Positions 1-64,000 of a DNA stretch of 64,000 nucleotides are shown piece by piece. The notes beneath the pieces were generated by a model. It did no database searches and was not told the origin of the DNA. It saw only the letters and a list, made by a program, of their open reading frames with translations. This DNA is from Peredibacter starrii (lineage in GTDB: Bacteria > Bdellovibrionota > Bacteriovoracia > Bacteriovoracales > Bacteriovoracaceae): contig NZ_CP139487.1 in the NCBI RefSeq assembly GCF_034259205.1, positions 248,001 to 312,000 of the forward strand. The letters run 5' to 3'. The position numbers and the translations under genes were made by a program. Positions within the stretch are counted from its first letter, which is position 1. Each line of letters opens with the position of its first letter.

Positions 1-106
1 GAAGCGTGCGCTTTTCTGCTGCAGCGAGACATGCACTTAAGTTGACTGAAGTAGTCGTCTTTCCGACGCCACCTTTTTGGTTCGCGATTGCAATGATTTT
101 AGCCAT
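1..106 (-). CDS. parA: ParA chromosome-partitioning ATPase, N-terminal part (cut by window edge)
   Basis: Only the first 35 codons are inside the window; the gene continues past base 1. The visible N-terminus carries the deviant Walker A motif KGGVGKTTT at residues 11-19, preceded by IIAIANQ, which is characteristic of ParA/Soj partition ATPases. ParA uses ATP cycling on nucleoid DNA to move ParB-parS complexes. GAGGAT lies just upstream of the ATG as a ribosome binding site. It follows rsmG by 37 bp on the same strand, the usual rsmG-parA-parB order near origins. Two parS-type palindromes nearby fit this role. A ParA-like MinD is unlikely given the context. Confidence 0.93.
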
Positions 107-143
107 TTAGATCCTCACGAGAATTGTTTTTGAACCCTTATTT

Positions 144-782
144 TTAGAGAAATTCAGAGAGTTTGACAAGCGTTTTAGACGTTCCACGTGGAACATTTTG
201 TGCAGCAAACGAAACCAAGAACCTTTGCTGCGTTCCTGGAACTTTAATCTCTTGATTCTCGAGAAGCTTCCAGTCTTTCTCTAATTTCTTGATCATCGCG
301 CCCTCAAGCTCCACAAAGTTAGGACCTTTATAAAGGAAGACACTTATGTCGGGAGTCGTACGATTAATGATCGGGAGATAGTCCTGAATTGTACCCACGG
401 CCTTGAAAGTGATCGTCGCCGGTTCATCAAACAGGAAGTCCTCAAGACGAGAGTGGACCAGTGTTACGTTGGTAAGACCCAACTTATCCGCAATCAGTTT
501 TACCGCATCGACCTTCTTTCTCTTCGACTCTACTCCCACGAACTGTACATCCGGAAGAAGCTTTGCCAGAGGAAGGATTGGGAAGCCGCCGCCAAAACCC
601 ACGTCTACTACAACTCCACTCTTTTTGATCTCTTTCTGGAAGAGTTCCGACTGCAGGTAGGGATTGATCGAGTCGAGGATCTGCTTATGGTAAAATTCGT
701 CCTGATCTAAGATATTAGTGAGGTTAAGCCCAGCTAAGTCTGTTTTAAGTACATTTAAGTATCGAATTGCGAAATCTAACAT
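144..782 (-). CDS. rsmG: 16S rRNA (guanine-527-N7) methyltransferase RsmG
   Basis: 212 residues, normal for RsmG (GidB), which methylates G527 of 16S rRNA using S-adenosylmethionine. The SAM-binding glycine-rich motif VVDVGFGGGFPILPLA (about residues 57-72) is followed by the acidic loop FVGVESKRKKVDAV. The start ATG overlaps the mnmG stop by one base (TAATG), so the two are probably translationally coupled. Loss of this gene in other bacteria gives low-level streptomycin resistance (family knowledge). Odd feature: the codons for NVPRGT near the C-terminus form a parS-type palindrome, so this stretch may serve both protein and segregation. Confidence 0.96.
   Translation of the reverse strand: MLDFAIRYLNVLKTDLAGLNLTNILDQDEFYHKQILDSINPYLQSELFQKEIKKSGVVVDVGFGGGFPILPLAKLLPDVQFVGVESKRKKVDAVKLIADKLGLTNVTLVHSRLEDFLFDEPATITFKAVGTIQDYLPIINRTTPDISVFLYKGPNFVELEGAMIKKLEKDWKLLENQEIKVPGTQQRFLVSFAAQNVPRGTSKTLVKLSEFL
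180..195. promoter_or_regulatory. parS-type ParB binding site inside rsmG
   Basis: CGTTCCACGTGGAACA: a 14-bp perfect palindrome core (181-194) that matches the bacterial parS consensus family (TGTTNCACGTGNAACA), with one outer base off. It lies within the 3' part of rsmG, 74 bp from the start of parA. Position next to parA and near oriC supports a centromere role. Confidence 0.8.
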
Positions 783-2626
783 TAGAGTGCCTTTGCTGCC
801 ACAACGGCCAGAGTAGCGGGACGAATTCCCTCGATTAGTTTTAATTGTCCGAAGGTATCTGGCTTGATTCGGGCAATTCTTTGCTTACATTCAAAAGAGA
901 TATTGCTGGAAGCAGTGATGGCTTCCCAGTCAATTCTCATATTGTCCATTTTCTTCAATTTGGCGAATTGATCCTCTGAACGTTTGATGTAGCCATCATA
1001 TTTCTTAGAAATGGCCACAGTTCGGATCAAATCGTAGTCCAACATCAGCCCGTGGTGAGAAAGAATGGTTTCCAGGGTGGTAATTGGATTCAACCACGCC
1101 TGACGGAGTATTTCTGAAACACTCATGCGCCTTACGAGTTGTTGTAGCTCACCTTCTCCCGAAAACTGTTTCATCAGGGGAGATTTCTCAGAAATCATAG
1201 TTTCGTCACAAAAGTTCATGAGTTCTTCATACTGGGCGATGAAATCGCGCTGATACTTATCAATAGGAAGATTCAGCATAAAGCTGGTCCTATAGGGGCT
1301 CATTCTAAGCAAAGAATTGTCTTCTCTAATGAAAAGACGGTTCTCAGAGCGTGCAGTGAACAGTCTATATGGCTCATCTCGTGTATTTGAGGTCAAATCT
1401 TCGATCATGACCCCTATATAGGACTCATGCCTACTCAAAATGAGTGGATCAAGTCCTAAAACCGATAAAGCAGCGTTGGCACCTGCGATAAAGCCTTGTC
1501 CAGCGGCCTCTTCGTAGCCTGAAGTACCATTTACCTGGCCCGCGAAGTATAAATTCTCTATTTGAACATGCTCAAGTGTGAGTTTTAGATCAGTCGTATC
1601 GATAACATCGTACTCTACTGCATATCCATAGACTTTAATTTCTGCTTTTTCTAATCCCTCAATCGAACGAACATACTCTTCTTGAACCTCTTTCGGTAGA
1701 GAAGAAGAAATCCCAGACGGATACATCGTATCTAGATCAAGTCCTTCAGGCTCAATGAACACATGGTGAACTTGTTTATCTGGATAGCGATAAGCTTTAT
1801 CTTCAATTGATGGACAATATCTCGCTCCCACACCTTTAATTTGTCCGTTGAACATCGGACTTTTCTCTTTATTGGCGCGAATAATCTCCATAGTGTTCAG
1901 ATTTGTACGGGCAAGCCAGCACGAAACCTGGGAAATATGTCGTTCAAACGGTGTATGAAGGCAGTGAAAGTTACGAACTGTCGAATCAGATGGCTGTTCT
2001 TCTAGTTTTGAGTAATCAATCGTGTCCTTATCTAGCCTAGGAGGAGTTCCGGTCTTAAATCGCTGTGGTCTAGTTTTAATCTCAGCAAAAAGATCCTGAA
2101 GTCCGGCAGATTTATCGCAACCTACTCTACCACCTGCAGTTTGTTCAGAACCCGTATGGAGTTTCCCATTGAGGAAAGTCCCAACTGTCATAATGATCTT
2201 CTTAGCAGTGTAAGTGTTCTGGGCTTTGACCGTAAAGACATCAGTCTTCTCGATTGAGACCACTTTCTCTCGAATCACTGTGATGTTAGGAATAGAAGCA
2301 ATAACCTTCTCGGCCTCCTCGGAATATTTGTCTTTGTCGATCTGTACTCGTGACGACTGAACAGCGAAGCCTTTTGAGTCATTCAGTGTACGGAACTGGA
2401 TCCCGGCTTTGTCGGCCAGTATTCCCATTAGTCCACCAAGTGCATCGAGCTCGCGAACCACTTGTCCTTTCCCAACTCCACCCACTGAAGGGTTACAAGG
2501 AGCCGAGCCAAGTCCGATTCCCGGAATGGTAATGATCGCAACATCTAAGTTAAATTGTGAAGCAATGTAGGCTGCTTCGATACCGGCATGACCGCCGCCG
2601 ACAACCATAATGTCGAAAGTCTTCAT
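782..2626 (-). CDS. mnmG: tRNA uridine 5-carboxymethylaminomethyl modification enzyme MnmG (GidA)
   Basis: 614 residues, the usual length. MnmG binds FAD and, with MnmE, installs the 5-carboxymethylaminomethyl group on U34 of several tRNAs. The FAD Rossmann motif VVGGGHAGIEAAYIA sits at residues 8-22, and the family signatures NPSVGGVGKG (about 45-54), TVGTFLNGKLHTG, KTGTPPRL, and GQVNGTSGYEEAAGQGFIAG are all present. AAGGACAGT precedes the ATG at 2626. Its partner mnmE lies just upstream, separated by 43 bp that contain a parS palindrome. Copies of the 14-bp origin-region motif (1286-1299) and a related CCTATATAGG element (1413-1422) are embedded in the coding sequence. Confidence 0.98.
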   Translation of the reverse strand: MKTFDIMVVGGGHAGIEAAYIASQFNLDVAIITIPGIGLGSAPCNPSVGGVGKGQVVRELDALGGLMGILADKAGIQFRTLNDSKGFAVQSSRVQIDKDKYSEEAEKVIASIPNITVIREKVVSIEKTDVFTVKAQNTYTAKKIIMTVGTFLNGKLHTGSEQTAGGRVGCDKSAGLQDLFAEIKTRPQRFKTGTPPRLDKDTIDYSKLEEQPSDSTVRNFHCLHTPFERHISQVSCWLARTNLNTMEIIRANKEKSPMFNGQIKGVGARYCPSIEDKAYRYPDKQVHHVFIEPEGLDLDTMYPSGISSSLPKEVQEEYVRSIEGLEKAEIKVYGYAVEYDVIDTTDLKLTLEHVQIENLYFAGQVNGTSGYEEAAGQGFIAGANAALSVLGLDPLILSRHESYIGVMIEDLTSNTRDEPYRLFTARSENRLFIREDNSLLRMSPYRTSFMLNLPIDKYQRDFIAQYEELMNFCDETMISEKSPLMKQFSGEGELQQLVRRMSVSEILRQAWLNPITTLETILSHHGLMLDYDLIRTVAISKKYDGYIKRSEDQFAKLKKMDNMRIDWEAITASSNISFECKQRIARIKPDTFGQLKLIEGIRPATLAVVAAKAL

Positions 2627-2650
2627 ACTGTCCTTGGGAAAAATTTGAAA

Positions 2651-2666
2651 TGTTCCACGTGGAACA
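2651..2666. promoter_or_regulatory. parS-type ParB binding site between mnmE and mnmG
   Basis: TGTTCCACGTGGAACA is a perfect 16-bp palindrome that fits the bacterial parS consensus. It fills much of the 43-bp gap between mnmE and mnmG, about 6 kb from oriC. With the 180-195 copy it gives two sites in the first 2.7 kb, next to parA. Confidence 0.9.
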
Positions 2667-2669
2667 ATT

Positions 2670-4043
2670 CTATTTCCCGATACAAAAATTTGAGAAAATA
2701 GAGTTCAAGATTTGATCTGGAGAAACTATACCTATGAGTTCTGAAATACAATGCCCTAGGGCATTTAATTCTTGCGACAAGATAGCTACATCCGTTTCTG
2801 AACGGCTAACTTGTTGATAATTCGTTAATACCTGATTCGTTTGCAATATCAATTGCTTATGTCGATCCAATAATATTGGTTTACCATCAATTGTGTTTAA
2901 ATATTTTTCATTTACAAGCGCATGAAGAGTGGCTTCCCATGTAACCGGTAATGACTTGAGATCAATTGCCCCCATAGGACCAAGTTTTGGATGCATTTTT
3001 ACAACTGCATCGCGGGCCGCCTGGAAACCTGGAAGATCTTCGTGAGTGAATAGCACCAGATCAAAATCATTATTCACAAGTTCATCAAAGCCTTCGATGA
3101 TCTCAAATGGATTCACGAGGAGAATCGAGAAGAAACTATCTTTTAATTTTTTCTTCGTACGCTTAATCCCCTCTGACTCAATCACATCTTCTGACTCACG
3201 AATACCGGCCGTATCAATCAGCTTATATTTCACACCTTCAATTACCATCGTCTCTGCGAGGTAATCTCGAGTGGTTCCGGCAATTGAAGAAACAATCGCT
3301 CTCTCCTCTGAGAGAAGATAATTGAAGAGTGAACTCTTTCCAGAGTTCGGAAGTCCAGCGAGAACAATTTCTGGTTGAATGAGATTATGTTCCATCGGAC
3401 GCACGCGCTTTACCAGTGCTTGAAATTTACGAGCGAATTCCTCGAGTGAATCTGTGTAATACTTATGGGCCGCCTCTTCTCCAATGTCTTCCGCGAAATC
3501 AATTGAGAGTTCGAGGGAAGATTTGTGTTTCAAAAAGAGATCATAGAGTTCTTGATAAACTTCCTGGAGATTTCCACTTAAGAGTGAAAGTCCCTGATCA
3601 AGAGCGTAGCCAGTATTGGCATTTAAAAAGAGATCCAACCCCTCTACTTGAGATAGGGTCAATTTCTTGTTTTTTAGCGCGCGATAAGTGAACTCCCCTG
3701 GGTTCGCCAGGCGACACCCGCCATGGGCCACAAAAAGCTCTAAAATACGCTCAATATTGAGGGTATTACCGTGAACCGAGAGCTCCAGGATGTTTTCCCC
3801 GTTGTAGCTCTTAGGACCTTGGAAATAAGTCAGGCAAATATCGTCGATTGTCTGCCCCTGTAGGACCAGTTTCGTGTAATACACACGGCGTGGTTCTATA
3901 GGACCAGTCAGATCTTTTTCAAAAAATGGGGCGAATTGTGCGAGGGATTTGAAACCGGAGATCCGGATGACCCCCATCGCTGCGTGCGCGTGCGTACAAG
4001 TGCTGCAAGCGATGATTGGATCATCCGAATAAAGAAACTTCAT
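2670..4043 (-). CDS. mnmE: tRNA modification GTPase MnmE (TrmE)
   Basis: 457 residues. The N-terminal folate-binding domain precedes a helical region that is interrupted by the G domain: G1 GLPNSGKSS (about 230), G2 GTTRD, G3 DTAG. The C-terminal FCIGK supplies the family's essential cysteine motif (C-[ILV]-GK). MnmE works with MnmG to modify U34 of tRNAs. Oddity: the G4 position, normally NKxD for guanine recognition, reads THED (in LVLFTHEDLPGF), so nucleotide specificity could be altered. The start overlaps the yidC stop by 4 bp, indicating coupling within the rpmH-rnpA-yidD-yidC-mnmE-mnmG-rsmG run. Confidence 0.97.
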   Translation of the reverse strand: MKFLYSDDPIIACSTCTHAHAAMGVIRISGFKSLAQFAPFFEKDLTGPIEPRRVYYTKLVLQGQTIDDICLTYFQGPKSYNGENILELSVHGNTLNIERILELFVAHGGCRLANPGEFTYRALKNKKLTLSQVEGLDLFLNANTGYALDQGLSLLSGNLQEVYQELYDLFLKHKSSLELSIDFAEDIGEEAAHKYYTDSLEEFARKFQALVKRVRPMEHNLIQPEIVLAGLPNSGKSSLFNYLLSEERAIVSSIAGTTRDYLAETMVIEGVKYKLIDTAGIRESEDVIESEGIKRTKKKLKDSFFSILLVNPFEIIEGFDELVNNDFDLVLFTHEDLPGFQAARDAVVKMHPKLGPMGAIDLKSLPVTWEATLHALVNEKYLNTIDGKPILLDRHKQLILQTNQVLTNYQQVSRSETDVAILSQELNALGHCISELIGIVSPDQILNSIFSNFCIGK

Positions 4044-5506
4044 ACTACAACAGGTGTGTTCTTCGATTTAGCGTTGAAAACCATAAGCTGTTGAAGAATA
4101 CCAAACAAAGTTGAAACGAAAATATAGAGAGATAATCCAGATGGAAGATCTTTCATGATAAATCCGAAAACTAGTGGCATGAAAAGCATAATTTTCTTTT
4201 GAACTGGATCCTGAATTGTATTCGGAGTTAGTTTCTGCTGGAAGAACATCGCAACAGTCATTAACACTGGAAGTACGAAGTATGGATCTTTGTTTGAAAG
4301 ATCTTGAATCCATCCGAAGAACGGAGCATCTACTAGTTCTACAGCAGAATAAAGTACTTTATAGAACGCGAAGAACACTGGCATTTGAAGAAGAAGCGGA
4401 AGACATCCGCCAATCGGGTTTGCACCAGACTTGCGGAAAAGTTCCATTGATTCTTTCTGCATACGAGCAGGATCGTCTTTAAATTTCTCTCTGATTTTTG
4501 TTAGTTCCGGCTGAACCAGTTGAAGTTTTTTCATTGAAACGAAAGACTTGTACTGAAGCGGGAAAGTGATCATTCGAACAACAAGAGTTAGAAGAATGAT
4601 ACAGATACCATAGTTCGGAGTGAAGTTATGGAAGAACTGAAGTCCTTTAAGAATCCAAACAGCGAAGATACCCCACCATCCGAAATCTACTGATTTGTTA
4701 AGCTGGTTACCAAGCTCAGTCAGGTAGTTATATTCTTTTTTAACAAACACCATGTGATAGGTCAGAGATAGCTCTGGCTTATTCGAGAACATGCTAAAAG
4801 TGTTATCAGTTCCATTCTTGTAAATGAGACTTTGTTCTTTATCAAAATAAGTTCCGAAAAGATGGTAATTGAAATCAATACCGGCCCATTTAATGGCACG
4901 GTCACCACTGTCTTCATCACCAGGAAGGTGCTTGTTTAATTTATCAGTGAAGAATGAGAAAAATCGCTCTTGGCCGTTTTCAAGTTTCTTTGCAACCGAG
5001 TTGTAAACGAAACGGTACTTGAATGGCTTCGTAGAAGTAAGAGCGAAATTTGCTCTCCCCTTCTCGTCCAGACCAGTAACAAGTGTCACATCATTTTCAG
5101 CGCTGAAATACTTGTTAGCTTCAGCAGTTTTAGCAAAACGAATTGGGTGAAAACCGTTACCGAAATCAAACTCAACACGCATTGGCTTTTCTTTACCAAC
5201 TGTCGCGCCGAAATCAAAAGCAGCCTGTGGGTTTTCAAAGTTTGTAACAGTAAGTGAGTTATCGAAGCTTACAGTCACACCGTTAGCAGAAAGCGAGAAC
5301 ATCTCGTCTGCCACTGGTTCTATAGGACCAGCAGTTGTGCCTTCAGTTGGAGCGGTAGTGCCCGACTGAACAGGTTGAGTTTTAGCAGTTGGTTCTATAG
5401 GGGCGGTTGCCGCCGGCTTTGGTGGGGCAAAGAAATATTGCCAGCCAAAAAGAATTGCACCAGAAAGGACTACTGCCATCAAGGCATTACGTTGCTCAGA
5501 ACCCAT
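4040..5506 (-). CDS. yidC: Membrane protein insertase YidC
   Basis: 488 residues, of the Gram-negative type: an N-terminal membrane segment (about 8-26), a proline/threonine-rich linker, a large periplasmic domain (about 70-285), then the conserved insertase core with FPLQYKSFVSMKKLQLVQPELTKIREKFKDDPARMQKE and GGCLPLLLQMPVFFAFYKVL. YidC inserts and folds inner-membrane proteins, alone or with SecYEG; clients include F0 subunit c, whose gene lies at 17.9 kb. GGAGATTTAA precedes the ATG. The linker contains two PIEP tetrapeptides, both encoded by copies of the 14-bp origin motif, which suggests that DNA-level constraint shaped this linker. Confidence 0.97.
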   Translation of the reverse strand: MGSEQRNALMAVVLSGAILFGWQYFFAPPKPAATAPIEPTAKTQPVQSGTTAPTEGTTAGPIEPVADEMFSLSANGVTVSFDNSLTVTNFENPQAAFDFGATVGKEKPMRVEFDFGNGFHPIRFAKTAEANKYFSAENDVTLVTGLDEKGRANFALTSTKPFKYRFVYNSVAKKLENGQERFFSFFTDKLNKHLPGDEDSGDRAIKWAGIDFNYHLFGTYFDKEQSLIYKNGTDNTFSMFSNKPELSLTYHMVFVKKEYNYLTELGNQLNKSVDFGWWGIFAVWILKGLQFFHNFTPNYGICIILLTLVVRMITFPLQYKSFVSMKKLQLVQPELTKIREKFKDDPARMQKESMELFRKSGANPIGGCLPLLLQMPVFFAFYKVLYSAVELVDAPFFGWIQDLSNKDPYFVLPVLMTVAMFFQQKLTPNTIQDPVQKKIMLFMPLVFGFIMKDLPSGLSLYIFVSTLFGILQQLMVFNAKSKNTPVVV

Positions 5507-5534
5507 TTAAATCTCCAAAGAAAATATCGATCTT

Positions 5535-5744
5535 TTAGGGTACGGGATCGTACCCACCCGGATGATACGGATGACATTTGCAAATGCGCCGACATGAATA
5601 CCATAAAGCTTTTTGGAAGGTAAACTTTTGAAAGCACTCACGTGAATATTGTGAACAGCTTGGGTAGAAGCGGCACTTCTGCCCTAGAAGTGGCGAAATA
5701 AAATATTGATAAAAGCGAATGAGGAGATCAGCTAGTTTTCTCAT
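5535..5744 (-). CDS. yidD: Membrane protein insertion efficiency factor YidD
   Basis: 69 residues from the ATG at 5744. The conserved YidD motifs are [11 protein letters not shown] and [15 protein letters not shown]. YidD is a small, cationic, membrane-associated protein that assists YidC-dependent insertion (family knowledge). The frame stays open upstream to 5783, but the [21 protein letters not shown] start matches the family N-terminus and length, so the shorter form is chosen. It overlaps the 3' end of rnpA by 17 bp and is followed 28 bp later by yidC, the standard rpmH-rnpA-yidD-yidC order. Confidence 0.94.
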
Positions 5745-6096
5745 GGCTAACGCATAGCCTTTGGGCCACACGAAGAAAAGCATCTTTTAATTGTTGTTCT
5801 GAATCTGGAGTTTTGGTGATCACAAAAAGCATATCGAGCGGAAGAGCTTTAAGACCTTCGTGAGCACGATACAATTCCTTCATAATTCGCTTGTAGCGAT
5901 TACGATCGTGAGCTTTACCAATTTTACGGGAAACACTGAAGCCGATTCTCGAATGAGACAAAGAAAGGCGTGATGGTTTGTAAAAACAAACTAACGGGTG
6001 AACAAAGCCACGAGAGCTTTGTTCACGCAAATATTCAAAATCTTTTTTATGTGTAAGTTTGAGAGATTTAGAAAAGCCAAGTGAGGCGGGACTCAT
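5728..6096 (-). CDS. rnpA: Ribonuclease P protein component
   Basis: 122 residues. RnpA is the basic protein subunit that helps the RNase P RNA remove 5' leaders from pre-tRNAs. The family signature is [16 protein letters not shown] (RNR motif, about residues 63-78), preceded by [13 protein letters not shown]. It lies 9 bp downstream of rpmH with only a weak ribosome binding site, so it probably depends on coupling with rpmH translation. Its 3' end overlaps yidD. The RNase P RNA gene itself is not in this window. Confidence 0.95.
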
Positions 6097-6105
6097 CTCA
6101 AAAAA

Positions 6106-6264
6106 TTACTTAGATCCTGTAGAAACTGTAAGTTGCTTGCGGCCTTTAGCACGACGACGGCTGATTACTTTTTTACCGCCAGCAGTTGCCATTCTTGCAA
6201 GAAACCCGTGATCACGAAGTCTCTTAAGTTTCTTAGGTTGCCAAGTTCTCTTTTGCATACTCAT
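6106..6264 (-). CDS. rpmH: 50S ribosomal protein L34
   Basis: 52 residues, very basic. It has the L34 signature [27 protein letters not shown], then a lysine/arginine-rich tail ending in STGSK. L34 is a small protein of the large ribosomal subunit. The start at 6264 (MSMQKRT) is chosen over the in-frame ATG at 6258 because AAGGA lies seven bases upstream of it. It is first in the leftward rpmH-rnpA-yidD-yidC-mnmE-mnmG-rsmG run, with a good promoter about 50 bp upstream. Confidence 0.97.
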
Positions 6265-6310
6265 ATTGAAATCCTTTAACCATATAACGGATAAATTTTA
6301 CGGAAGTCCT

Positions 6311-6339
6311 TTATTACAGGAAAATCCGATCTGGGTCAA
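6311..6339 (-). promoter_or_regulatory. Promoter of the rpmH-rnpA-yidDC-mnmEG operon
   Basis: On the minus strand TTGACC (6334-6339) is separated by exactly 17 bp from TAATAA (6311-6316), a strong housekeeping-sigma arrangement. Transcription would start near 6304, about 40 bp before the rpmH ATG. Confidence 0.75.
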
Positions 6340-6373
6340 TATTATTTATTAATCAAAGCGTCACAGTAAGGTC

Positions 6374-6401
6374 TTGTTAGAGGCCGGCCATTGATTATAA
6401 T
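6374..6401 (+). promoter_or_regulatory. Probable dnaA promoter
   Basis: TTGTTA (6374-6379), a 16-bp spacer, then a perfect TATAAT (6396-6401). The spacer contains the palindrome GGCCGGCC (6382-6389). The predicted start near 6408 leaves a leader of about 50 bases before the dnaA ATG, without an obvious Shine-Dalgarno sequence. Confidence 0.65.
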
Positions 6402-6460
6402 CCCAGGAAGTGTTACCTCTTTCGGACTTTTTTAACCCAAACTCAATCAAATTTATATAA

Positions 6461-8077
6461 ATGACACAAAAGTTTCCTTTTAATCACTTTTTGAAGCTTG
6501 ATGGCCTATCTGAAGGCCCCGCGGCGAAGAAAGTAGATGTGAATCCAGTTATTGTTGAGCAAGCGATCAAGGCCATGAATGTTTCCGCCGAGCCAAAGGC
6601 ACCGGCCAGCGAATTTTCCGGTGATGAGTTAAGAACTCTCACAGACGCCCTACTCGATAACATTAAAAATCTCATTAATCCTAATAAGTTCCATGCTTAT
6701 TTCGCCAATGCCTTCACGGTTTCAGCGATCAAGCACGAGACTGTTGAGATCATGGTGACAACTAGCTTTATTAAAAAGATGGTTGAGACCCATTACCCAG
6801 ACACTATTAAGCAGGCACTGTTTGAAATTCTGGGCAAAAATTACGGAATCGACATTCAGGTTCTGGGCGCACCAACACAAAGTCTGAGCTCAAATGCAGA
6901 AAACATTCTGAACTCTCTTAAGTCTCCAATGCCTTCAAAGAAACCTGAGTCTGTGAAGAACACGACCTTCTTCATTGATGAACTTGAGCCGACGAAAGAC
7001 GATCTCTTTAAGGCAATTGATTCTCAGGTGATTGAACACCAGACAAACAACAACTCAAATCAGATCGATATTAATAAGACGTTCAATAACTTCATTATTG
7101 GACCATCTAACAATATCGCTCACGCACTTTCTCTGGCAGTTGCGAAAGATCCGGGCAAAGCTTATCCGGCCCTCTATATATATGGTAATTCTGGATTGGG
7201 TAAAACTCACTTGATCCACGCCATCGCCAACCACATTCAGATGCATAAACCTAGCATGAGAATTTGTATTACTTCTGCTAACCGTTTTATGAATGAAATG
7301 GTGGACTCAATTATCAAGAAGAACCAGTCGTACGAATTTAAAAAGAAGTACACTGAGCAAACCGACATTTTAATTATTGATGATATCCACGAGTTGAAGA
7401 ACAAAACCACAACTCAGGAGATGTTTTTCCACATTTTCAATGAACTGATTGAGCGTGGAAAGCAGTTGGTGTTCACATCAGATAAAACTCCGAAAGAAAT
7501 CGACGGAATTGAGGACCGTATTCGTACACGTCTCTCTTCTGCCCTACCGGTGGAAATTCAGCAGCCGGATCTGGAAACTCGTATCGCGATTCTTAAAAAG
7601 AAAGCGGTAGAGAAAGACGTCTATTTAAGTGATGACGTGGTTAACCTGGTCGCTAAATGCGTAAAGAGTAACATCCGTGAGCTTGAAGGCTGCTTGATTA
7701 AACTTGGTGCCGTAACGTCGATCCTTAAAGTGGACATCGATCTGGAAGTGGCAAAAGAGCATCTGAAACTTAACGAAGAGCTCGAAAACCAAAAGAACGT
7801 AACAATTGAAACGATCACAAAGACCGTTGCCAATTATTATAAGATCCCGCTTGGGGACATCCGCGGTAAGGCCAAGACGAAAGAAGTGGCCCTGCCTCGC
7901 CAGGTTGCTATGTATCTCGTAAGTAAAATGCTTAAACCGACGTTAAAAGATAATGGCCAGTATTTCTCTGGTCGTGATCATTCAACAGTCCTTCACGCAA
8001 TTAAAACCATTAGCGATCGAATTAAGACTGATGGTTTGTTAGCTCAGCAAGTTCTCGACATCGAGAAACAACTCTAG
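6461..8077 (+). CDS. dnaA: Chromosomal replication initiator protein DnaA
   Basis: 538 residues, about 70 longer than E. coli DnaA. Domain I begins only near residue 56, so there is a roughly 55-residue N-terminal extension; domain II is a long linker (about 140-200). Domain III has Walker A GNSGLGKTH (about 242-250) and Walker B ILIIDDIHE (about 303-311). Domain IV ends with the DNA-binding signature GRDHSTVLHAIKTI. DnaA-ATP binds boxes in oriC and melts the origin. The ATG at 6461 has no clear ribosome binding site; an internal ATG at 6578 is an alternative that would remove most of the extension. A terminator follows at 8103. Confidence 0.97.
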   Translation: MTQKFPFNHFLKLDGLSEGPAAKKVDVNPVIVEQAIKAMNVSAEPKAPASEFSGDELRTLTDALLDNIKNLINPNKFHAYFANAFTVSAIKHETVEIMVTTSFIKKMVETHYPDTIKQALFEILGKNYGIDIQVLGAPTQSLSSNAENILNSLKSPMPSKKPESVKNTTFFIDELEPTKDDLFKAIDSQVIEHQTNNNSNQIDINKTFNNFIIGPSNNIAHALSLAVAKDPGKAYPALYIYGNSGLGKTHLIHAIANHIQMHKPSMRICITSANRFMNEMVDSIIKKNQSYEFKKKYTEQTDILIIDDIHELKNKTTTQEMFFHIFNELIERGKQLVFTSDKTPKEIDGIEDRIRTRLSSALPVEIQQPDLETRIAILKKKAVEKDVYLSDDVVNLVAKCVKSNIRELEGCLIKLGAVTSILKVDIDLEVAKEHLKLNEELENQKNVTIETITKTVANYYKIPLGDIRGKAKTKEVALPRQVAMYLVSKMLKPTLKDNGQYFSGRDHSTVLHAIKTISDRIKTDGLLAQQVLDIEKQL

Positions 8078-8102
8078 TTCTCCACAAACAAACATCCACC
8101 TT

Positions 8103-8142
8103 AAGGGCCGATAACTTTTATTGAGTAGTCGGCCCTTTTTTT
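8103..8142 (+). terminator. Intrinsic terminator of dnaA
   Basis: AAGGGCCGA (8103-8111) pairs perfectly with TCGGCCCTT (8129-8137) across a 17-base loop, followed by a run of seven T (8136-8142). The right arm contributes the first CGGCCC copy of the origin repeat set. Confidence 0.8.
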
Positions 8143-8341
8143 ATGCCCAGTTTGACTACTCGGCCCAACATTCCAACACGTTTTTATGTGGAGGCCTGTT
8201 GATCAACGGCCCATTTGTTCACATTGTGGATAAAAATGTGGATAAAATCGGCCCATCCACGGCCTATTGCAGGTGGCTGTGAGACTTAGCGGAAAGTTGT
8301 TAAGGTTCTATCAAGGGCCTTGGATAAAATGCACGGCCCAT
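8130..8341 (+). repeat. CGGCCC origin repeats
   Basis: Direct copies on the plus strand start at 8130 (CGGCCCTT), 8161 (CGGCCCAA), 8207 (CGGCCCAT), 8249 (CGGCCCAT), 8260 (CGGCCTAT) and 8334 (CGGCCCAT). Start-to-start distances are 31, 46, 42, 11 and 74 bp; all but the 46 are close to whole multiples of 10.5 bp. The copies surround the two DnaA boxes, so they may bind an origin protein on one helix face. Confidence 0.6.
8225..8245 (+). promoter_or_regulatory. Tandem perfect DnaA boxes
   Basis: TGTGGATAA (complement of the consensus TTATCCACA) occurs at 8225-8233 and again at 8237-8245, twelve bases apart and in the same orientation. These are the highest-affinity type of DnaA site. Confidence 0.9.
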
Positions 8342-8470
8342 CAACTCATAACTGAATGATATACGCACATGAAAATTTGGATGAACAAAGGTTGCGTTGA
8401 AGACTTTAGAAGAAATTGCGGATAAGTAGCTAAAATTAAAAGGCGGCGCCCAATCCATCCACACTATCCC

Positions 8471-8510
8471 AGATATCATTATATAAGAATAATAATACAT
8501 ATATATATAG
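8471..8510. other. AT-rich DNA unwinding element
   Basis: Forty bases of almost only A and T, with an AAT trinucleotide run (8487-8496) and (AT)n at 8499-8508. This is the most likely melting site of oriC, on the dnaN side of the DnaA boxes. The AAT steps resemble the DnaA-trio arrangement described in other bacteria; that parallel is inferred. Confidence 0.65.
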
Positions 8511-8599
8511 GGATAAAAGAAATTGGACCTACAGGGGCAGTCCCCTTGATAAACCCTTCTCTTAAAGTTAAAACCTTTGCATCCAATTAAGGAACGAAT

Positions 8600-9712
8600 A
8601 TGAAACTAACGATCCAATCACAGATCCTTCGTGATGCCATTAACAAGGTTTTATCTGTAGTAGATAAAAAGAACTCACGTCCAATTCTTACGAACTGCCT
8701 GATTAAATCTCAAGGTCAGAAACTAGAATTGATCGCAACTGATTTGGAAGTTTCGGCCAAGATTCTTTTAAACGCTCAAATTGAACAGGAAGGTTCTTTC
8801 TGTATCAATTCTAAAAATATCGCAGACATCTTAAGAGAACTTCCTAACGATGATGTGATCATGAGTGTGGATAACAACAATCTTTTAAATCTTACTTGTA
8901 AAAACATCAATTATTCACTTTTGGTGACAAGTACTGAGGAATTTCCACAATTAAGTTTTCAAAACTCTAGTTCTGAATTCCGTTTAAAGACAAAACAGAT
9001 CGCTCAGATCATTAACAAGACTTCTCATGCCATCTCTACCGATGAAACGAGATTGTACCTTAATGGTATTTATCTTCAGATGACTGATTCTAAGCTAAGA
9101 GCAGTGGCCATCGACGGTCACCGTCTGGCGTTGTTAGATACTCACGAATTTATCGGCGAAAATAAATTCCTGGTAGATGGTGTAATCGTTCCACGTAAAG
9201 GTATCTCTGAACTTAAAAAGATCGCTGATACATATCCTGAAGATGATGTTTCAATCTCTCTAGATGATTCATTCATGTTCGTGAACGCACGAAATGAGTA
9301 CTATCTTTCAATTCGTTTAATTGCTCGTGAATACCCTAAGTATCAAACAGTAATTCCTTCTAAGACCACTAACCGTTTCCATATCGATAGAAATGCCATC
9401 TTAAACGCTGTTAAACGCATTAAGATCCTTTCTAACGAGAAGACCAATGGGGTGAAGCTTAATATTCAGAAAAACGAAATTGTGATCTCTACCAATCACC
9501 CGGCCCTAGGTCAGGCGACTGAAACTTTACCTATCACTTACGATGGGAAAGCAACTGAGATTGGTTTCAACGCTAAATATCTTATCGAGAGCCTTTCAGT
9601 TCTAAATGAAACTGATGTGACTTTTGAATTTAACAACGAACTAAGCCCGGTTGTGATTAAAGCTGATGATCTTCCAGAGTTCCTGGGAATCATTATGCCG
9701 CTTAAGTTGTAA
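8600..9712 (+). CDS. dnaN: DNA polymerase III subunit beta (sliding clamp)
   Basis: 370 residues, standard length for the clamp, a dimer that encircles DNA and tethers polymerase III. The first domain begins MKLTIQSQILRDAINKVLSVVDKKNSRPILTN, where LRDAINKV and the TN of PILTN are typical. The C-terminus ends IIMPLKL, the conserved M-P-[MLV]-[RK]-[LV] ending. AAGGAACGAAT precedes the ATG. It lies between oriC and recF; recF begins 9 bp after the stop, so the two are probably co-transcribed. Confidence 0.98.
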   Translation: MKLTIQSQILRDAINKVLSVVDKKNSRPILTNCLIKSQGQKLELIATDLEVSAKILLNAQIEQEGSFCINSKNIADILRELPNDDVIMSVDNNNLLNLTCKNINYSLLVTSTEEFPQLSFQNSSSEFRLKTKQIAQIINKTSHAISTDETRLYLNGIYLQMTDSKLRAVAIDGHRLALLDTHEFIGENKFLVDGVIVPRKGISELKKIADTYPEDDVSISLDDSFMFVNARNEYYLSIRLIAREYPKYQTVIPSKTTNRFHIDRNAILNAVKRIKILSNEKTNGVKLNIQKNEIVISTNHPALGQATETLPITYDGKATEIGFNAKYLIESLSVLNETDVTFEFNNELSPVVIKADDLPEFLGIIMPLKL

Positions 9713-9721
9713 TCGCTGTTG

Positions 9722-13281
<3,560 letters not shown>

Positions 13282-13299
13282 TTTTAAGGAAGAAGAAAT

Positions 13300-15786
13300 A
13301 TGGCTGACGATAATAACAACTCAGAAGTAAATCACGGGAATATCACTCCTCTTTTGATTCAAGATGAGATGAAAAACTGTTACCTCGATTACGCAATGTC
13401 GGTAATCGTTGGTCGTGCACTACCAGATGTACGTGATGGTTTTAAGCCGGTTCACCGCCGCGTTCTCTATGCCATGCACATGCTTAACAACTACCACAAC
13501 CGTCCGTACTTGAAGTCGGCGCGTATCGTGGGTGACGTTATCGGTAAATATCACCCGCACGGTGACTCTGCTGTATACGGCGCTCTTGTTCGTCTTGCTC
13601 AGGACTTCTCAATGAGATATCCGATCATCGATGGTCAAGGTAACTTCGGTTCGATCGACGGTGATAACGCCGCGGCCATGCGATACACAGAAGCAAGAAT
13701 GCAAAAGCTCACCAACGATATGCTTGGTGACATTGATAAAGAAACTGTGGACTGGCAGGACAACTATGATGGTTCATTACAAGAGCCTACAGTTCTTCCA
13801 ACTAAGATCCCTAACCTACTCATCAACGGATCTGCTGGTATCGCCGTAGGTATGGCGACCAACATTCCTCCGCACAACTTAACAGAAGTGATGAATGGTC
13901 TATTGGCCATCATCGATAACTCTGCGGTTACAGTTCATGATCTTATTAAGATCATTCCTGGTCCGGACTTCCCGACTGCGGGTGCAATTCACGGTACTGC
14001 TGGTATTCAGCAGGCCTACCACACTGGTAAAGGTGTCATTCAAGTTCGTGCTAAAGCTGATATTGAAGTTAAGAAAAATGATCGCGAGCAAATCGTTATC
14101 ACTGAACTTCCATACCAGGTGAACAAAGCAAAACTCATCGAGAAAATCGCTGAGCTCGTAACTGAAAAAGCGATCGAAGGTATCTCTGATATCCGCGATG
14201 AATCTTCACGTGAAGGTATCCGAGTTGTTATCGATATCAAAAAAGGCGAACAAGGAGCTGTGATCCTTAACCGTCTTTATAAGCAAACTCAGATGCAGGT
14301 TTCTTTCGGTATTATCTTCCTGTCGATCTACAACGGTCAGCCGAAGGTAATGGATCTTAAAGAACAACTTCTTTGTTTCATCGAGCACCGTCGTGAAATC
14401 GTCATCCGTCGTACAACTTATGAACTCAAAAAAGCAAAAGAGCGCGCTCACATTTTAGAGGGTCTCAAAATTGCGGTTGAGAACATTGATGCGATTGTTG
14501 AATTGATCAAAAAAGCCGAGGGTCCTGCCCAAGCTAAAGATCAGTTAATGCATAAATTCACTCTTTCTGCGATTCAGGCACAAGCTGTCTTGGATATGCG
14601 TCTACAACGCTTAACGGGTCTAGAGCGTGATAAGATCATCGCTGACTACGAAGCTGTCATGAAAGAGATCGCCCGCTTAGAGGGAATTCTAGGTTCAGAA
14701 GATCAAATCCGCGGAATCATCCGTGCTGAGTTTGTTGAAATCCGTGAAAATTACGGTGATGCTCGTCGTACTGAGATCATTGCTCAGGCAGATGAAATTC
14801 AGATGGAAGATCTGATTAAGAACGAAGAAGTGATTGTGACGATTACGCAGAAAGGTTACTTGAAGCGTATGGCGACTGACACTTACCGCGCTCAAAAACG
14901 TGGTGGTAAAGGTGTGAAAGGTGCAGACCTTGAAGACGATTTCTACACTTCAATCTTCACGGCCGATACTCATGATAACCTCATGATCTTCACAGATAAG
15001 GGTACTGTATTCCAGATTAAGGTTTACCACATCCCTGAAGGTCAACGTACATCGAAAGGTCGTAACATCGTTAACATCATTAACGTTCCGGCCGACGAAA
15101 AAGTAAAAGAGATCATTACTGTTCCTAAGGACGCAGAAGGCTCGTTCCTGGTATTTGCTACTAAGCATGGTATCGTGAAGAAGTCTGAGCTTTCTGAGTA
15201 TAAGAACATGAGACAGAACGGTCTTAAGGCGATCAAAGTTGTTGATGGTGACGAAGTTCTTGCCGTAAGAATTACTGATGGTAAGAAAGACGTTCTTCTG
15301 GCTTCTTCTGCTGGTAAATCGATCCGCTTCCATGAAGATGATTGCCGTGCTCAGGGACGTGTGTCTCAGGGTGTGAAAGGCATGAGTCTTGATGAGAATG
15401 AATCAGTGATCGGTATGGAAATCATTGATGAAACATCTGAGATCCTGACTGTTACTTCACGTGGTTATGGTAAGCGTTCAGCTGCTGAAGAGTACCGTAA
15501 GCAGTCTCGTGGCGGTAAAGGTATTCTTGCTATGAAACTCACTGAGAAAACTGGTGATATCATGGCGATCCTACCTGTGACTGATAAAGACGATCTGATG
15601 ATCATCACTGACAAAGGTCAGGTGATCAGAACGAAAATCTCGGGCATTTCGCTTCTAGGCCGTAACACTCAAGGTGTTCGTCTGATTAACGTTAAACCTG
15701 ACGAAAAAGTTGTAGCAGTTGAGAAAATTGCTGAATCAGATGATGATGGATCAGATGGTGAAGCAACTGAGACACCTGTACAATAA
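13300..15786 (+). CDS. gyrA: DNA gyrase subunit A
   Basis: 828 residues. The N-terminal breakage-reunion domain has the catalytic Tyr129 in AMRYTEARM and the quinolone region [19 protein letters not shown] (85-103). The C-terminal beta-pinwheel carries the GyrA box [10 protein letters not shown], which distinguishes it from ParC. Oddity: residue 94, the equivalent of E. coli Asp87, is glycine, while the equivalent of Ser83 (Ser90) is kept. The tail is acidic ([17 protein letters not shown]). AAGGAAGAAGAAAT precedes the ATG, 18 bp after gyrB. The next gene begins inside its 3' end. Confidence 0.98.
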
Positions 15787-16561
15787 TCTTTTAATTCTTC
15801 TATTCATCCTGGGGTTGAGTTCCTGTGACTTTACCCCAGGTCTGAATCGCGACATTCTTAATGCTCAAGAGTATGTAGATAATCAAGATTTCGCCAAAGC
15901 GGTGGAACTCTACGAACGCGTTTTAAAAAAGAACCCTTCAAAAGTTATCAAGACCAAGATCAACTACCAGTTGGCCGATATCTATTATCTTTATCTGAAT
16001 GAACAGGTGAAGGCGCTGAACTACTACCAGTACATCGTGGACAACGAAGAGAACCCTCTCTTCCAGGTGAAGGCGATGGAAAAAATCGCGGACATTAATT
16101 TCACCTTCTCTAAAAACTACACTGAGGCGATTCGAGTTTATAAGATTCTGATGAACTTCAAGCCGCGTTTTAAGCAGTATGATTATTATTTTCTGCGCGT
16201 GGGTGAGTCCTATTTTGAAATGGGAAAATACGATAAGGCACGGGAGATTTTTACTCAGATCCTGAGTCAGCCTGCCAACCCCTATTACGTCGAGGCCTAT
16301 AACCAATTGGGCCTTATCGAGTTTTATAATAAGAACTGGGACAAAGCGGTCGAATATTGGATGGAGTATTTAAAGCGGGAACGACGTCGTGATCAGATCA
16401 TTAATGTAAAATTCCTGATCGCCAATGCCTACGAATCCAATGAGAAGCTGAAAGAGGCCTATAACATCTACTATTCGCTTCTTCCGGTATACCCAAATCC
16501 AGATGTGCTCCGCGCTCGTTTGAAGTCAGTTTACGCTCGCAGAGTTGCCAGAAAACGTTAG
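15755..16561 (+). CDS. TPR-repeat outer-membrane-type lipoprotein (BamD-like organisation)
   Basis: 268 residues from the ATG at 15755. The N-terminus [24 protein letters not shown] is a lipoprotein signal peptide with the lipidated cysteine at 24. The rest is tetratricopeptide-like helices (AVELYERVLKKNPS, AIRVYKILMNFKP, AREIFTQILSQ, AVEYWMEYLKRE), an architecture resembling BamD and other periplasm-facing scaffold lipoproteins. The start overlaps gyrA by 32 bp; an upstream in-frame start at 15719 would give a poorer signal peptide. It probably acts as a protein-protein scaffold on the periplasmic face; the partner is unknown. Coupling to gyrA may be only transcriptional convenience. Confidence 0.75.
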   Translation: MVKQLRHLYNNLLILLFILGLSSCDFTPGLNRDILNAQEYVDNQDFAKAVELYERVLKKNPSKVIKTKINYQLADIYYLYLNEQVKALNYYQYIVDNEENPLFQVKAMEKIADINFTFSKNYTEAIRVYKILMNFKPRFKQYDYYFLRVGESYFEMGKYDKAREIFTQILSQPANPYYVEAYNQLGLIEFYNKNWDKAVEYWMEYLKRERRRDQIINVKFLIANAYESNEKLKEAYNIYYSLLPVYPNPDVLRARLKSVYARRVARKR

Positions 16562-16616
16562 ACCAAAAGTTAACTTTCCTTTATCTTATTTTAAACAATT
16601 TTGACTGGCGGTAATC

Positions 16617-16808
16617 ATGTCTAGCTGGCAGAAGGCCCTCGCAATTGCACTTGGTCTCCCTTCAACGATCTTAGGTGTGTTTTTCGGCTTTCAGGCCCTA
16701 GTTGAGCACAAAGTCATATCTCAGGGTATGGCCCAAGGCTTTTTGATCGCGGTCGTTGTTATGATGCTAATTAAGATGATCCAGGTCTCATGGAAAAAAA
16801 AGAAATAG
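16617..16808 (+). CDS. Small two-helix membrane protein, AtpZ-like
   Basis: 63 residues with two predicted membrane helices (about 5-27 and 38-56) and a KKKK tail. Size, topology and location directly before an AtpI-like gene and atpB match AtpZ, an accessory protein of F-type ATP synthases. The 3' end overlaps the next gene by 19 bp. GGCGGT upstream is a weak ribosome binding site. The assignment rests mainly on context because such short membrane proteins carry few diagnostic residues. Confidence 0.6.
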   Translation: MSSWQKALAIALGLPSTILGVFFGFQALVEHKVISQGMAQGFLIAVVVMMLIKMIQVSWKKKK

Positions 16809-17164
16809 ATAAAAGGTTTTACCTTCTTTCTGCCCTAAATATTATTCCCGCCCTCATTTTGGGTGACGGTTTAACCATAGACTCCCTGGTTTTAATTGGT
16901 GGTCTTGTCGTTTTGGTTTTGAACCATACCGTATTGGTTAACATCGTAAAATCAGTAGTGGCCGCAAGTCGGGATGGTGAGGATGCCAAGCGTCACACTT
17001 CAAGGATCTTGGTCCTGTTCCTGGTTAAGTTTGGACTTTTATTTAGTCTGATCGCGATCATCTATCTCTATAAAAAAGCTCTGATTACAAAACTTTTTTT
17101 GATTATCTTTTTCCAATTGATAATTCAGGTCGTAAGTATTAAAAACAACTATCAAAATAGTTAG
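16790..17164 (+). CDS. AtpI-like membrane protein of the ATP synthase operon
   Basis: 124 residues with about four hydrophobic segments: LLSALNIIPALILGD, SLVLIGGLVVLVLNHTVLV, ILVLFLVKFGLLFSLIAIIYLY and LFLIIFFQLIIQVV. AtpI-type proteins assist assembly of the c-ring or cation supply for F0. Gene order (before atpB and atpE) and topology support this; sequence motifs are weak. It overlaps the preceding small gene by 19 bp and ends 9 bp before atpB, so all four genes are likely one transcript. Confidence 0.6.
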   Translation: MEKKEIDKRFYLLSALNIIPALILGDGLTIDSLVLIGGLVVLVLNHTVLVNIVKSVVAASRDGEDAKRHTSRILVLFLVKFGLLFSLIAIIYLYKKALITKLFLIIFFQLIIQVVSIKNNYQNS

Positions 17165-17173
17165 GACATACAC

Positions 17174-17944
17174 ATGAAACTTTTAGGTCTTCTTGGCTTA
17201 TTTCTGGCTCAATCTGCCTTCGCTTCAGGCGGCTTCAACTTCTTTAATGAAGCTTCTCACGCATTCCACGTTCCGGCCCACACTCTAGCTCTTGTTGCTG
17301 GTTCGTTGATTATGATTGTTGCCGGTGTTCTTTACCGCGCTCAAATCTCTTCAGCTAAGAACGTAATCATTCCTGCGAAAGGAATCAATGTTCGTAACTT
17401 GATCGAGGCCCTTGGTCAGGCAATGTACGGAACTGCAAAAACTGTTATGGGTGAAGATGCTACGAAGAAATATTTTTCTTACGTAATCTTCGTTTTCTTC
17501 TTTATTCTTATCAACAACTTGATCGGTATTCTTCCTGGTTCAATGTCAGCTAACCAGAACCTGAATACGACTCTTGCTCTTGGTATTTTCACTTTCTTCT
17601 ATTTTAACTTCCAAGGTATTCGTGCTGTTGGTTTCGTTAACTATATGAAGCACTTTGCTGGTCCAATGCCGGCTCTTGCGCTTCTTATTTTCCCTATCGA
17701 AATCATTTCAGTTTCAGTTCGTCCTCTATCACTTGCTCTTCGTCTTCGCGGGAACATGGATGGTGACCACTTGATTCTTGGGATCTTCTCTGAACTAGTT
17801 CCTTACATCGTTCCAATCCCATTCTACGCAATGGGTATGTTCGTAGGGTTCCTTCAGGCCTTCGTATTTACACTACTAACAATGATTTATATTGGTATGG
17901 CGACTGCTCATCACGATCATGGTGATCACGAGCACCACCACTAA
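17174..17944 (+). CDS. atpB: F-type ATP synthase F0 subunit a
   Basis: 256 residues. It begins with a probable signal sequence (MKLLGLLGLFLAQSAFASGG), as in some subunit a proteins. The conserved helix SVSVRPLSLALRLRGNMDGDHLILG carries the essential stator arginine facing the c-ring glutamate, and the final helix is FLQAFVFTLLTMIYIGMATAH. The C-terminus is a histidine-rich tail (HHDHGDHEHHH). Subunit a forms the ion half-channels. AGGA precedes the ATG. Only subunits a and c are encoded here; b, delta and F1 genes must lie elsewhere. Confidence 0.96.
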   Translation: MKLLGLLGLFLAQSAFASGGFNFFNEASHAFHVPAHTLALVAGSLIMIVAGVLYRAQISSAKNVIIPAKGINVRNLIEALGQAMYGTAKTVMGEDATKKYFSYVIFVFFFILINNLIGILPGSMSANQNLNTTLALGIFTFFYFNFQGIRAVGFVNYMKHFAGPMPALALLIFPIEIISVSVRPLSLALRLRGNMDGDHLILGIFSELVPYIVPIPFYAMGMFVGFLQAFVFTLLTMIYIGMATAHHDHGDHEHHH

Positions 17945-17977
17945 GAATCAAATAACTGTCTAACAAAGGAAAATAAA

Positions 17978-18211
17978 ATGGACGTTAATTCATGGGTTGT
18001 TCTTTCTGCTGCTCTAACTTTCGCTGCTGCTGTACTTGGCGGAACATTCGCTCAAGGTAAAGCTGCTTCTGTAGCTCTTGAAGGTATCGCTCGTAACCCA
18101 GCTGCTGCTGAAAAACTTCAAACTCCAATGATTCTTGCTCTAGCTCTAGTAGAATCACTAGTTCTTTTCGGTTTCGGTATCGCGTTCCTTATCCTTCAAA
18201 AATCAGCTTAA
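17978..18211 (+). CDS. atpE: F-type ATP synthase F0 subunit c
   Basis: 77 residues forming a helical hairpin with the loop RNPAA (39-43). The ion-binding carboxylate is Glu59 in ALVESLVLFGF. Gln26 in helix 1 and Ser60 next to Glu59 align with Gln32 and Ser66 of the sodium-binding c-ring of Ilyobacter tartaricus (same 33-residue spacing from Gln to Glu), whereas the Pro28, Thr67 and Tyr70 equivalents are Gly22, Leu61 and Phe64. Ion choice therefore cannot be settled. AAAGGAAAATAAA precedes the ATG. A strong terminator follows. Confidence 0.96.
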   Translation: MDVNSWVVLSAALTFAAAVLGGTFAQGKAASVALEGIARNPAAAEKLQTPMILALALVESLVLFGFGIAFLILQKSA

Positions 18212-18237
18212 TCAATAAGCTTTTAGAAGATAAAAAG

Positions 18238-18264
18238 AAGGGCTCCGTAAGGGGCCCTTTTTAT
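18238..18264. terminator. Bidirectional terminator between atpE and the flavoprotein gene
   Basis: AAGGGC T CC / gtaa / GG G GCCCTT forms a nine-pair stem (18238-18259, one G-T pair) with T runs on the plus side and A-rich sequence on the other, so it can end both convergent transcripts. Confidence 0.85.
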
Positions 18265-21200
18265 TTGTAATGATTCTTTTCCTGTTCTGACTGATGATCG
18301 GCACCATGAAGGGTCGGCGACATGAGTTTGAAAAAACCACGAGTGTAGTTTGTTGGTTGCTCAATTTTCTCAGAAAGCACCACACTGTCTGCACGGAATC
18401 TTAAGTCCTCAATCTTTATCTGCCCACTCTCGCGGGTTAAGACCTCAATGTTTAGCTGATTTCTTCCTAATCTGAATTGTTCATTAAAACCATGGGTAAG
18501 CTTCTCGTTTTTCATCATCGTTTCAATGATGGCGTCGGAGCTCTTCTGATCAAGTCCCACTACTCTAAAAACATATTCACCTTTTGCATCAGGTGTAACA
18601 TTTATGTAGAAACTCGAGTTTGGCTGGGCCTTAAGAACTCGCAAAACTTTACCTAGTTCTATCTTGGTGTGAATGTCGGCCACGTTACCGTCTTTAAGAA
18701 TTAAATTTCCTTCGGCACTCGGGCGAACCGGACGTTTGATCATTTGCAAAGGTTCACCGCTCGAAACATTAAGTAATGTATGAACATCGTTCTTGGTTAA
18801 CTTCTGTGGTGAAAGATTTTGCGCCACAATTTTACCAGTGGCGGCAGCACGTGGACCAGTGATGTCCAGGAATCCACCAGTGGCCTCACGCATTTTACGT
18901 TTTGAAATAGGAGTCTTGCTCGCCATCCCCATCAGATAGACATCTTCTTTGGTGTCGTTTACTACCAGCTGTTTATTGATTTCATAATCACTCTGAGTTT
19001 TAAGACGCTCATAGCGAGTATACTCGTTAGCGCGACCCATGAGTGGTTTGAAGACCACTTCATCGGCGGCTTGATTTCCATTCTTTGCCATGTTGGCAAA
19101 AATGGGCGCCGCTGTTGAGTGAGAGTGTGTGTAACCAGTGGCGAAGACGATGTTATCAATCACGACTGGTTCTGAGATTGGTTCACCCTTCTTCGTAGTA
19201 TAGAAGGCCTTAAATTTTTTCTCACCAGCTTCAGTGATGAATTCTTCCACTCTCTGAAGATAACCATTCACGGTGCTGATGCGACCGTCATCGATTGCTT
19301 CACCAATGCGTGAGTAACGGGGAACTTTTGGTTTTTTAAGACTGCTGACAAACTCCTCACCGGTTTTTGCAGGTTGACCCATCCATACAACTTCAACACC
19401 AGTGTTGGTCCCTTTAGGATTTAGTTGTTTATTAAGTCCGGCCGCAGTTTCAGCACCAATGCTTCCACCATCTCCGTCCCCTACGAGAAGGATTTTCTTT
19501 CCTTCATAACGAGCAACTGCTGCTCTTCCGAGTTTCTGATCTTTCACTGCGGTCTCAATGAATTCTTCAACATCTTGCACTCGTGGTACGTATTTAGGAT
19601 TTTTTGCGAGATCGATAACTTTCGCCTCTTCCTCATACTTGGTAACAAGCTTAATGGAGTCGGCGTCCTTTAAACGAGTCACTGGTGTACCAAGTCCTTG
19701 AGTCACCATCCCGGCGTTGGTGTAAACCACATTACCTTTGTTGGTTTCAATTTTATACTTTGCGGGCCACGCACCTGGAGATGGTTCTTTGGTCCATTTT
19801 ACGAGAGTGTTATTCACAATGAGATCAACATCTGCGGCCTTCATTGCTCCTTGAGTAACGTGCCCAAGTTCTTCCGCAGTGGCGTAGGAAGCATTGTTAA
19901 TGTTGAAGTCGCGAAGTTGCACTGGCGAAGATGGAAAGGTATTTCCTGAATCACCAATGAACTCTGCCGAGTTAATATCAAAACCTTTCACCCTATGAAA
20001 TGTTCCGAGATCATCCGTTGATTCAATCACCAGAACTTTGAGTCCTGGATTTGTTTCTTTGAGGGCGGCCACGGCCACACTAGTATTTGGTCCCGCCCCA
20101 ATGGCCACAGCATCGTAAACGACTGGTGTAGAGGCTGTTTTAATTGCTCGCTCTGTCTTCGCCGCATCTTCCAGCATCTCATCATAAGAAGCATTCATGT
20201 AATCTCGAATAGAGGCCTTACTCATTTCATCTGAGGCAGAAAGGGGCTTGTTGTAATTATCTTGAGCAGCAGTTCTATGAAGAGACTTAACATCCGGATC
20301 AAATGGCGACTTATGATCCTTTAAGACCTGCGCTCGCATTTGGTTACCAGTTACGTAGTTCTTATACTGCGACATAAGAGTTTGTTTACGTGGTCCATCT
20401 GCCAAGGATGAAATTTGAATATAAAGTTTCTTTTCAACTTCTGCGACCTGTTCGGCCGGAAGCTTCTTGGCGAGTTGGCCATACTGGAGTTCTGGATAGA
20501 GATCTTTTACGACTTGAGAAATTTCAGTCCCCTCTTTTGAAAGTGCAATCTTAGCGGCGTCTTCACGAATAGGGGTTACCTTTGCGAGAAGTTCTTCTTC
20601 AAGGGCAAGCTTTTTAGATGTGTCTGTCGCTTTTGAAATCTTAGCAAGCGTCGTTTCAACGCTTGGATCTTTCTGAATTATGGCGGCCGCTACAGTGGTC
20701 TTTGTAGCAAGCTTAGGTTTACCTAGATTGAAGACCGAATCAAAAGTTTTGTGGCCAGCTTTGTAGGCCATGTTGGTCATTGGATTATCGATTGGGTAAA
20801 GAACAGTTTTTGCACCATACTTTAGTGTTGTGCCGGCGAAGACCAAAATCTTTCCGCCGGGAGCTTCAGCAATTGCAACTCCACCTTTCTTTAATCCATC
20901 CATCAAAGCAGTATAGGAAACCTTGAGGGCCTTCCTTGAAGGCGAAAGCATATAAGTTTTAATTGCATTGAGGGCAACGGTGATTGAATCCTTGGCTGCC
21001 TTTAGACCTTTAGAAACTCTAAGTACTTCATCTGTTTTAGTAGAAGCAGCAACAGCGGCCTGACCAATTTTAGTACTCTTTACTGCTTCAAGACCGGTCT
21101 TAGATGCCTTAAATAGAGTCGCAATTTTTGCGGCACCATTTACACCTTGTTTTAGAGCAACTGTGATACCACCAGATAAAAAGGCAGGAACAATTTCAGC

Positions 21201-22157
21201 CACAAGAGTTCCGGTAATTGAACAAAGACCAGTGGCCATGGTTTTACATGGAAGACAGTCAAAGTTATTCGTTGGCGTAATACATTTACTGGCACGAGGA
21301 ACTCCCGCCCACTTCTGACAAAAGACATCATTTTTCATCCACTCTTTTAGAGAAGCGACGAAGGCAGAGAAGATTTTTTTCATGGCACCTGGGAAATCTT
21401 CAGTGAGTTCTTTGAAGATACTCGGATCCTCAGAGGCCTTGGCCAGTGCCAGTTGTGAAGTTGAAGAATGATCTTCAGCTCCGCTGACCCAGTTCCAAAA
21501 CTCGCCCATTTTCTTTCCGGCGTATTTTCCGGCCGAAGAAACTATCCACCACATACCTTCAAAGAAGGAAACTGCGGCCTTAATGAAGCTTGAAGCTAGT
21601 TGAGTCACACAGCTATCGTTACCAAGATGACAATCTTTTGGTTTGGCCTTTTCGGGCACCAAAATTTCCGCGAGATAACCACCCACTCCCAGAGCAGAAG
21701 CGGTCATTACACATGTGAGATCCGAGGTGCAGCTGTTTTTAAGCGCTTGTTTTTTACTTTCATCACAAACCAGACCATCTCCGACTTTAGAGAGGTCTTT
21801 TAATTGCGAGTTAATACTCACACTGGCATTGGGCATTTTACAGTCGCCAGTTTCACATCCAAGTCTTCCTTCCAGACGTTCTTTGTGTTTAGCGAGTTCA
21901 TCTTCCTTTGCTTTTACCTCAGAGAGAATTTTGAAACATTCTTCAGTGATACCGTTCTTTTCCTGATGTTTAGGAATGTCGACGTGCTTTATGTTTTTGG
22001 GTAAACATTGGGCCTTGTAGAGTTTTCCGAGGTCTTCTAATTTATCTACGAGTTTTTCGATACACTCGCCGTTCTCACAGGTCTTTTCTTTTGCGATGGC
22101 CGATAATGAGGAACTCAATAAGATAAGAACGAGTTTAAGAGAAATGATTTTCTTCAT
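18261..22157 (-). CDS. Exported 1298-residue protein with FAD/NAD(P)-binding oxidoreductase domain
   Basis: The N-terminus MKKIISLKLVLILLSSSLSAIA is a Sec signal peptide. Residues 25-310 are cysteine-rich (many C-x(4-5)-C pairs); 310-670 are alanine/lysine-rich helices with several hydrophobic stretches. A flavoprotein-like module begins near 680: YDAVAIGAGPNTSVAV (681-696, dinucleotide-binding GxGxxN), VLVIESTDDLGTFH, then a second nucleotide-binding loop LLVGDGDGGSIGAE (890-903) and the late motif IVFATGYTHS (1003-1012), as in FAD-dependent monooxygenases and disulfide reductases. The 1120-1298 tail is unassigned. An exported protein of this kind fused to a 650-residue N-region is unusual. 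The small exported protein upstream (1-bp gap) is a probable partner. Function and cofactor loading are unknown. Confidence 0.8.
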   Translation of the reverse strand: MKKIISLKLVLILLSSSLSAIAKEKTCENGECIEKLVDKLEDLGKLYKAQCLPKNIKHVDIPKHQEKNGITEECFKILSEVKAKEDELAKHKERLEGRLGCETGDCKMPNASVSINSQLKDLSKVGDGLVCDESKKQALKNSCTSDLTCVMTASALGVGGYLAEILVPEKAKPKDCHLGNDSCVTQLASSFIKAAVSFFEGMWWIVSSAGKYAGKKMGEFWNWVSGAEDHSSTSQLALAKASEDPSIFKELTEDFPGAMKKIFSAFVASLKEWMKNDVFCQKWAGVPRASKCITPTNNFDCLPCKTMATGLCSITGTLVAEIVPAFLSGGITVALKQGVNGAAKIATLFKASKTGLEAVKSTKIGQAAVAASTKTDEVLRVSKGLKAAKDSITVALNAIKTYMLSPSRKALKVSYTALMDGLKKGGVAIAEAPGGKILVFAGTTLKYGAKTVLYPIDNPMTNMAYKAGHKTFDSVFNLGKPKLATKTTVAAAIIQKDPSVETTLAKISKATDTSKKLALEEELLAKVTPIREDAAKIALSKEGTEISQVVKDLYPELQYGQLAKKLPAEQVAEVEKKLYIQISSLADGPRKQTLMSQYKNYVTGNQMRAQVLKDHKSPFDPDVKSLHRTAAQDNYNKPLSASDEMSKASIRDYMNASYDEMLEDAAKTERAIKTASTPVVYDAVAIGAGPNTSVAVAALKETNPGLKVLVIESTDDLGTFHRVKGFDINSAEFIGDSGNTFPSSPVQLRDFNINNASYATAEELGHVTQGAMKAADVDLIVNNTLVKWTKEPSPGAWPAKYKIETNKGNVVYTNAGMVTQGLGTPVTRLKDADSIKLVTKYEEEAKVIDLAKNPKYVPRVQDVEEFIETAVKDQKLGRAAVARYEGKKILLVGDGDGGSIGAETAAGLNKQLNPKGTNTGVEVVWMGQPAKTGEEFVSSLKKPKVPRYSRIGEAIDDGRISTVNGYLQRVEEFITEAGEKKFKAFYTTKKGEPISEPVVIDNIVFATGYTHSHSTAAPIFANMAKNGNQAADEVVFKPLMGRANEYTRYERLKTQSDYEINKQLVVNDTKEDVYLMGMASKTPISKRKMREATGGFLDITGPRAAATGKIVAQNLSPQKLTKNDVHTLLNVSSGEPLQMIKRPVRPSAEGNLILKDGNVADIHTKIELGKVLRVLKAQPNSSFYINVTPDAKGEYVFRVVGLDQKSSDAIIETMMKNEKLTHGFNEQFRLGRNQLNIEVLTRESGQIKIEDLRFRADSVVLSEKIEQPTNYTRGFFKLMSPTLHGADHQSEQEKNHYK

Positions 22158-22158
22158 C

Positions 22159-22683
22159 CTACACTCCTCCGCAATCTACTGAGCTAATAAGATCTGAGAA
22201 GTCTTTTTCGTGGGCCTCATTCTCAATTAATCGTAGTGACTTAGAGAAGAGTATTTTTCCACGGCATTCAATGTAATAGGACTTTTCATTATAGGTCTTA
22301 CCTTCATGCTGATACACGAATCCAATTTTATGGATCTTGTGACCACGAAGATTCACATTAGTTTCATAAGGAAGAAAAGAAACGGGAGTGGCCCCAACTC
22401 TTTCGGCCCAGAGTTTTTTATTGGCCTGATATTTAGTTTGGGTGCTTGAGAGGGACTTAACATCTAAATCGAATTCTGCACCGGTGTCTGTAAAGCTGAT
22501 ATTAGATCGTTGCCCATTGGTCTGGGGTGAAAAATAAATGAAGGGCATGCCGAAGAGATCTTTACCTAAGACCCAATTCTCTTTCTCTTCTATGAAGATA
22601 CTGCGGGAATCTTTCTGAAGTTCCAGATTTTTTGCGTGAGCAGTGAGAGCGATTAAACTCAAGCAAGCGGCCAATCTCCACAT
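22159..22683 (-). CDS. Small exported protein of unknown function
   Basis: 174 residues with signal peptide MWRLAACLSLIALTAHA, cleaved after AHA. The mature part is beta-strand-like (WVLGKDLFGMPFIYFSPQ, KIHKIGFVYQHEGKTYNEKSYYIECRGKILFSKSLRL) and has two cysteines (in IECRG and near the end in VDCGG). AAGGGG precedes the ATG. It is the first gene of a two-gene unit with the 1298-residue exported flavoprotein, which starts one base after its stop, so the two are probably made together. No family is recognised. Confidence 0.75.
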   Translation of the reverse strand: MWRLAACLSLIALTAHAKNLELQKDSRSIFIEEKENWVLGKDLFGMPFIYFSPQTNGQRSNISFTDTGAEFDLDVKSLSSTQTKYQANKKLWAERVGATPVSFLPYETNVNLRGHKIHKIGFVYQHEGKTYNEKSYYIECRGKILFSKSLRLIENEAHEKDFSDLISSVDCGGV

Positions 22684-22758
22684 ATTTTCCCCTTACGGTA
22701 AAGGACCTCTCCTTTTCGTAAATTAGGGACAAATACTTTAGTTTAGTGGTCGGCTATG

Positions 22759-25560
22759 TCAGGATTTCAGTGCTTTAGCAAGGTAACGACCGGTATGGGA
22801 AGCTTTCACCTTAGCAACTGTCTCTGGAGTTCCTTCCGCAATAATCTGGCCTCCACCCTTACCACCTTCAGGTCCCAAATCAATTACCCAGTCCGCGGTC
22901 TTAATCACATCAAGGTTATGTTCAATGATGAGAAGCGAATGGTTTTGATCAATGAGTTTGTTCAGGGCCTTCAGCAGAATATTAATATCTTCAAAATGCA
23001 GGCCGGTGGTCGGTTCATCTAGCACATAAAGACATGAGCCTTTAGTAGATTTAGAAAGCTCGCGAGAAAGTTTCAAACGTTGGGCCTCACCACCAGAAAG
23101 TGTGGTGGCCGGTTGACCAAGTTTGATATAACCAAGGCCCACGGCATTCAGTACCTTAAGTGCACGATTGACCTTCGGATGGTTTTCAAAGAAAGGCTCG
23201 GCCTCTTCAATACTCATGGCGAGAACATCAGCGATATTCTTTCCACGATAAAGAATAGAAAGGGTCTCATTATTATAACGAGAACCTCGGCATTCAGAAC
23301 AAGTCACATAAACATCGGGAAGGAAATGCATCTCGATTTTAAGCATTCCGTTTCCTTCACAGGTTTCACAACGCCCACCCTTTACATTGAAGGAAAAGCG
23401 TCCTGGCTTATAACCACGAACTTTTGATTCATTGGTTTGCGAGAAGATGTTTCGAATATCGTCAAAGAGACCAGTATAAGTGGCCGGGTTTGAGTGAGGT
23501 GTTCTTCCAATTGGAGACTGATCTAGCTCGATCAAACTTTGAATTTTATCAACGCCAGTAATGGACTGATAATTAGCAGAACTTCCGCGACGACCGCGCG
23601 AGAGATAATTTTTAACCGCTGGTATTAGCACCTTGTGAACCAGAGTTGATTTTCCTGAACCTGAAACCCCAGTGATACAAGTCATGCCACCGAGGGGAAG
23701 TTTTAAAGTCACGTCCTGGAGGTTATGCTCTTTCGCCTTATTTAAAACGATATGATCTTTCAGGTCCCGGCGTTTTTTAGGAACTTCAATCTTGAGATCA
23801 CCTGAAAGGTATTTGCCCGTGATGGATTTCTTGTTCTTCTTAACTTCTTCCGGAGTTCCCGCCGCTACAATTTCACCACCGTGAATCCCGGCCTGAGGAC
23901 CCATATCAATTAAGTAGTCAGAAGCGAGCATGGTATCTTCATCATGCTCTACCACCAGAACGGTGTTACCAATGTCTCGAAGATCAATCAGGGTCTTAAT
24001 GAGTTTTTCATTATCACGTTGGTGAAGACCAATACTTGGTTCATCCAGAACGTAAAGGACACCCGAGAGTGCAGAACCGATTTGAGTCGCAAGACGAATA
24101 CGTTGTGATTCACCACCTGATAAGGTCATGGCATCACGGTTGAGAGTCAGGTAATTAAGTCCCACGTTGAGGAGAAACTTGATCCTGTCTTTAACTTCTT
24201 TCAAAACTTTGTGCGCGATGATTGCCTGGTTGCCAGTGAACTCAAGCGAATCAAAGAAGACCGCTGCTTCATTGATTGAGAGATCACACACATCCATGAT
24301 GGACTGACCTTTAATCGTCGCCGCCAGGGCGAAAGGACTTAATTTCTTTCCCTTACAGCTTGGGCACTTTTTAATGATCATGTATTCTTCAAGATCCGCG
24401 CGGGTCTTTTCAGATTCTGATTCGTTGTATTTTTTTTCTAACCAGGCCACGACTCCCGGGAATTCTTTCTTAAAGTTCCAGGAAGAGTTTTCTGATTCAA
24501 ACTTGTAGTTATAGACCTTGTCACTTCCGTCATAAAGAATGGTGCGGAATTTTTCTGAAAGCTTATGAAAGGGTTTTTCGATGTCGACTTTCTCGGCCTC
24601 TGCCACTGAGCGAACCATCTGCATGAGAAAAGAGTTCTTCTTAACAATCGGCATCGCTCCTTCTTCCAATGAAAGTTTTTCATCAAAAAGAAGTCCATCA
24701 ATATCAAAGCGTTTTGAAATGCCCAGACCATTACATGTCGGGCAAGCACCTAGTGGTGAGTTAAATGAGAAGAGACGCGGTTCTAGATCCGGATAACTTT
24801 TCCCGGATTTGAAAGAGTAGTTTTTCTCTGAGTAGAAGTGTTCCACTTCATCTGCGAGTACAACCAGGTAACCGTCAGAAAGCTTCAGGGCGTTTTCCAC
24901 TGATTCAGTGAGACGAGGTTTAACTCCCTCTTTAATTACTAAACGATCAACCACGATATCAATGTCATTAAAGCGAGACTTGTTGATTGAGATATTATCT
25001 TCCAGATTCATGATCTCGCCATTTAAGCGCACACGAGTAAAACCCATGCTGGTGTATTTAGCGAGTTCTTCCTTATGCTCCCCTTTCTTGGAACGAATGA
25101 CGGGAGAGAGGATCTGAAGTTTTGTACCGGTCTTAAATTTACAAATTTGTTCTACGATTTGTTGTGGGGATTGTTTCGCCACCTTCTCGCCAGTTTCCGG
25201 ACAGTGAGCTTCACCTAAGCGGGCGTAGAGCAAACGAAGGTAATCGTAGATTTCAGTAATGGTTCCTACGGTTGAACGAGGATTTTTAGTCGTGGATTTT
25301 TGATCAATCGCGATCGCCGGAGATAGCCCGGTGATGCTTTCAACTTCCGGGGCCTCAATCTGTCCAATGAACTGTCGAGCGTAACTTGAAAGAGATTCAA
25401 TATAGCGACGCTGACCTTCAGCATAGATAGTATCGAACGCGAGCGATGATTTTCCCGAACCAGATGGGCCCGTGATAACTGTTAACGAATGCCTCGGAAG
25501 TGAGACATCAATATTTTTAAGATTGTGAACCTTTGCTTTGGTGACTTGAATTTTTTCCAT
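22759..25560 (-). CDS. uvrA: Excinuclease ABC subunit A
   Basis: 933 residues, typical UvrA. Two ABC ATPase halves: Walker [10 protein letters not shown] (about 31-39) and GVSGSGKST (about 640), signatures [12 protein letters not shown] and [12 protein letters not shown], and zinc-binding [15 protein letters not shown] and CETCEGNG...CSECRG. UvrA dimers with UvrB recognise bulky DNA damage in nucleotide excision repair. GAGGA precedes the ATG. Its start overlaps the 3' end of the pdxA-like gene by 44 bp. Together with mfd upstream in the same minus-strand run, both damage-sensing arms of excision repair are encoded close together. Confidence 0.98.
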
Positions 25561-26473
25561 CAGAAATCCTCGTGAGCATTTGCACAGCTTCTTTCAGTGA
25601 ATAAGCGCAGCCGCGATAGTCTGCCTGATTTTTACTGAACAAACTAAATGATGTTCCGTGATCAGGACTAAAGCGAGGATATGGTAGACCTAGAGTGATG
25701 TTTGATCCAATGAAACCTTGAAGGCCCTTGAATACACCCAGACCCTGATCGTGAAAAAGATATACCAGAAGATCCTCTTTCGACTTTTGCTCGAAAAGCA
25801 TTGTATCACCCGGTAGTGGCCCAAGCACCTCTAATTTTACTTTGGACCTTAGACGTTTAATTGCCTTAGTGATGCGATCATCTTCGTCGCCTATAAGCCC
25901 CTGCTCTCCCGCATGGGGATTCATGCCCGATATCAATATTCTTTTAGTCGGCCAGTTCCAGCTATCCAGAGTTTTAACTGCAGATAAAAGGCGCTGATAG
26001 ATGAGATCTTCAGTCATGAGTTTTGAGAGATCTTTCACTGCCACATGATCTGATAACAACAGCACTTGCAGCCTGGGTGATGAAAAGAACATACCCAGTT
26101 CAGGTTTTTTATAAAAGGCGCGGAAATACTCGGTGTGGCCGGCGTATCCTGGAAATTGGTCCTTGGATGTTGGAAGGGTGAATAGCACTCCTCCGCTTTC
26201 ACATAAGCGCATGCCAAGCTCAATGGCGGTAAAACTCTGGGAATGGTTCACGGCCGATAACCAATAGACTTTAATCTCAATACCAGCGAGGAAAATAGAA
26301 TCTTCCTGTATATGAAACGGCAGTCTCATGGAAATCAGAGTTTCAATAACTGATTGTTCAAAGGCAATTAAACGGATGAGTTTAAGCTCTTCCTTTGGCA
26401 TGAGCATCACGGATTTGAAGAAGACCTCGAGTCCAATGCCTTCTTCGTGTCCTTGAGTCACGTAGACTTTCAT
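25517..26473 (-). CDS. pdxA: PdxA-family 4-hydroxythreonine-4-phosphate dehydrogenase-like protein
   Basis: 318 residues from the ATG at 26473, directly after the previous gene's stop; upstream in-frame codons to 26518 lie inside that gene and are rejected. Family motifs: [40 protein letters not shown]-like, FHDQGLG and [17 protein letters not shown], which include the metal-binding histidines. PdxA oxidises 4-phosphohydroxy-threonine in pyridoxal 5'-phosphate synthesis. It is divergent: the N-terminal GEPAGIGPE segment reads GHEEGIGLE, and the usual TGPVxK loop reads [11 protein letters not shown] related PdxA2-type activity is possible. Confidence 0.85.
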
Positions 26474-26474
26474 A

Positions 26475-27404
26475 TTAGAGAAGATTTTTGATGTAATAGT
26501 TCGAGTATTCACGGTCAAACCAGTTTGCTGAAACTGATTTACCTTTGTTCATGAAGATTTCATTTTGAATCTGATCTTTGAACTTCAGGAACTCCTGTGA
26601 TTCAACCAGATCTTTCTTCTGAACGTAGAAAACGTGCAAGTAACCGTTCAGTGAAATGGCCTTCGAGAAAGAGCCTTCCGAAGTGGTCTTTAAAACTTTA
26701 GCGAGGTCTTTTGAAAGACCGTCTTCGTTTAGAGCGTCGAGGTTGTTAGATTCAAGATCGCGGTATTCTTCCGGAAGCTTACCAGTAAGTTGGTAATCCT
26801 TTAGAACCGCCAGAAACTTACCTTCGTTTTTATCGACCAGCTTCGATTCATCAATATAGAAATCTACCAGGTTATATTTGAACGAAAGAGCATTGTTAGT
26901 TGAGTTACGGCGATAGTACTCGTTCTTAATTTCTTGTTCGGTCACAGAAATAAGTGGAGCAATGATTCTTTGAGCGAAGATGTTGTATTCCATCGTTTCG
27001 CGGATGATTTCAAAATACTCTTCGTACGTCAGGCTTTTACTTTTTAAGAACTGAAGAAGGTCAGCGCGTTTTAGACCAAGGCGCTCTTCCGTCATTTTAA
27101 TACGGCCCTCAACGGCGTCATCATTAATCACGTAACCTTGAGCATTGATTTTGTCGCGGATGATGTACGACTTGATCATGATATCCAGGAGCTTTTTCTG
27201 ATCGTATGACTTCTCTGAATAAATGATGGGTGAAACTTCACGACGTGCTTCAAGGGTCTCGTCCATACGTCTAATTTCAGAAAGTGAAATAACACGTGTG
27301 TTAACAACGGCCACAATTTTATCGAGGAGTTTTTCGGAAGATTTTGAATCCTGGGCAAAGGCAGAGCTCATGCCCAGGAGAATTGTAAGAATTAAAAATT
27401 TCAT
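26475..27404 (-). CDS. SurA-N-like periplasmic chaperone/peptidyl-prolyl isomerase-related protein
   Basis: 309 residues from the ATG at 27404, giving a clean signal peptide (MKFLILTILLGMSSAFAQ); an in-frame ATG at 27431 adds nine residues including an acidic one and is less likely. The mature N-terminus KIVAVVNTRVISLSEI is the SurA/PpiC N-domain signature, followed by helices (KSYIIRDKINAQGY, LTYEEYFEIIRETMEYNIF). The C-terminal half looks like a degenerate parvulin domain (SKAISLNGYLHVFYVQKKD). SurA-type proteins escort outer membrane proteins through the periplasm. It lies between a second PpiC-type gene and pdxA, the E. coli surA-pdxA pairing. Confidence 0.82.
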   Translation of the reverse strand: MKFLILTILLGMSSAFAQDSKSSEKLLDKIVAVVNTRVISLSEIRRMDETLEARREVSPIIYSEKSYDQKKLLDIMIKSYIIRDKINAQGYVINDDAVEGRIKMTEERLGLKRADLLQFLKSKSLTYEEYFEIIRETMEYNIFAQRIIAPLISVTEQEIKNEYYRRNSTNNALSFKYNLVDFYIDESKLVDKNEGKFLAVLKDYQLTGKLPEEYRDLESNNLDALNEDGLSKDLAKVLKTTSEGSFSKAISLNGYLHVFYVQKKDLVESQEFLKFKDQIQNEIFMNKGKSVSANWFDREYSNYYIKNLL

Positions 27405-27457
27405 GCTTTGGTCCAGTGATAATGCCTTCATGACATCTTAATCACCAACCAAGGATA

Positions 27458-28276
27458 TTATAAAAGATTCGGATTTGTCTTGATATCTGCGCCTTTTGCG
27501 AGATTTTTAAAGTAATTCTCGATCATGGCATCTCTTTTCTTGTCGTAGATGATCTTTTTGTAAAGGTTCTTGTCGATCTGGTCAAAAGACTTAACGCCAA
27601 GAATCTTAATTACGTGAATACCCATCTGAGTTCTTACTGGCTTAGAGATGAATCCAACTTTCTGGCCCTTAATGGCTTCGAAGTACTCTGGAGCAAGGCG
27701 TGTTGGAGGTTGGAAACCTAGATCACCACCTACAGGTGCGGCAGAAGTTTGAGAGTATTTGTTGGCCAGCTTTGCGAAAGAATCTGGATCCTTTTGAAGA
27801 GCAGCATAGATCTCGCTACTTTGAAGAAGTGCTTGCTCAACTTCTTTTGGAGTTGGCTCAGCTCTTAAGCGGTAAAGAATGTGAGCAGTACGGTACTCTT
27901 GGTTATCATTGTAGTACTTCTTTACGTCTTCATCTGACACAGTGATTTTTTTAAATTCGTTCTCAAGGTCTTTTGAAGTCTGAGCGTGGAAAAGGATATC
28001 TTCCTGTTTTGCTACAACCGTTGGATCTTTATCAGTACCCGTCTTCTTGGCCTTCTGAATTCCTAGCTGACGATTGATTAAGTCTTGAAGAGAAACTTCT
28101 TTTGTAATTTTTCTCTGACCAACGAATTTTAAATTTTGAAGATGATAATCTTCGAATTGTTTTTTTGTGATTGATTGACCGTTAACAGTCGCAACAACTT
28201 GGTTGTCATTCTTCTGCGCTACTGCTGTACCCGCGACCATAAGAGCAATAATTGCTACTGAAAATTGTTTCTTCAT
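27458..28276 (-). CDS. PpiC/parvulin-type peptidyl-prolyl cis-trans isomerase, exported
   Basis: 272 residues from the ATG at 28276, which has AGGG seven bases upstream. Signal peptide MKKQFSVAIIALMVAGTAVAQ, then VVATVNGQSITKKQFEDY (PpiC/SurA N-domain). The parvulin domain is clear: YRTAHILYRLRAEPT...FAKLANKYSQTSAAPVGGDLGFQPPTRLAPEYFEAI...GFISKPVRTQMGIHVIKILG. It would isomerise prolines and chaperone exported proteins in the periplasm. It sits between mfd and the SurA-like gene; the mfd stop lies 41 bp upstream. Two consecutive chaperones of this class suggest a heavy outer membrane protein load. Confidence 0.93.
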   Translation of the reverse strand: MKKQFSVAIIALMVAGTAVAQKNDNQVVATVNGQSITKKQFEDYHLQNLKFVGQRKITKEVSLQDLINRQLGIQKAKKTGTDKDPTVVAKQEDILFHAQTSKDLENEFKKITVSDEDVKKYYNDNQEYRTAHILYRLRAEPTPKEVEQALLQSSEIYAALQKDPDSFAKLANKYSQTSAAPVGGDLGFQPPTRLAPEYFEAIKGQKVGFISKPVRTQMGIHVIKILGVKSFDQIDKNLYKKIIYDKKRDAMIENYFKNLAKGADIKTNPNLL

Positions 28277-28317
28277 ACACATCCCTGTGGTTTTTATTGA
28301 ATCTAATAAAAACGGTA

Positions 28318-31300
28318 TCATACACCCATATTTGCCGCAATATGTTTTGCAAATTCCAAGAGCGTGTTATGACTCACTGTCTCTTTGAAAAGTGCATTCA
28401 CGGAAGAGTCGGGGTTGATCTTGTAAAGTTTCGGTTTATTCATGAAGAAGTTCAGCATCTTATCTCGTAGCTGATGATTATGGTTAAGTATTTCCTGATC
28501 AAAGAAAAGGGCGATTTGTGTGCCACCAACCTTCACTAAACGAAGACCCAGAGGCTGGAAAATAATTCTCGATCGAAGGATTGAATACAGGGCCTCGAGC
28601 TCTTTCGGGGTGATTCCGAAAGCATCGGTGAGTTCTGAAATGATATCTTCCAGGCGACCAAGATCCGAACAGTTTGAAAGACGTTTATAGTATTTCAAGC
28701 GAAGCGCATGATCTGGAATGTAACCATTAGGAATGTAGGCCGAGAACGGAGCTTGAATTTCGATGTTCTTCACCGAAACTTTTTGCTCACCACGAATTTC
28801 CTGAATCGCTTCTTGTAAGAGATCCATATAGAACTCAAGACCAATCGCTTCGATGTGTCCTGATTGTTCACCACCTAAGATGTCCCCTGCTCCACGAATC
28901 TCCATGTCGGAAGAAGCGAGTGCAAAACCTGAACCCATCTCCGCATAGGTTTGAAGAGCATGAAGTCTTCTTTGCGCAGTTTCTGAAATGATTCTGTTCT
29001 CAGGAACAATAAAGTAAGCGTAGGCCTTACGATCACTTCGGCCAATTCGACCACGAAGCTGATGGAGTTGCGCCAGACCATAAGTGTCGGCACGATCAAT
29101 GATCATGGTATTGGCATTTGGAATATCAATACCCGATTCAATGATCGTGGTCGCAAGAAGAATATCGGCCTTATGATCATAGAAATCATTAATGCGTTTT
29201 TCGAGTTCGCGTTCATTCATCTGTCCATGAGTCACACTGATGCGCGCACTTGGAACAAGTTTTTTAAGATAGATCTCGTGCTCTTCAATATCATGCACGC
29301 GATTGTGAACGTAATAAATTTGACCACCACGCGAGAGTTCTTTTTCAATCGCGGATTTTAACGTGAGGTCATCTTCTTTAATAATATAAGTCTTAATCGC
29401 CTGACGTCTTGGAGGTGCCGTTTGAATCAATGAAAGATCACGGATACCTAAGAATGAAAGTTGCAGTGTTCGTGGAATCGGAGTGGCCGTCATGGTGAGA
29501 ACATCCACACCGGTCTTAAGAACTTTTAGTTTCTCTTTATGGGCCACACCAAAACGATGCTCTTCATCGATAATGAGAAGTCCTAAATCATGGAACTCTA
29601 ATTTGTCAGAAAGAACGGCATGCGTACCAACTAAGATATCGACCTTTCCTTCTGCCACTAGACCCATGGTTTCTGTTTTTTGTTTGGCAGTTTTAAAGCG
29701 CGAAATCATATCCACGTTTACCGGGAAATTTTCAAAACGCTTTTTAAATGAGTGATAGTGCTGAAGTGCCAGCACCGTGGTCGGAACCAGAAGCACCACT
29801 TGCTTTTTATCCAGCACGGCCTTCATCGCCGCACGCATCGCCACTTCGGTCTTACCAAAGCCCACGTCCCCACATACCAGTCGATCCATGGGATACTGCT
29901 GTTGCATATCATCTAAGACGTCTTGAATGGCCTTACTTTGATCAGGCGTTTCTTCAAAAGCAAACGAGAGTTCAAACTCTTTAAATAAGTGATCAGGGGC
30001 GGAGAACGGATAACCACCGCGCAGTTTTCTTTCCGCTTGAAGTTTTAATAAATCAAAAGCTAGCTTTTTAACCGATCCACGGGCCTTCGTCTTAAGTTCG
30101 GCAAACTTCTTCGATTTTAATGAAGCGACTTTTAGACCGGAAGAAGAGTCAGCGTGCTTCTGAACTAAGTTTAGTTTATAAACCGGAACGTAAACCTTAT
30201 CGTTGTCCTCGTAGTGAATAACAAGATAGTCGTTTTGTTGATCGCCGGCCTGAATGGTTTCAAGACCTTTATAAACGCCGATCCCGTAATCACGGTGAAT
30301 AACATAGTCATTGATTTTAAGTGTTGCGATTTGTTCGGCGAACAAATCTTTATTAGTGGCCTTAACTTGCTTGGTCTTTTTCTTTTTGACCGAGAAGAAG
30401 TCCCCCTCCGATAGAACAAAGATGTTTTCATTTTTATAATAGAAACCTTCGTCGAGTTTTCCATAAACAAATTGAAGTCTGGTTCCAATTTCAGTCAGCT
30501 TATTTTCTTCCAGAAGATACTGAAGTTCCTGGCGCGCATTTTCCGATTTATAGTTCACCACGAGGTGACCATGGACGTTGAGTTCTTTGCGCAGAATTTT
30601 TAAACTACCTTTGATGTATTCAAACTTATTGTCAGGTACTGAACCCGACATTTGAAGTTTGGTTTGAAGGTAAGATTTCAGCTTCTCAAAATTTAAATGC
30701 AGCTCTTTATCAAAAGGTGTTTCAAGGTTAACTGCGATATCGAGTTGATCCACGAACAGAGTTTTGAATTTGGTCTTCGGAAATTGCGGGAGATAAAAAT
30801 TTTCAATTCCTGGAATGACGGATGAGCTTTCAACATCTTCTGAGATATCCTCAAAATCTTCTGCCTGGCTGGCGAGGAAGAGTTCAAGATTCTTTTGGCC
30901 GTTTTCATTATTTATGAATGTGATTTTCGCATCGGCGGGAAGGTAATCAAGTAATGACTCGGGCTTCTCAAAAAAGAGAGGAATATAAAGTGGATAATTT
31001 TCAAATAACTGATTCTCACTTACGCGAGCGAGAAGTTGTTTGCGGGCCTCATACTTATTTTTGAAAGCTGGTTGCGCCTGAGGAATGCGAGAACGCAACA
31101 TGGTCGCATAAGGATCTTTCGTGAGATAACCCGCACCTGGTACTAGCGCTAATTCAGTATATGTTTTTTCTCGAATCGTTTTCTGGGTCTCTAGATCAAT
31201 TGAAAAAATTTCTTCGATTAAATCATCAAAGTATTGCAATCGTACCGGTGGATGAGAAATGGGATAGATATCAAAAATTTCTCCACGGCGTGAAAAAGTT

Positions 31301-31791
31301 CCCGGCTCTTCAATGGTTGAGGCCGGAAAATAACCCATGTCGGTTAATTTTTTTGCGAGATCAAAAGGTGAGATGATGTCGTCTTTTTTGATAGAAAATG
31401 AGTTTTTTTGGAAAAAGCTGCGGTCCGGACCCAATAACACACTGGCTTCGTGGGTTGTGACGATAATCTCGGGAGAATTATTTTGTAAGCGCTGGAGCAC
31501 CGACCAACGGGCAAGCAAAGCGCTTTCGGATGTCATGATGGAACTATAAAGGCTGTGATTGTGCCCTGGATAAAAATGCACGTTCTTCAAATGCTTCAGT
31601 GATTCAAAAACTTCTTCGGCCTCATCTTGATCCGAACAAACGATCAGGTGCGTGGAATTAAAGAGTTGCGACGAAAAATAACTCCCCGCAAGAAGACACC
31701 ACTGGTTTGGTGACACACCCTTAAGAGAAAGTTCTTGCTGATTTTGTAACCAATATTGGATTTTGGTTGCGATGGCACTAAACAAGGTCAC
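28318..31791 (-). CDS. mfd: Transcription-repair coupling factor Mfd
   Basis: 1157 residues from a GTG at 31791 with AGGA six bases upstream; a TTG 54 bp earlier also keeps the frame open but has no such site. Mfd removes stalled RNA polymerase and recruits UvrA. Order of parts: UvrB-like N-domain, RNA-polymerase-interaction region (KINDYVIHRDYGIGVYKGL...DYLVIHYEDNDKVYVPVYKLNLVQKH), then the translocase with Walker A GDVGFGKTEVA, DEEHRFG (DExH), TATPIPRTLQ, and QLRGRIGRSDRKAYAY, and the C-terminal TRCF domain (GYIPDHALRLKYYKRLS). First gene of the minus-strand run mfd-ppiC-surA-pdxA-uvrA. Confidence 0.97.
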   Translation of the reverse strand: MTLFSAIATKIQYWLQNQQELSLKGVSPNQWCLLAGSYFSSQLFNSTHLIVCSDQDEAEEVFESLKHLKNVHFYPGHNHSLYSSIMTSESALLARWSVLQRLQNNSPEIIVTTHEASVLLGPDRSFFQKNSFSIKKDDIISPFDLAKKLTDMGYFPASTIEEPGTFSRRGEIFDIYPISHPPVRLQYFDDLIEEIFSIDLETQKTIREKTYTELALVPGAGYLTKDPYATMLRSRIPQAQPAFKNKYEARKQLLARVSENQLFENYPLYIPLFFEKPESLLDYLPADAKITFINNENGQKNLELFLASQAEDFEDISEDVESSSVIPGIENFYLPQFPKTKFKTLFVDQLDIAVNLETPFDKELHLNFEKLKSYLQTKLQMSGSVPDNKFEYIKGSLKILRKELNVHGHLVVNYKSENARQELQYLLEENKLTEIGTRLQFVYGKLDEGFYYKNENIFVLSEGDFFSVKKKKTKQVKATNKDLFAEQIATLKINDYVIHRDYGIGVYKGLETIQAGDQQNDYLVIHYEDNDKVYVPVYKLNLVQKHADSSSGLKVASLKSKKFAELKTKARGSVKKLAFDLLKLQAERKLRGGYPFSAPDHLFKEFELSFAFEETPDQSKAIQDVLDDMQQQYPMDRLVCGDVGFGKTEVAMRAAMKAVLDKKQVVLLVPTTVLALQHYHSFKKRFENFPVNVDMISRFKTAKQKTETMGLVAEGKVDILVGTHAVLSDKLEFHDLGLLIIDEEHRFGVAHKEKLKVLKTGVDVLTMTATPIPRTLQLSFLGIRDLSLIQTAPPRRQAIKTYIIKEDDLTLKSAIEKELSRGGQIYYVHNRVHDIEEHEIYLKKLVPSARISVTHGQMNERELEKRINDFYDHKADILLATTIIESGIDIPNANTMIIDRADTYGLAQLHQLRGRIGRSDRKAYAYFIVPENRIISETAQRRLHALQTYAEMGSGFALASSDMEIRGAGDILGGEQSGHIEAIGLEFYMDLLQEAIQEIRGEQKVSVKNIEIQAPFSAYIPNGYIPDHALRLKYYKRLSNCSDLGRLEDIISELTDAFGITPKELEALYSILRSRIIFQPLGLRLVKVGGTQIALFFDQEILNHNHQLRDKMLNFFMNKPKLYKINPDSSVNALFKETVSHNTLLEFAKHIAANMGV

Positions 31792-31950
31792 GTTAAATCC
31801 TGATGAAAAGAGTTTGTTTTCATTCTTAATGATGCATATCAACAATCGATACTTTACACCGTCTGCCTTAAAATAACATCTTTCCTATTTTCAACATCTT
31901 TTGTATCTTAAAACTACTTTTTTGCGACTTTTATTGCAGTGGAGATTTCC

Positions 31951-32367
31951 ATGACACCAGCTCAGTTTGATGGCTTGATGCCTATCGTTATCCTTATGGG
32001 TATCGCGGTTCTTTTGTTTGTAGGCGGACATTTTGCTTCCGTTCTCCTCGCTCCAAAAAAACCGTCTCACCTAAAGTCCATGCCGTATGAGTGTGGCGAG
32101 GAACCAGTAGGTTCAGCTTGGTCCATGTTCAACGTACGTTTCTACGTTGTTGGTCTAATTTTTATCATCTTTGATGTGGAATCGGTACTTATGTTTCCGG
32201 TTGTAACAATCTACAGAGAGATGATGGAACGTGGTGATGGCTTCTACATTCTTGATGTTCTACTAAGCTTCATCGCCATTCTTGTAATGGGTATCGCATA
32301 TTGCTGGAAGAAAGGTGACCTTGATTGGGTTAAGTCTTTCCAAGTTTCTGTTAAAAATAATAAATAA
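31951..32367 (+). CDS. nuoA: NADH-quinone oxidoreductase subunit A
   Basis: 138 residues. The ATG at 31951 has GGAG six bases upstream, preferred over the GTG at 31939. Three membrane helices with the family signature MPYECGEEPVGSAWSMFNVRFYVVGLIFIIFDVESVLMFP, the conserved loop and the FDVE helix of NuoA/ND3 at the quinone site. First of the nuoAHJKLMN operon. The roughly 105-bp upstream gap to mfd must hold the promoter; I could not identify a convincing -35/-10 pair. Confidence 0.97.
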   Translation: MTPAQFDGLMPIVILMGIAVLLFVGGHFASVLLAPKKPSHLKSMPYECGEEPVGSAWSMFNVRFYVVGLIFIIFDVESVLMFPVVTIYREMMERGDGFYILDVLLSFIAILVMGIAYCWKKGDLDWVKSFQVSVKNNK

Positions 32368-32378
32368 GGCCGCGACCA

Positions 32379-33503
32379 ATGAATCAAACCATCGTTAGCT
32401 ATCTCTCTCAGTATGAATTCTTTGATTTCCTGGTAAAACTTTTCGGAAATAACCAAGGTCTTCTCGCTTTCACAATCTACCTTCTAGTTGCTCTTGTCAT
32501 CGTTGTGGTTTGTGCCACGATCGGTGGTTTCGGAACATACGCTGAAAGAAAAATTTCGGCCGATCTACAGCAACGTATTGGTCCTAACCGTGTAGGTCCT
32601 TACGGTCTTCTTCAGATCCTTGCTGATGGTGTGAAGATGCTTACTAAAGAAGACATCATGCCTTACACAGCTGATAAATTTCTTTTTTATCTTGCTCCGA
32701 TGCTGGCCCTTATCGGTGTGTTCTCAACTCTGGCAGTTCTACCTTGGTCATCTGGTTTCATGATGGCAGATCTTAACGTTGGTGTGTTCTACCTTATCGC
32801 GATTTCATCTCTTGTGGGTGTTTCGGTGTTCCTTGGTGGTTACGCTTCTAACTCTAAGTGGTCAATGCTTGGTGGTATGCGTGGAGCTTCTCAGATCATC
32901 TCTTACGAAATTCCAGTAACGATCTCAATCCTTGCGGTAACACTACTTGCTGGTGGAATGAGCTTCGGAACAATCATCGGTGCTCAAAAAGGTCTTCCGC
33001 TAAACTGGTTCATTTTCCATAACCCGTTTGCTTTCATCGCTTTCTTCGTGTTCTTCACAGGTGCTCTTGCTGAAACTAACCGTGCTCCATTCGACTTACC
33101 TGAAGCAGAGTCTGAGCTAGTTTCTGGTTACCACACTGAGTACACAGGTATGCGTTTCGGTTTCTTCGCCCTTGCCGAGTACATCGAAGTATTCGTTGTT
33201 TGTGGTGTTGCTTCTGCCCTTTTCCTTGGCGGTCCGAACCTTCCAGTAGACGTTAAAATCGACATCATCCCACTTCAACTTGTTCAAGTTGTCGTGTTCA
33301 TGACGAAAACTCTTCTCCTTTATTATGTAGTTATCTGGATTCGTTGGACTCTTCCGCGTCTTCGCGTAGACCAACTTATGTCAGTTTGTTGGAAATATTT
33401 AACTCCGATCGCAATCTTTAACCTAGTTGGCTGTGCCATCTGGTTAGTTGCTTTCCATGGTCAATCGATCGCCCAGCTAGTTCTTGGCGGCGGCCACCAT
33501 TAA
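32379..33503 (+). CDS. nuoH: NADH-quinone oxidoreductase subunit H
   Basis: 374 residues, about eight helices. Hallmarks: YAERKISADLQQRIGPNRVGPYGLLQILADGVKMLTKEDIMP (quinone-chamber loop) and TNRAPFDLPEAESELVSGYHTEYTGMRFGFFALAEY. NuoH links the membrane arm to the quinone-binding peripheral arm. It follows nuoA directly; the nuoBCDEFG genes usually found between them are absent here, as is nuoI after nuoH. nuoJ starts 13 bp downstream with TAAGGATAGAGA as its ribosome binding site. Confidence 0.98.
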   Translation: MNQTIVSYLSQYEFFDFLVKLFGNNQGLLAFTIYLLVALVIVVVCATIGGFGTYAERKISADLQQRIGPNRVGPYGLLQILADGVKMLTKEDIMPYTADKFLFYLAPMLALIGVFSTLAVLPWSSGFMMADLNVGVFYLIAISSLVGVSVFLGGYASNSKWSMLGGMRGASQIISYEIPVTISILAVTLLAGGMSFGTIIGAQKGLPLNWFIFHNPFAFIAFFVFFTGALAETNRAPFDLPEAESELVSGYHTEYTGMRFGFFALAEYIEVFVVCGVASALFLGGPNLPVDVKIDIIPLQLVQVVVFMTKTLLLYYVVIWIRWTLPRLRVDQLMSVCWKYLTPIAIFNLVGCAIWLVAFHGQSIAQLVLGGGHH

Positions 33504-33516
33504 TTAAGGATAGAGA

Positions 33517-34053
33517 ATGTTTGCTCAATTTTTATTTATCGCCTCTGCTCTATTAACTGTTGGATCCGCAATCGCAGTAGCAGTTACTAAGAACATCATG
33601 CACTCGTGTATTTTCCTTCTTGGTTCGCTACTTGGTATTGCTGGTCTTTACGCCACTCTTGGCGCTGACTTCGTGGCCGTGACTCAGATCATGGTTTATG
33701 TAGGTGGTGTCGTTATCCTTATGCTTTTCGCTGTGATGTTAACAGGTGGTAAGGATTTCGTTTCTCGCGCTCAGAACCTTCTTGGTCTAGCTCCGGCAAT
33801 GGGTAACAAGTTTACTTATGCTGTAGGTATCCTGGTTGCGATCGTTTTCGCGGCAACAAACATCAAAATCCTTATGAATCTTCCTTCTGCTCCTGCTGCT
33901 GCAGCGGCAAATAGTGAGGCATTTCCTTCAACGGTAAGAGAAATTGGTTTCTTATTAACTAAGAACCACGTTCTTGCATTTGAACTTTCTTCGGTACTTT
34001 TATTGGGTGCTCTTGTTGGTGCGGCGATCATCGCTCGTCCTAAGAAGCATTAA
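33517..34053 (+). CDS. nuoJ: NADH-quinone oxidoreductase subunit J
   Basis: 178 residues, five helices. The NuoJ signature is HSCIFLLGSLLGIAGLYATLGADFVAVTQIMVYVGGVVILMLFAVMLTGG, the broken helix (pi-bulge) that takes part in coupling. An alanine-rich loop (SAPAAAAANSEAF) separates helices 4 and 5. It directly follows nuoH, without the intervening nuoI found in most operons. nuoK begins 11 bp later. Confidence 0.96.
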   Translation: MFAQFLFIASALLTVGSAIAVAVTKNIMHSCIFLLGSLLGIAGLYATLGADFVAVTQIMVYVGGVVILMLFAVMLTGGKDFVSRAQNLLGLAPAMGNKFTYAVGILVAIVFAATNIKILMNLPSAPAAAAANSEAFPSTVREIGFLLTKNHVLAFELSSVLLLGALVGAAIIARPKKH

Positions 34054-34064
34054 TCGGGTAATAT

Positions 34065-34370
34065 ATGATGAGTTTAGCGTCTTATTTAATTATCTCTCTT
34101 GTTCTTTTCATTGTTGGTCTGACAGTGATGATCGCACGTAAAAACATCGTGGCGATTCTTCTGGGAATTGAATTAGTTCTCAATGCGGCCGCTTTGAACT
34201 TCGTTGCTTATTCAAAGTATGTGACAAACAACCTTGATGGGCACGTATTCAGTCTATTCATTATCGTTATTGCTGCTGCTGAAGCTGCTGTAGGTCTCGC
34301 TATCGTGATCCGTTTCTTCCAAATCAAAGAAACAATCCATATCGACGAAGCTACGCAGTTAAGAAACTAA
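34065..34370 (+). CDS. nuoK: NADH-quinone oxidoreductase subunit K
   Basis: 101 residues, three helices. Conserved glutamates sit in the middle of helices 2 and 3 (LLGIELVLNAAALNFVAYS and IIVIAAAEAAVGLAIVIRF), the proton-path residues of NuoK/ND4L. Two consecutive ATG codons (34065 and 34068) are possible starts; the first is used. It lies between nuoJ and nuoL with short gaps, all one operon. Confidence 0.96.
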   Translation: MMSLASYLIISLVLFIVGLTVMIARKNIVAILLGIELVLNAAALNFVAYSKYVTNNLDGHVFSLFIIVIAAAEAAVGLAIVIRFFQIKETIHIDEATQLRN

Positions 34371-34380
34371 GGGTTCACTC

Positions 34381-36579
34381 ATGGAATACACAGTTTGGAA
34401 TATTGCTCCCATTTTTCTAGCGCCGGTTCTCGCGTTTGTTATCAACGCGTTTTTCGGTAGAAAACTTCCTCGTAACGGGGACTGGTTATCAACACTTAGT
34501 ATTTTTATCTCTTTTATCTTCTCAGCACGCATTTTCGGAGACTTCGTTTTCGGTAAGTTCGCGACTGACTACTTCATCCATAAAACGTTCACATGGTTCG
34601 ACCTTTCTTACGGTGCCAACATCTGGAAAGTCGACATGGGTATCTTCATCGACAACATGACGGCAATCATGCTTCTTATGGTGTCTGGAGTAGCGTTCCT
34701 GATTCACCTTTTCTCAACTTGGTATATGGACCACGATGAGAAGCATGGTCGTTTCTTCACTTTCCTTCCGCTCTTTACTTCAGCGATGCTTGGAATGGTT
34801 CTTTCAGACAACCTTTTCTCTCTCTTTATCTTCTGGGAGATCATGGGTTTCTGTTCGTACTCTCTAATCGGTATCTATGTTAAGAAAGAGAAGGCCGGAG
34901 ACGCTTCACTTAAAGCATTCATGACCACTCGTGTGGGTGACGTATTCCTTCTATTAGGTATCGTTGCAATCTGGATGGCACTTGGTTCAGTAACTTATGT
35001 TGATATCTACGCTGCAATTGCTGAAGGTAAGTTTGCTGGTCAATCAGTAATCGGTATCTCGCTAGCAACTTTCGCGGCCCTTTGTATCTTCCTAGGGGCC
35101 ATGGGTAAATCAGCTCAGTTCCCTCTTCACGTTTGGCTACCAGACGCGATGATGGGTCCGACTCCCGGTTCTGCCCTGATCCACGCTGCTACCATGGTAA
35201 CAGCTGGTGTTTGGATCTCTCTTCGTATGTATCCTCTAATGGTTCTTGGTGACATCACTTGGTTTATCGCCGTGATTGGTGCCATTACTGCTTTCGGTGC
35301 TGCAACGATTGCGATGGTTCAAACTGATATTAAAGCAGTACTGGCTTATTCAACACTTTCTCAGCTTGGTTACATGATGATTGGTGTTGGTGTTGGTTCA
35401 TATAACGCCGCTTTCATGCACGTTATTACTCACGCCGTTTTCAAAGCGTGTCTCTTCCTTTCTGCTGGTTCGGTGATCCACTCAGTTCACGAACAAGAAA
35501 TGCCAAAACTTGGCGGCCTTCGTAAGTACCTTCCATACACGCACTTTGCGATGATGTGTTGTACGCTTGCGATTGCTGGTATCCCGTTCTTCTCTGGATT
35601 CGTTTCAAAAGACCGTATCCTTGGAGACGCTCTATTCTATGGTTTCATGTCTGGTCAAAACCCACTTCTAGCGATCGTTCCAATCCTTGGTTTCGCAGGT
35701 GCAGGTCTGACAGCGTTCTATATGTTCCGTATGATGTTCTTAACTTTCTACGGCGAGAACAAGCAACACCACGATGATCACGGTCATGGCCACGGTCACG
35801 GTGATCATGCTCACGGACACGACATTCACCACGAGCACCTTGATGCTCGTCAGAACGTTCCTCTTCTGATCCTTGCGGTGTTCACCCTTGGTTTCTGGTT
35901 CGCTGGTAACCTTACTGGTCAGGATGGAATCGCGGTGTTCGGTAAGAAGAATGAATGGTTCAAGATTCTGGTGGAAGCTCCGAAAGTTGAAAAATTCGTA
36001 AACAGCCCACGTCAGCCTTGGTCTTCAGTTGATTCTAAGCCGGAAGCTCACCTTGAGCACGCTCACTATCACCACCAGACTGGTTACGCTGGCCCGAATC
36101 CGGATGAGCACAAGCTTCACTCAGCTCACGTAATCGGCGCGATCCTTTCAATCATCATTGCTTTCTCTGGTGTATTGATTGCGTTTCTTATGTACATCAA
36201 GAAATCGATTAAGCCACTTGCGTCGAAGTTCCCTGGGTTTACAACTACACTTCAAAACAAGTACTACTTCGATAACTTCTATATCGATGTTCTTATCAAG
36301 AAAGGTCTTCTGGCCTTCAACCGTGGTCTTGCATGGTTCGACATGGGGATCTATGACCGTTTTGCGGTCGATGGTTGGGCATGGGTAAACAGACAGCTTT
36401 ACCGTGCATCTAAATGGTTTGATAACGTTGTTGTTGATGCAATCGGTGTTGATGGAACAGGTGTGGCAGTTAATCTTTTCAACCTTGTTCTTCGTATCGT
36501 GCAGTCAGGTAAGATCCAGTTCTACTTCATTATGCTAGTAATGGTTCTTGCTTCTTATATTTGGACATTAAAAGTTTAG
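34381..36579 (+). CDS. nuoL: NADH-quinone oxidoreductase subunit L
   Basis: 732 residues, roughly 100 longer than many NuoL proteins. Antiporter-like core with GFCSYSLIGIYVKKEKAGDASLKAFMTTRVGDVFLLLGI, GKSAQFPLHVWLPDAMMGPTPGSALIHAATMVTAGVW and the helix 12 region QTDIKAVLAYSTLSQLGYMM, followed by the long lateral helix near the C-terminus. The extra length includes a histidine-rich insert at residues 461-488 (HHDDHGHGHGHGDHAHGHDIHH) and a second His-containing stretch near 560-575. NuoL is a proton-pumping subunit at the far end of the membrane arm. The insert may bind metal ions. Confidence 0.97.
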   Translation: MEYTVWNIAPIFLAPVLAFVINAFFGRKLPRNGDWLSTLSIFISFIFSARIFGDFVFGKFATDYFIHKTFTWFDLSYGANIWKVDMGIFIDNMTAIMLLMVSGVAFLIHLFSTWYMDHDEKHGRFFTFLPLFTSAMLGMVLSDNLFSLFIFWEIMGFCSYSLIGIYVKKEKAGDASLKAFMTTRVGDVFLLLGIVAIWMALGSVTYVDIYAAIAEGKFAGQSVIGISLATFAALCIFLGAMGKSAQFPLHVWLPDAMMGPTPGSALIHAATMVTAGVWISLRMYPLMVLGDITWFIAVIGAITAFGAATIAMVQTDIKAVLAYSTLSQLGYMMIGVGVGSYNAAFMHVITHAVFKACLFLSAGSVIHSVHEQEMPKLGGLRKYLPYTHFAMMCCTLAIAGIPFFSGFVSKDRILGDALFYGFMSGQNPLLAIVPILGFAGAGLTAFYMFRMMFLTFYGENKQHHDDHGHGHGHGDHAHGHDIHHEHLDARQNVPLLILAVFTLGFWFAGNLTGQDGIAVFGKKNEWFKILVEAPKVEKFVNSPRQPWSSVDSKPEAHLEHAHYHHQTGYAGPNPDEHKLHSAHVIGAILSIIIAFSGVLIAFLMYIKKSIKPLASKFPGFTTTLQNKYYFDNFYIDVLIKKGLLAFNRGLAWFDMGIYDRFAVDGWAWVNRQLYRASKWFDNVVVDAIGVDGTGVAVNLFNLVLRIVQSGKIQFYFIMLVMVLASYIWTLKV

Positions 36580-36608
36580 TTAGTTTTTTTTATAGAGAGA
36601 GGTTCGTT

Positions 36609-38126
36609 GTGAACGGAATTTTGAATTGGGTTTTATGGTTACCAATCATCGGTGCGGTAGCTGTTCTTCTTGCTCCAAAAGCAAAAGAAAACGTTATCAG
36701 AATGATCACTTTAGTGACTACGTCTGTGACACTACTATTAACAGTTCTGTTGTATCTTAAATTTGATACTTCAACTGCGGATATGCAGTTTGTGACAAAG
36801 ATCCCTTGGATCACACAATTCCATATCAATTACCACCTGGGCATTGATGGTATCACCATGCTCATGACGTTCCTGAACGCTCTCCTTTTCTTCATCTGTA
36901 CACTTTCATCGTGGACGGTTGAGAAGAACGTTAAGGCCTACTTCGCACTACTACTGATGCTTCAATCAACAGTATTTGGTGTGTTCTTCGCCCTAGACTT
37001 CTTCCTATTCTACGTTTACTGGGAAGTTATGCTTATCCCAATGTTCTTCCTCATCGGTATTTGGGGTGGTGAGAACAGAGAGTACGCAGCGATCAAGTTC
37101 TTCCTTTATACGTTCTTCGGTGGTGTATTCATGCTTATCGGTATGGTTGCACTTTACTACGCGACTGGAAAAGGTCCTGATTCATTCAGCATTCTTGCAC
37201 TTCAAGGTGGTCACTTCGTTAAAGAAACGATCACACTTTTTGGCTACACTCTTTCTTTCGAGCATGTGTTCTTCTGGTTCTTGTTCCTTGGTTTCGCGAT
37301 CAAAGTTCCAGTGTTCCCGTTCCACACTTGGTTACCTCACGCTCACGTACAAGCTCCAACTGCGGTTTCAGTAATCCTGGCCGGTGTTCTTCTTAAGATG
37401 GGTACTTACGGTTTCCTAAGAATCGCGTTCCCGATCTTCCCTCAAGCTGCTGTTGATTCTTCAACGATCATCGCGGTTTTGGGTCTTATCTCTGTAATCT
37501 ACGGTGCGTTCTGTGCGATGGCCCAGGACGACGTTAAGAAACTTGTTGCTTACTCTTCTGTATCCCACATGGGTTTCGTAATGCTTGGTCTTGCCGCTAT
37601 GACTTCTCAAGGTATGAACGGCGCTGTTCTTCAGATGTTCAACCACGGTACTTCAACTGCGATGATGTTCTTACTTATCGGTATCATCTATGAGCGTTCA
37701 CACCACCGTTGGATCGTGAAGCCAGATGGTTCTAAAGGTTACGGCGGTCTAGCTTCTCAGCTTCCTAAGTACACAACTGTATTTATCATCGGTATGTTCG
37801 CTTCTATGGGTCTTCCAGGTCTTTCTGGATTCATCTCTGAAGCACTTATCTTCTTAGGTATCTACCCAAGATTTACAACTATCACTGTAATCGCTGTTAT
37901 CGGTCTTCTTATCGGTGCTGCTTACCTTCTTTGGATGTTTAAGCGTATGTTCTTCGGTGAGCCGAACCCTGATAACCACGATTTCGATGATATGAATGCT
38001 CGCGAAGTGTTCTACATGATCCCACTTTGTATCTGTGTGGTTGTGTTTGGTATCTTCCCAAGCCCACTACTTAACGTAATGAAAGTGTCTGTAGGACAAC
38101 TTGTTGATCTGTTAAGTAAGTACTAA
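36609..38126 (+). CDS. nuoM: NADH-quinone oxidoreductase subunit M
   Basis: 505 residues from the GTG at 36609, which has AGAGAGG six bases upstream; an upstream TTG inside nuoL is rejected. The antiporter-like core shows FYVYWEVMLIPMFFLIGIWGG, FPFHTWLPHAHVQAPTAVSVILAGVLLKMGTYGFLR, QDDVKKLVAYSSVSHMGFVMLG and MFNHGTSTAMMFLLIGIIYERSHHR, all typical NuoM/ND4. It pumps protons in complex I. nuoN also begins with GTG and a nearly identical leader (AGAGAGGTTTCTT), showing a shared start pattern in this operon. Confidence 0.97.
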   Translation: MNGILNWVLWLPIIGAVAVLLAPKAKENVIRMITLVTTSVTLLLTVLLYLKFDTSTADMQFVTKIPWITQFHINYHLGIDGITMLMTFLNALLFFICTLSSWTVEKNVKAYFALLLMLQSTVFGVFFALDFFLFYVYWEVMLIPMFFLIGIWGGENREYAAIKFFLYTFFGGVFMLIGMVALYYATGKGPDSFSILALQGGHFVKETITLFGYTLSFEHVFFWFLFLGFAIKVPVFPFHTWLPHAHVQAPTAVSVILAGVLLKMGTYGFLRIAFPIFPQAAVDSSTIIAVLGLISVIYGAFCAMAQDDVKKLVAYSSVSHMGFVMLGLAAMTSQGMNGAVLQMFNHGTSTAMMFLLIGIIYERSHHRWIVKPDGSKGYGGLASQLPKYTTVFIIGMFASMGLPGLSGFISEALIFLGIYPRFTTITVIAVIGLLIGAAYLLWMFKRMFFGEPNPDNHDFDDMNAREVFYMIPLCICVVVFGIFPSPLLNVMKVSVGQLVDLLSKY

Positions 38127-38140
38127 GAGAGAGGTTTCTT

Positions 38141-39607
38141 GTGATTGACCAATTATTTGGTTTTCTAGACAACTATATGCCAGAGGTCATCAGCGTAGTG
38201 CTGATGATGTCTCTGCTTGTGGCCGAGTCTGCCGTAAAAGATGAACACGCTCCAAGAGTTAAGATTCATTTCTTCACGCAGGCAGTTTTGGCAGTTGTCC
38301 TAATTTGTCTATTCGGTAATCTGGGTGCAAAACCAGTTCACATTTTCCACAACGCTGTAACGATCGATCCTTTCTCAACATTGGTTAAGATCATTATGAC
38401 GATCGGAACTATGGGTGCGATTTTCATCAGTCAGTCTTCGAAAGACATCTATTCAAATTTAAAATCTGAATTCATGGTGATGTCAGTTGGTGTTCTTATC
38501 GGTGGTATGCTTCTAGCTTCTGCCAATAACATGCTGACTCTTTATCTAGGTATTGAAATCCTTTCGATCCTTTCTTACGTGATGAGTTCATTCAAACGTG
38601 AAGATTCAACTTCTGCGGAAGCCGGTATGAAGTACGCGCTTTACGGCGGTCTTTCAGCGGGTGTTGCTCTTTTCGGTATTTCTCACATGTACGGTGCTCT
38701 AGGTTCTATCCAGTTCCTGGAAATGATGGAGAAGATTCCAACTCTTCAAGGCATGCAACTGACTACAGTAATGATGGGTTCAGTTCTTTTCTTTGTTGGT
38801 CTTGGTTATAAAATTTCTGCTTTCCCGTTCCACATGTGGACTCCGGATGTTTATCAAGGTTCTCCGATTCCAGTGACTTCATTCTTTGCCATCGTTCCTA
38901 AGATGGCGGGACTTGCGGCCCTAATCAGAGTTTCAAACGTGTTCTTTGCTGATGGTTCAGTTCTTTCAGTATCATGGGTCGGTCTCATGATGGTGATTGC
39001 GGCCATGACAATGACAGTTGGTAACGTAACAGCAATCGGTCAGAACTCAGTTAAGCGTCTACTTGCTTTCTCTTCTATCGGTCACGTGGGAATGATGATC
39101 CTGGGCGTAGTGGTTGCTAACGAAGTTGGTACTCGTGCCATTCTTTTCTACGGTATCACTTACCTTTTCATGACTCTAATCGCTTTCTACATTACATCTC
39201 ACCTATCAGATATGTACGGTTCAGATGGTTACGATGTATTCCGCGGTTTGATTTACAAGCACCCTCTAATGGCCGTGATCATGGTGGGAGTACTATTCTC
39301 ATTAGCTGGTCTGCCTCCATTTAGTGGCTTCGTAGCTAAGTTCAACATCTTCAATATCATTATCGAGAAGAAATATTACGGTATTGCTATTGTTGCAGCG
39401 ATTAACTCAGTTATTGCTCTTTACTACTACCTGAAACTTGCTAAGACTATGATCTTTGGACAAGCTGACGGCGAAGAAAGAGTGCTGGGCTTCACTCCTG
39501 CTAACCAAGCTGTTATCGCGTTCCTATTCATCCCGGTTCTATTCCTTGGAATTTTCTGGGAAAAGGTAATGACGATCGCCGGAAACGCTACGATCTACAT
39601 CAAGTAA
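38141..39607 (+). CDS. nuoN: NADH-quinone oxidoreductase subunit N
   Basis: 488 residues from a GTG with GAGAGAGG upstream. The antiporter-like core is present: YLGIEILSILSYVMSSFKREDSTSAEAGMKYALYGGLSAGVALFGIS, FPFHMWTPDVYQGSPIPVTSFFAIVPKMAGLAALIR and NSVKRLLAFSSIGHVGMMILG. It is the third proton-pumping membrane subunit and the last gene of the nuoAHJKLMN operon; a strong terminator follows within 40 bp. The peripheral arm genes (nuoB-G, I) are not in the window. Confidence 0.97.
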   Translation: MIDQLFGFLDNYMPEVISVVLMMSLLVAESAVKDEHAPRVKIHFFTQAVLAVVLICLFGNLGAKPVHIFHNAVTIDPFSTLVKIIMTIGTMGAIFISQSSKDIYSNLKSEFMVMSVGVLIGGMLLASANNMLTLYLGIEILSILSYVMSSFKREDSTSAEAGMKYALYGGLSAGVALFGISHMYGALGSIQFLEMMEKIPTLQGMQLTTVMMGSVLFFVGLGYKISAFPFHMWTPDVYQGSPIPVTSFFAIVPKMAGLAALIRVSNVFFADGSVLSVSWVGLMMVIAAMTMTVGNVTAIGQNSVKRLLAFSSIGHVGMMILGVVVANEVGTRAILFYGITYLFMTLIAFYITSHLSDMYGSDGYDVFRGLIYKHPLMAVIMVGVLFSLAGLPPFSGFVAKFNIFNIIIEKKYYGIAIVAAINSVIALYYYLKLAKTMIFGQADGEERVLGFTPANQAVIAFLFIPVLFLGIFWEKVMTIAGNATIYIK

Positions 39608-39612
39608 TTTCT

Positions 39613-39638
39613 AAAAGGGAGCTTCGGCTCCCTTTTTT
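39613..39638 (+). terminator. Terminator of the nuo operon
   Basis: AAAAGGGAGC (39613-39622), a stable TTCG tetraloop and GCTCCCTTTT (39627-39636) make a perfect ten-pair hairpin running into T residues (to 39638). Confidence 0.93.
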
Positions 39639-39679
39639 GTTTTCCCCCCAAATATTTAAAATCATTTATAATTAATGCT

Positions 39680-42600
39680 ATGACGAAATACCGAATCCGG
39701 CTGACTAGTGGTCGGGTGATTGGTCCTTTTGTTAAAGCGCAGCTTTTTGACTTAAAGGCCAAGGGACATATTCGAGGAAATGAAGAGGCCCAAATTTTTC
39801 CAACCGGAAATTGGGGACCCATTACCTCTTTTGATTTTTATCCAGAGTTAATGGATGAAAATAAAACCGTGATGCAAACTGAAAGCACGGATGAAAAAAC
39901 TTTTGTCATCGATCTCACACAACTTCGAAATCAAAAAAACGAAAAAGAATTAGAGCAGTACGATCACGGCACGATTGTTCCAGTGGAAGCGCTGACAGAA
40001 ACCATTCGTATGTCTTCTGCTGAACAAAAAGTTCAGCTTTCCCAGGTCGAACCAGCTCCTGCTCCTACGCCAGAACCAGAACCGGAAGAACCAAAAGAAC
40101 CAACTAGAACCGCAGTCACTGCTTCACAAGAAATCCGTCTCAATCCGGAGGAAGGTGAACGCAATGAGAAGACGCAAATCAATATTGTCGCTCAGGCCGA
40201 AATTCAGAATATGAGACGCAAGCAGGCCGCTGCAGAAGCACGGGCCAAGGCAGAGGCCGAAGAAGCAGAACGCCTGAAAGCAGAAGAAGATGCGCGACAA
40301 CTCGCACTCGCTATTCAGCGCCAAGAAGAGGCCGAGAAGGCCAAGGACGACTCGACCCAAATGATCACATTGGATCTCGTGAAGAGTGATCTTTTGGTGG
40401 ATGCAGAAGTGAATGAAGCTCATATCGAGAAGGAACGTAAAGTCGTTCAAAAGAAAAAGAAAGCACTTGAAGGTGAAGACGAGGAAGAAGAAAAGCCAGA
40501 GGACGATGCCGAGGCGTTAAAGAAGAAGAAAAAGAAAAAAATCATCATGATCGTGGCGGGCGCACTCATTGCTTACGCTCTTTTGTTTCCGGGTGATGAA
40601 AAACCGAAGAAGCCACCATTTCAGCATTTGGCCCCGCTGATTGAATTCCCCATCCCATTTGATCAGGCAGAACCTAAACGTTCGCAGGCCGAGTTCAACA
40701 AAGGGATGGAGCTTTTTAATCGTGGGAATTACGCCAGCCTCATCCAGGCGGGAGTTAACTTCAAATCAAGTTATGAAAATAATCTTGAAAATAAAGACGC
40801 CCTCAATTTTCTAGTTAGAACGTATGCTGAGGAATTAAAGCATTCAAAAAATAAACAAGTCGATGCTCAGACCCTCTTTAAGCTCATTCAAGGTAAGCGT
40901 CCATATTTAGTTCAAGACCCGAATGGAGTGATTGGCCTTAACCTCTTTTATATGACCATTGATAAGCCCGGAGCGGCGGTAGATGTTGTTCAAAAGTATC
41001 TGAAGCTGAATCCTAAAAATGTCACTCAGGATCTTTTCGCGGTTCACCTCCTGAGCTTGATGAAACTAGGGAAAATTGAATTGTCTCGTCAGTTTTATCA
41101 GGCACTGATGAAGGCCCCGGAAAAAAATCGTTATGCCTATGAAGCACTTATTCAATATATGCTGCTCAACCAAGAATCAGCATTGGCGCTTGAGTATGCT
41201 GATGAAGCGCTGAAGAAGTTTCCACAAGTGCTGACGTTTTATTTCCTGAAGGCCGAGCTTCTCCTCAAAGAAAAACGTTACAAGGAAATGGTTCCACTCC
41301 TGCAAGTTACTGAAGAGAAGGGATTGGATTATAACGATATTAACCGTGCCAAGTTTTTAGAGTTGACCGGTCTCTTACTTGCGGCCCAAGGTAATGTAAA
41401 ACAGGCCACGATCTTTTTAACGAAATCACTTCAGGTCAAAGATTCCGATGAGCTTCGAGTAAAGCTGGCCGATCTTACAACTGGAGATGGAACTCCGGCA
41501 GATACAGATAAACTCATTAATCAAAGTAAGGCGGTTAAACTTTTAATTGAGGCCCGTGATTTCTACGATAAGCGAAACTATGAGCTTGCCATGAGTACAG
41601 CGGCAAGAGCAGTAGACGCGTATCCTGGATATATTCCCGCCGAGCTCTTCTTATCAAAAGTTCAATTAAGACTCGGGCTTGCTCGCGAGGGGCTTAAAAC
41701 AATTGAGGCCCTGGTTCAGAAGTACCCAGAAGATCGGGCGATTAATATTGCTTTAGTTGAGGCCTATACCAATACCTATAAATTTAATGATGCCCGAAAT
41801 CGCATGACGATTCTTGCCAGCACCCCTCTGAAAGAGAGCTGGGAGTTTGCTTCTTTGAATGCTCGCTTGTTCTTAAAAATGGGCGACTCACTTCAGGCGA
41901 TGTCTTGGTTAAAGACCTCGGTTGGTAATAATCCACTAAACGATGCCGATATCTTTTCGCTATCGGAAATTCTTTTGAAGCGTGCGAACTTTGATAACGC
42001 CCGAATGCTTTTAAATAATGCCATCGAACTTGATCCGATTAACCCGGATTATCGTATTGCTTACGCAAAACTTATCTATGAAACCCAAGATGACCAGGCG
42101 GCGATTGGTTACCTTCTAAGCTTACTGGATGAATTTGGTGAGAACGCAAAGATCCTTTCTGAAATTGCGATCTTCTATTACCGCGTTGGTAAAGTGAAAG
42201 ACTTCCAGGATTACAAAAAGAAAATCGAAGCGCTTCCTTATAAAGATAAGGCACTTTATGAATTCATGATTAAAGCGGCCATGATGGATGAGCGCTATCT
42301 GGAAGTGCCTGGACTGGTTGAGCAGCTACTGGCGATAGAACCGGGTGATCTGGACGCCATGATGACTGCCGGTCGCGTGTTGTATGAAGAAGGGAAATTA
42401 GTTGAGGCGGCAAAGTGGTTTAAGCGAGTTCAGGAAAAACTAAACTCTTATCCGAAGGTCCTCTACTACATTGCTAAAATCAAGTTCTTAAGTAAGGACT
42501 ATGATGGTGCGATGGAAGAAATTAAAAAAGACATTAAAGACAATGGTGAGAATGATTTGAGCCTGGTATTCATGGCTGAAATTCAGGCCGAAAAAGGCGA

Positions 42601-42904
42601 ATTCATCGAATCAGAAAACTTATATAAGCGAGCGCAAAAACTTAATCCTCGCTCTTATGAGGCACTCGTTGGTCTCGCCGACCTCAGCACTAAGCGAAAT
42701 AATTTTGATCTCGCACTGGACTTATACAAGCGCGCAATGAAACAGAAAACGGATGAGCCTATCATTCACAAAAAGATCGGCGACGTCTATCGACTGTTGG
42801 GACAAGGGACTCTGGCCATTGAATCCTATAAATTGTATCTTGATATGGAGCCAGAGGCTCGCGAGAAGGCCAATATCGAAGCTTACATCCAACTCATGCA
42901 ATAG
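39680..42904 (+). CDS. Large trans-envelope TPR protein with N-terminal GYF_2-like domain
   Basis: 1074 residues. Residues 1-56 resemble a GYF_2/DUF4339-type domain (RVIGPFVKAQLFDLKAKGHI...FPTGNWGPI). A proline/glutamate linker and an alanine/glutamate coiled coil (170-260) follow, then a lysine cluster and one membrane helix (IIMIVAGALIAYALLF, about 288-304). The remaining 750 residues are tetratricopeptide-type repeats (ALEYADEALKKFP, SLYKRAQKLNPRSYEAL, LDLYKRAMKQK). Topology suggests a cytoplasmic sensor or docking domain connected to a periplasmic TPR scaffold. TATAAT at 39667-39672, seven bases before the A of ATG, implies a leaderless mRNA. serS follows 7 bp later. Function is unknown; similar layouts occur in motility or secretion scaffolds, which is only an analogy. 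Confidence 0.8.
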   Translation: MTKYRIRLTSGRVIGPFVKAQLFDLKAKGHIRGNEEAQIFPTGNWGPITSFDFYPELMDENKTVMQTESTDEKTFVIDLTQLRNQKNEKELEQYDHGTIVPVEALTETIRMSSAEQKVQLSQVEPAPAPTPEPEPEEPKEPTRTAVTASQEIRLNPEEGERNEKTQINIVAQAEIQNMRRKQAAAEARAKAEAEEAERLKAEEDARQLALAIQRQEEAEKAKDDSTQMITLDLVKSDLLVDAEVNEAHIEKERKVVQKKKKALEGEDEEEEKPEDDAEALKKKKKKKIIMIVAGALIAYALLFPGDEKPKKPPFQHLAPLIEFPIPFDQAEPKRSQAEFNKGMELFNRGNYASLIQAGVNFKSSYENNLENKDALNFLVRTYAEELKHSKNKQVDAQTLFKLIQGKRPYLVQDPNGVIGLNLFYMTIDKPGAAVDVVQKYLKLNPKNVTQDLFAVHLLSLMKLGKIELSRQFYQALMKAPEKNRYAYEALIQYMLLNQESALALEYADEALKKFPQVLTFYFLKAELLLKEKRYKEMVPLLQVTEEKGLDYNDINRAKFLELTGLLLAAQGNVKQATIFLTKSLQVKDSDELRVKLADLTTGDGTPADTDKLINQSKAVKLLIEARDFYDKRNYELAMSTAARAVDAYPGYIPAELFLSKVQLRLGLAREGLKTIEALVQKYPEDRAINIALVEAYTNTYKFNDARNRMTILASTPLKESWEFASLNARLFLKMGDSLQAMSWLKTSVGNNPLNDADIFSLSEILLKRANFDNARMLLNNAIELDPINPDYRIAYAKLIYETQDDQAAIGYLLSLLDEFGENAKILSEIAIFYYRVGKVKDFQDYKKKIEALPYKDKALYEFMIKAAMMDERYLEVPGLVEQLLAIEPGDLDAMMTAGRVLYEEGKLVEAAKWFKRVQEKLNSYPKVLYYIAKIKFLSKDYDGAMEEIKKDIKDNGENDLSLVFMAEIQAEKGEFIESENLYKRAQKLNPRSYEALVGLADLSTKRNNFDLALDLYKRAMKQKTDEPIIHKKIGDVYRLLGQGTLAIESYKLYLDMEPEAREKANIEAYIQLMQ

Positions 42905-42911
42905 GTGATCC

Positions 42912-44186
42912 ATGTTAGACATTAAGAAGATTGAAAGTGATTTTGAAACCGTTAAGAAGAGTCTTGCCAACAGAAACTTTGATACATCTGTGTTGGATCA
43001 GATCGTGTCCCTTAACAAGCAAAGAAAAACTTTAACGACTGCTTCTGAAACAAAGAAAGCAGAAATTAATAAGCTCTCTCGTGAAATCGGCGAACTTAAA
43101 AAGAACAAGCAAGATGCTGCCGCTCCAATGGCACAAGTTGCTGCTCTTAAGGCCGACATGGAAAAAGAAGCGACTGAACTAGATGAAGTTCAGGCAAAAC
43201 AAAATGCGCTTCTTTTAAATATCCCTAACCTTCCGGACGCTTCAGTTCCAGTTGGTAAAGATGAAGAAGAAAACGTTGAAGTAAAACGTTGGGGAACTCC
43301 TCGTACATTTGATTTCGCTCCGGTTGATCACGCCGTACTAGGTGAGCAACTTGGAATATTAGATTTCGAAACTGCCGGTAAAATCACTGGTGCTCGTTTC
43401 GTTATTTATAAAGGTGCGGCCGCTCGTCTTGAGCGCGCGCTTATTAACTTCATGCTCGATCACCAAGGTTCAAAGGGCTTCACTGAGATGATGACTCCGT
43501 TCATCGCTCACGAGCGCTCACTCGTTGGTACTGGTAACCTTCCTAAGTTTGAAGACCAGTTGTTCAAACTAAACTCTGAGCAACCTTGGTATCTGATCCC
43601 AACTTCGGAAGTAACTCTTACGAACATCAAACGCGAATCAATCATTGAAGAAAATGAATTCCCGTTCCTATACGCTGCTTATTCTCCGTGCTTCCGTTCT
43701 GAAGCTGGTTCTCACGGTAAAGATGTAAAAGGTCTGATCCGTATGCACCAATTCAATAAGGTTGAGATGGTTTCAATCTGTTCACCTGCTCAGTCTGAGG
43801 AAGTTCATCAGAAGATGGTGGCAAGTGCGACTGAGATCCTGGAAAAACTGGGTCTACCTTACCGTCAGATCGCGCTTTGTACTGGGGACATGGGTTTCGC
43901 GTCGCAAAAGACTTTTGACTTAGAAGTATGGGTTCCGAGCCAGAATAAGTACCGTGAGATCTCTTCGATCTCTAATTGTGGTGAATTCCAGGCCAGACGT
44001 GCCAGCATTCGCTTCCGTAATAAGGAAGGGAAGATCGAATTTGCTCATACTTTGAACGGTTCTGGGCTTGCTGTAGGCCGTACAGTGGTGGCAATCCTTG
44101 AAAACTACCAGCAGAAGGACGGCTCAGTGCAAATTCCGGAAGCTTTAGTGCCTTATATGGGTGGATTGAAAGAAATTCGTAAATAG
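42912..44186 (+). CDS. serS: Serine--tRNA ligase
   Basis: 424 residues. The N-terminal antiparallel coiled coil that grips the tRNA-Ser long variable arm is MLDIKKIESDFETVKKSLANR...EINKLSREIGELKKNKQD. Class II motifs follow: motif 2 FRSEAGSHGKDVKGLIRMHQFNKVEMVSI, and motif 3 TLNGSGLAVGRTVVAILENYQ. It charges tRNA-Ser. AGGTGATCC precedes the ATG. Two tRNA-Ser genes (UGA and GCU anticodons) lie immediately downstream, so the enzyme and two of its substrates are encoded together. Confidence 0.98.
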   Translation: MLDIKKIESDFETVKKSLANRNFDTSVLDQIVSLNKQRKTLTTASETKKAEINKLSREIGELKKNKQDAAAPMAQVAALKADMEKEATELDEVQAKQNALLLNIPNLPDASVPVGKDEEENVEVKRWGTPRTFDFAPVDHAVLGEQLGILDFETAGKITGARFVIYKGAAARLERALINFMLDHQGSKGFTEMMTPFIAHERSLVGTGNLPKFEDQLFKLNSEQPWYLIPTSEVTLTNIKRESIIEENEFPFLYAAYSPCFRSEAGSHGKDVKGLIRMHQFNKVEMVSICSPAQSEEVHQKMVASATEILEKLGLPYRQIALCTGDMGFASQKTFDLEVWVPSQNKYREISSISNCGEFQARRASIRFRNKEGKIEFAHTLNGSGLAVGRTVVAILENYQQKDGSVQIPEALVPYMGGLKEIRK

Positions 44187-44190
44187 ATAA

Positions 44191-44219
44191 TTGCCTTTTT
44201 TTTTCCGAGCCTTTATATT
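44191..44219 (+). promoter_or_regulatory. Promoter of tRNA-Ser(TGA)
   Basis: TTGCCT (44191-44196), 17-bp spacer, TATATT (44214-44219), 15 bp before the tRNA 5' end. It begins right after the serS stop, so the tRNA has its own promoter. Confidence 0.65.
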
Positions 44220-44233
44220 AGATGACTCAAGAC

Positions 44234-44323
44234 GGAGGACTGGCCGAGTGGTTTAAGGCAACAGTTTTGAAAACTGTCGTGGGTTAACGCCTACCTGGGG
44301 TTCGAATCCCTAGTCCTCCGCCA
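44234..44323 (+). tRNA. tRNA-Ser (anticodon TGA)
   Basis: 90 bases with encoded CCA (44321-44323). Acceptor GGAGGAC pairs with GTCCTCC; the anticodon loop TTTGAAA holds TGA at 44268-44270, closed by ACAGT/ACTGT; the T loop is GGTTCGAATCC. The long variable arm is characteristic of serine tRNA. It decodes UCA and related UCN codons. Confidence 0.97.
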
Positions 44324-44372
44324 CTTTTTGTTGATGAAGCTTTTCAGCTTCAATCACACAAAAAGAGTTTCA

Positions 44373-44400
44373 TTGAAATTCATGTATCGTGTTCTATTAA
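44373..44400 (+). promoter_or_regulatory. Promoter of tRNA-Ser(GCT)
   Basis: TTGAAA (44373-44378), 16-bp spacer, TATTAA (44395-44400), ten bases before the tRNA 5' end. Confidence 0.5.
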
Positions 44401-44410
44401 GCCAATTAGC

Positions 44411-44500
44411 GGAGACGTGGGTGAGTGGCTTAAACCACACCCTTGCTAAGGGTGCGAAGGGTAATTCCTTCCATGAGTTCAAATCTCATCGTCTCCGCCA
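44411..44500 (+). tRNA. tRNA-Ser (anticodon GCT)
   Basis: 90 bases with encoded CCA (44498-44500). Acceptor GGAGACG pairs with CGTCTCC; the anticodon stem CACCC/GGGTG closes the loop TTGCTAA with anticodon GCT; long variable arm and T loop GTTCAAATC. It decodes AGC/AGU serine codons. Confidence 0.97.
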
Positions 44501-44524
44501 CTTTCAAAAATTTTTCAAAAGAAT

Positions 44525-44551
44525 AAGCCCGGTGAAAACCGGGCTTTTTTT
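44525..44551 (+). terminator. Terminator after the tRNA-Ser pair
   Basis: AAGCCCGGT (44525-44533), GAAA loop, ACCGGGCTT (44538-44546), then T residues to 44551. The convergent dioxygenase-like gene ends at 44550 inside it. Confidence 0.92.
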
Positions 44552-44933
44552 ATGTCTTCAATCGATCGTAGTGAAGAGGAACAACAGCACCCAGCCAGAT
44601 CGCGGCCTGAGTGTGATCAAGATAATCATCACCTGTTAATTCATGAATAAGGACGTTGAGGTTTTTCCTCTCGTACATTAACCACAAGGTGACTTCCGAA
44701 AATAATCGCTTAGGGAAATTGATCTCAAGCATAGGGTGAGTATGGGGACCAATCGCTTCTCCAATAACATCTCCGACAAAGACTTCTTCATCACGAAAGC
44801 GTTCGATCGCCTTGGCCCTTAATTCCACCGCAAGGTTGAGATCTTTTAACTCGAAGTAAATGTGAGCATCGAACTGGCGAGGAAAGTTTGCAGGAAGTTG
44901 TTTGCTGTTAACTATATAAGGAGGGATGTTCAT
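44550..44933 (-). CDS. DOPA 4,5-dioxygenase family protein
   Basis: 127 residues. The motifs FDAHIYFELKDLNLAVELRAKAIERF, GPHTHPMLEINFPKRLF and LIHELTGDDYLDHTQAAIWLGAVVPL match the small DOPA 4,5-dioxygenase-like family of vicinal-chelate-type extradiol enzymes; the histidines in DAH, HTHP and IHE are likely metal ligands or catalytic. Substrate in bacteria is unknown. The minus-strand sequence TATAGA lies exactly six bases before the ATG, so the transcript is probably leaderless. It converges on the tRNA terminator. Confidence 0.85.
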   Translation of the reverse strand: MNIPPYIVNSKQLPANFPRQFDAHIYFELKDLNLAVELRAKAIERFRDEEVFVGDVIGEAIGPHTHPMLEINFPKRLFSEVTLWLMYERKNLNVLIHELTGDDYLDHTQAAIWLGAVVPLHYDRLKT

Positions 44934-45024
44934 CTAACATCTATAACATAGACTGCTTCTCTCTGGTAATGGAGCAATGGCATTGTTTTATTTTTTATGA
45001 TTGATGCTAGAATATTGAGAATAA

Positions 45025-47595
45025 ATGAAACGTTTATTCCTTCGCAACCAGATTGGTAGCTCACTCATTTTCGTCTTCGCCGCTCTTGGCATTCTTGCCT
45101 CGATTTCCATTTATGTTTTGAAGGTTAATAAACAGATGTCGGAACAAACATCTGCTTTATGGCAAAGAACCATTGCTGATGAAACTGCACAATCTGCATT
45201 TGTGATTATGGAATCTGCGATGGCAAGACGTTTATGGTCTCCCCCGCCTGATAATAATTGCATGATTGATGAAGAGTTTTCAGTCACAGGGACGCTTGAT
45301 AATGGCGCCACTTATGAAGTGAACGCAAAGTACATCATTGATTCAAAAACTCTTGAGATGGTGGCGACCGGTAAATACAAGGACTACGAGTCAAAGTATC
45401 TGAAGAACTTAAAAATTTACGATGTAACTGATTATCTGGTTTTAAGTAAGGCCGCCAAGACCACTACGATTGCGGCCCCTCAATACAGTGCCACTTTACC
45501 AGCGAGTATGATTGCTCGTGATCGAAAAGTTTATTTCGAGGGGGGCGTTGCTTTCCAGTCGATTACCGATCGAGCAGGCTCATTTGATTGGGACAAAAAC
45601 GCGACGGTCCCGATGCGAAATCCTGGTGAGATTAATATCATTCTTCAGGCCGAGCGAATGATTTTTAAAGGCGGGATAATGTATTCCCCGCTCCTATCGC
45701 CTAGGCCTGCTCCAGACAATTATCCAAATTTTTATAACGATTTTAAAGATCTTACCTATGATGCTTTCGGACCCAATCCAGGGCCATTATATTACTGGCA
45801 ATGGGGTGGCGGTGGCTCATTCATGACTGGCGATTATACGCTCGCCAATCAAGTAAACGCCAGTATGCGCTCAGGAACTGCAGTGAGTATGAGTCTGATT
45901 CGTAAACACTTTTATCCAATCGCATTTACCACCGGGTCACTTCCACTCAACGCCACTTATGCTTCTGATAATGGAACCTATTTTAATGACCCTAACCGTT
46001 GGATTATTGCTTACTATTCCTATGGCCCGAATGGTGTTTCGACTTATGGTCACCGTGCGAATTTTAGCTGTTATACCTTAGCGCAAGGTGCGGACACGAG
46101 ATATTGTTCTGCCAGTAATCTTTTCCCGAGAGGCTTTGAGGCCTGGCGTTTGAGTGCGGATTTGAAGGGTGTTCTCTTTACTGATGACTTTGAAGAACTT
46201 CAGACTCAAACGATCACGTGGGACAACATGGAGGCAATGAAAGACGATGCAAAATCTTGCGGAATTTATGTAAGTCCTACTTCAGGTAAGGCCTCAAGCA
46301 GTTATGAAGATTGCGACATGAGCGATTATAACTTTGTGACGAAATATATTTACGGTAATGGAACTTGTAATCGCATTTACCGTTTAGATAGTGAAAGCAT
46401 TCAAAGCAAACTCGCTAACTTCTCATCAGGGGCCTATTCTGGAACAGCTCCTAAAACTTTAAGAAGAGTTATTTATTCGGAAGTGCCGCTTGAGATCGTG
46501 CAAAATCAAGCCGCCGGTCTCGCCACCAATATGAGTGCTGATGTGAGAAAAAATCTCCCACTTTGGGTGGTAAATGAAGATGTGAATATCATTAGGCCAC
46601 ATCAGCCGGATACCACCAGTCCCATTGATGAGAGGCCCCTGGAATTTCGTCAGCTATATTTTAATGGTTCAAGCTCTGGTGCCATGACGTCTTTAAAGCT
46701 CGTTTATATCAGTCCAGAGAAGACCATTATTAATTCGCCTTTTCATGTGCCTTTGACACCGGGTGAACTCTCACTCGACTTTCCTGTTGTCGGTGGAAAA
46801 ATTAGACCAAACTACAGTTCGACCACAGATTGGAAGCACCAGGAAGAAGACGGATTTAAGTATGGTGTACGTATTGTAAATATCAAAAACACCTCATTGA
46901 TCGATAACACCACCCATTTTAATTACAACGAAGGTTTCAGTTTCCGGGGCCTTTGGAGTGTGGTGAATTCATCTGCCATCCAGGTTCTCAGAAATGGCTG
47001 TATGATGAGTCCTTCAGAGAGTGAACCAATTTCAGGAAAGAGACAGGAACCTGCTTACATTAAAGTTACCGGAAGAGAGCCGACACTACCCCCAGGACAT
47101 CCTGCTCTGGGAAGAACAGTACCGCCTCTTTCCAGTCGTTTTTACGATAAGACTGCAGGAATCAAAATGCCTTTGTATTATCGTCCTTATGTGTTTCAAC
47201 TTCAAAACAACATTGATGTATATGGCTCAGTCATCAATTTTGAAGGAACACGATTGGGAGTTTATTTTTCGGATGACACCAGCTCGGGAAAAAGAAATCT
47301 CAACGTCCCTAAATACAACCGCGTAGACATGTACGCGACAAACCTGATTGATCTATCGAAGCGCTCCTACGTTTGGGACAGTGGTGATTGGTATAACGAA
47401 GTGGGAACGGCGACTAGTCCGATTCCTTGTTCAGTTTCTCCTGTCACACGTGGAACCACGGATAGTATTCACCAAATGCATATTCCATTAAATTTATCGG
47501 TATTCACTTTTATGCATGTTTCACCGGCAGAAGAATTTAATTCAATCGGTTCCATCATGTCTCTTCCTCTACCAATGATTAAGATGAGAAAATAA
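45025..47595 (+). CDS. Large PilX-like minor pseudopilin (type IV pilus or type II secretion related)
   Basis: 856 residues. The N-terminus RNQIGSSLIFVFAALGILASISIYVLKVNKQM is a prepilin-like segment: short basic leader, Gly-Ser cleavage site, then one hydrophobic helix without the usual Glu5, as in PilX/GspK proteins. The very long C-terminal domain has no family I recognise; it contains scattered cysteines (NCMIDEE, FSCYTLAQGADTRYC, KSCGIYV, EDCDMSD, NGTCNR). TAGAAT at 45008-45013 gives a leader of only a few bases. Its stop overlaps the next start (TAATG), making a three-gene pseudopilin operon. Such proteins prime or cap pili. Confidence 0.75.
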   Translation: MKRLFLRNQIGSSLIFVFAALGILASISIYVLKVNKQMSEQTSALWQRTIADETAQSAFVIMESAMARRLWSPPPDNNCMIDEEFSVTGTLDNGATYEVNAKYIIDSKTLEMVATGKYKDYESKYLKNLKIYDVTDYLVLSKAAKTTTIAAPQYSATLPASMIARDRKVYFEGGVAFQSITDRAGSFDWDKNATVPMRNPGEINIILQAERMIFKGGIMYSPLLSPRPAPDNYPNFYNDFKDLTYDAFGPNPGPLYYWQWGGGGSFMTGDYTLANQVNASMRSGTAVSMSLIRKHFYPIAFTTGSLPLNATYASDNGTYFNDPNRWIIAYYSYGPNGVSTYGHRANFSCYTLAQGADTRYCSASNLFPRGFEAWRLSADLKGVLFTDDFEELQTQTITWDNMEAMKDDAKSCGIYVSPTSGKASSSYEDCDMSDYNFVTKYIYGNGTCNRIYRLDSESIQSKLANFSSGAYSGTAPKTLRRVIYSEVPLEIVQNQAAGLATNMSADVRKNLPLWVVNEDVNIIRPHQPDTTSPIDERPLEFRQLYFNGSSSGAMTSLKLVYISPEKTIINSPFHVPLTPGELSLDFPVVGGKIRPNYSSTTDWKHQEEDGFKYGVRIVNIKNTSLIDNTTHFNYNEGFSFRGLWSVVNSSAIQVLRNGCMMSPSESEPISGKRQEPAYIKVTGREPTLPPGHPALGRTVPPLSSRFYDKTAGIKMPLYYRPYVFQLQNNIDVYGSVINFEGTRLGVYFSDDTSSGKRNLNVPKYNRVDMYATNLIDLSKRSYVWDSGDWYNEVGTATSPIPCSVSPVTRGTTDSIHQMHIPLNLSVFTFMHVSPAEEFNSIGSIMSLPLPMIKMRK

Positions 47596-48077
47596 TGAGA
47601 AAGTTTTTAAATCAATCTGGAGTAAACATGGTTGAGTCGATGGTGGCATTTGGCCTCATCGGTATTGTGGCCTATATCTATATGTCTCAGTCTCAGACCA
47701 TGAACCAATCTGCCAGTCAGCAAAAGCAAGGTGACTTCGTAGAAGATATGGTGATGAAAAATGTTTCTCGCCTGAAATCTGCTAAAAGTGAAACCTTCCC
47801 TTCTTATGGCCAGAATCTTCTGAGAGAATATCAATCTAACGGTGAACTTCTTCAAGAAACGTCAGTTGGAAGCTGTGATAATCTCAACATCCGCGCCGGT
47901 AACGTTGGAGTTTGCATTAAGTTTCGCAGTGTCGCCGATAGCGAGGCCGAGTTTTCCAACTCAGATGTAATGAAACTACCTAAGCTCGGGCAAAAACTTT
48001 ATAAACTCGACATCACTGGTGAATCAACTGTGGCCGGAAGAAGGGTCTTCAGAAAACTGGTTATTTTTAAACGATGA
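47595..48077 (+). CDS. PilV-like type IV pseudopilin
   Basis: 160 residues. Prepilin signature: leader MRKFLNQSG, cleavage before VNMVESMVAFGLIGIVAYIYM with Glu at mature position 5. The soluble part is short with one cysteine pair (SCDN, VCIK). It overlaps the preceding large pseudopilin gene by one base and the next prepilin gene by four (ATGA), so the three are made stoichiometrically. It would be cleaved and methylated by a prepilin peptidase, not encoded here. Confidence 0.85.
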   Translation: MRKFLNQSGVNMVESMVAFGLIGIVAYIYMSQSQTMNQSASQQKQGDFVEDMVMKNVSRLKSAKSETFPSYGQNLLREYQSNGELLQETSVGSCDNLNIRAGNVGVCIKFRSVADSEAEFSNSDVMKLPKLGQKLYKLDITGESTVAGRRVFRKLVIFKR

Positions 48078-49135
48078 AAAATAATAAAGGCTTCACCTTA
48101 GTTGAGATGATGATTGCTGCCGGACTTATGGCGGGCGTGGGTCTTATTATCAACGAATTCATTCTGAAATCCAGAAAGCAGTATTCAGATTTCGAAGGCA
48201 AGATGTTGGTTACCACTGACGTGAATCAGGCCTTTCATAATATCTCAATTGATTTGGCAAACCTATCACGCTTAACTGATCAAGGAACTGAAGTAGAGTC
48301 TTTTAAAGGCACAGATAAGGCCTACCTTGGTGTTTATGGACTTGCTGCTGCCGATGCGGCCAAGTATCCCAATTGTGCTTATGAAGATGTAGTGGGACGC
48401 AAAGGCTTTTCGATTATTCGCTACACTACGATCAATCAATTGCGACCGGCCAAGATGATGAAGTTTTGGAGAGAGAACATTTCTCCTCTCCAACCAATCT
48501 TTTTAGATCGCAGTGAAACCCTTAGTAACCAGATCTTTAATGAGACGATTAATGGTGGAGATCCGCAGACCAAAGAGATTGTTATTTTAGATGGTGACGG
48601 GTTCACTTCTTCAAGATTGATAGTGACGAAGGCCGAGTACGAAGAGACTTCTACTGATCCTTATGACAATGTTGATAAGAGTCCTACTCGTTTTAAGTAC
48701 TATAAACTGACGGTTAAAAAACCGGGTACCTTTTACGATGCTACTTCACAAGCTCCCCTGGCACATCAATTTATTACCGGTTCCTATGTCGTTGCAGTTG
48801 CCACAAAACTTATCTGTGTTTCACAGGATAAAACTCAGCTCCTTTTAATTGATGAGCTGGCCGGAACTGCCCGTGTTTTGCTAAACGTAAAAGCCGAGAA
48901 ATCAACCATCGCCAGTTTCAGAATTAACTATCTGTCTTCAAGTAATCTTGAGGCCAGTCCCTTAGGTGTATCAACTTTCCCTGTAGTGGAAGGTCCCAAC
49001 CCTGTTCTCCCTCGACGTTGTATTGATCAATTACTTCTTTCAATGGATGTTCAAAGAGGACAGAAGGTCATGAGTTATGCTCAGAACGTTTTCATTGCAA
49101 ACTACAATTCTAAGCGGCCCAGTAGCTGTAAGTAG
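48074..49135 (+). CDS. PilW-like type IV pseudopilin
   Basis: 353 residues. Canonical prepilin N-terminus MKNNKGFTLVEMMIAAGLMAGVGLIINEFILKSRKQ with cleavage after KG and Glu5. The C-terminal domain (about 320 residues) is typical in size for PilW-type minor pilins and ends with a cysteine-containing tail. It is last in the pseudopilin operon and is followed by a convergent terminator. Minor pilins of this type form an initiation complex for type IV pili. Confidence 0.87.
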   Translation: MKNNKGFTLVEMMIAAGLMAGVGLIINEFILKSRKQYSDFEGKMLVTTDVNQAFHNISIDLANLSRLTDQGTEVESFKGTDKAYLGVYGLAAADAAKYPNCAYEDVVGRKGFSIIRYTTINQLRPAKMMKFWRENISPLQPIFLDRSETLSNQIFNETINGGDPQTKEIVILDGDGFTSSRLIVTKAEYEETSTDPYDNVDKSPTRFKYYKLTVKKPGTFYDATSQAPLAHQFITGSYVVAVATKLICVSQDKTQLLLIDELAGTARVLLNVKAEKSTIASFRINYLSSSNLEASPLGVSTFPVVEGPNPVLPRRCIDQLLLSMDVQRGQKVMSYAQNVFIANYNSKRPSSCK

Positions 49136-49144
49136 AAATGAAAA

Positions 49145-49162
49145 GGCCCGATTAATCGGGCC
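49145..49162 (-). terminator. Convergent terminator hairpin
   Basis: GGCCCGATTAATCGGGCC is a perfect 18-bp palindrome. On the minus strand it runs into TTTT, so it best ends the lipoprotein transcript; it also lies ten bases after the PilW-like stop. Confidence 0.75.
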
Positions 49163-49174
49163 CTAACATTAAGC

Positions 49175-49756
49175 TTATGGTTTTTTGCATGCCTCTTTAG
49201 GCATGTAGATATGACGTTCACCTGGTACTACTTCAGAAGAGTAATACACATCTACTTGAACAATTCCTTCTTTTTCAATTTCTAGTTCTTTATTGCATTT
49301 TAGACCGCCTGGCGCCTTGGGATCTACAGAGATATCAGTGCAAGTGTAGAAAGCATATTCGATGTCGTTAATACCTTGCTTTACGCGCATATTGAATAAC
49401 GTTGGAGCGTAATCAATTGTGAAATTTCCATCTACTTTAAGAAAGCCCTTTTTCTTTTCTTTGGTCGTGCGGTTATAGACCGAGTAGTTCCAGGCATTCT
49501 TTCTAAATTCGTAGTTAATGGTTAATTTTTTACTCAGACCATTAAGAGTTTCAAGTTTGCGTGAAGTAATGTTTTGATCACAGTCATAGCGTGAGGTCAT
49601 TTGTTCTTTACGGTGAAAATTCACAGTTTCACGCTGAGTGACTTCAAGCTGTTTTTCCTCTAACTGACTGCCACTAGTGGTGTTTTTAGATGAAGAAGAT
49701 TTTTTCCCGCAACCAACAACGCCTAAAATAAGTAATAACGACATGAGTTTTAACAT
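49175..49756 (-). CDS. Lipoprotein of unknown function
   Basis: 193 residues. MLKLMSLLLILGVVGC is a lipoprotein signal with the acylated cysteine at 16, followed by a KKSSSSKNTTSGS linker. The mature domain is beta-rich with cysteines at SRYDCDQ, FYTCTD, GLKCNK and EACKKP. AAGAGGTACAT precedes the ATG. It diverges from the exported protein at 49917 across a 160-bp gap holding repeated TTTCAGGGT elements. No family is recognised. Confidence 0.75.
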   Translation of the reverse strand: MLKLMSLLLILGVVGCGKKSSSSKNTTSGSQLEEKQLEVTQRETVNFHRKEQMTSRYDCDQNITSRKLETLNGLSKKLTINYEFRKNAWNYSVYNRTTKEKKKGFLKVDGNFTIDYAPTLFNMRVKQGINDIEYAFYTCTDISVDPKAPGGLKCNKELEIEKEGIVQVDVYYSSEVVPGERHIYMPKEACKKP

Positions 49757-49790
49757 ATGTACCTCTTAGTTAAATTGGAATGAGATTAGG

Positions 49791-49882
49791 CCTGAAATTC
49801 AAAAAATGGAGACTTAGAGCTGATAATTTCAGGGTAATGTCTAATTTTTTGACACCCCTACTTTTCATTATTTCAGGGTCAT
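49791..49882. repeat. TTTCAGGGT-type repeats in a divergent intergenic region
   Basis: Inverted CCTGAAATT at 49791-49799, then TTTCAGGGTAAT at 49827-49838 and TTTCAGGGTCAT at 49871-49882. The two direct copies start 44 bp apart, about four helical turns. Position between divergent genes suggests a regulator binding site; a TTGACA at 49849-49854 lies between them. Confidence 0.4.
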
Positions 49883-49916
49883 CACCTCTAAAAATTTGGA
49901 AGACTACAATGGCCAT

Positions 49917-51155
49917 ATGAAAAAACTAATCTTTGCCTTCGCCACCATTATGTCCCTTTCTGCCTCTGCTGATGTCTGGGTCGATAGAGAAACCTGGGAC
50001 GCCGAGTGGGAGACTAAGTTCTCCGAATGGGTGAAGACCCAAAATGTAAATAAGGACATGTTTGTCTCAGCAACTTCCAAATATAAAGGAGTGGTCGCTG
50101 ATTGTGCCGACGTTTCATATAATTTCCGAGTGATTTTTGCTTTTGAAAATGGTCTTGCGTTCTCTGCTAAAAACCCAATGGCCACTTCTACGAGCAAAAT
50201 GAAACATTTCACCAATCGCATGACTATGTTTGATAACATCCAGGACCCTCATAAGCGTCTGGTTGCCTTCATGAATTATCTTGGAAAGAGTTTAGGGACT
50301 GAGACCCTGGCCGCATCGGATTCGTATCCAATGAAGCTGAGTGAAATCAAAGCGGGTGACGTTTATCTGTATAAAACAAAAATGGCAGATAAGTTCGTGC
50401 GCCATACTTACAACTTTAAGAACATCGATCGCCGTGGAAACTTTGAAGTGATTTATTCCACTCAGGCCATTCGTGATTCGGGCGCGCCGATGAATCAAAA
50501 AGTTAAGGCCATGTATAACCCACCGGTCGCTTATAAGTGGGGCTTCCGTCGCTATGATTATGGTGTATCTGCGAAACCGGGCAAGACCACACAGTCACAA
50601 GCATATAGTGATGAGCAGTTTCTATTGGCCCAGCAAATGGACAGTAATAAATTCTTCAATCACGTGAAGTCACTTTTAAGACAGGAAATTGAGAGTCCAG
50701 AGGACCTGATTAAGAATCAATTGAAAGAACTTTGTAGTCAGGTGAAAGAACGAATTGAAATCGTAAACCGCGCCGTCACTTATAAATCATCAATCGCTAA
50801 TAAGTGTATGGAGTACGCAGATTTTGATACTCACTCTACTCCATCACGTGATGGTCGCTTAAAAGAAATCATCACAAATCTTGATGCAGACTTCAAAGAC
50901 ATTAATAAAAAAGACCTAACGCTTGAAACATCTGATCTGGTGGAGGCGATCTATAACAGCACTCCTACTCAGTATCAATTAGAGAAACTTCTTACTTTTT
51001 GTCCGATTTCTTATAAACCGGGCACAACTGTTTCTCTAAGAGAAATTCGTATCCGCTCGAGTAAGGGTCTTCTATCTTCTCATCCGAATGATTCATTAGA
51101 AAATCGTTGGGGCGAAAAGAGCAACGGGAAAACTAAGTGTGAAGCATTCTACTAA
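49917..51155 (+). CDS. Exported protein, possible NlpC/P60-like cysteine hydrolase
   Basis: 412 residues from the ATG at 49917, whose signal peptide is MKKLIFAFATIMSLSASA; an upstream ATG at 49896 adds seven acidic/polar residues and is unlikely. TACAAT at 49905-49910 is exactly six bases before this ATG (leaderless). The segment VVADCADVSYNFRVIFAFENGLAF followed about 100 residues later by KFVRHTYNFKNI resembles the Cys and His placement of papain-like amidases; this is a structural guess, not a family match. The C-terminal half is helical. It is followed by a membrane-anchored protein (17-bp overlap) and MepA, so a wall-related role is plausible. Confidence 0.6.
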   Translation: MKKLIFAFATIMSLSASADVWVDRETWDAEWETKFSEWVKTQNVNKDMFVSATSKYKGVVADCADVSYNFRVIFAFENGLAFSAKNPMATSTSKMKHFTNRMTMFDNIQDPHKRLVAFMNYLGKSLGTETLAASDSYPMKLSEIKAGDVYLYKTKMADKFVRHTYNFKNIDRRGNFEVIYSTQAIRDSGAPMNQKVKAMYNPPVAYKWGFRRYDYGVSAKPGKTTQSQAYSDEQFLLAQQMDSNKFFNHVKSLLRQEIESPEDLIKNQLKELCSQVKERIEIVNRAVTYKSSIANKCMEYADFDTHSTPSRDGRLKEIITNLDADFKDINKKDLTLETSDLVEAIYNSTPTQYQLEKLLTFCPISYKPGTTVSLREIRIRSSKGLLSSHPNDSLENRWGEKSNGKTKCEAFY

Positions 51156-51792
51156 AATCATCATTGGAGTTGCTTCGCTGGTATTGCTTTATGCTCTGGT
51201 GAAGCAAATTCCCAATACACTCACAATAGAAAACGTCCCCGTTTTAGTTACGGACTCAACGCCCAAGAAAGATTCTGCTTTACCGAATGTGAAAGCAGAC
51301 GAAAAGGTTTCTCCCCTATCAAAAAGTTATACTTGTGTGAACGATGGACTGGCGGCCGTATCGCAATTAACGAATGAACAATTCAAGGGGTGGATCAAAG
51401 GAAAGGCCCATCTAAGAGAGTGGAATTGGGACAATTATCACATCGTTTCTCCCAATGGCGAGAAGCTAGTTATTCACGTGGTAAAAGACCAGGACCAAAA
51501 TGGAAATGAAATCTTTGTCTTAAAAACTTTTAAGGACACTGATGAAGGCCCGGTGTTGTTGGGAGAAATGAGATTTTATCAGAGGGAAAAATTAGACGCA
51601 GCACTAGAGAAAAAACTAGAGAATGCGAACGTTGAAATCCTCCAAACTATTGATTCATTTCAGTTTGATGACGGGTCAGAAATAAAACGCACAGTCGAGA
51701 ACGGCGAGATCCAAGATTTGCGAATTGCGAGTGAAAAAGGAGTTCTTGACTGTCAAAAATCTGAAGGGATACCATCGTGCGAATGTAAGTAG
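51139..51792 (+). CDS. Membrane-anchored protein of unknown function
   Basis: 217 residues starting at a GTG inside the 3' end of the previous gene (17-bp overlap). One N-terminal hydrophobic helix (IIIGVASLVLLYALVKQIP) anchors a soluble periplasmic domain with three cysteines (YTCVND, LDCQKSEG, SCECK). No motif is recognised. It sits between a possible wall hydrolase and mepA and is probably co-transcribed with both. Confidence 0.6.
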   Translation: MKHSTKIIIGVASLVLLYALVKQIPNTLTIENVPVLVTDSTPKKDSALPNVKADEKVSPLSKSYTCVNDGLAAVSQLTNEQFKGWIKGKAHLREWNWDNYHIVSPNGEKLVIHVVKDQDQNGNEIFVLKTFKDTDEGPVLLGEMRFYQREKLDAALEKKLENANVEILQTIDSFQFDDGSEIKRTVENGEIQDLRIASEKGVLDCQKSEGIPSCECK

Positions 51793-51804
51793 CAGAGGAT
51801 GGTT

Positions 51805-52494
51805 ATGTTTAAAGTTTTCATTTGTTTGTGTTTTATTTCTACTGCTTTTGCTCAAAGACTCCCATCTCCTCAGGGTTTCTACAGTAAAGGTACAATTCTA
51901 TTTGCTCAGCAGCTTCCACTTGAAGGCGAAGGCTTTATGCGTTTGTTCGTTCACCGCGATCGTGGATTTGGAAGCCTTGAAATGCTCAATCTAATCAAAC
52001 GTGCGGCACTGGAAATGAATCTTCGTTATCCAATGCGCGATCGTATGCAGTTGGGTGATATTGCTCAAATGAAGGGTGGTCAGATCTCTCGTCACAATTC
52101 ACACCAAAATGGCCTTGATGCCGACATCGCTTATTTCCGTGTAAATGGTATGGAACAACTTCCGGACGTCTTTGACGGCTTTAATGAAGACATGGTGATC
52201 AACGGCAAAATCTCAGAAAACTTTGACTTTGAAAGAAACTGGGAACTCATGAAGACCCTTCATCGTTACGGTAAAGTTCAACGTATCTTCGTGGATGAAG
52301 TTGTTAAGCGTGAAGTTTGCCATCATGCCATCAGTATTGGTGAACACGATGAACACGTTGAGGTTCTAAGAAGCCTTCGTCCATTTGATAATCATAAGCA
52401 CCATATGCACGTTCGTATTCGCTGCCCGGACACTGCTAAGAAGTGTGTTGCCCAAGAAGAAACTCCGGCCGGCAGTGGCTGCGAGCTTCTATAA
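51805..52494 (+). CDS. mepA: MepA-type penicillin-insensitive murein endopeptidase
   Basis: 229 residues. Start ATG at 51805 with AGAGG six bases upstream is preferred over the ATG at 51799. Signal peptide MFKVFICLCFISTAFAQ. Zinc ligands of the LAS fold: His100 and Asp107 in SHQNGLDADIAY and the final histidine of HKHHMHVRIRC. MepA cleaves D-Ala to diaminopimelate cross-links (and some DD/LD-bonds) in peptidoglycan, in the periplasm. Cysteines near the C-terminus (CPDTAKKC, GCELL) suggest disulfides. In a predatory bacterium it could also act on prey wall; that is conjecture. Confidence 0.93.
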   Translation: MFKVFICLCFISTAFAQRLPSPQGFYSKGTILFAQQLPLEGEGFMRLFVHRDRGFGSLEMLNLIKRAALEMNLRYPMRDRMQLGDIAQMKGGQISRHNSHQNGLDADIAYFRVNGMEQLPDVFDGFNEDMVINGKISENFDFERNWELMKTLHRYGKVQRIFVDEVVKREVCHHAISIGEHDEHVEVLRSLRPFDNHKHHMHVRIRCPDTAKKCVAQEETPAGSGCELL

Positions 52495-52518
52495 CTGACT
52501 TTAGTACTTGGAATTGAA

Positions 52519-52570
52519 GCATCCTTCCCATCTACTCTTTCTTTTGGCATGAGTTAGAATGGAAGGATGC
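52519..52570. repeat. 10-bp inverted repeat around the Rieske gene start
   Basis: GCATCCTTCC (52519-52528) and its exact complement GGAAGGATGC (52561-52570) are 42 bp apart centre to centre, four helical turns. The right half covers the start codon. Because transcription likely begins at the ATG, this would act on DNA rather than as an RNA hairpin. Confidence 0.45.
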
Positions 52571-53649
52571 TGAAAGATAGTGAAATTAAAAAAGTTTCTA
52601 AAGACGATCATCCTCGTAAAGAGAATGCCTTCTCTCAGCCGTTAAATCATCAGCCGATTTTTAATCAACCCCATGTCATCACTGAATCCTGGTATCCAGT
52701 TTGTCCTGCTTCATCTTTAAAAGAGAATGAAACTCGTTCGTTTACAATGCTTCAACATCGCTTCGTTGTTTGGCGTGGGAAAAGCGGAAAGCTGTATGCC
52801 ATGGATAGTTTCTGTCCCCACATGGGAGCAGATCTAGGTAATGGAAATGTGATTGGTGAGAATCTTCAGTGTTACTTTCATCATTGGATATTTCTTCCTG
52901 GCGGAAAATGCGCCAATCATAAAGAGGGAAATCTTGAATCCTATCCAGTGGAAGAAAAGTATGGTTTCATCTGGATCTATCCCGGAAAAAATCCTACGCA
53001 TTCAGTGCCTCAACCTCCAGGACTTCTTAATCAGGAAGTGGACGCACTTTATCTAAAAAAATTAAAACTCTATGCTCATCATCATGTGATGATGGCGGGT
53101 GGAATTGATCTGCAACATTTTAAGAGTGTACATAAGGTTGATATCAAATTTGATTATCAAATCATTGAACACGGTAAACATGTTTATACCTGGGACCTAT
53201 CGGGCATTCTTCCTTCTGGATCTCTTCTTCTAAATTTCACACGGTGGTTAACTGGTGGTGAATTTAAATATCAGGCCCTCTTTGCAGGTGGCTCGATTGT
53301 GAGTCTGACTTATGGAAATGATCTTAGATTTCGTGGTCGGGGGTTTAAACTTCCCAATGTAAGTATACTCTGGGCGGGCAGACCTACTGTAGATGGGGTC
53401 AGTGAAGTAGACATCTTTATCATTCGACCAAAGTTCAAAGGACTTCTCGCCCCAATTAAAAAGTTTGCCTCAACTTTATTTTCCATTGTTCTTTTGGCTG
53501 CCCTTCGGGATGACGACACCAAGGCATTTCCCCATATGCGGTTTAACGTTGGTCTTACAACTGAGGGTGATAAATCGGTCATGGATTTAGTAAGTCGTAT
53601 TAATGAAGTTCCAGTTTCACACTGGACCAAGGACTCTCGTGAGAAATGA
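52567..53649 (+). CDS. Rieske non-heme iron oxygenase, terminal oxygenase component-like
   Basis: 360 residues. The Rieske [2Fe-2S] ligands are Cys83, His85, Cys102 and His105 in CPHMG...CYFHHW, and the mononuclear iron ligands are in GGIDLQHFKSVH (Asp181, His184, His189). This is the layout of ring-hydroxylating and sterol-type Rieske oxygenases. Substrate is unknown, and no ferredoxin/reductase gene is adjacent. TAGAAT at 52555-52560 is exactly six bases before the ATG, so the mRNA is probably leaderless; GGAAGG next to the ATG is too close to act as a ribosome binding site. The next gene overlaps by 11 bp, indicating coupling. Confidence 0.88.
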   Translation: MLKDSEIKKVSKDDHPRKENAFSQPLNHQPIFNQPHVITESWYPVCPASSLKENETRSFTMLQHRFVVWRGKSGKLYAMDSFCPHMGADLGNGNVIGENLQCYFHHWIFLPGGKCANHKEGNLESYPVEEKYGFIWIYPGKNPTHSVPQPPGLLNQEVDALYLKKLKLYAHHHVMMAGGIDLQHFKSVHKVDIKFDYQIIEHGKHVYTWDLSGILPSGSLLLNFTRWLTGGEFKYQALFAGGSIVSLTYGNDLRFRGRGFKLPNVSILWAGRPTVDGVSEVDIFIIRPKFKGLLAPIKKFASTLFSIVLLAALRDDDTKAFPHMRFNVGLTTEGDKSVMDLVSRINEVPVSHWTKDSREK

Positions 53650-54391
53650 AGTTAGAAAACCAACTGTTGATGAGTGGTTTCTTGCTCTTCAACTAAAGAG
53701 TATTAAGAAGGGATTTCATTTACCTTTATATCTTGAGGCCGACATTACGAGGTTAGTTGAAAAGCTTGATTCACGCGATAAAACACCTTACACCGCGATT
53801 CTCATTAAGGCCGCTTCTCATCTTATTTACCAGATGCCGGAAGTGAATAAGGCCACCGTGCATTCAATTTGTGGGGTAAAGATTATTGAGCCCACTTATA
53901 ACAGCGTGAACCTGCCATTAGAACTTTTGATTGATGGAAAGAAAGTCTTAACCGGCATTACAATTCGAGACGCTTATAAAAGGTCCCTAAAAGAAATTAA
54001 CGAAGAGATTAAACTCGCCAAAAATAAGACCCTAAATGATTTACCTGTTAACCGCATTGTCCACGGTTCAGGATTTGATTGGGTAAAGAAGTTTAAGCTT
54101 CGAATAATTCACTTCATGATGAACAACTTCCCTCGTCTCTATCTTAAAAAGGGCGGAGGTGGAATTTCGGTCAGCTCCCTTATGAATCTCGCTTCCCCCG
54201 AGGTAAACGTTCATATGAGCGCTTATGGCATGACTATGATCACGATTAGCTCTTGCTCGGTGGAGAAGCGCGAGGGCCGGGAACTCCTGAAAGTGGGCTT
54301 TGCCTTTGATCATTTGGTGGTCCATGGGGCCCAAGGAGTGAAGGCTTCGGTGGAATTAGTGAAGATTCTTCAAAATCCTGCGCTTTTTTAA
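53639..54391 (+). CDS. 2-oxoacid dehydrogenase acyltransferase (E2)-fold protein, catalytic domain only
   Basis: 250 residues from the GTG at 53639, which has AAGGA five bases upstream; the ATG at 53603 lies deep in the Rieske gene. The sequence resembles an E2/chloramphenicol-acetyltransferase-type domain: TPYTAILIKAASHLIYQMPEVNKA, GGGGISVSSLMNLASPEV and FDHLVVHGAQGVKASVELVKIL. In active E2 the last motif is DHRxxDGA; here the aspartate is histidine (DHLVVHGA), while the catalytic histidine is kept. There are no lipoyl or peripheral-subunit-binding domains. It may transfer an acyl group to, or from, the product of the coupled Rieske enzyme; speculative. Confidence 0.75.
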   Translation: MRNEVRKPTVDEWFLALQLKSIKKGFHLPLYLEADITRLVEKLDSRDKTPYTAILIKAASHLIYQMPEVNKATVHSICGVKIIEPTYNSVNLPLELLIDGKKVLTGITIRDAYKRSLKEINEEIKLAKNKTLNDLPVNRIVHGSGFDWVKKFKLRIIHFMMNNFPRLYLKKGGGGISVSSLMNLASPEVNVHMSAYGMTMITISSCSVEKREGRELLKVGFAFDHLVVHGAQGVKASVELVKILQNPALF

Positions 54392-54508
54392 CGCTACAAC
54401 CCACTGAAATGACACAAAATTGGCCCAGATCGATAACTCTTTAAAAGTTCTCAACTTTCACCTTGAAATCTTTGCGTTCTTGCTTTAAAACTAGGGACTC
54501 AAATCAGC

Positions 54509-54585
54509 GCAGTCGTAGCTTAGTTGGATAGAGCACTTGACTACGAATCAAGAGGTCGCACGTTCGAATCGTGCCGATTGCGCCA
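54509..54585 (+). tRNA. tRNA-Arg (anticodon ACG)
   Basis: 77 bases with encoded CCA (54583-54585). Acceptor GCAGTCG pairs with CGATTGC (one G-T); anticodon stem CTTGA/TCAAG closes CTACGAA with ACG at 54543-54545; T arm GCACG-TTCGAAT-CGTGC. The A34 should be deaminated to inosine to read CGU/CGC/CGA. A weak promoter (TTGAAA 54463-54468, TAAAAC 54486-54491) precedes it. Confidence 0.97.
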
Positions 54586-54594
54586 TTTAAAAAA

Positions 54595-55125
54595 CTACCT
54601 CTTCAACTCCCTTAAAAATGTATCAACTTCCAATCTCGATCTGAGATGAACAAACTTTATATGTGAGAGTTTTGGATCCGACATGATCCCAAGATATTTC
54701 TTACGATTAGATTTATAGGTCTTTAAAAACCACCACAGAATTGAATCTCTCGAAAACAACATCCGAAATGTTTCTCGATTATTAGTTCCCGGCCACAACT
54801 CTTCTTTTGTAACGGCTCGGATAAAAGCTCGCTTTGTGCTTTGATAAAAATTCAACCAAAACGGAAAATCGATCCAGATAACTGTATCAGCATGGGGCCA
54901 GGTCAGATGATTGGCACGAGAGTAGTTTCCATCCACAATCCAACGGTCATTTTGAACGGCCGTTTTAATTCTATTAAAAAAAACTTCATCCCCTACTTCA
55001 GTCCAATTGGGTCCCCAGTTTAAGACATCTAGTTGTACATGCGGGATTTCTAATATTTGGGAAAGGTTCCTCGCGAGAGTGGATTTTCCACTGGCGGTGG
55101 TCCCAACAACAATGATTCTCTTCAT
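54595..55125 (-). CDS. Small P-loop kinase (FlaR/adenylate-kinase-like)
   Basis: 176 residues. Walker A GTTASGKST at 8-16 in MKRIIVVGTTASGKSTLARNLSQIL; then LDVLNWGPNWTEV, RWIVDGNYSR and DTVIWIDFPFWLNFYQSTKRA, the pattern of the family annotated as DNA topology modulation protein FlaR, an adenylate-kinase relative. Its substrate is unknown. On the minus strand TATCTT lies six bases before the ATG, a weak candidate for a leaderless start. It converges on the tRNA-Arg gene with a nine-base gap. Confidence 0.8.
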   Translation of the reverse strand: MKRIIVVGTTASGKSTLARNLSQILEIPHVQLDVLNWGPNWTEVGDEVFFNRIKTAVQNDRWIVDGNYSRANHLTWPHADTVIWIDFPFWLNFYQSTKRAFIRAVTKEELWPGTNNRETFRMLFSRDSILWWFLKTYKSNRKKYLGIMSDPKLSHIKFVHLRSRLEVDTFLRELKR

Positions 55126-55192
55126 AAAATTAAGATAACATAATTTAGACTTTTCTCCAGACTCATGGTGAACTCAAATTTTGGGGTCAAAC

Positions 55193-56209
55193 ATGAAACG
55201 TATTTTGCTTGGAATTGTTATCATTTCGGTAATGGCAATAGTGTCTTACAAATTATTAGGAACTCCTCAAAAGGCCATTGTCACAAATCCGATCCAAAAA
55301 GAAGTCCTGAAAACATCTCCGCGCCTTTCCCTGAAAGATGTGCGCTACTCTGTTTCTAAAACTGAGAAGAAGAAAATATCTTTTCCCATGGAGTGCTACT
55401 CACCCCTGGCCGATCTAAGTTCTATGACGATTGCTGAGTACAATGGGATCGCTCAGAGTAAGAAAAGTTTCGAAGATTTCTTTGGCAAAGATTGCACTGA
55501 TTTGTTGAAGGACAACGCCACCTTCGATTCGTTACTAAAGACATCAGGTTGTAACTTCTCAACTGATAAAAATGGTGCCTGCATTTCTTTAATGCTGATG
55601 TTGAAGGCAAACTTTATGGCCGAACTGACTGACAACAAAAGGCCAGAAGAAATGACTTCTGAAGAACTTGCTTCTCATCTAGTACGCATGTTCTTTTCGA
55701 TGGATAAATTAAAACCAGAAAGTTTTGTGTCGAATCTCAAAATTGCCGATCTTCTTTATTCAAAACACATGAATGACCCTGAGATCATCGAGGCCTACTT
55801 GGGCTATTTGATGATTGGTCAAAAGATCACAGGTGTACAATCCGTGAGAGAAAGAATTGATACAATCCTGGCCGAATCTGAAGGCAATTCATTTAAGGTT
55901 GATCGCCTATTGGTCATTAAAGAGGCCTTGGCAGAAAATCTGGCCGGGGCCCGTGAAGTCCTTGATGGTTTACAGAGTAAGTATCCCCAAGAGCCAGATC
56001 TTCACTATTACTATGCCGCCTATCACTGGAAAACGGGTAATCGAGAACTCGCACTTGCGTCACTTGATCGGGCCATTGCATTTGGGACAAATTGCAGGGA
56101 ATGCCGGCCTTCAATGTATGAAGAAACCAAAAGAAAGCTCGTGAGTGCTAAAGATAAGGACGATCAACTTTTCTCAATCTCTATAGGATTGAACTTCGAT
56201 AATCTATAG
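55193..56209 (+). CDS. Membrane-anchored TPR protein
   Basis: 338 residues from the ATG at 55193 (a TTG four codons earlier is rejected). One N-terminal hydrophobic helix (ILLGIVIISVMAIVSYKLL), a cysteine-containing middle region (MECYSPL, KDCTDLL, SGCNFSTDKNGACISL) and C-terminal TPR-like helices (AREVLDGLQSKYPQEPDLHYYYAAYHWKTGNRELALASLDRAIAFG) ending in a CRECRP cluster. Probably a periplasmic or inner-membrane scaffold. The next gene follows 14 bp later with AGGAAAC as ribosome binding site. Function unknown. Confidence 0.72.
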   Translation: MKRILLGIVIISVMAIVSYKLLGTPQKAIVTNPIQKEVLKTSPRLSLKDVRYSVSKTEKKKISFPMECYSPLADLSSMTIAEYNGIAQSKKSFEDFFGKDCTDLLKDNATFDSLLKTSGCNFSTDKNGACISLMLMLKANFMAELTDNKRPEEMTSEELASHLVRMFFSMDKLKPESFVSNLKIADLLYSKHMNDPEIIEAYLGYLMIGQKITGVQSVRERIDTILAESEGNSFKVDRLLVIKEALAENLAGAREVLDGLQSKYPQEPDLHYYYAAYHWKTGNRELALASLDRAIAFGTNCRECRPSMYEETKRKLVSAKDKDDQLFSISIGLNFDNL

Positions 56210-56223
56210 ATCAGGAAACAATC

Positions 56224-57105
56224 ATGAATGCACTTAAAGAGTTTCTTGAAGGTATTGTTTCAGACAAGGCATCATCCCGAACAGTTGTCGGTATTACTGC
56301 CTTGATCAACTTAGTGGGCTCTTTGATTTTGATTTATGGATTAATCAATAAACCCTTTTATGAAACAGTTCTTCAGATCCGTATTGTTCATGTTCTCATC
56401 ACATCGGTTGTTTTAATCCTTTTATTGAAAATCAAGGATGGATGGAATTCTTATCTCGGGGCCATCTCCTATCTCATTTTATACACACCTATATTTTTCA
56501 CTGGATGGTATAATCATGTGGCAATCGTTGAGGCCCAAATTTTGAGCAAGCCTTATGGTGGATTTCCTGTCGTGTTTATGATGCTCGCTGTTCTGGTACC
56601 ATACTCTTATTTACTAAATTCGATTTTATTGGCCCTATTTTCCATTGAAACAGTCATCATCTGGTATGCCATGGATTTAGGTTCAAAACCTTTCATTGCC
56701 GGCAATGGCGAGCCCTTTTATATCGTGGTCTTCGCGTTTGTTTGTTTCTGCCTACTTTTTCTTCGTTTTCGCATCGATACCAAGGTTCACAAGCTTATGG
56801 AGCAAAAGGCACGGTCTGAATTCGTTGAAAACCTGGCGCGCACTTTCCTAAGCATGCGCGATAGGAACAATACTCCGCTGCAGTCTTTGTTAATTCTAAG
56901 TAGCTCCTTAAAAAATGATAAACCTATGACCCAGGAACAAATCGACGCATTCAAAAGATCTGTCATGACCCTGATCAGCTCAAATAAAAACTTGGTTCGG
57001 TATGAGACTAAGATACAATGGGGAAAACGTGATCTTATGACTGACTCTGAAATTGAGACCTGGTTAAGTAAGATAGAAGATGAAGTTGAAAAGGACAAAA
57101 AATGA
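56224..57105 (+). CDS. Six-helix membrane protein ending in a degenerate histidine-kinase dimerisation helix
   Basis: 293 residues. Six membrane segments (about 20-190) are followed by FRIDTKVHKLMEQKARSEFVENLARTFLSMRDRNNTPLQSLLILSSSLKND, which resembles a histidine-kinase DHp helix including the TPLQ after the phospho-acceptor position, but the usual histidine is missing (MRDRNNTPLQ). The protein stops about 90 residues later with no ATPase domain. It may be a sensor that signals through a partner kinase or a decayed kinase. A lipoprotein gene overlaps its end by 4 bp. Confidence 0.6.
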   Translation: MNALKEFLEGIVSDKASSRTVVGITALINLVGSLILIYGLINKPFYETVLQIRIVHVLITSVVLILLLKIKDGWNSYLGAISYLILYTPIFFTGWYNHVAIVEAQILSKPYGGFPVVFMMLAVLVPYSYLLNSILLALFSIETVIIWYAMDLGSKPFIAGNGEPFYIVVFAFVCFCLLFLRFRIDTKVHKLMEQKARSEFVENLARTFLSMRDRNNTPLQSLLILSSSLKNDKPMTQEQIDAFKRSVMTLISSNKNLVRYETKIQWGKRDLMTDSEIETWLSKIEDEVEKDKK

Positions 57106-57731
57106 AATGGATTTTAATTCTTGCCATGGTTGCGGCATGTAGTACAAAGGTAAAAGAAGAAAAGAGGCCCGAGGTGACTAAGGTCATGTCTCCCATTCAG
57201 GATGCCGCTTTCTATGACCTAGAAGGCACTTATTCTCTTCCACATGGGAAAAACTGTGAAATTACCTGGAGTATCACTCGTAAAAAAGAAAAGGTTAAAA
57301 AGAACATTCTGCTGAGACTTTATCAGAATGAATGTAAAGATAGCTTCACCAAGCTACTTCCTACTCATCGGGCGATCTTAACTAAATTATTCGCGGACTT
57401 TCCGGCAGACTCTGTTGTCGGTGTGAGTACTGGCGGTTTTGAGGCGATTAATCCAACCGGTGAATGGAACCTTGATATTGCCAAGGCCTCTTATAATTTT
57501 AAATCAAGACGTTCTACAAATTCTCAATTTGTCGACTTTGCTAAACAAACCAATTCTTATCAACCGTTCAAAGATCTATTCAAAGGCTTCGGAATAAATC
57601 TCGAACTTGATAAAGTTGAGAAGGTCTTTTTCATGAAAGTTAAAGAAACCAAATTTAAAGATCAGTTTGGTCCTTCACTTCAGAATCAGAATGTAATGAC
57701 GGACGCTGGTATGATCTGGTGGAAACAATAA
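57102..57731 (+). CDS. Lipoprotein of unknown function
   Basis: 209 residues. MKWILILAMVAAC is a short lipoprotein signal with cysteine 13. The mature region includes a sequence of the kind PHGKNCEITWSITRKKEKVKKNILLRLYQNECKDS with one likely disulfide. It overlaps the sensor-like membrane protein gene by 4 bp (ATGA), so both are made together. Its 3' end overlaps the convergent glycosyltransferase gene by 77 bp. No family is recognised. Confidence 0.7.
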   Translation: MKWILILAMVAACSTKVKEEKRPEVTKVMSPIQDAAFYDLEGTYSLPHGKNCEITWSITRKKEKVKKNILLRLYQNECKDSFTKLLPTHRAILTKLFADFPADSVVGVSTGGFEAINPTGEWNLDIAKASYNFKSRRSTNSQFVDFAKQTNSYQPFKDLFKGFGINLELDKVEKVFFMKVKETKFKDQFGPSLQNQNVMTDAGMIWWKQ

Positions 57732-58911
57732 AATACCAGCCTCTCACGGCCACTGGAATAATGAACACATCAAACGGGATCCGGAAACGGATCTCGCTCT
57801 TGAAAATGTAAACACAAAGAAATAACGATAGAATGGGCAGGACCCAAATCAAAAATTCCTGACCTTTTTTAGCTCGATAAAGATATAAAGCGTATCCAGC
57901 AAGACCCGGTAAAACAAAACACGCAAAAACTAGTTCATAAAGTCTAATAAGCCCACGGAACGGTAGTTCACTGGCGGGCCAGAGATAGTTTCCTAAAAAC
58001 AAAAAGAAAATACCTTCTACCGATTGAATCAACACCAGTGGATTCTCTTTAATACATTTAAACCCCTCATTCATGAAGTAACTAGAGTTATTAAAACTTT
58101 CGGGCCAGCGTTTTTCGGTTTTCATGCCGAGTTGGTAATACAGAGGTGAGATCCAAAGAATGCCGCGGTTATCGATGTTTCTTTTACTTGGGCATTTCCC
58201 TTCTACAAAGTTTAATCCGCCCGCGGTGGGAGTGAGATGAAATTTTCCAACCTTGTTATATGAGAAGGCGCCGTGTAGCAGAAGACCTGCTCCTACAATG
58301 AGCGAGATTGCAAAAATTCCTTTGAATGCCTTTATCTTATAGAAATAGAAAAGACCTAAAAGAAACAACGGACCATAAAAAGCGTGATTACCTTTGATGA
58401 GAAATGACAGAAGGAAAGTCATTCCCCAATAGTATCCCCACTTAAGTCCATTACTTTGATCATTGACGAGTCTATATCCAAAATAGAGGAGCAAACTAAG
58501 TCCGAAAGTAAAAAGGGACTCGGAAAGACCATAGCCATTATAAACGATCCAAGGAACATGAAGGGTTCCAATTAAGAGTGAAACCTTGGCGACTTTCTCA
58601 CTCCAGGTCTGATAACTAATTTTCCAGATGATAAATAAAGTTATGGTTGAAGTAATGGCCTGAATAATAGACAGCGGAGTTGCCCATTCACCAAAAAAAG
58701 TTTCTAGAAAGTAGATGAGATAAGGAAAGCCAATAGGCTGGAAAAAATGGAAGTCATTCCATTCCCCTCTTCCAATCATTCCTGCGATGCGAACATAGTT
58801 TGCGACATCAGACACAACAAATTGTGCGGGCGAATAGACCCATAGAACATAGGCCATTCGCAAAACCATACCAACAACTAGCAGCACAATCACATTCTTA
58901 TTTCGAGGCAT
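57655..58911 (-). CDS. Integral membrane glycosyltransferase, GT39/ArnT-like
   Basis: 418 residues with about ten membrane helices. The first periplasmic loop has SDVANYVRIAGMIGRGEWNDFHFFQPIGFPYLIYFLETFFG, with an acidic SD residue pair in place of the catalytic aspartates of GT39/GT83 lipid-linked sugar transferases; HVPWIVYNGYGLSESLFTFGLSLLLYFGYRL is also typical. It probably moves a sugar from a lipid carrier to an envelope acceptor. TATACT (58918-58923, minus) lies exactly six bases before the ATG, so the message is probably leaderless. The 3' end overlaps the convergent lipoprotein gene. Confidence 0.8.
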   Translation of the reverse strand: MPRNKNVIVLLVVGMVLRMAYVLWVYSPAQFVVSDVANYVRIAGMIGRGEWNDFHFFQPIGFPYLIYFLETFFGEWATPLSIIQAITSTITLFIIWKISYQTWSEKVAKVSLLIGTLHVPWIVYNGYGLSESLFTFGLSLLLYFGYRLVNDQSNGLKWGYYWGMTFLLSFLIKGNHAFYGPLFLLGLFYFYKIKAFKGIFAISLIVGAGLLLHGAFSYNKVGKFHLTPTAGGLNFVEGKCPSKRNIDNRGILWISPLYYQLGMKTEKRWPESFNNSSYFMNEGFKCIKENPLVLIQSVEGIFFLFLGNYLWPASELPFRGLIRLYELVFACFVLPGLAGYALYLYRAKKGQEFLIWVLPILSLFLCVYIFKSEIRFRIPFDVFIIPVAVRGWYFIVSTRSYQRPSLHSDSEVKDQTDL

Positions 58912-58980
58912 AGGGTAAGTATAAAAGCGAGAGTACTAAAAGATGAACTGATTTAATCCAAATTATGCATGAAGTAACTT

Positions 58981-59151
58981 TTATGTTGTGCCCTTATCAA
59001 AGTTCTTCTTAATAGTGTCCGCTGCGCCAGAGTAGTTCTTATTCTTTAAATCTTCTTTTATTTTTGTTTTATCGGCCTCGGATGTTTTGTCCCACGCCTT
59101 TTTAACTGTCCCTTTGATGCCACTAATGTTTCCTTTTAATGCTTCATCCAT
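58981..59151 (-). CDS. Small charged protein of unknown function
   Basis: 56 residues: MDEALKGNISGIKGTVKKAWDK...ADTIKKNFDKGTT, lysine-rich and probably helical. GGGAGG lies five bases before the ATG, a strong ribosome binding site, and a -24/-12 sigma-54-type promoter lies 50 bp upstream (59201-59216). The start GIKGTVKKAW resembles the CsbD pattern of KG-x-W-K spacing, but homology is not clear. It belongs to the small stress-type gene set in this part of the window. The 477-bp gap 58912-59388 holds only this gene, its promoter and the start region of the next. Confidence 0.7.
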   Translation of the reverse strand: MDEALKGNISGIKGTVKKAWDKTSEADKTKIKEDLKNKNYSGAADTIKKNFDKGTT

Positions 59152-59200
59152 ATATCCCTCCCTGTTGGTTATGAGGGCCTAGGGCTCTCAATAAACAAGC

Positions 59201-59216
59201 AGCAGCTTTCATGCCA
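59201..59216 (-). promoter_or_regulatory. Sigma-54 (-24/-12) promoter, small protein gene
   Basis: On the minus strand TGGCATGAAAGCTGCT matches TGGCACG-N4-TTGCW with GG and GC separated by ten bases. The transcript would begin near 59189, about 38 bases before the small-protein ATG at 59151. Confidence 0.65.
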
Positions 59217-59388
59217 TAAGAAGTCATAGAAAACTCTGAAGTTTGGGTCATTTTACCCTTTGGTACTAAACCTTTAACCTATCTAAATTCAAAGGCTTAG
59301 GTCTGTATAAAGCTTAGACATTGATATAAAAACTTCAAAATCAGGTATTCATTCCGAATGCCATTATCTTCATCGGTAGAATACAACT

Positions 59389-60171
59389 ATGAATTTCACC
59401 AAGCTGTTAGTGCTTCTTGTGCTCTCAACTTTACTCGCTTCCTGCGGGCAAAATTCTAATGGCAAAAAAATCATTAGTTTAAATAGTGAAGAAATGAACA
59501 AAATGATGTCAGAGCAAACTTTCGAGTGTGCTTCTGAAAACGGATCCAACTGTCCAGATGGAATTGCCCGTCTCTTCGTAGTGAATGAAGAAGATCCAAC
59601 CAGGTCATCTGTCTGTTCTGGATTTCTAAACGGTGACAATCGTCTTGTTACCAACAACCACTGTCTCTCAACTCTTTCTCAGTGTAAGGCGACTTATATT
59701 TCCATTTACAGCAGCAAAGGCCTTGAGACCGCTCGATGTAAGTCAATTATCCATACAGAAGTTGATGGTAAAACTTTAAACCAGAAGGCCGTCGATTTCA
59801 CCGTTCTCGAGCTGGATCATAAGATTCAAAATTCAAAACCACTACCAGTCGCAAAGAGGCAGGCCTACCAAGGCGAAAAACTCATCGCATGGGTGGTGGA
59901 TCAAATCAATAATCGTCAGGCGAGAATTACAGAACTTAATTGTAATCTCAGTCGTAAGGCAAAATCTCTTGAGTTACAAAACTGCCCGGTTATTTCAGGC
60001 AACTCTGGTTCACCAGTTTTAAATGAACAAGGTGAACTTTCCGCTCTTATCTGGGGATCGACTGCAGATGAGACAGTCAACGAAGAGACATCGTTGTTTG
60101 AACGTCGAAGCCTAAATGAATATGCCTTTGCCACTGACCTCAAACATTTTCTTAAATATCTCATCAAATGA
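59389..60171 (+). CDS. Lipoprotein trypsin-like serine protease
   Basis: 260 residues. Lipoprotein signal MNFTKLLVLLVLSTLLASC (Cys19). The catalytic triad of the S1/V8-like fold is His91 in LVTNNHCL, Asp136 in AVDFTVLELD and Ser206 in SGNSGSPVLN. Paired cysteines (CASENGSNC, VCSGF, HCL, QCK) suggest disulfides, consistent with a periplasmic or surface location. TAGAAT at 59377-59382 is exactly six bases before the ATG, pointing to a leaderless transcript. Its stop overlaps the PEP carboxylase start (ATGA), an unexpected partnership for a secreted protease. Confidence 0.9.
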   Translation: MNFTKLLVLLVLSTLLASCGQNSNGKKIISLNSEEMNKMMSEQTFECASENGSNCPDGIARLFVVNEEDPTRSSVCSGFLNGDNRLVTNNHCLSTLSQCKATYISIYSSKGLETARCKSIIHTEVDGKTLNQKAVDFTVLELDHKIQNSKPLPVAKRQAYQGEKLIAWVVDQINNRQARITELNCNLSRKAKSLELQNCPVISGNSGSPVLNEQGELSALIWGSTADETVNEETSLFERRSLNEYAFATDLKHFLKYLIK

Positions 60172-62462
60172 GCCCGGTCATAGCCGATGATTTAAAGATC
60201 ATCGTTTCCAAGGCAGTCAAGCTTCTGGGGCTTGCTATTAAAGATATCTATGGTGAGACTCACTTTCAGAAAATAGAAGATTTACGTCTGAGAATGAAAG
60301 CGGTCCGTGGAAAAGAAGGCCCAATTGTTGAAGAGGCGCTTAAATCCGTCTATGCCGAACTCAGCAAATCCCCGAATGAAGAACTTCATCAAATTGCGAA
60401 GGCCTTCTCCCTCTTGCTGGAGCTCATTAATGCCTGTGAGGCCGCTTATCGATCTTATCGTTTGGAAAGTTTTGACGTTAAGAGTGAAGGCAAAAAACCT
60501 CATTCCTTAGTTTTTGTTTTTACCAGCCATCCAACCGAGGCGCGCAGTCATAATTTCTTACGACTCATGGACAAGGTAGAAAATCTCCTTATTCTGAGTT
60601 TAAATACCACTTTTGAAAGCGTGGAAGAACAGCTTCGGTATTTATTCAGAATCGCCCTTAGGCTCAATCTCGCTAATAACCGTAGACCTCAGGTCAAAGA
60701 CGAGGCGGAACAAATCTACCACGTCGTTTTAGATCCAAAGATTTTATCCGAACAAATTTATCTTAAGCGAAAAGGCATTAATGTACTTTTTAGGACCTGG
60801 GTCGGTGGAGATAAGGATGGGCATCCTAAAGTAGGTCCCCTTACGATGCAGCAGAGCTTGAATCTTTCACGTCGAAAGATTCTTGGTTGTATCAAGTACC
60901 GGCTGGATACTTATAAGGAAGAAGTTCTGTGGGCCGATGAAACTCTTCAGAGAGATTTTGTATCTCTCAATGAAGATCTTCGAAAGCTCAATACTGTTGG
61001 GACAGCAGATGGAAAGAAGGTTGTTGCCTTCAAAAAAAGATTCGAAGCTTTTTTAGATAAGACTCAGAAGAAAAAATTAAATTCTCCTGCGCTTGAAGAC
61101 ATTAAAGAGCTCATCTGGATTTACCCTGCTTTGGTTTTACCTTTGGAAATCAGAGAGGATCAGGGACTTATTCATGAGGCGCTTAAAAAACCGAAGCTGG
61201 CCATTGCCCAGATGTTGTTACTGCTTAAAAAAATCTCAAGTGGATTTGAACCTAAGTGGTATGTTCGCGGCTTCATCATTAGTATGTGCCAAACTCCTGA
61301 AGATCTTCTGGCCGCAGTAAAGCTCACTAAAAAGATGACAGGTTCTTATCTTATTCCTGCGGTCCCTTTGTTTGAAAACGAGAAAGGACTGACTCATGCT
61401 ATTCACATTTTAAGAGAAAGTTTCAAACAAGAAGCACTTGCCCAACACCATATTAAAACCTGGGGCAGTCGCTACGAGGTGATGCTGGGCTACTCCGATT
61501 CTAGTAAAGAAAATGGAGTATTACCGGGAAGAATTCTGGTTGAAAAGGCCCTGCTTCTTTTAGAAGAATTTTTGATAAAGCATAAACTTACCCCTGTGTT
61601 CTTCCACGGCTCTGGCGGAAGTGTTAGCCGCGGCGGTGGCTCTATTAAAGAGCAAATAGCCTGGTGGCCCCAAACAGCACTTAATATTTATAAAGTCACA
61701 GTTCAAGGTGAGACGGTTCAGAGACACTTCCATCAACCACTGATCATGCGCTCACAAGTCGGAAAGATTGTGGAAGAGTTTGCCAACTACCATCCCCGAA
61801 CGATTGTAAGCTGTGAGGCCATTCCAAAATTCACAGCGGAGATTCAAACCGCTTATCGCGATTTGGTTAATAACCCGGACTTTCAGAATTTGGTCTCTCG
61901 GGCGACTCCCTATGACTTCCTGAATCTACTCAAGATTGGATCAAGGCCAACGAAGCGCTCTGGTAAAGGTCAATTCACTATTCGAGCGATTCCCTGGATT
62001 CTTTGTTGGACTCAAACACGTTTACTTCTTCCTATTTGGTGGGGGATTGGTCGCTCATGGGCCACACTGACTGATTCGGAGAAAGAAGATCTGAAGGTCT
62101 ACTTTGCCAAATCCCCTCTTATGCAGACTTATATTAAAAACCTGGGATTTACTTTCGCTAAGATTGAATTGGGTGTTTGGAATTTTCATGTAGAGCATTC
62201 GAGTCTCACGAAGGAAGAAAAACTATATTGGCGTACAACCATTGAGGAAGAACTCAAGCGAAGTATTGTTTTCTTCAATGAAATTTCCGGTGAAACAAGC
62301 TTCACCTGGTTCCGTCCTCAGTTGGGAGAAAGTATTTATTTTCGTTCCAGTATGATCCATCCCCTGAACGTGATTCAGAAAATTTCACTCGCAAGAAAGG
62401 ACAACGTTCTCCTGAGAGAAACTGTCACCGGTATAGCAAGTGGAATGCTCACGACAGGTTAG
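60168..62462 (+). CDS. ppc: Phosphoenolpyruvate carboxylase, short form
   Basis: 764 residues, clearly shorter than the usual 870-960. Family motifs: FVFTSHPTEARS (about 116-127), WVGGDKDGHPKVG, MLGYSDSSKENGVLPGRI, FFHGSGGSVSRGGG and RAIPWILCWTQTRLLLPIWWGIG, and the C-terminal VTGIASGMLTTG that matches the usual GxAAGMxNTG ending. It fixes bicarbonate onto PEP to form oxaloacetate. The loop usually written FHGRGGxxGRGG here has HGS and VSR, so the first arginine and a glycine are changed while the second arginine stays. Translation is coupled to the upstream serine protease. Its stop overlaps the convergent csbD-like gene by 4 bp. Confidence 0.92.
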   Translation: MSPVIADDLKIIVSKAVKLLGLAIKDIYGETHFQKIEDLRLRMKAVRGKEGPIVEEALKSVYAELSKSPNEELHQIAKAFSLLLELINACEAAYRSYRLESFDVKSEGKKPHSLVFVFTSHPTEARSHNFLRLMDKVENLLILSLNTTFESVEEQLRYLFRIALRLNLANNRRPQVKDEAEQIYHVVLDPKILSEQIYLKRKGINVLFRTWVGGDKDGHPKVGPLTMQQSLNLSRRKILGCIKYRLDTYKEEVLWADETLQRDFVSLNEDLRKLNTVGTADGKKVVAFKKRFEAFLDKTQKKKLNSPALEDIKELIWIYPALVLPLEIREDQGLIHEALKKPKLAIAQMLLLLKKISSGFEPKWYVRGFIISMCQTPEDLLAAVKLTKKMTGSYLIPAVPLFENEKGLTHAIHILRESFKQEALAQHHIKTWGSRYEVMLGYSDSSKENGVLPGRILVEKALLLLEEFLIKHKLTPVFFHGSGGSVSRGGGSIKEQIAWWPQTALNIYKVTVQGETVQRHFHQPLIMRSQVGKIVEEFANYHPRTIVSCEAIPKFTAEIQTAYRDLVNNPDFQNLVSRATPYDFLNLLKIGSRPTKRSGKGQFTIRAIPWILCWTQTRLLLPIWWGIGRSWATLTDSEKEDLKVYFAKSPLMQTYIKNLGFTFAKIELGVWNFHVEHSSLTKEEKLYWRTTIEEELKRSIVFFNEISGETSFTWFRPQLGESIYFRSSMIHPLNVIQKISLARKDNVLLRETVTGIASGMLTTG

Positions 62463-63016
62463 TGACGAGCGTTCTTTTCACTCCGGTCAAAACTTCCAGG
62501 TTTAAATGATCCAGGTTGAGGAGTTGAGGAATCCTTGATTTCATCCTCAAAAATTTCCTCGGACTCATCTTGCTTTTTAATGTCCAGTCTTTCTCTGCCA
62601 GGATTTGCCCCTGAATAATTTGAATGATGCTGAGGATCTTCAATTTCTTCGTGACTTGCCTGATATGTTTTACTTTCAAACTCACTTCGCTCCTTCGAAC
62701 GCGTATTGAATTCTTCTACATCATCTTCAAGTTGAGATTGGGCGGAAGTTCGGTCTTCAATCGGACTTCGCTGATAAGATGATCGATCTGGATCAAAATT
62801 TTTATCTGAAGGATTATCAAAAGAATCCATCAATTGATCTAGTTTGGATTTAATCTCAGTGCGGGTTTCACCATAACGCTCTTCCACTAAACCACTGACC
62901 TTATGAAGATTTCCTTTTAATTGTTCTAATTCATCGTCAGAAATTCTTCCCCATAAATTTCTAATACCACCCTTTATCTCTTTCCATTTTCCTCTAAATT
63001 GTTCTTCGCTCAACAT
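62459..63016 (-). CDS. CsbD-family stress protein with long acidic tail
   Basis: 185 residues. Residues 1-65 are a CsbD domain (FRGKWKEIKGGIRNLWGRISDDELEQLKGNLHKVSGLVEERYGETRTEIKSKLDQ), a small helical protein family induced by general stress. The 120-residue tail is acidic, serine-rich and probably disordered (EDDVEEFNTRSKERSEFESK, DESEEIFEDEIKDSSTPQPGS), unlike the standard CsbD, which has no such tail. AAGGAGGG precedes the ATG. A -24/-12 promoter at 63048-63063 drives it, divergent from the gene at 63124. The tail might condense DNA or protect proteins; inferred only. Confidence 0.85.
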   Translation of the reverse strand: MLSEEQFRGKWKEIKGGIRNLWGRISDDELEQLKGNLHKVSGLVEERYGETRTEIKSKLDQLMDSFDNPSDKNFDPDRSSYQRSPIEDRTSAQSQLEDDVEEFNTRSKERSEFESKTYQASHEEIEDPQHHSNYSGANPGRERLDIKKQDESEEIFEDEIKDSSTPQPGSFKPGSFDRSEKNARH

Positions 63017-63047
63017 AAAACCCTCCTTGGATACTCATACAGTGCAA

Positions 63048-63063
63048 AGCATATTTGGTGCCA
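63048..63063 (-). promoter_or_regulatory. Sigma-54 (-24/-12) promoter of the csbD-like gene
   Basis: Minus strand TGGCACCAAATATGCT, matching TGGCAC-N5-[TA]TGCW with ten bases between GG and GC. The transcript would begin near 63036, about 20 bases before the ATG at 63016. Confidence 0.65.
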
Positions 63064-63070
63064 AAAACCG

Positions 63071-63086
63071 TGGCATAAAATTTGCT
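63071..63086 (+). promoter_or_regulatory. Sigma-54 (-24/-12) promoter of the 63124 gene
   Basis: TGGCATAAAATTTGCT matches TGGCAC-N5-TTGCW with the exact GG-N10-GC spacing. It lies seven bases from the opposing csbD promoter, forming a compact divergent control region. Transcription would begin near 63098, about 26 bases before the ATG. Confidence 0.7.
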
Positions 63087-63123
63087 CCTGTAATTCCATG
63101 ACCCATTACAAATAGGAGGATGT

Positions 63124-63384
63124 ATGAGCCGTAAGACTGGTGCAAAAGAAAGAAAAACACACACTGAAAAGGTGCTTAAGAATATGAATAAAAACGCTCA
63201 AACGGCCTCTCCGGTTGTGAAGAGTAAGGTTTCTAGCAACGTAGATCCTTCACTTAAAGATCAATACAACGTGATTAGAAAAGACCTATTGAAACTCCGC
63301 GAAGACCTTGCAAAGGGTTACGATATGACAAAAAATCTTGTTGAAAAGAAAGGTCTTTGGAAACAAATTTTAAGCGCGAAATAG
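63124..63384 (+). CDS. Small basic protein of unknown function
   Basis: 86 residues, strongly basic and helical: MSRKTGAKERKTHTEKVLKNMNKNAQTASPVV...QYNVIRKDLLKLREDLAKGYDMTKNLVEKKGLWKQIL. TAGGAGGATGT precedes the ATG. It has its own sigma-54-type promoter, divergent from the csbD-like gene, so it is probably part of the same response. An intrinsic terminator follows at 63398. No family is recognised; the residues resemble a DNA- or membrane-binding helix bundle only in general composition. Confidence 0.75.
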   Translation: MSRKTGAKERKTHTEKVLKNMNKNAQTASPVVKSKVSSNVDPSLKDQYNVIRKDLLKLREDLAKGYDMTKNLVEKKGLWKQILSAK

Positions 63385-63397
63385 TTGACCTTTACTC

Positions 63398-63426
63398 AGA
63401 GCGGAAGTCATATTCCGCTCTTCTTT
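63398..63426 (+). terminator. Terminator after the small basic protein gene
   Basis: AGAGCGGAA (63398-63406), loop GTCATA, TTCCGCTCT (63413-63421), then a T-rich tail to 63426. Confidence 0.9.
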
Positions 63427-63527
63427 TGTGTCATTCAGTCACATACATTACAAATATTGAGTGGAAGTTTGCCCCTAAAAATTCCCACATTTCTCCCTAA
63501 CTTAGTAAATTTTAAACGCACATATCT

Positions 63528-63543
63528 TGGCATGAATCCTGCG
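63528..63543 (+). promoter_or_regulatory. Sigma-54 (-24/-12) promoter of the DUF1328 gene
   Basis: TGGCATGAATCCTGCG keeps TGGCA, the ten-base GG-GC spacing and TGC. Transcription would begin near 63555, about 33 bases before the ATG at 63588. Nothing else is visible in the 203-bp gap 63385-63587 except the preceding terminator. Confidence 0.6.
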
Positions 63544-63587
63544 ATACCCTGAATGCGGGCCGTCTCTCTCAATACAAGGAGATAGTT

Positions 63588-63764
63588 ATGTTAAGAGCAG
63601 CAATTGCATTTTTTGTCCTGGGGCTGGTGGCCATTCTCCTAGGCGCCAATAACATTGGTGGGCTATCTGTTGATATCGGTAAAACCCTTCTCTTTATTTT
63701 CTTAATTCTTGCCGTCATTAGCTTCATTGCAAGCTTGGTCGTAGGTAAAAAGATCGTTAAATGA
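63588..63764 (+). CDS. DUF1328 (YtjA-like) small membrane protein
   Basis: 58 residues, two membrane helices: MLRAAIAFFVLGLVAILLGANNIGGLSVDIGKTLLFIFLILAVISFIASLVVG, closely matching the DUF1328 pattern (MLRWA...FG..GIAG...IAK.LFFIFL...I). AAGGAG lies seven bases before the ATG. Members are often induced under stress or in stationary phase; biochemical role is unknown. It overlaps a possible upstream start of the next gene by 3 bp and shares its sigma-54-type promoter. Confidence 0.88.
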   Translation: MLRAAIAFFVLGLVAILLGANNIGGLSVDIGKTLLFIFLILAVISFIASLVVGKKIVK

Positions 63765-63784
63765 ATCAGCAGAGAGGTTTTCAA

Positions 63785-63988
63785 ATGGACGTTAAAAACC
63801 ACTTTTTCCTGACATTCCTGGCGCTGTTTTTCCTGGGAGTGATTGTCACAAAACCAGGTGAAACATTTCAGCCAGCAAAAGAAGAAAGAGATTGTCGATT
63901 AGTGAAAGGAAAAATGGCGTGCGTCTATCACTACCATGAAGACAGAATTACCAGCACGATCGGCGAAGTACATTATCAATACAGATAG
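63785..63988 (+). CDS. Small membrane-anchored or exported protein of unknown function
   Basis: 67 residues from the ATG at 63785, which has AGAGAGG seven bases upstream; an in-frame ATG at 63761 overlaps the DUF1328 stop and would add eight residues, an alternative if translation is coupled. One hydrophobic helix (HFFLTFLALFFLGVIVTKP) then a short extracytoplasmic tail with two cysteines and a histidine cluster (DCRLVKGKMACVYHYHEDRI). Co-transcribed with the DUF1328 gene. No family is recognised. Confidence 0.6.
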   Translation: MDVKNHFFLTFLALFFLGVIVTKPGETFQPAKEERDCRLVKGKMACVYHYHEDRITSTIGEVHYQYR

Positions 63989-64000
63989 AAAGGGAGTTTC

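Follow-up and report, generated by a model that had tools for sequence, protein, structure and literature searches.

It was found that several genes in a 64,000-nucleotide stretch of Peredibacter starrii DNA (the window) carry a -10-like hexamer immediately before the ATG. These sites are very probably sigma70-type promoters that give leaderless mRNAs, a minor genome-wide mode beside Shine-Dalgarno (SD)-led initiation. The arrangement, its enrichment, the 17-bp spacing to a -35, its conservation, and its absence from SD-led genes and from E. coli K-12 were all observed. In the proposed mechanism, a sigma70-type -10 hexamer would lie six nucleotides before the ATG (N6; tolerated range about N5 to N8), and transcription would start on, or one or two bases from, the A of the ATG. 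The resulting mRNA would have neither a leader nor an SD sequence, and ribosomes with initiator tRNA would bind directly to its 5′-terminal AUG. Within the genus, this architecture appears to be conserved for individual genes, with an occasional exchange for an SD-led start.

The initial annotation had described a -10-like hexamer ending exactly six bases before the ATG at seven sites of the window, and this observation was partly confirmed. An exact TANNNT-N6-ATG is present at five of them (49917, 52567, and 59389 on the plus strand; 58911 and 55125 on the minus strand). At 39680, TATAAT precedes the ATG by seven bases. At 44933 on the minus strand, the spacing of TATAGA to the ATG is indeed six bases, but the final T is absent, which makes the hexamer a poor -10. 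The seven sites had also been said to lack a usable SD sequence, and indeed none has a match of at least 4 nt to TAAGGAGGTGA at a usable distance; genes were classed as SD-less when their longest such match was shorter than 4 nt. The gene at 54595..55125 is missing from the gene caller's list. The features are as follows.

39613..39636, plus strand: terminator-like hairpin and T tail of the preceding unit (one found; shuffle mean 0.4)
39667..39672, plus strand: TATAAT, putative -10 of the TPR gene, N7 before ATG 39680
39680..42904, plus strand: TPR protein gene, 1074 aa
44550..44933, minus strand: DOPA dioxygenase-family gene, 127 aa
44940..44945, minus strand: TATAGA, N6 before ATG 44933; not TANNNT, weak
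49905..49910, plus strand: TACAAT, N6 before ATG 49917
49917..51155, plus strand: 412-aa gene with no Pfam match
52555..52560, plus strand: TAGAAT, N6 before ATG 52567
52567..53649, plus strand: Rieske-domain protein gene, 360 aa
54595..55125, minus strand: short P-loop gene, AAA_18-like (below gathering score)
55132..55137, minus strand: TATCTT, N6 before ATG 55125
57655..58911, minus strand: PMT_2-like glycosyltransferase gene, 418 aa
58918..58923, minus strand: TATACT, N6 before ATG 58911
59377..59382, plus strand: TAGAAT, N6 before ATG 59389
59389..60171, plus strand: trypsin-like peptidase gene, 260 aa

Within the window, the best supported candidate leaderless gene is the TPR gene at 39680. 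Since the terminator-like hairpin of the upstream unit ends at 39636, only about 40 bases remain for its promoter. The gene is present in 26 of 26 congeners, and every one of them has TATAAT (25) or TATACT (1) at N5-7 and no SD sequence. Two other sites are partly conserved: TANNNT lies at N6/N7 in 6 of the 11 best homologues of 59389 from other genomes (non-self and full-length, L083-L093, second copies and weaker matches being left out), and four of the six homologues of 58911 have it at N6. The nearest homologue of 52567 (L049, 58%) has GGAG and no N6 -10 and looks SD-led, while all eight homologues from the same genus that share 30-35% identity carry TAAAAT at N6/N7. The sole close orthologue of 49917 (53%) also looks SD-led (GAGGTG), and the N6 spacing is not kept. 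None of the homologues of 55125, which reach at most 34% identity, has the -10-N6-ATG arrangement, and the 60% homologue of 44933 also has no TANNNT at N4-9.

Is this arrangement common in the rest of the genome? I analyzed 40 stretches of 20 kb from the same genome (800 kb), with the window left out; the test set was the SD-less ATG genes that come first in their transcription unit (n = 176). TANNNT was found in 19 of them at N6 and in 13 at N7, against a background of 3.98 per position, that is, in 32/176 genes versus 8.0 expected for the two positions combined (P = 1.2e-10). The genome-wide six-base enrichment, whose absence had been named as grounds for giving up the idea, is thus present in the 800-kb sample. 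Among all 64 XYNNNZ motifs at N6/N7, TANNNT ranks top (next motif, P = 0.006). Expressed as frequencies, TANNNT reaches 10.8% at N6 and 7.4% at N7 in the SD-less unit-first genes and 1.4% and 2.0% before in-frame internal ATGs (n = 4770). SD-led unit-first genes show no excess (7/239 versus 13.4 expected). The peak is limited to ATG; none of the SD-less GTG (18) and TTG (15) starts that are not operon-internal has TANNNT at N6/N7. In raw whole-genome counts, TATAAT-Nk-ATG occurs 48 times at N6, 33 times at N7, and 23 times at N12, and the reversed-pattern controls give 19, 19, and 18. The window itself has N6/N7 sites in 5/12 SD-less unit-first genes versus 32/176 outside (Fisher P = 0.06) and N6 sites in 4/12 versus 19/176 (P = 0.04). 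As the window was picked for these sites, a local clustering of leaderless genes was rejected; the combined density is not clearly unusual. The excess in the sample amounts to about 24 genes per 800 kb, or, extrapolated to 4.15 Mb, roughly 125 genes (about 3%), and about one quarter of the candidates are expected to be chance matches. The leaderless share in mycobacterial transcriptomes is reportedly much larger.

The hexamers have the character of promoter elements. At N6 their inner bases favour TANAAT (10/23 versus 63/464 for TANNNT farther upstream, P = 7e-4). Matches to TTGACA peak at 2.43 with a spacing of exactly 17 nt, the other spacers from 10 to 24 giving 1.14-1.92 and the corresponding place in other genes about 1.65; the sites as a group have a -35-like signal at about 17 bp, as fits a sigma70 -10. 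In SD-less genes, promoters with both hexamers are concentrated at N6-8 (16 sites in 188 genes); those of SD-led genes lie mostly beyond N20. A scan of 39680 alone found no two-hexamer (TTGACA/TATAAT) promoter, and an extended -10 (TGN) showed no clear difference between the candidates (6/37) and other SD-less genes (18/151). As a separate observation, AAAATC is conserved three bases before TATAAT in the 39680 promoter, and likewise in three homologues of 58911. It was rejected as a shared extra element indicating a common factor; AAAATC-N3-TANNNT is no commoner than other spacings in the P. starrii, G003, and G028 samples.

The same peak was found in related genomes. In first, smaller samples of two relatives it was weakly significant (9 versus 4.0, P = 0.02; 11 versus 4.7, P = 0.009). 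In larger samples, 17 N6/N7 sites versus 6.3 were found in G003 (P = 3e-4) and 18 versus 7.3 in G028 (P = 6e-4); in each of them the -35 match is best at a spacing of 17. E. coli K-12, used as a negative control (350 kb), has no N6/N7 peak (2 versus 2.7). For gene-by-gene conservation, 14 of the 32 sampled candidates were queried, picked as likely conserved, and 3 of the 14 had no mapped homologue; the neighbouring candidate L038_13033 was included because it lay in a fetched stretch. From 57 mapped homologue rows, 6 with a start offset of more than 3 residues (all L038_12350) were dropped, leaving 51 pairs. The hexamer is at N6 in 28/51 and at N7 in 1/51 (29/51 in total), versus 0/33 for SD-led controls; the orthologue pairs are not independent, because several genes have almost the same upstream sequence in G003 and G012. 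The control query consisted of 8 of 24 randomly drawn SD-led genes, of which 6 were mapped, plus L043_10604 by neighbourhood. The arrangement is kept in 6/6 homologues of PilM, 5/6 of N-formylglutamate amidohydrolase, and 4/6 of RsgA. Some candidates are visibly chance matches: an AGGAG-led GTG lies upstream of L021_6353 in 6/6 homologues, and the arrangement of L028_994 and L038_12350 is not conserved in their homologues. Within the genus, homologues switch between leaderless-type and SD-led starts.

Other explanations of the hexamers were weighed. They might be real promoter elements of genes whose true start codons lie downstream, behind ordinary leaders, since the start-codon calls rest on coding potential. 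However, nearly all of the homologue alignments start at residue 1 with an offset of 0, and the 39680 protein begins with MTKY in 20/26 congeners and with close variants in the remainder. Moreover, in the window genome the in-frame starts listed for 59389 have no SD of at least 4 nt, and those listed for 58911 are preceded only by TAAG; I consider downstream starts very unlikely. Even less probable is pure chance, by which fitting sites were picked from A+T-rich DNA where TANNNT is common. For SD-less unit-first genes the background is indeed about 2.3% at each position, and the rule was somewhat stretched at 44933 and 39680, but the 32 versus 8.0 count comes from outside the window, the N6 spacing is kept in other species, and the 39680 arrangement recurs in all 26 congeners. 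Chance is refuted for the genome-wide excess, but individual sites, for example 44933 and 55125, may be chance matches. The least probable reading assigns the A+T-rich hexamer to translation, as a leader signal such as a site for ribosomal protein S1. Excerpts of PMC3160421 do describe A+T-rich signals upstream of starts in other groups, whereas the -35-like matches at exactly 17 bp, the TANAAT inner consensus, and the terminator-like hairpin directly upstream of 39680 argue for promoters.

The leaderless reading of the initial annotation is thus backed by the sequence statistics, the -35 spacing, the interspecies conservation, and the negative control. It had been combined with the idea that leaderless starts mark a gene class, accessory, exported, or membrane in character. 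Candidates do have TM segments beyond residue 30 more often than SD-led genes (11/37 versus 35/250), a weak difference (P = 0.027, uncorrected). However, signal-peptide-like N-termini are not enriched (12/37 versus 72/250, P = 0.70), and a Pfam analysis of 30 sampled candidates (all 32 except L021:6353 and L027:8388) identified FtsH, ProB, RsgA, PilM, N-formylglutamate amidohydrolase, Rrf2, a response regulator, and histidine kinases. Such core genes and regulators, and the presence of 39680 in every congener, make the functional class quite improbable. The architecture belongs to individual promoters and is not supported as the mark of a class; the earlier interpretation as a whole is partly supported. 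It is somewhat less improbable, though still unlikely, that this bacterial group has retained leaderless initiation, under selection, as a way of controlling a fixed core gene set while peripheral genes drift between start types. If so, the core set (39680 TPR, PilM, N-formylglutamate amidohydrolase, and RsgA) would be translated while SD-led initiation is low, for example in a non-growing phase, and RsgA would link the leaderless mode to the 30S maturation state.

Leaderless initiation is of a kind known in other bacteria, and the candidate sites described here are a new, well-supported instance. According to excerpts of Zheng et al. 2011 (PMC3160421), TA-led genes have a TANNNT with its first T about 12 bp upstream of the start codon, equal to N6, and the survey interprets this motif as the sigma70 -10 box of genes that are leaderless. 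The window-type sites share with them the position-specific TANNNT at N6 and the lack of a usable SD. In that survey of annotated genomes, 8/33 genomes of delta-Proteobacteria are listed, with a mean of 15.8%; the excerpted text does not name Bdellovibrio. Counted conservatively, the share found here is lower, at about 3% of genes, and the present analysis traced in one genus, gene by gene, both conservation and switches of start mode. In mycobacteria, as excerpts of PMC3898074 and PMC4633059 report, mRNAs starting at the start codon exist beside SD-led ones, as proposed here; those were mapped by RNA-seq, while the present ones are deduced from sequence. For Bdellovibrio bacteriovorus, a distant relative, excerpts of PMC3627812 present a primary transcriptome with a TAP-based 5′-end map and attack-phase promoters tied to FliA; the words leader, Shine, and untranslated are absent from its text. 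Leaderless translation is described as kasugamycin-insensitive and IF2-favoured in excerpts of PMC5230787 and PMC10783764.

Literature searches found no leaderless description for this bacterial group, to which the present analysis adds a comparatively tested case. One core gene (39680) holds the -10-to-ATG distance in all 26 species examined. Annotators should note that a leaderless model is required to predict start codons in these genomes. A genus whose orthologues appear to use leaderless or SD-led starts may allow a direct comparison of the costs and benefits of the two modes.

As found in 40 stretches of 20 kb spread across the 4.15-Mb, single-contig genome, a -10-like hexamer stands directly before a minority of start codons of P. 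starrii. One window protein has its nearest public match in a Bacteriovoracaceae MAG (58% identity), a single hit that points to the Bdellovibrionota as the likely group. Genes in these stretches and in the window were called with a simple, purpose-written caller blind to upstream signals, and were sorted by first position in the transcription unit and by a Shine-Dalgarno (SD) match (at least 4 nt of TAAGGAGGTGA). Among the 176 SD-less unit-first ATG genes outside the window, TANNNT ends six bases before the ATG (N6) in 19 and seven bases before it (N7) in 13, that is, in 32 genes versus 8.0 expected from 3.98 per position elsewhere (P=1.2e-10). TANNNT was by far the strongest of the 64 XYNNNZ motifs in these genes. 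SD-led unit-first genes (n=239) gave 7 such sites versus 13.4 expected, and SD-less operon-internal genes 6 of 82 versus 2.2 expected (P=0.03). Raw whole-genome counts of TATAAT before ATG were 48 at N6, 33 at N7, and 23 at N12, with 19, 19, and 18 in the reversed controls. The initial annotation, which regarded seven window genes as leaderless, had named a lack of genome-wide enrichment of the six-base spacing as grounds for refutation; with the excess seen outside the window, this test favours the finding.

The hexamers resemble sigma70 promoters. Their inner three bases played no part in the choice of sites and favour the consensus (TANAAT in 10/23 vs 63/464, P=7e-4), and TTGACA matches peak exactly 17 bases upstream of the hexamer (2.43 vs about 1.65). 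Where the two hexamers occur together, they cluster at N6-8 in SD-less genes and lie mostly beyond N20 in SD-led genes. A sigma70 promoter with its -10 at N6 is expected to start transcription at the A of the ATG, which is the position predicted here. At G000:C1:919197-919222 in the same genome, a divergent pair of TATAAT-N6-ATG sites overlaps on a common ATTATAAT-like stretch, an arrangement in which a single palindromic -10 might serve a back-to-back pair of leaderless starts. Outside the window, L020:10994-11845 (+) and L027:8388 (-) encode similar proteins (284-285 aa). At both loci a TATTGT/TATCTT hexamer lies six or seven bases before the ATG, with TTGACA upstream of it at near-consensus spacing; of the pair, only the L020 copy was scanned, and it has an HNH match.

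The excess was repeated in the congener G003 (17 vs 6.3, P=3e-4) and in G028, which belongs to a different family of the same phylum (18 vs 7.3, P=6e-4), both with the -35 maximum at 17; initial smaller samples had given P=0.02 and P=0.009. The identical pipeline found no N6/N7 peak in 350 kb of E. coli K-12 (2 vs 2.7).

Is the spacing conserved in orthologues? The query selected 14 of 32 sampled leaderless-type candidates, and the count takes in 12 genes and 51 pairs. TANNNT lies at N6 in 28 pairs and at N7 in one, and each remaining spacing between 0 and 39 has at most 6. The SD-led controls, seven genes with 33 pairs, have no TANNNT at N6/N7 and an SD in every pair. The arrangement is retained in homologues of PilM (6/6), N-formylglutamate amidohydrolase (5/6), a beta-lactamase-fold gene (4/4), RsgA (4/6), and ProB (4/6: L162, L154, L155, and L167), the remaining two ProB loci (L169 and L170) being SD-led. 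Three of the 12 genes (L021_6353, L028_994, and L038_12350) look like false positives, about the number that background predicts. FtsH homologues have TANNNT at N8 (4/4). Among the FtsH loci (L026:14463 (-); L165, L171, L172, and L174), some congeners have an in-frame ATG nine bases 5′ of the called start; thus, the true FtsH start is uncertain.

Of the seven window sites described as -10-N6-ATG, five are exact TANNNT-N6-ATG, while two depart from it on reading the sites:
39680, plus strand: TATAAT at N7, seven bases from the ATG of a TPR protein gene
44933, minus strand: TATAGA, not TANNNT, before a DOPA dioxygenase-family gene

The 39680 gene has TATAAT (25) or TATACT (1) in 26 of 26 congeners, its own genome included, at identities down to 51%, with the hexamer at N5 in 4, N6 in 8, and N7 in 14; an SD is absent in all 26. 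A terminator-like hairpin at 39613-39636 leaves scant room for a leadered promoter. At 39650-39666 and in 25 congeners, CC-AAA and AAAATC blocks are conserved ahead of the hexamer, with no TTGACA-like -35; they may be an activator site. Three homologues of 58911, a PMT_2-like gene, also have AAAATC three bases ahead of the -10.

In 58911 homologues, TANNNT lies at N6 in 4/6. The trypsin-like 59389 has it at N6/N7 in 6/11 (L083-L087 and L091), and L089, L090, and L092 have SDs of at least 5 nt. The nearest homologue of the Rieske gene 52567 has GGAG without a comparable -10, but TAAAAT stands at N6/N7 in all the distant homologues from the same genus (8/8). These distant loci (L053-L059 and L066) share CTCGAC(GG) about 17-27 bases before a TAAAAT-N6/N7-ATG start, as would fit a conserved promoter whose -35 is unusual. 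The sole close orthologue of 49917 is SD-led (GAGGTG), no close homologue of 55125 was found, and 44933 lacks TANNNT at N4-9 in the window and in a 60% homologue.

Zheng et al. 2011 (PMC3160421) define bacterial leaderless genes by a TANNNT signal and report such genes for 8 of 33 genomes of delta-Proteobacteria. In a search of accessible literature, with subscription journals outside its scope, no leaderless-gene study was found for Bdellovibrio, Bdellovibrionota, or Bacteriovorax; "leaderless" appears in PMC9753608 in a reference title only, and the words leader, Shine, and untranslated are absent from the text of a B. bacteriovorus 5′-end study (PMC3627812). Thus, the probable leaderless genes of this genome are a new and well-tested case of a known phenomenon.

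The proposal that they form a functional class of accessory, exported, or membrane genes was not borne out. Signal-like N-termini are equally frequent (12/37 candidates vs 72/250 SD-led genes, P=0.70); TM segments occur in 11/37 vs 35/250 (P=0.027, uncorrected, one of three tests). The Pfam content of 30 candidates is mixed, including FtsH (M41/AAA), a ProB-type amino-acid kinase with PUA, RsgA, PilM, FGase, Rrf2, Crp, a response regulator, two histidine kinases, bestrophin, an EamA transporter, a fatty-acid desaturase, and an HNH nuclease; names such as ProB are interpretations of Pfam domains. For one and the same gene (ProB; trypsin-like), leaderless-type and SD-led starts differ between species within the genus. 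The recurring feature is a promoter architecture that is changeable between homologues, and not a gene class.

Follow-up and report, generated by a model that had tools for sequence, protein, structure and literature searches.

A cluster of sigma-54-type promoters beside an NtrC-type regulator and a conserved structured RNA in Peredibacter starrii

Sigma-54 regulons are already known, as is the LuxU-LuxO-Qrr layout of Vibrio. Polymerase carrying sigma-54 is silent until it is acted on by an ATP-driven activator. CsbD (YjbJ) and DUF1328 (YtjA) are among the most widespread of the tiny stress proteins, and little is known of their roles. In other bacteria they are mostly members of regulons of the RpoS, SigB or a similar type, and a proteome study of RpoS in Salmonella reportedly names both families. 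In Bdellovibrio bacteriovorus two thirds of the attack-phase promoters of a promoter map were attributed to FliA, and this study of the attack phase makes no mention of rpoN (PMC3627812).

We analysed a stretch of 64,000 nucleotides of Peredibacter starrii, here called the window (C1:248001-312000 of a 4.15 Mb genome in one contig), and read the genome as stretches around the elements described below. A search of both strands of the window for the exact pattern TGGCA-N7-TGC gives four matches, each with ten bases from GG to GC. The first, TGGCATGAAAGCTGC, lies at 59202-59216 on the minus strand before the gene of a 56-aa lysine-rich protein (58981-59151, minus). Two further elements are back to back with 7 bp between them, i.e. 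TGGCACCAAATATGC (63049-63063, minus) before csbD (62459-63016, minus) and TGGCATAAAATTTGC (63071-63085, plus) before the gene of an 86-aa basic protein (63124-63384, plus). The fourth, TGGCATGAATCCTGC (63528-63542, plus), precedes the gene of a 58-aa DUF1328 membrane protein (63588-63764, plus). From the GC end to the start codon there are 50, 32, 38 and 45 bp respectively, and a ribosome binding site and the correct orientation are found at all four. These sites had been proposed as sigma-54-type promoters in an initial annotation; they are real, with coordinates that agree to within one base, and the distances of 32-50 bp, the ribosome binding sites and the orientations given there were all reproduced. 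Clustering and position had been offered as the evidence. Their number by itself is weak evidence, since shuffling of the window leads to an expectation of 1.35 and gave four or more matches in 7 of 100 shuffles, while conservation in relatives gives the strong support. We note that the -24 elements of csbD and the 86-aa gene are so close that simultaneous occupancy may not be possible, and that the two promoters may compete.

The assignment of CsbD and DUF1328, made earlier by inspection, is borne out by Pfam scores of 41.9 bits (cut-off 40) and 34.7 bits (cut-off 27). The CsbD domain covers residues 6-56 and is followed by a long acidic tail. An open reading frame for a 75-aa peptide that contains two cysteines and is exported or anchored (63761-63988, plus) overlaps the DUF1328 stop codon and lies downstream of DUF1328 in most congeners, and the two are likely to share one transcript. 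The 56-, 86- and 75-aa proteins match no Pfam family above cut-off, and no known family was found in profile searches for the 86-, 75- and 232-aa proteins. Matches to the 86-aa protein occur in 19 genomes including this one, all within the genus and none outside it. In one BLASTP comparison the 56-aa protein shows a weak similarity to CsbD (E 0.002), and it is possibly a diverged CsbD-like protein; at the congeneric locus L065 the equivalent place is taken by csbD, likewise preceded by an element. Between the island promoters (window 59389-62462) sit a gene for a trypsin-like lipoprotein and a PEP carboxylase gene, the former overlapping the start of the latter by 4 bp, and neither has such an element of its own.

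The initial annotation placed these genes in an island of 5 kb, which is too small. The island extends about 3.2 kb past the end of the window to a total of about 8 kb, and includes a regulator and a structured RNA. The sigma-54 interaction domain has 12 matches in the genome, one of them just past the window end. This belongs to an NtrC-type sigma-54 response regulator of 465 aa (L063:8439-9836 = C1:313439-314836, minus), found by profile search, the gene of which is reached 1.4 kb beyond the window end and lies among the island promoters. It has a receiver, a sigma-54 interaction (AAA+) domain and a Fis-type HTH, and an alignment of 22 sequences shows no variation in the phospho-acceptor aspartate of the receiver or in the FTGA of the loop that contacts sigma-54. 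Its neighbour encodes an HPt protein of 88 aa (L063:8180-8446 = C1:313180-313446, plus; Pfam Hpt 27.7 bits, cut-off 24.6), with the histidine motif H.LKG or H.IKG in 16 of 16 aligned sequences. A histidine kinase gene was not found next to the regulator. On the far side of the regulator is a second DUF1328 gene (L063:10007-10189) with its own element at L063:9944. A conserved inverted repeat, GGCAAAAATTCC..GGATTTTAGCCCC, covers the ribosome binding site at the start of the regulator gene (L063:9837-9868) and could mediate autoregulation.

Most of the genes recur in the congeneric loci L064-L080 with their order kept. The element upstream of csbD is present in all 16 placeable loci of the genus including this one (14 exact, and two with CGGCA). 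An exact element precedes DUF1328 in 12 of 17 loci and is absent from the other five, and the second DUF1328 gene has an exact one in five of six. The 86-aa gene has an exact element in six loci, in five of which this element and the csbD element stand back to back, a pair shared with L064, L068, L069 and L070; in many other loci a TGGT or CGGCA variant is found. Outside the genus an element occurs at five of eight readable DUF1328 copies, compared with 2.3% of random 120-bp stretches, the search expression for these promoters missing a number of copies. Loci L316-L318 and L321, from another genus in the family, bring together elements and the genes for HPt, DUF1328 and the same regulator (73% identity), and csbD joins the cluster in most of these.

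Upstream of many such promoters, at 50-54, 71-75 or 93-95 bp, there is a near-dyad of the form GGAA-N4-RCCNC. The candidate enhancer of DUF1328 is the 13-base near-dyad GGAAGTTTGCCCC (63463-63475, plus), conserved in the genus and 52 bp upstream of the -24 element. There are two occurrences of the pattern GGWAGNNTGCCCC in the genome, and GGAATAACACCCC, which is related to GGAAGTTTGCCCC, sits upstream of the structured RNA. In all genomes with a match at the promoter in question, the dyad lies 50-52 bp (DUF1328) or 72-74 bp (RNA) from the -24 element, and the repeat at the start of the regulator gene is also a dyad about 93 bp from the element of the second DUF1328 gene. The classes are some 21 bp apart, about two helical turns, a stepping expected of enhancer sites. 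A profile was built from the DUF1328 and RNA promoters and tested mostly on promoters outside that set. For 34 of 39 promoters its best match fell at one of the distances 49-55, 71-75 and 91-95 bp, a count that includes non-independent orthologues and uses distance classes noticed afterwards; several of the 39 scores do not reach the 95% level for random matches (8.9). The composite pattern GGAA-N4-RCCNC-N47..77-TGGCA-N7-TGC has 30 matches in 129 genomes of the family, compared with one for the mirrored control. New matches in other genera lie before CsbD-like ORFs (L329 and L330) and an Hsp70-like ORF (L328), as assigned by eye. At three loci of another genus (L325, L326 and L327) enhancer and element lie upstream of a conserved, ORF-poor stretch (GGAACGYAARGCARAAG..TTTTGCRCAAG) that is possibly a second RNA family.

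Phased upstream sites are therefore found for DUF1328, the second DUF1328 gene and the RNA, but the profile scan found no strong dyad for csbD or the 86-aa gene in this genome. The 56-aa gene has a tentative candidate, GGGTCATTTTACCC (59245-59258, profile score 11.0), lying 28 bp from the -24 element and outside the main phase classes. One or more of the other activators represented by the 12 domain matches might drive csbD and the 86- and 56-aa genes, leaving the island regulator with DUF1328, the second DUF1328 gene and the RNA. We consider this division possible but doubtful. In the other genus csbD adjoins the regulator gene, and at one locus there (L317) a dyad precedes the csbD element by 51 bp; moreover the gene order is conserved, and enhancers can work across several hundred bases. 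Strong in-phase dyads in this genome are found almost only in the island, so that the regulon of this activator is probably small.

A further element, at C1:313017-313031 on the minus strand, is followed by no ORF with a ribosome binding site until a methyltransferase gene 181 bp on. A covariance model places a conserved structured RNA in this space (L063:7857-8006 = C1:312857-313006, minus), directly after the element. The predicted fold has a stem GCTAAC/GTTAGC around a hairpin GTCC-GAAT-GGAC together with unpaired ACCTGCAC, followed by a terminator hairpin. The outer stem varies on both sides between genomes, e.g. TGGCCAAC/GTTGGCCA. For 18 scored pairs in 14 genomes 95.6% of cells are paired, with double changes in 15 pairs. 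The covariation score is 0.477, compared with 0.253 for shuffled alignments (reached in 0 of 500) and 0.120 or less when the pairing is slid. Of 26 congeneric genomes 17 contain a single match to the model, and 103 other genomes of the family contain none; three of the 17 copies were outside the training set, and the element lies before the RNA in all three. An Rfam search with the RNA matched no family. Judged from its sequence, the RNA has the attributes of a trans-acting small RNA, with its own promoter, a conserved fold and a terminator. The unpaired ACCTGCAC could pair with targets, and ACCUGCAC could likewise be a target-pairing stretch. At L075, L077 and L078 the RNA is kept while HPt is absent beside the regulator, with only remote homologues elsewhere; the idea that HPt and RNA are lost together was dropped on this account.

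The terminator of the RNA lies just upstream of the methyltransferase gene (L063:7008-7835, minus) in the same orientation, as it would if the RNA were a 5′ leader or attenuator of that gene instead of a free small RNA. We regard this as improbable. A conserved -10-like box (TATGCTA or similar) separates the terminator from the gene, and three genomes (G006, G002 and G022) keep the gene without the RNA, two of them (G006 and G002) having a box that is similar. A small RNA that ends at its own terminator is the reading that we adopt. The methyltransferase shares up to 76% identity with proteins of Betaproteobacteria, and its matches in named genomes are mostly from Betaproteobacteria; this likeness suggests horizontal transfer.

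Over the whole genome TGGCA-N7-TGC has 135 matches, compared with 98 for the mirrored pattern, and a pyrimidine following TGGCA (TGGCAY) gives 87 compared with 46. An ORF start with a ribosome binding site lies 15-80 bp downstream of 37 of these 87, compared with a mean of 10.3 and a maximum of 17 in 200 trials of random placement, and with 9 in the wrong orientation. This enrichment before starts in the correct orientation points to a genome-wide set of sigma-54-type promoters. Many of the elements precede very small proteins; others, read by eye, precede a flagellar rod/hook-type gene and an OsmC-like gene. RpoN itself is encoded by a single copy (212.8 bits) with the RpoN box ARRTVAKYRE. 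Six elements have no close ORF led by a ribosome binding site (C1:912990, C1:1111793, C1:199063, C1:918243, C1:468022 and C1:1159344, i.e. L026, L252, L003, L027, L016 and L253 respectively) and are candidates for more small RNAs. Two of the six are identical, TGGCACGAATCCTGC.

In several genomes the site at DUF1328 is a perfect palindrome, TGGCA-N7-TGCCA, that matches on both strands, as might be expected of an operator for a dimeric factor acting with the housekeeping polymerase. Elsewhere, however, the second half is TGCT or TGCA, so that the site is asymmetric, and its orientation tracks that of the gene. Moreover the distance to the start fits a -24/-12 promoter, RpoN and a sigma-54 activator of the island are present, and the dyads are in phase at enhancer distances, so we think such an operator very unlikely. 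Chance, which could give four or more matches in the shuffled window as often as noted above, was rejected as almost certainly wrong in view of the conservation, the statistics of starts and orientation, and the composite-element test.

RpoN control, as first suggested, is thus supported by the presence of RpoN, the conserved elements, the nearby activator, the phased dyads and the genome-wide enrichment. We consider it highly probable that the genes in the window form one end of a sigma-54 island of about 8 kb under the local HPt/NtrC-type regulator. In the mechanism that we propose, a housekeeping promoter probably drives expression of the regulator. The signal of a kinase would pass through HPt to give the phosphorylated regulator, which would bind the GGAA-N4-RCCNC dyads upstream of the -24 elements, its AAA+ domain then opening the RpoN-polymerase complexes. 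The outputs would be csbD, the 86-aa gene, DUF1328 with the 75-aa gene, the second DUF1328 gene and an RNA of about 140 nt that ends at the terminator and would act in trans. csbD and the 86-aa gene may use a shared enhancer about 400 bp away, and this is the least certain step. Induction by stress is conceivable; the envelope or dormancy physiology suggested in the initial annotation would follow just from the family names CsbD and DUF1328.

If CsbD and DUF1328 do depend on sigma-54 in this lineage, their function could be probed under tight control. For a predatory lineage the island also yields a candidate activator together with the site to which it probably binds, a possible phosphorelay and a new RNA family.

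Comparison with known systems begins with LuxU-LuxO-Qrr of Vibrio, where an HPt protein, an NtrC-type regulator and a sigma-54-type small-RNA promoter are likewise grouped. LuxO has the closest solved structure to the island regulator. Nevertheless the regulator scores 377 bits, well below the LuxO equivalog cut-off of 800, and the lack of an Rfam match indicates that the RNA is not a Qrr. The island targets are mostly small stress-type proteins, and HPt is not always at the locus, which also differ from the Vibrio system. With the NtrC, AtoC and ZraR regulons the island shares a regulator built from receiver, AAA+ and Fis-type HTH domains, and phased dyad enhancers before -24/-12 promoters; yet the regulator falls below every named equivalog cut-off, and the targets are CsbD, DUF1328, small proteins and an RNA. 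The general stress regulons of RpoS and SigB co-regulate the same small stress protein families, but the island promoters are of sigma-54 type and require an activator. The attack-phase regulon of Bdellovibrio, from a related predatory lineage, also has small RNAs under an alternative sigma factor (PMC3627812), but the motif there is of the FliA type. In the literature searched we did not find such a combination, with these targets and RNA. It is an evenly balanced possibility that in Bacteriovoracaceae sigma-54 took over a stress module, and that the HPt/NtrC relay with its genus-specific small RNA is an independent circuit resembling LuxU-LuxO-Qrr.
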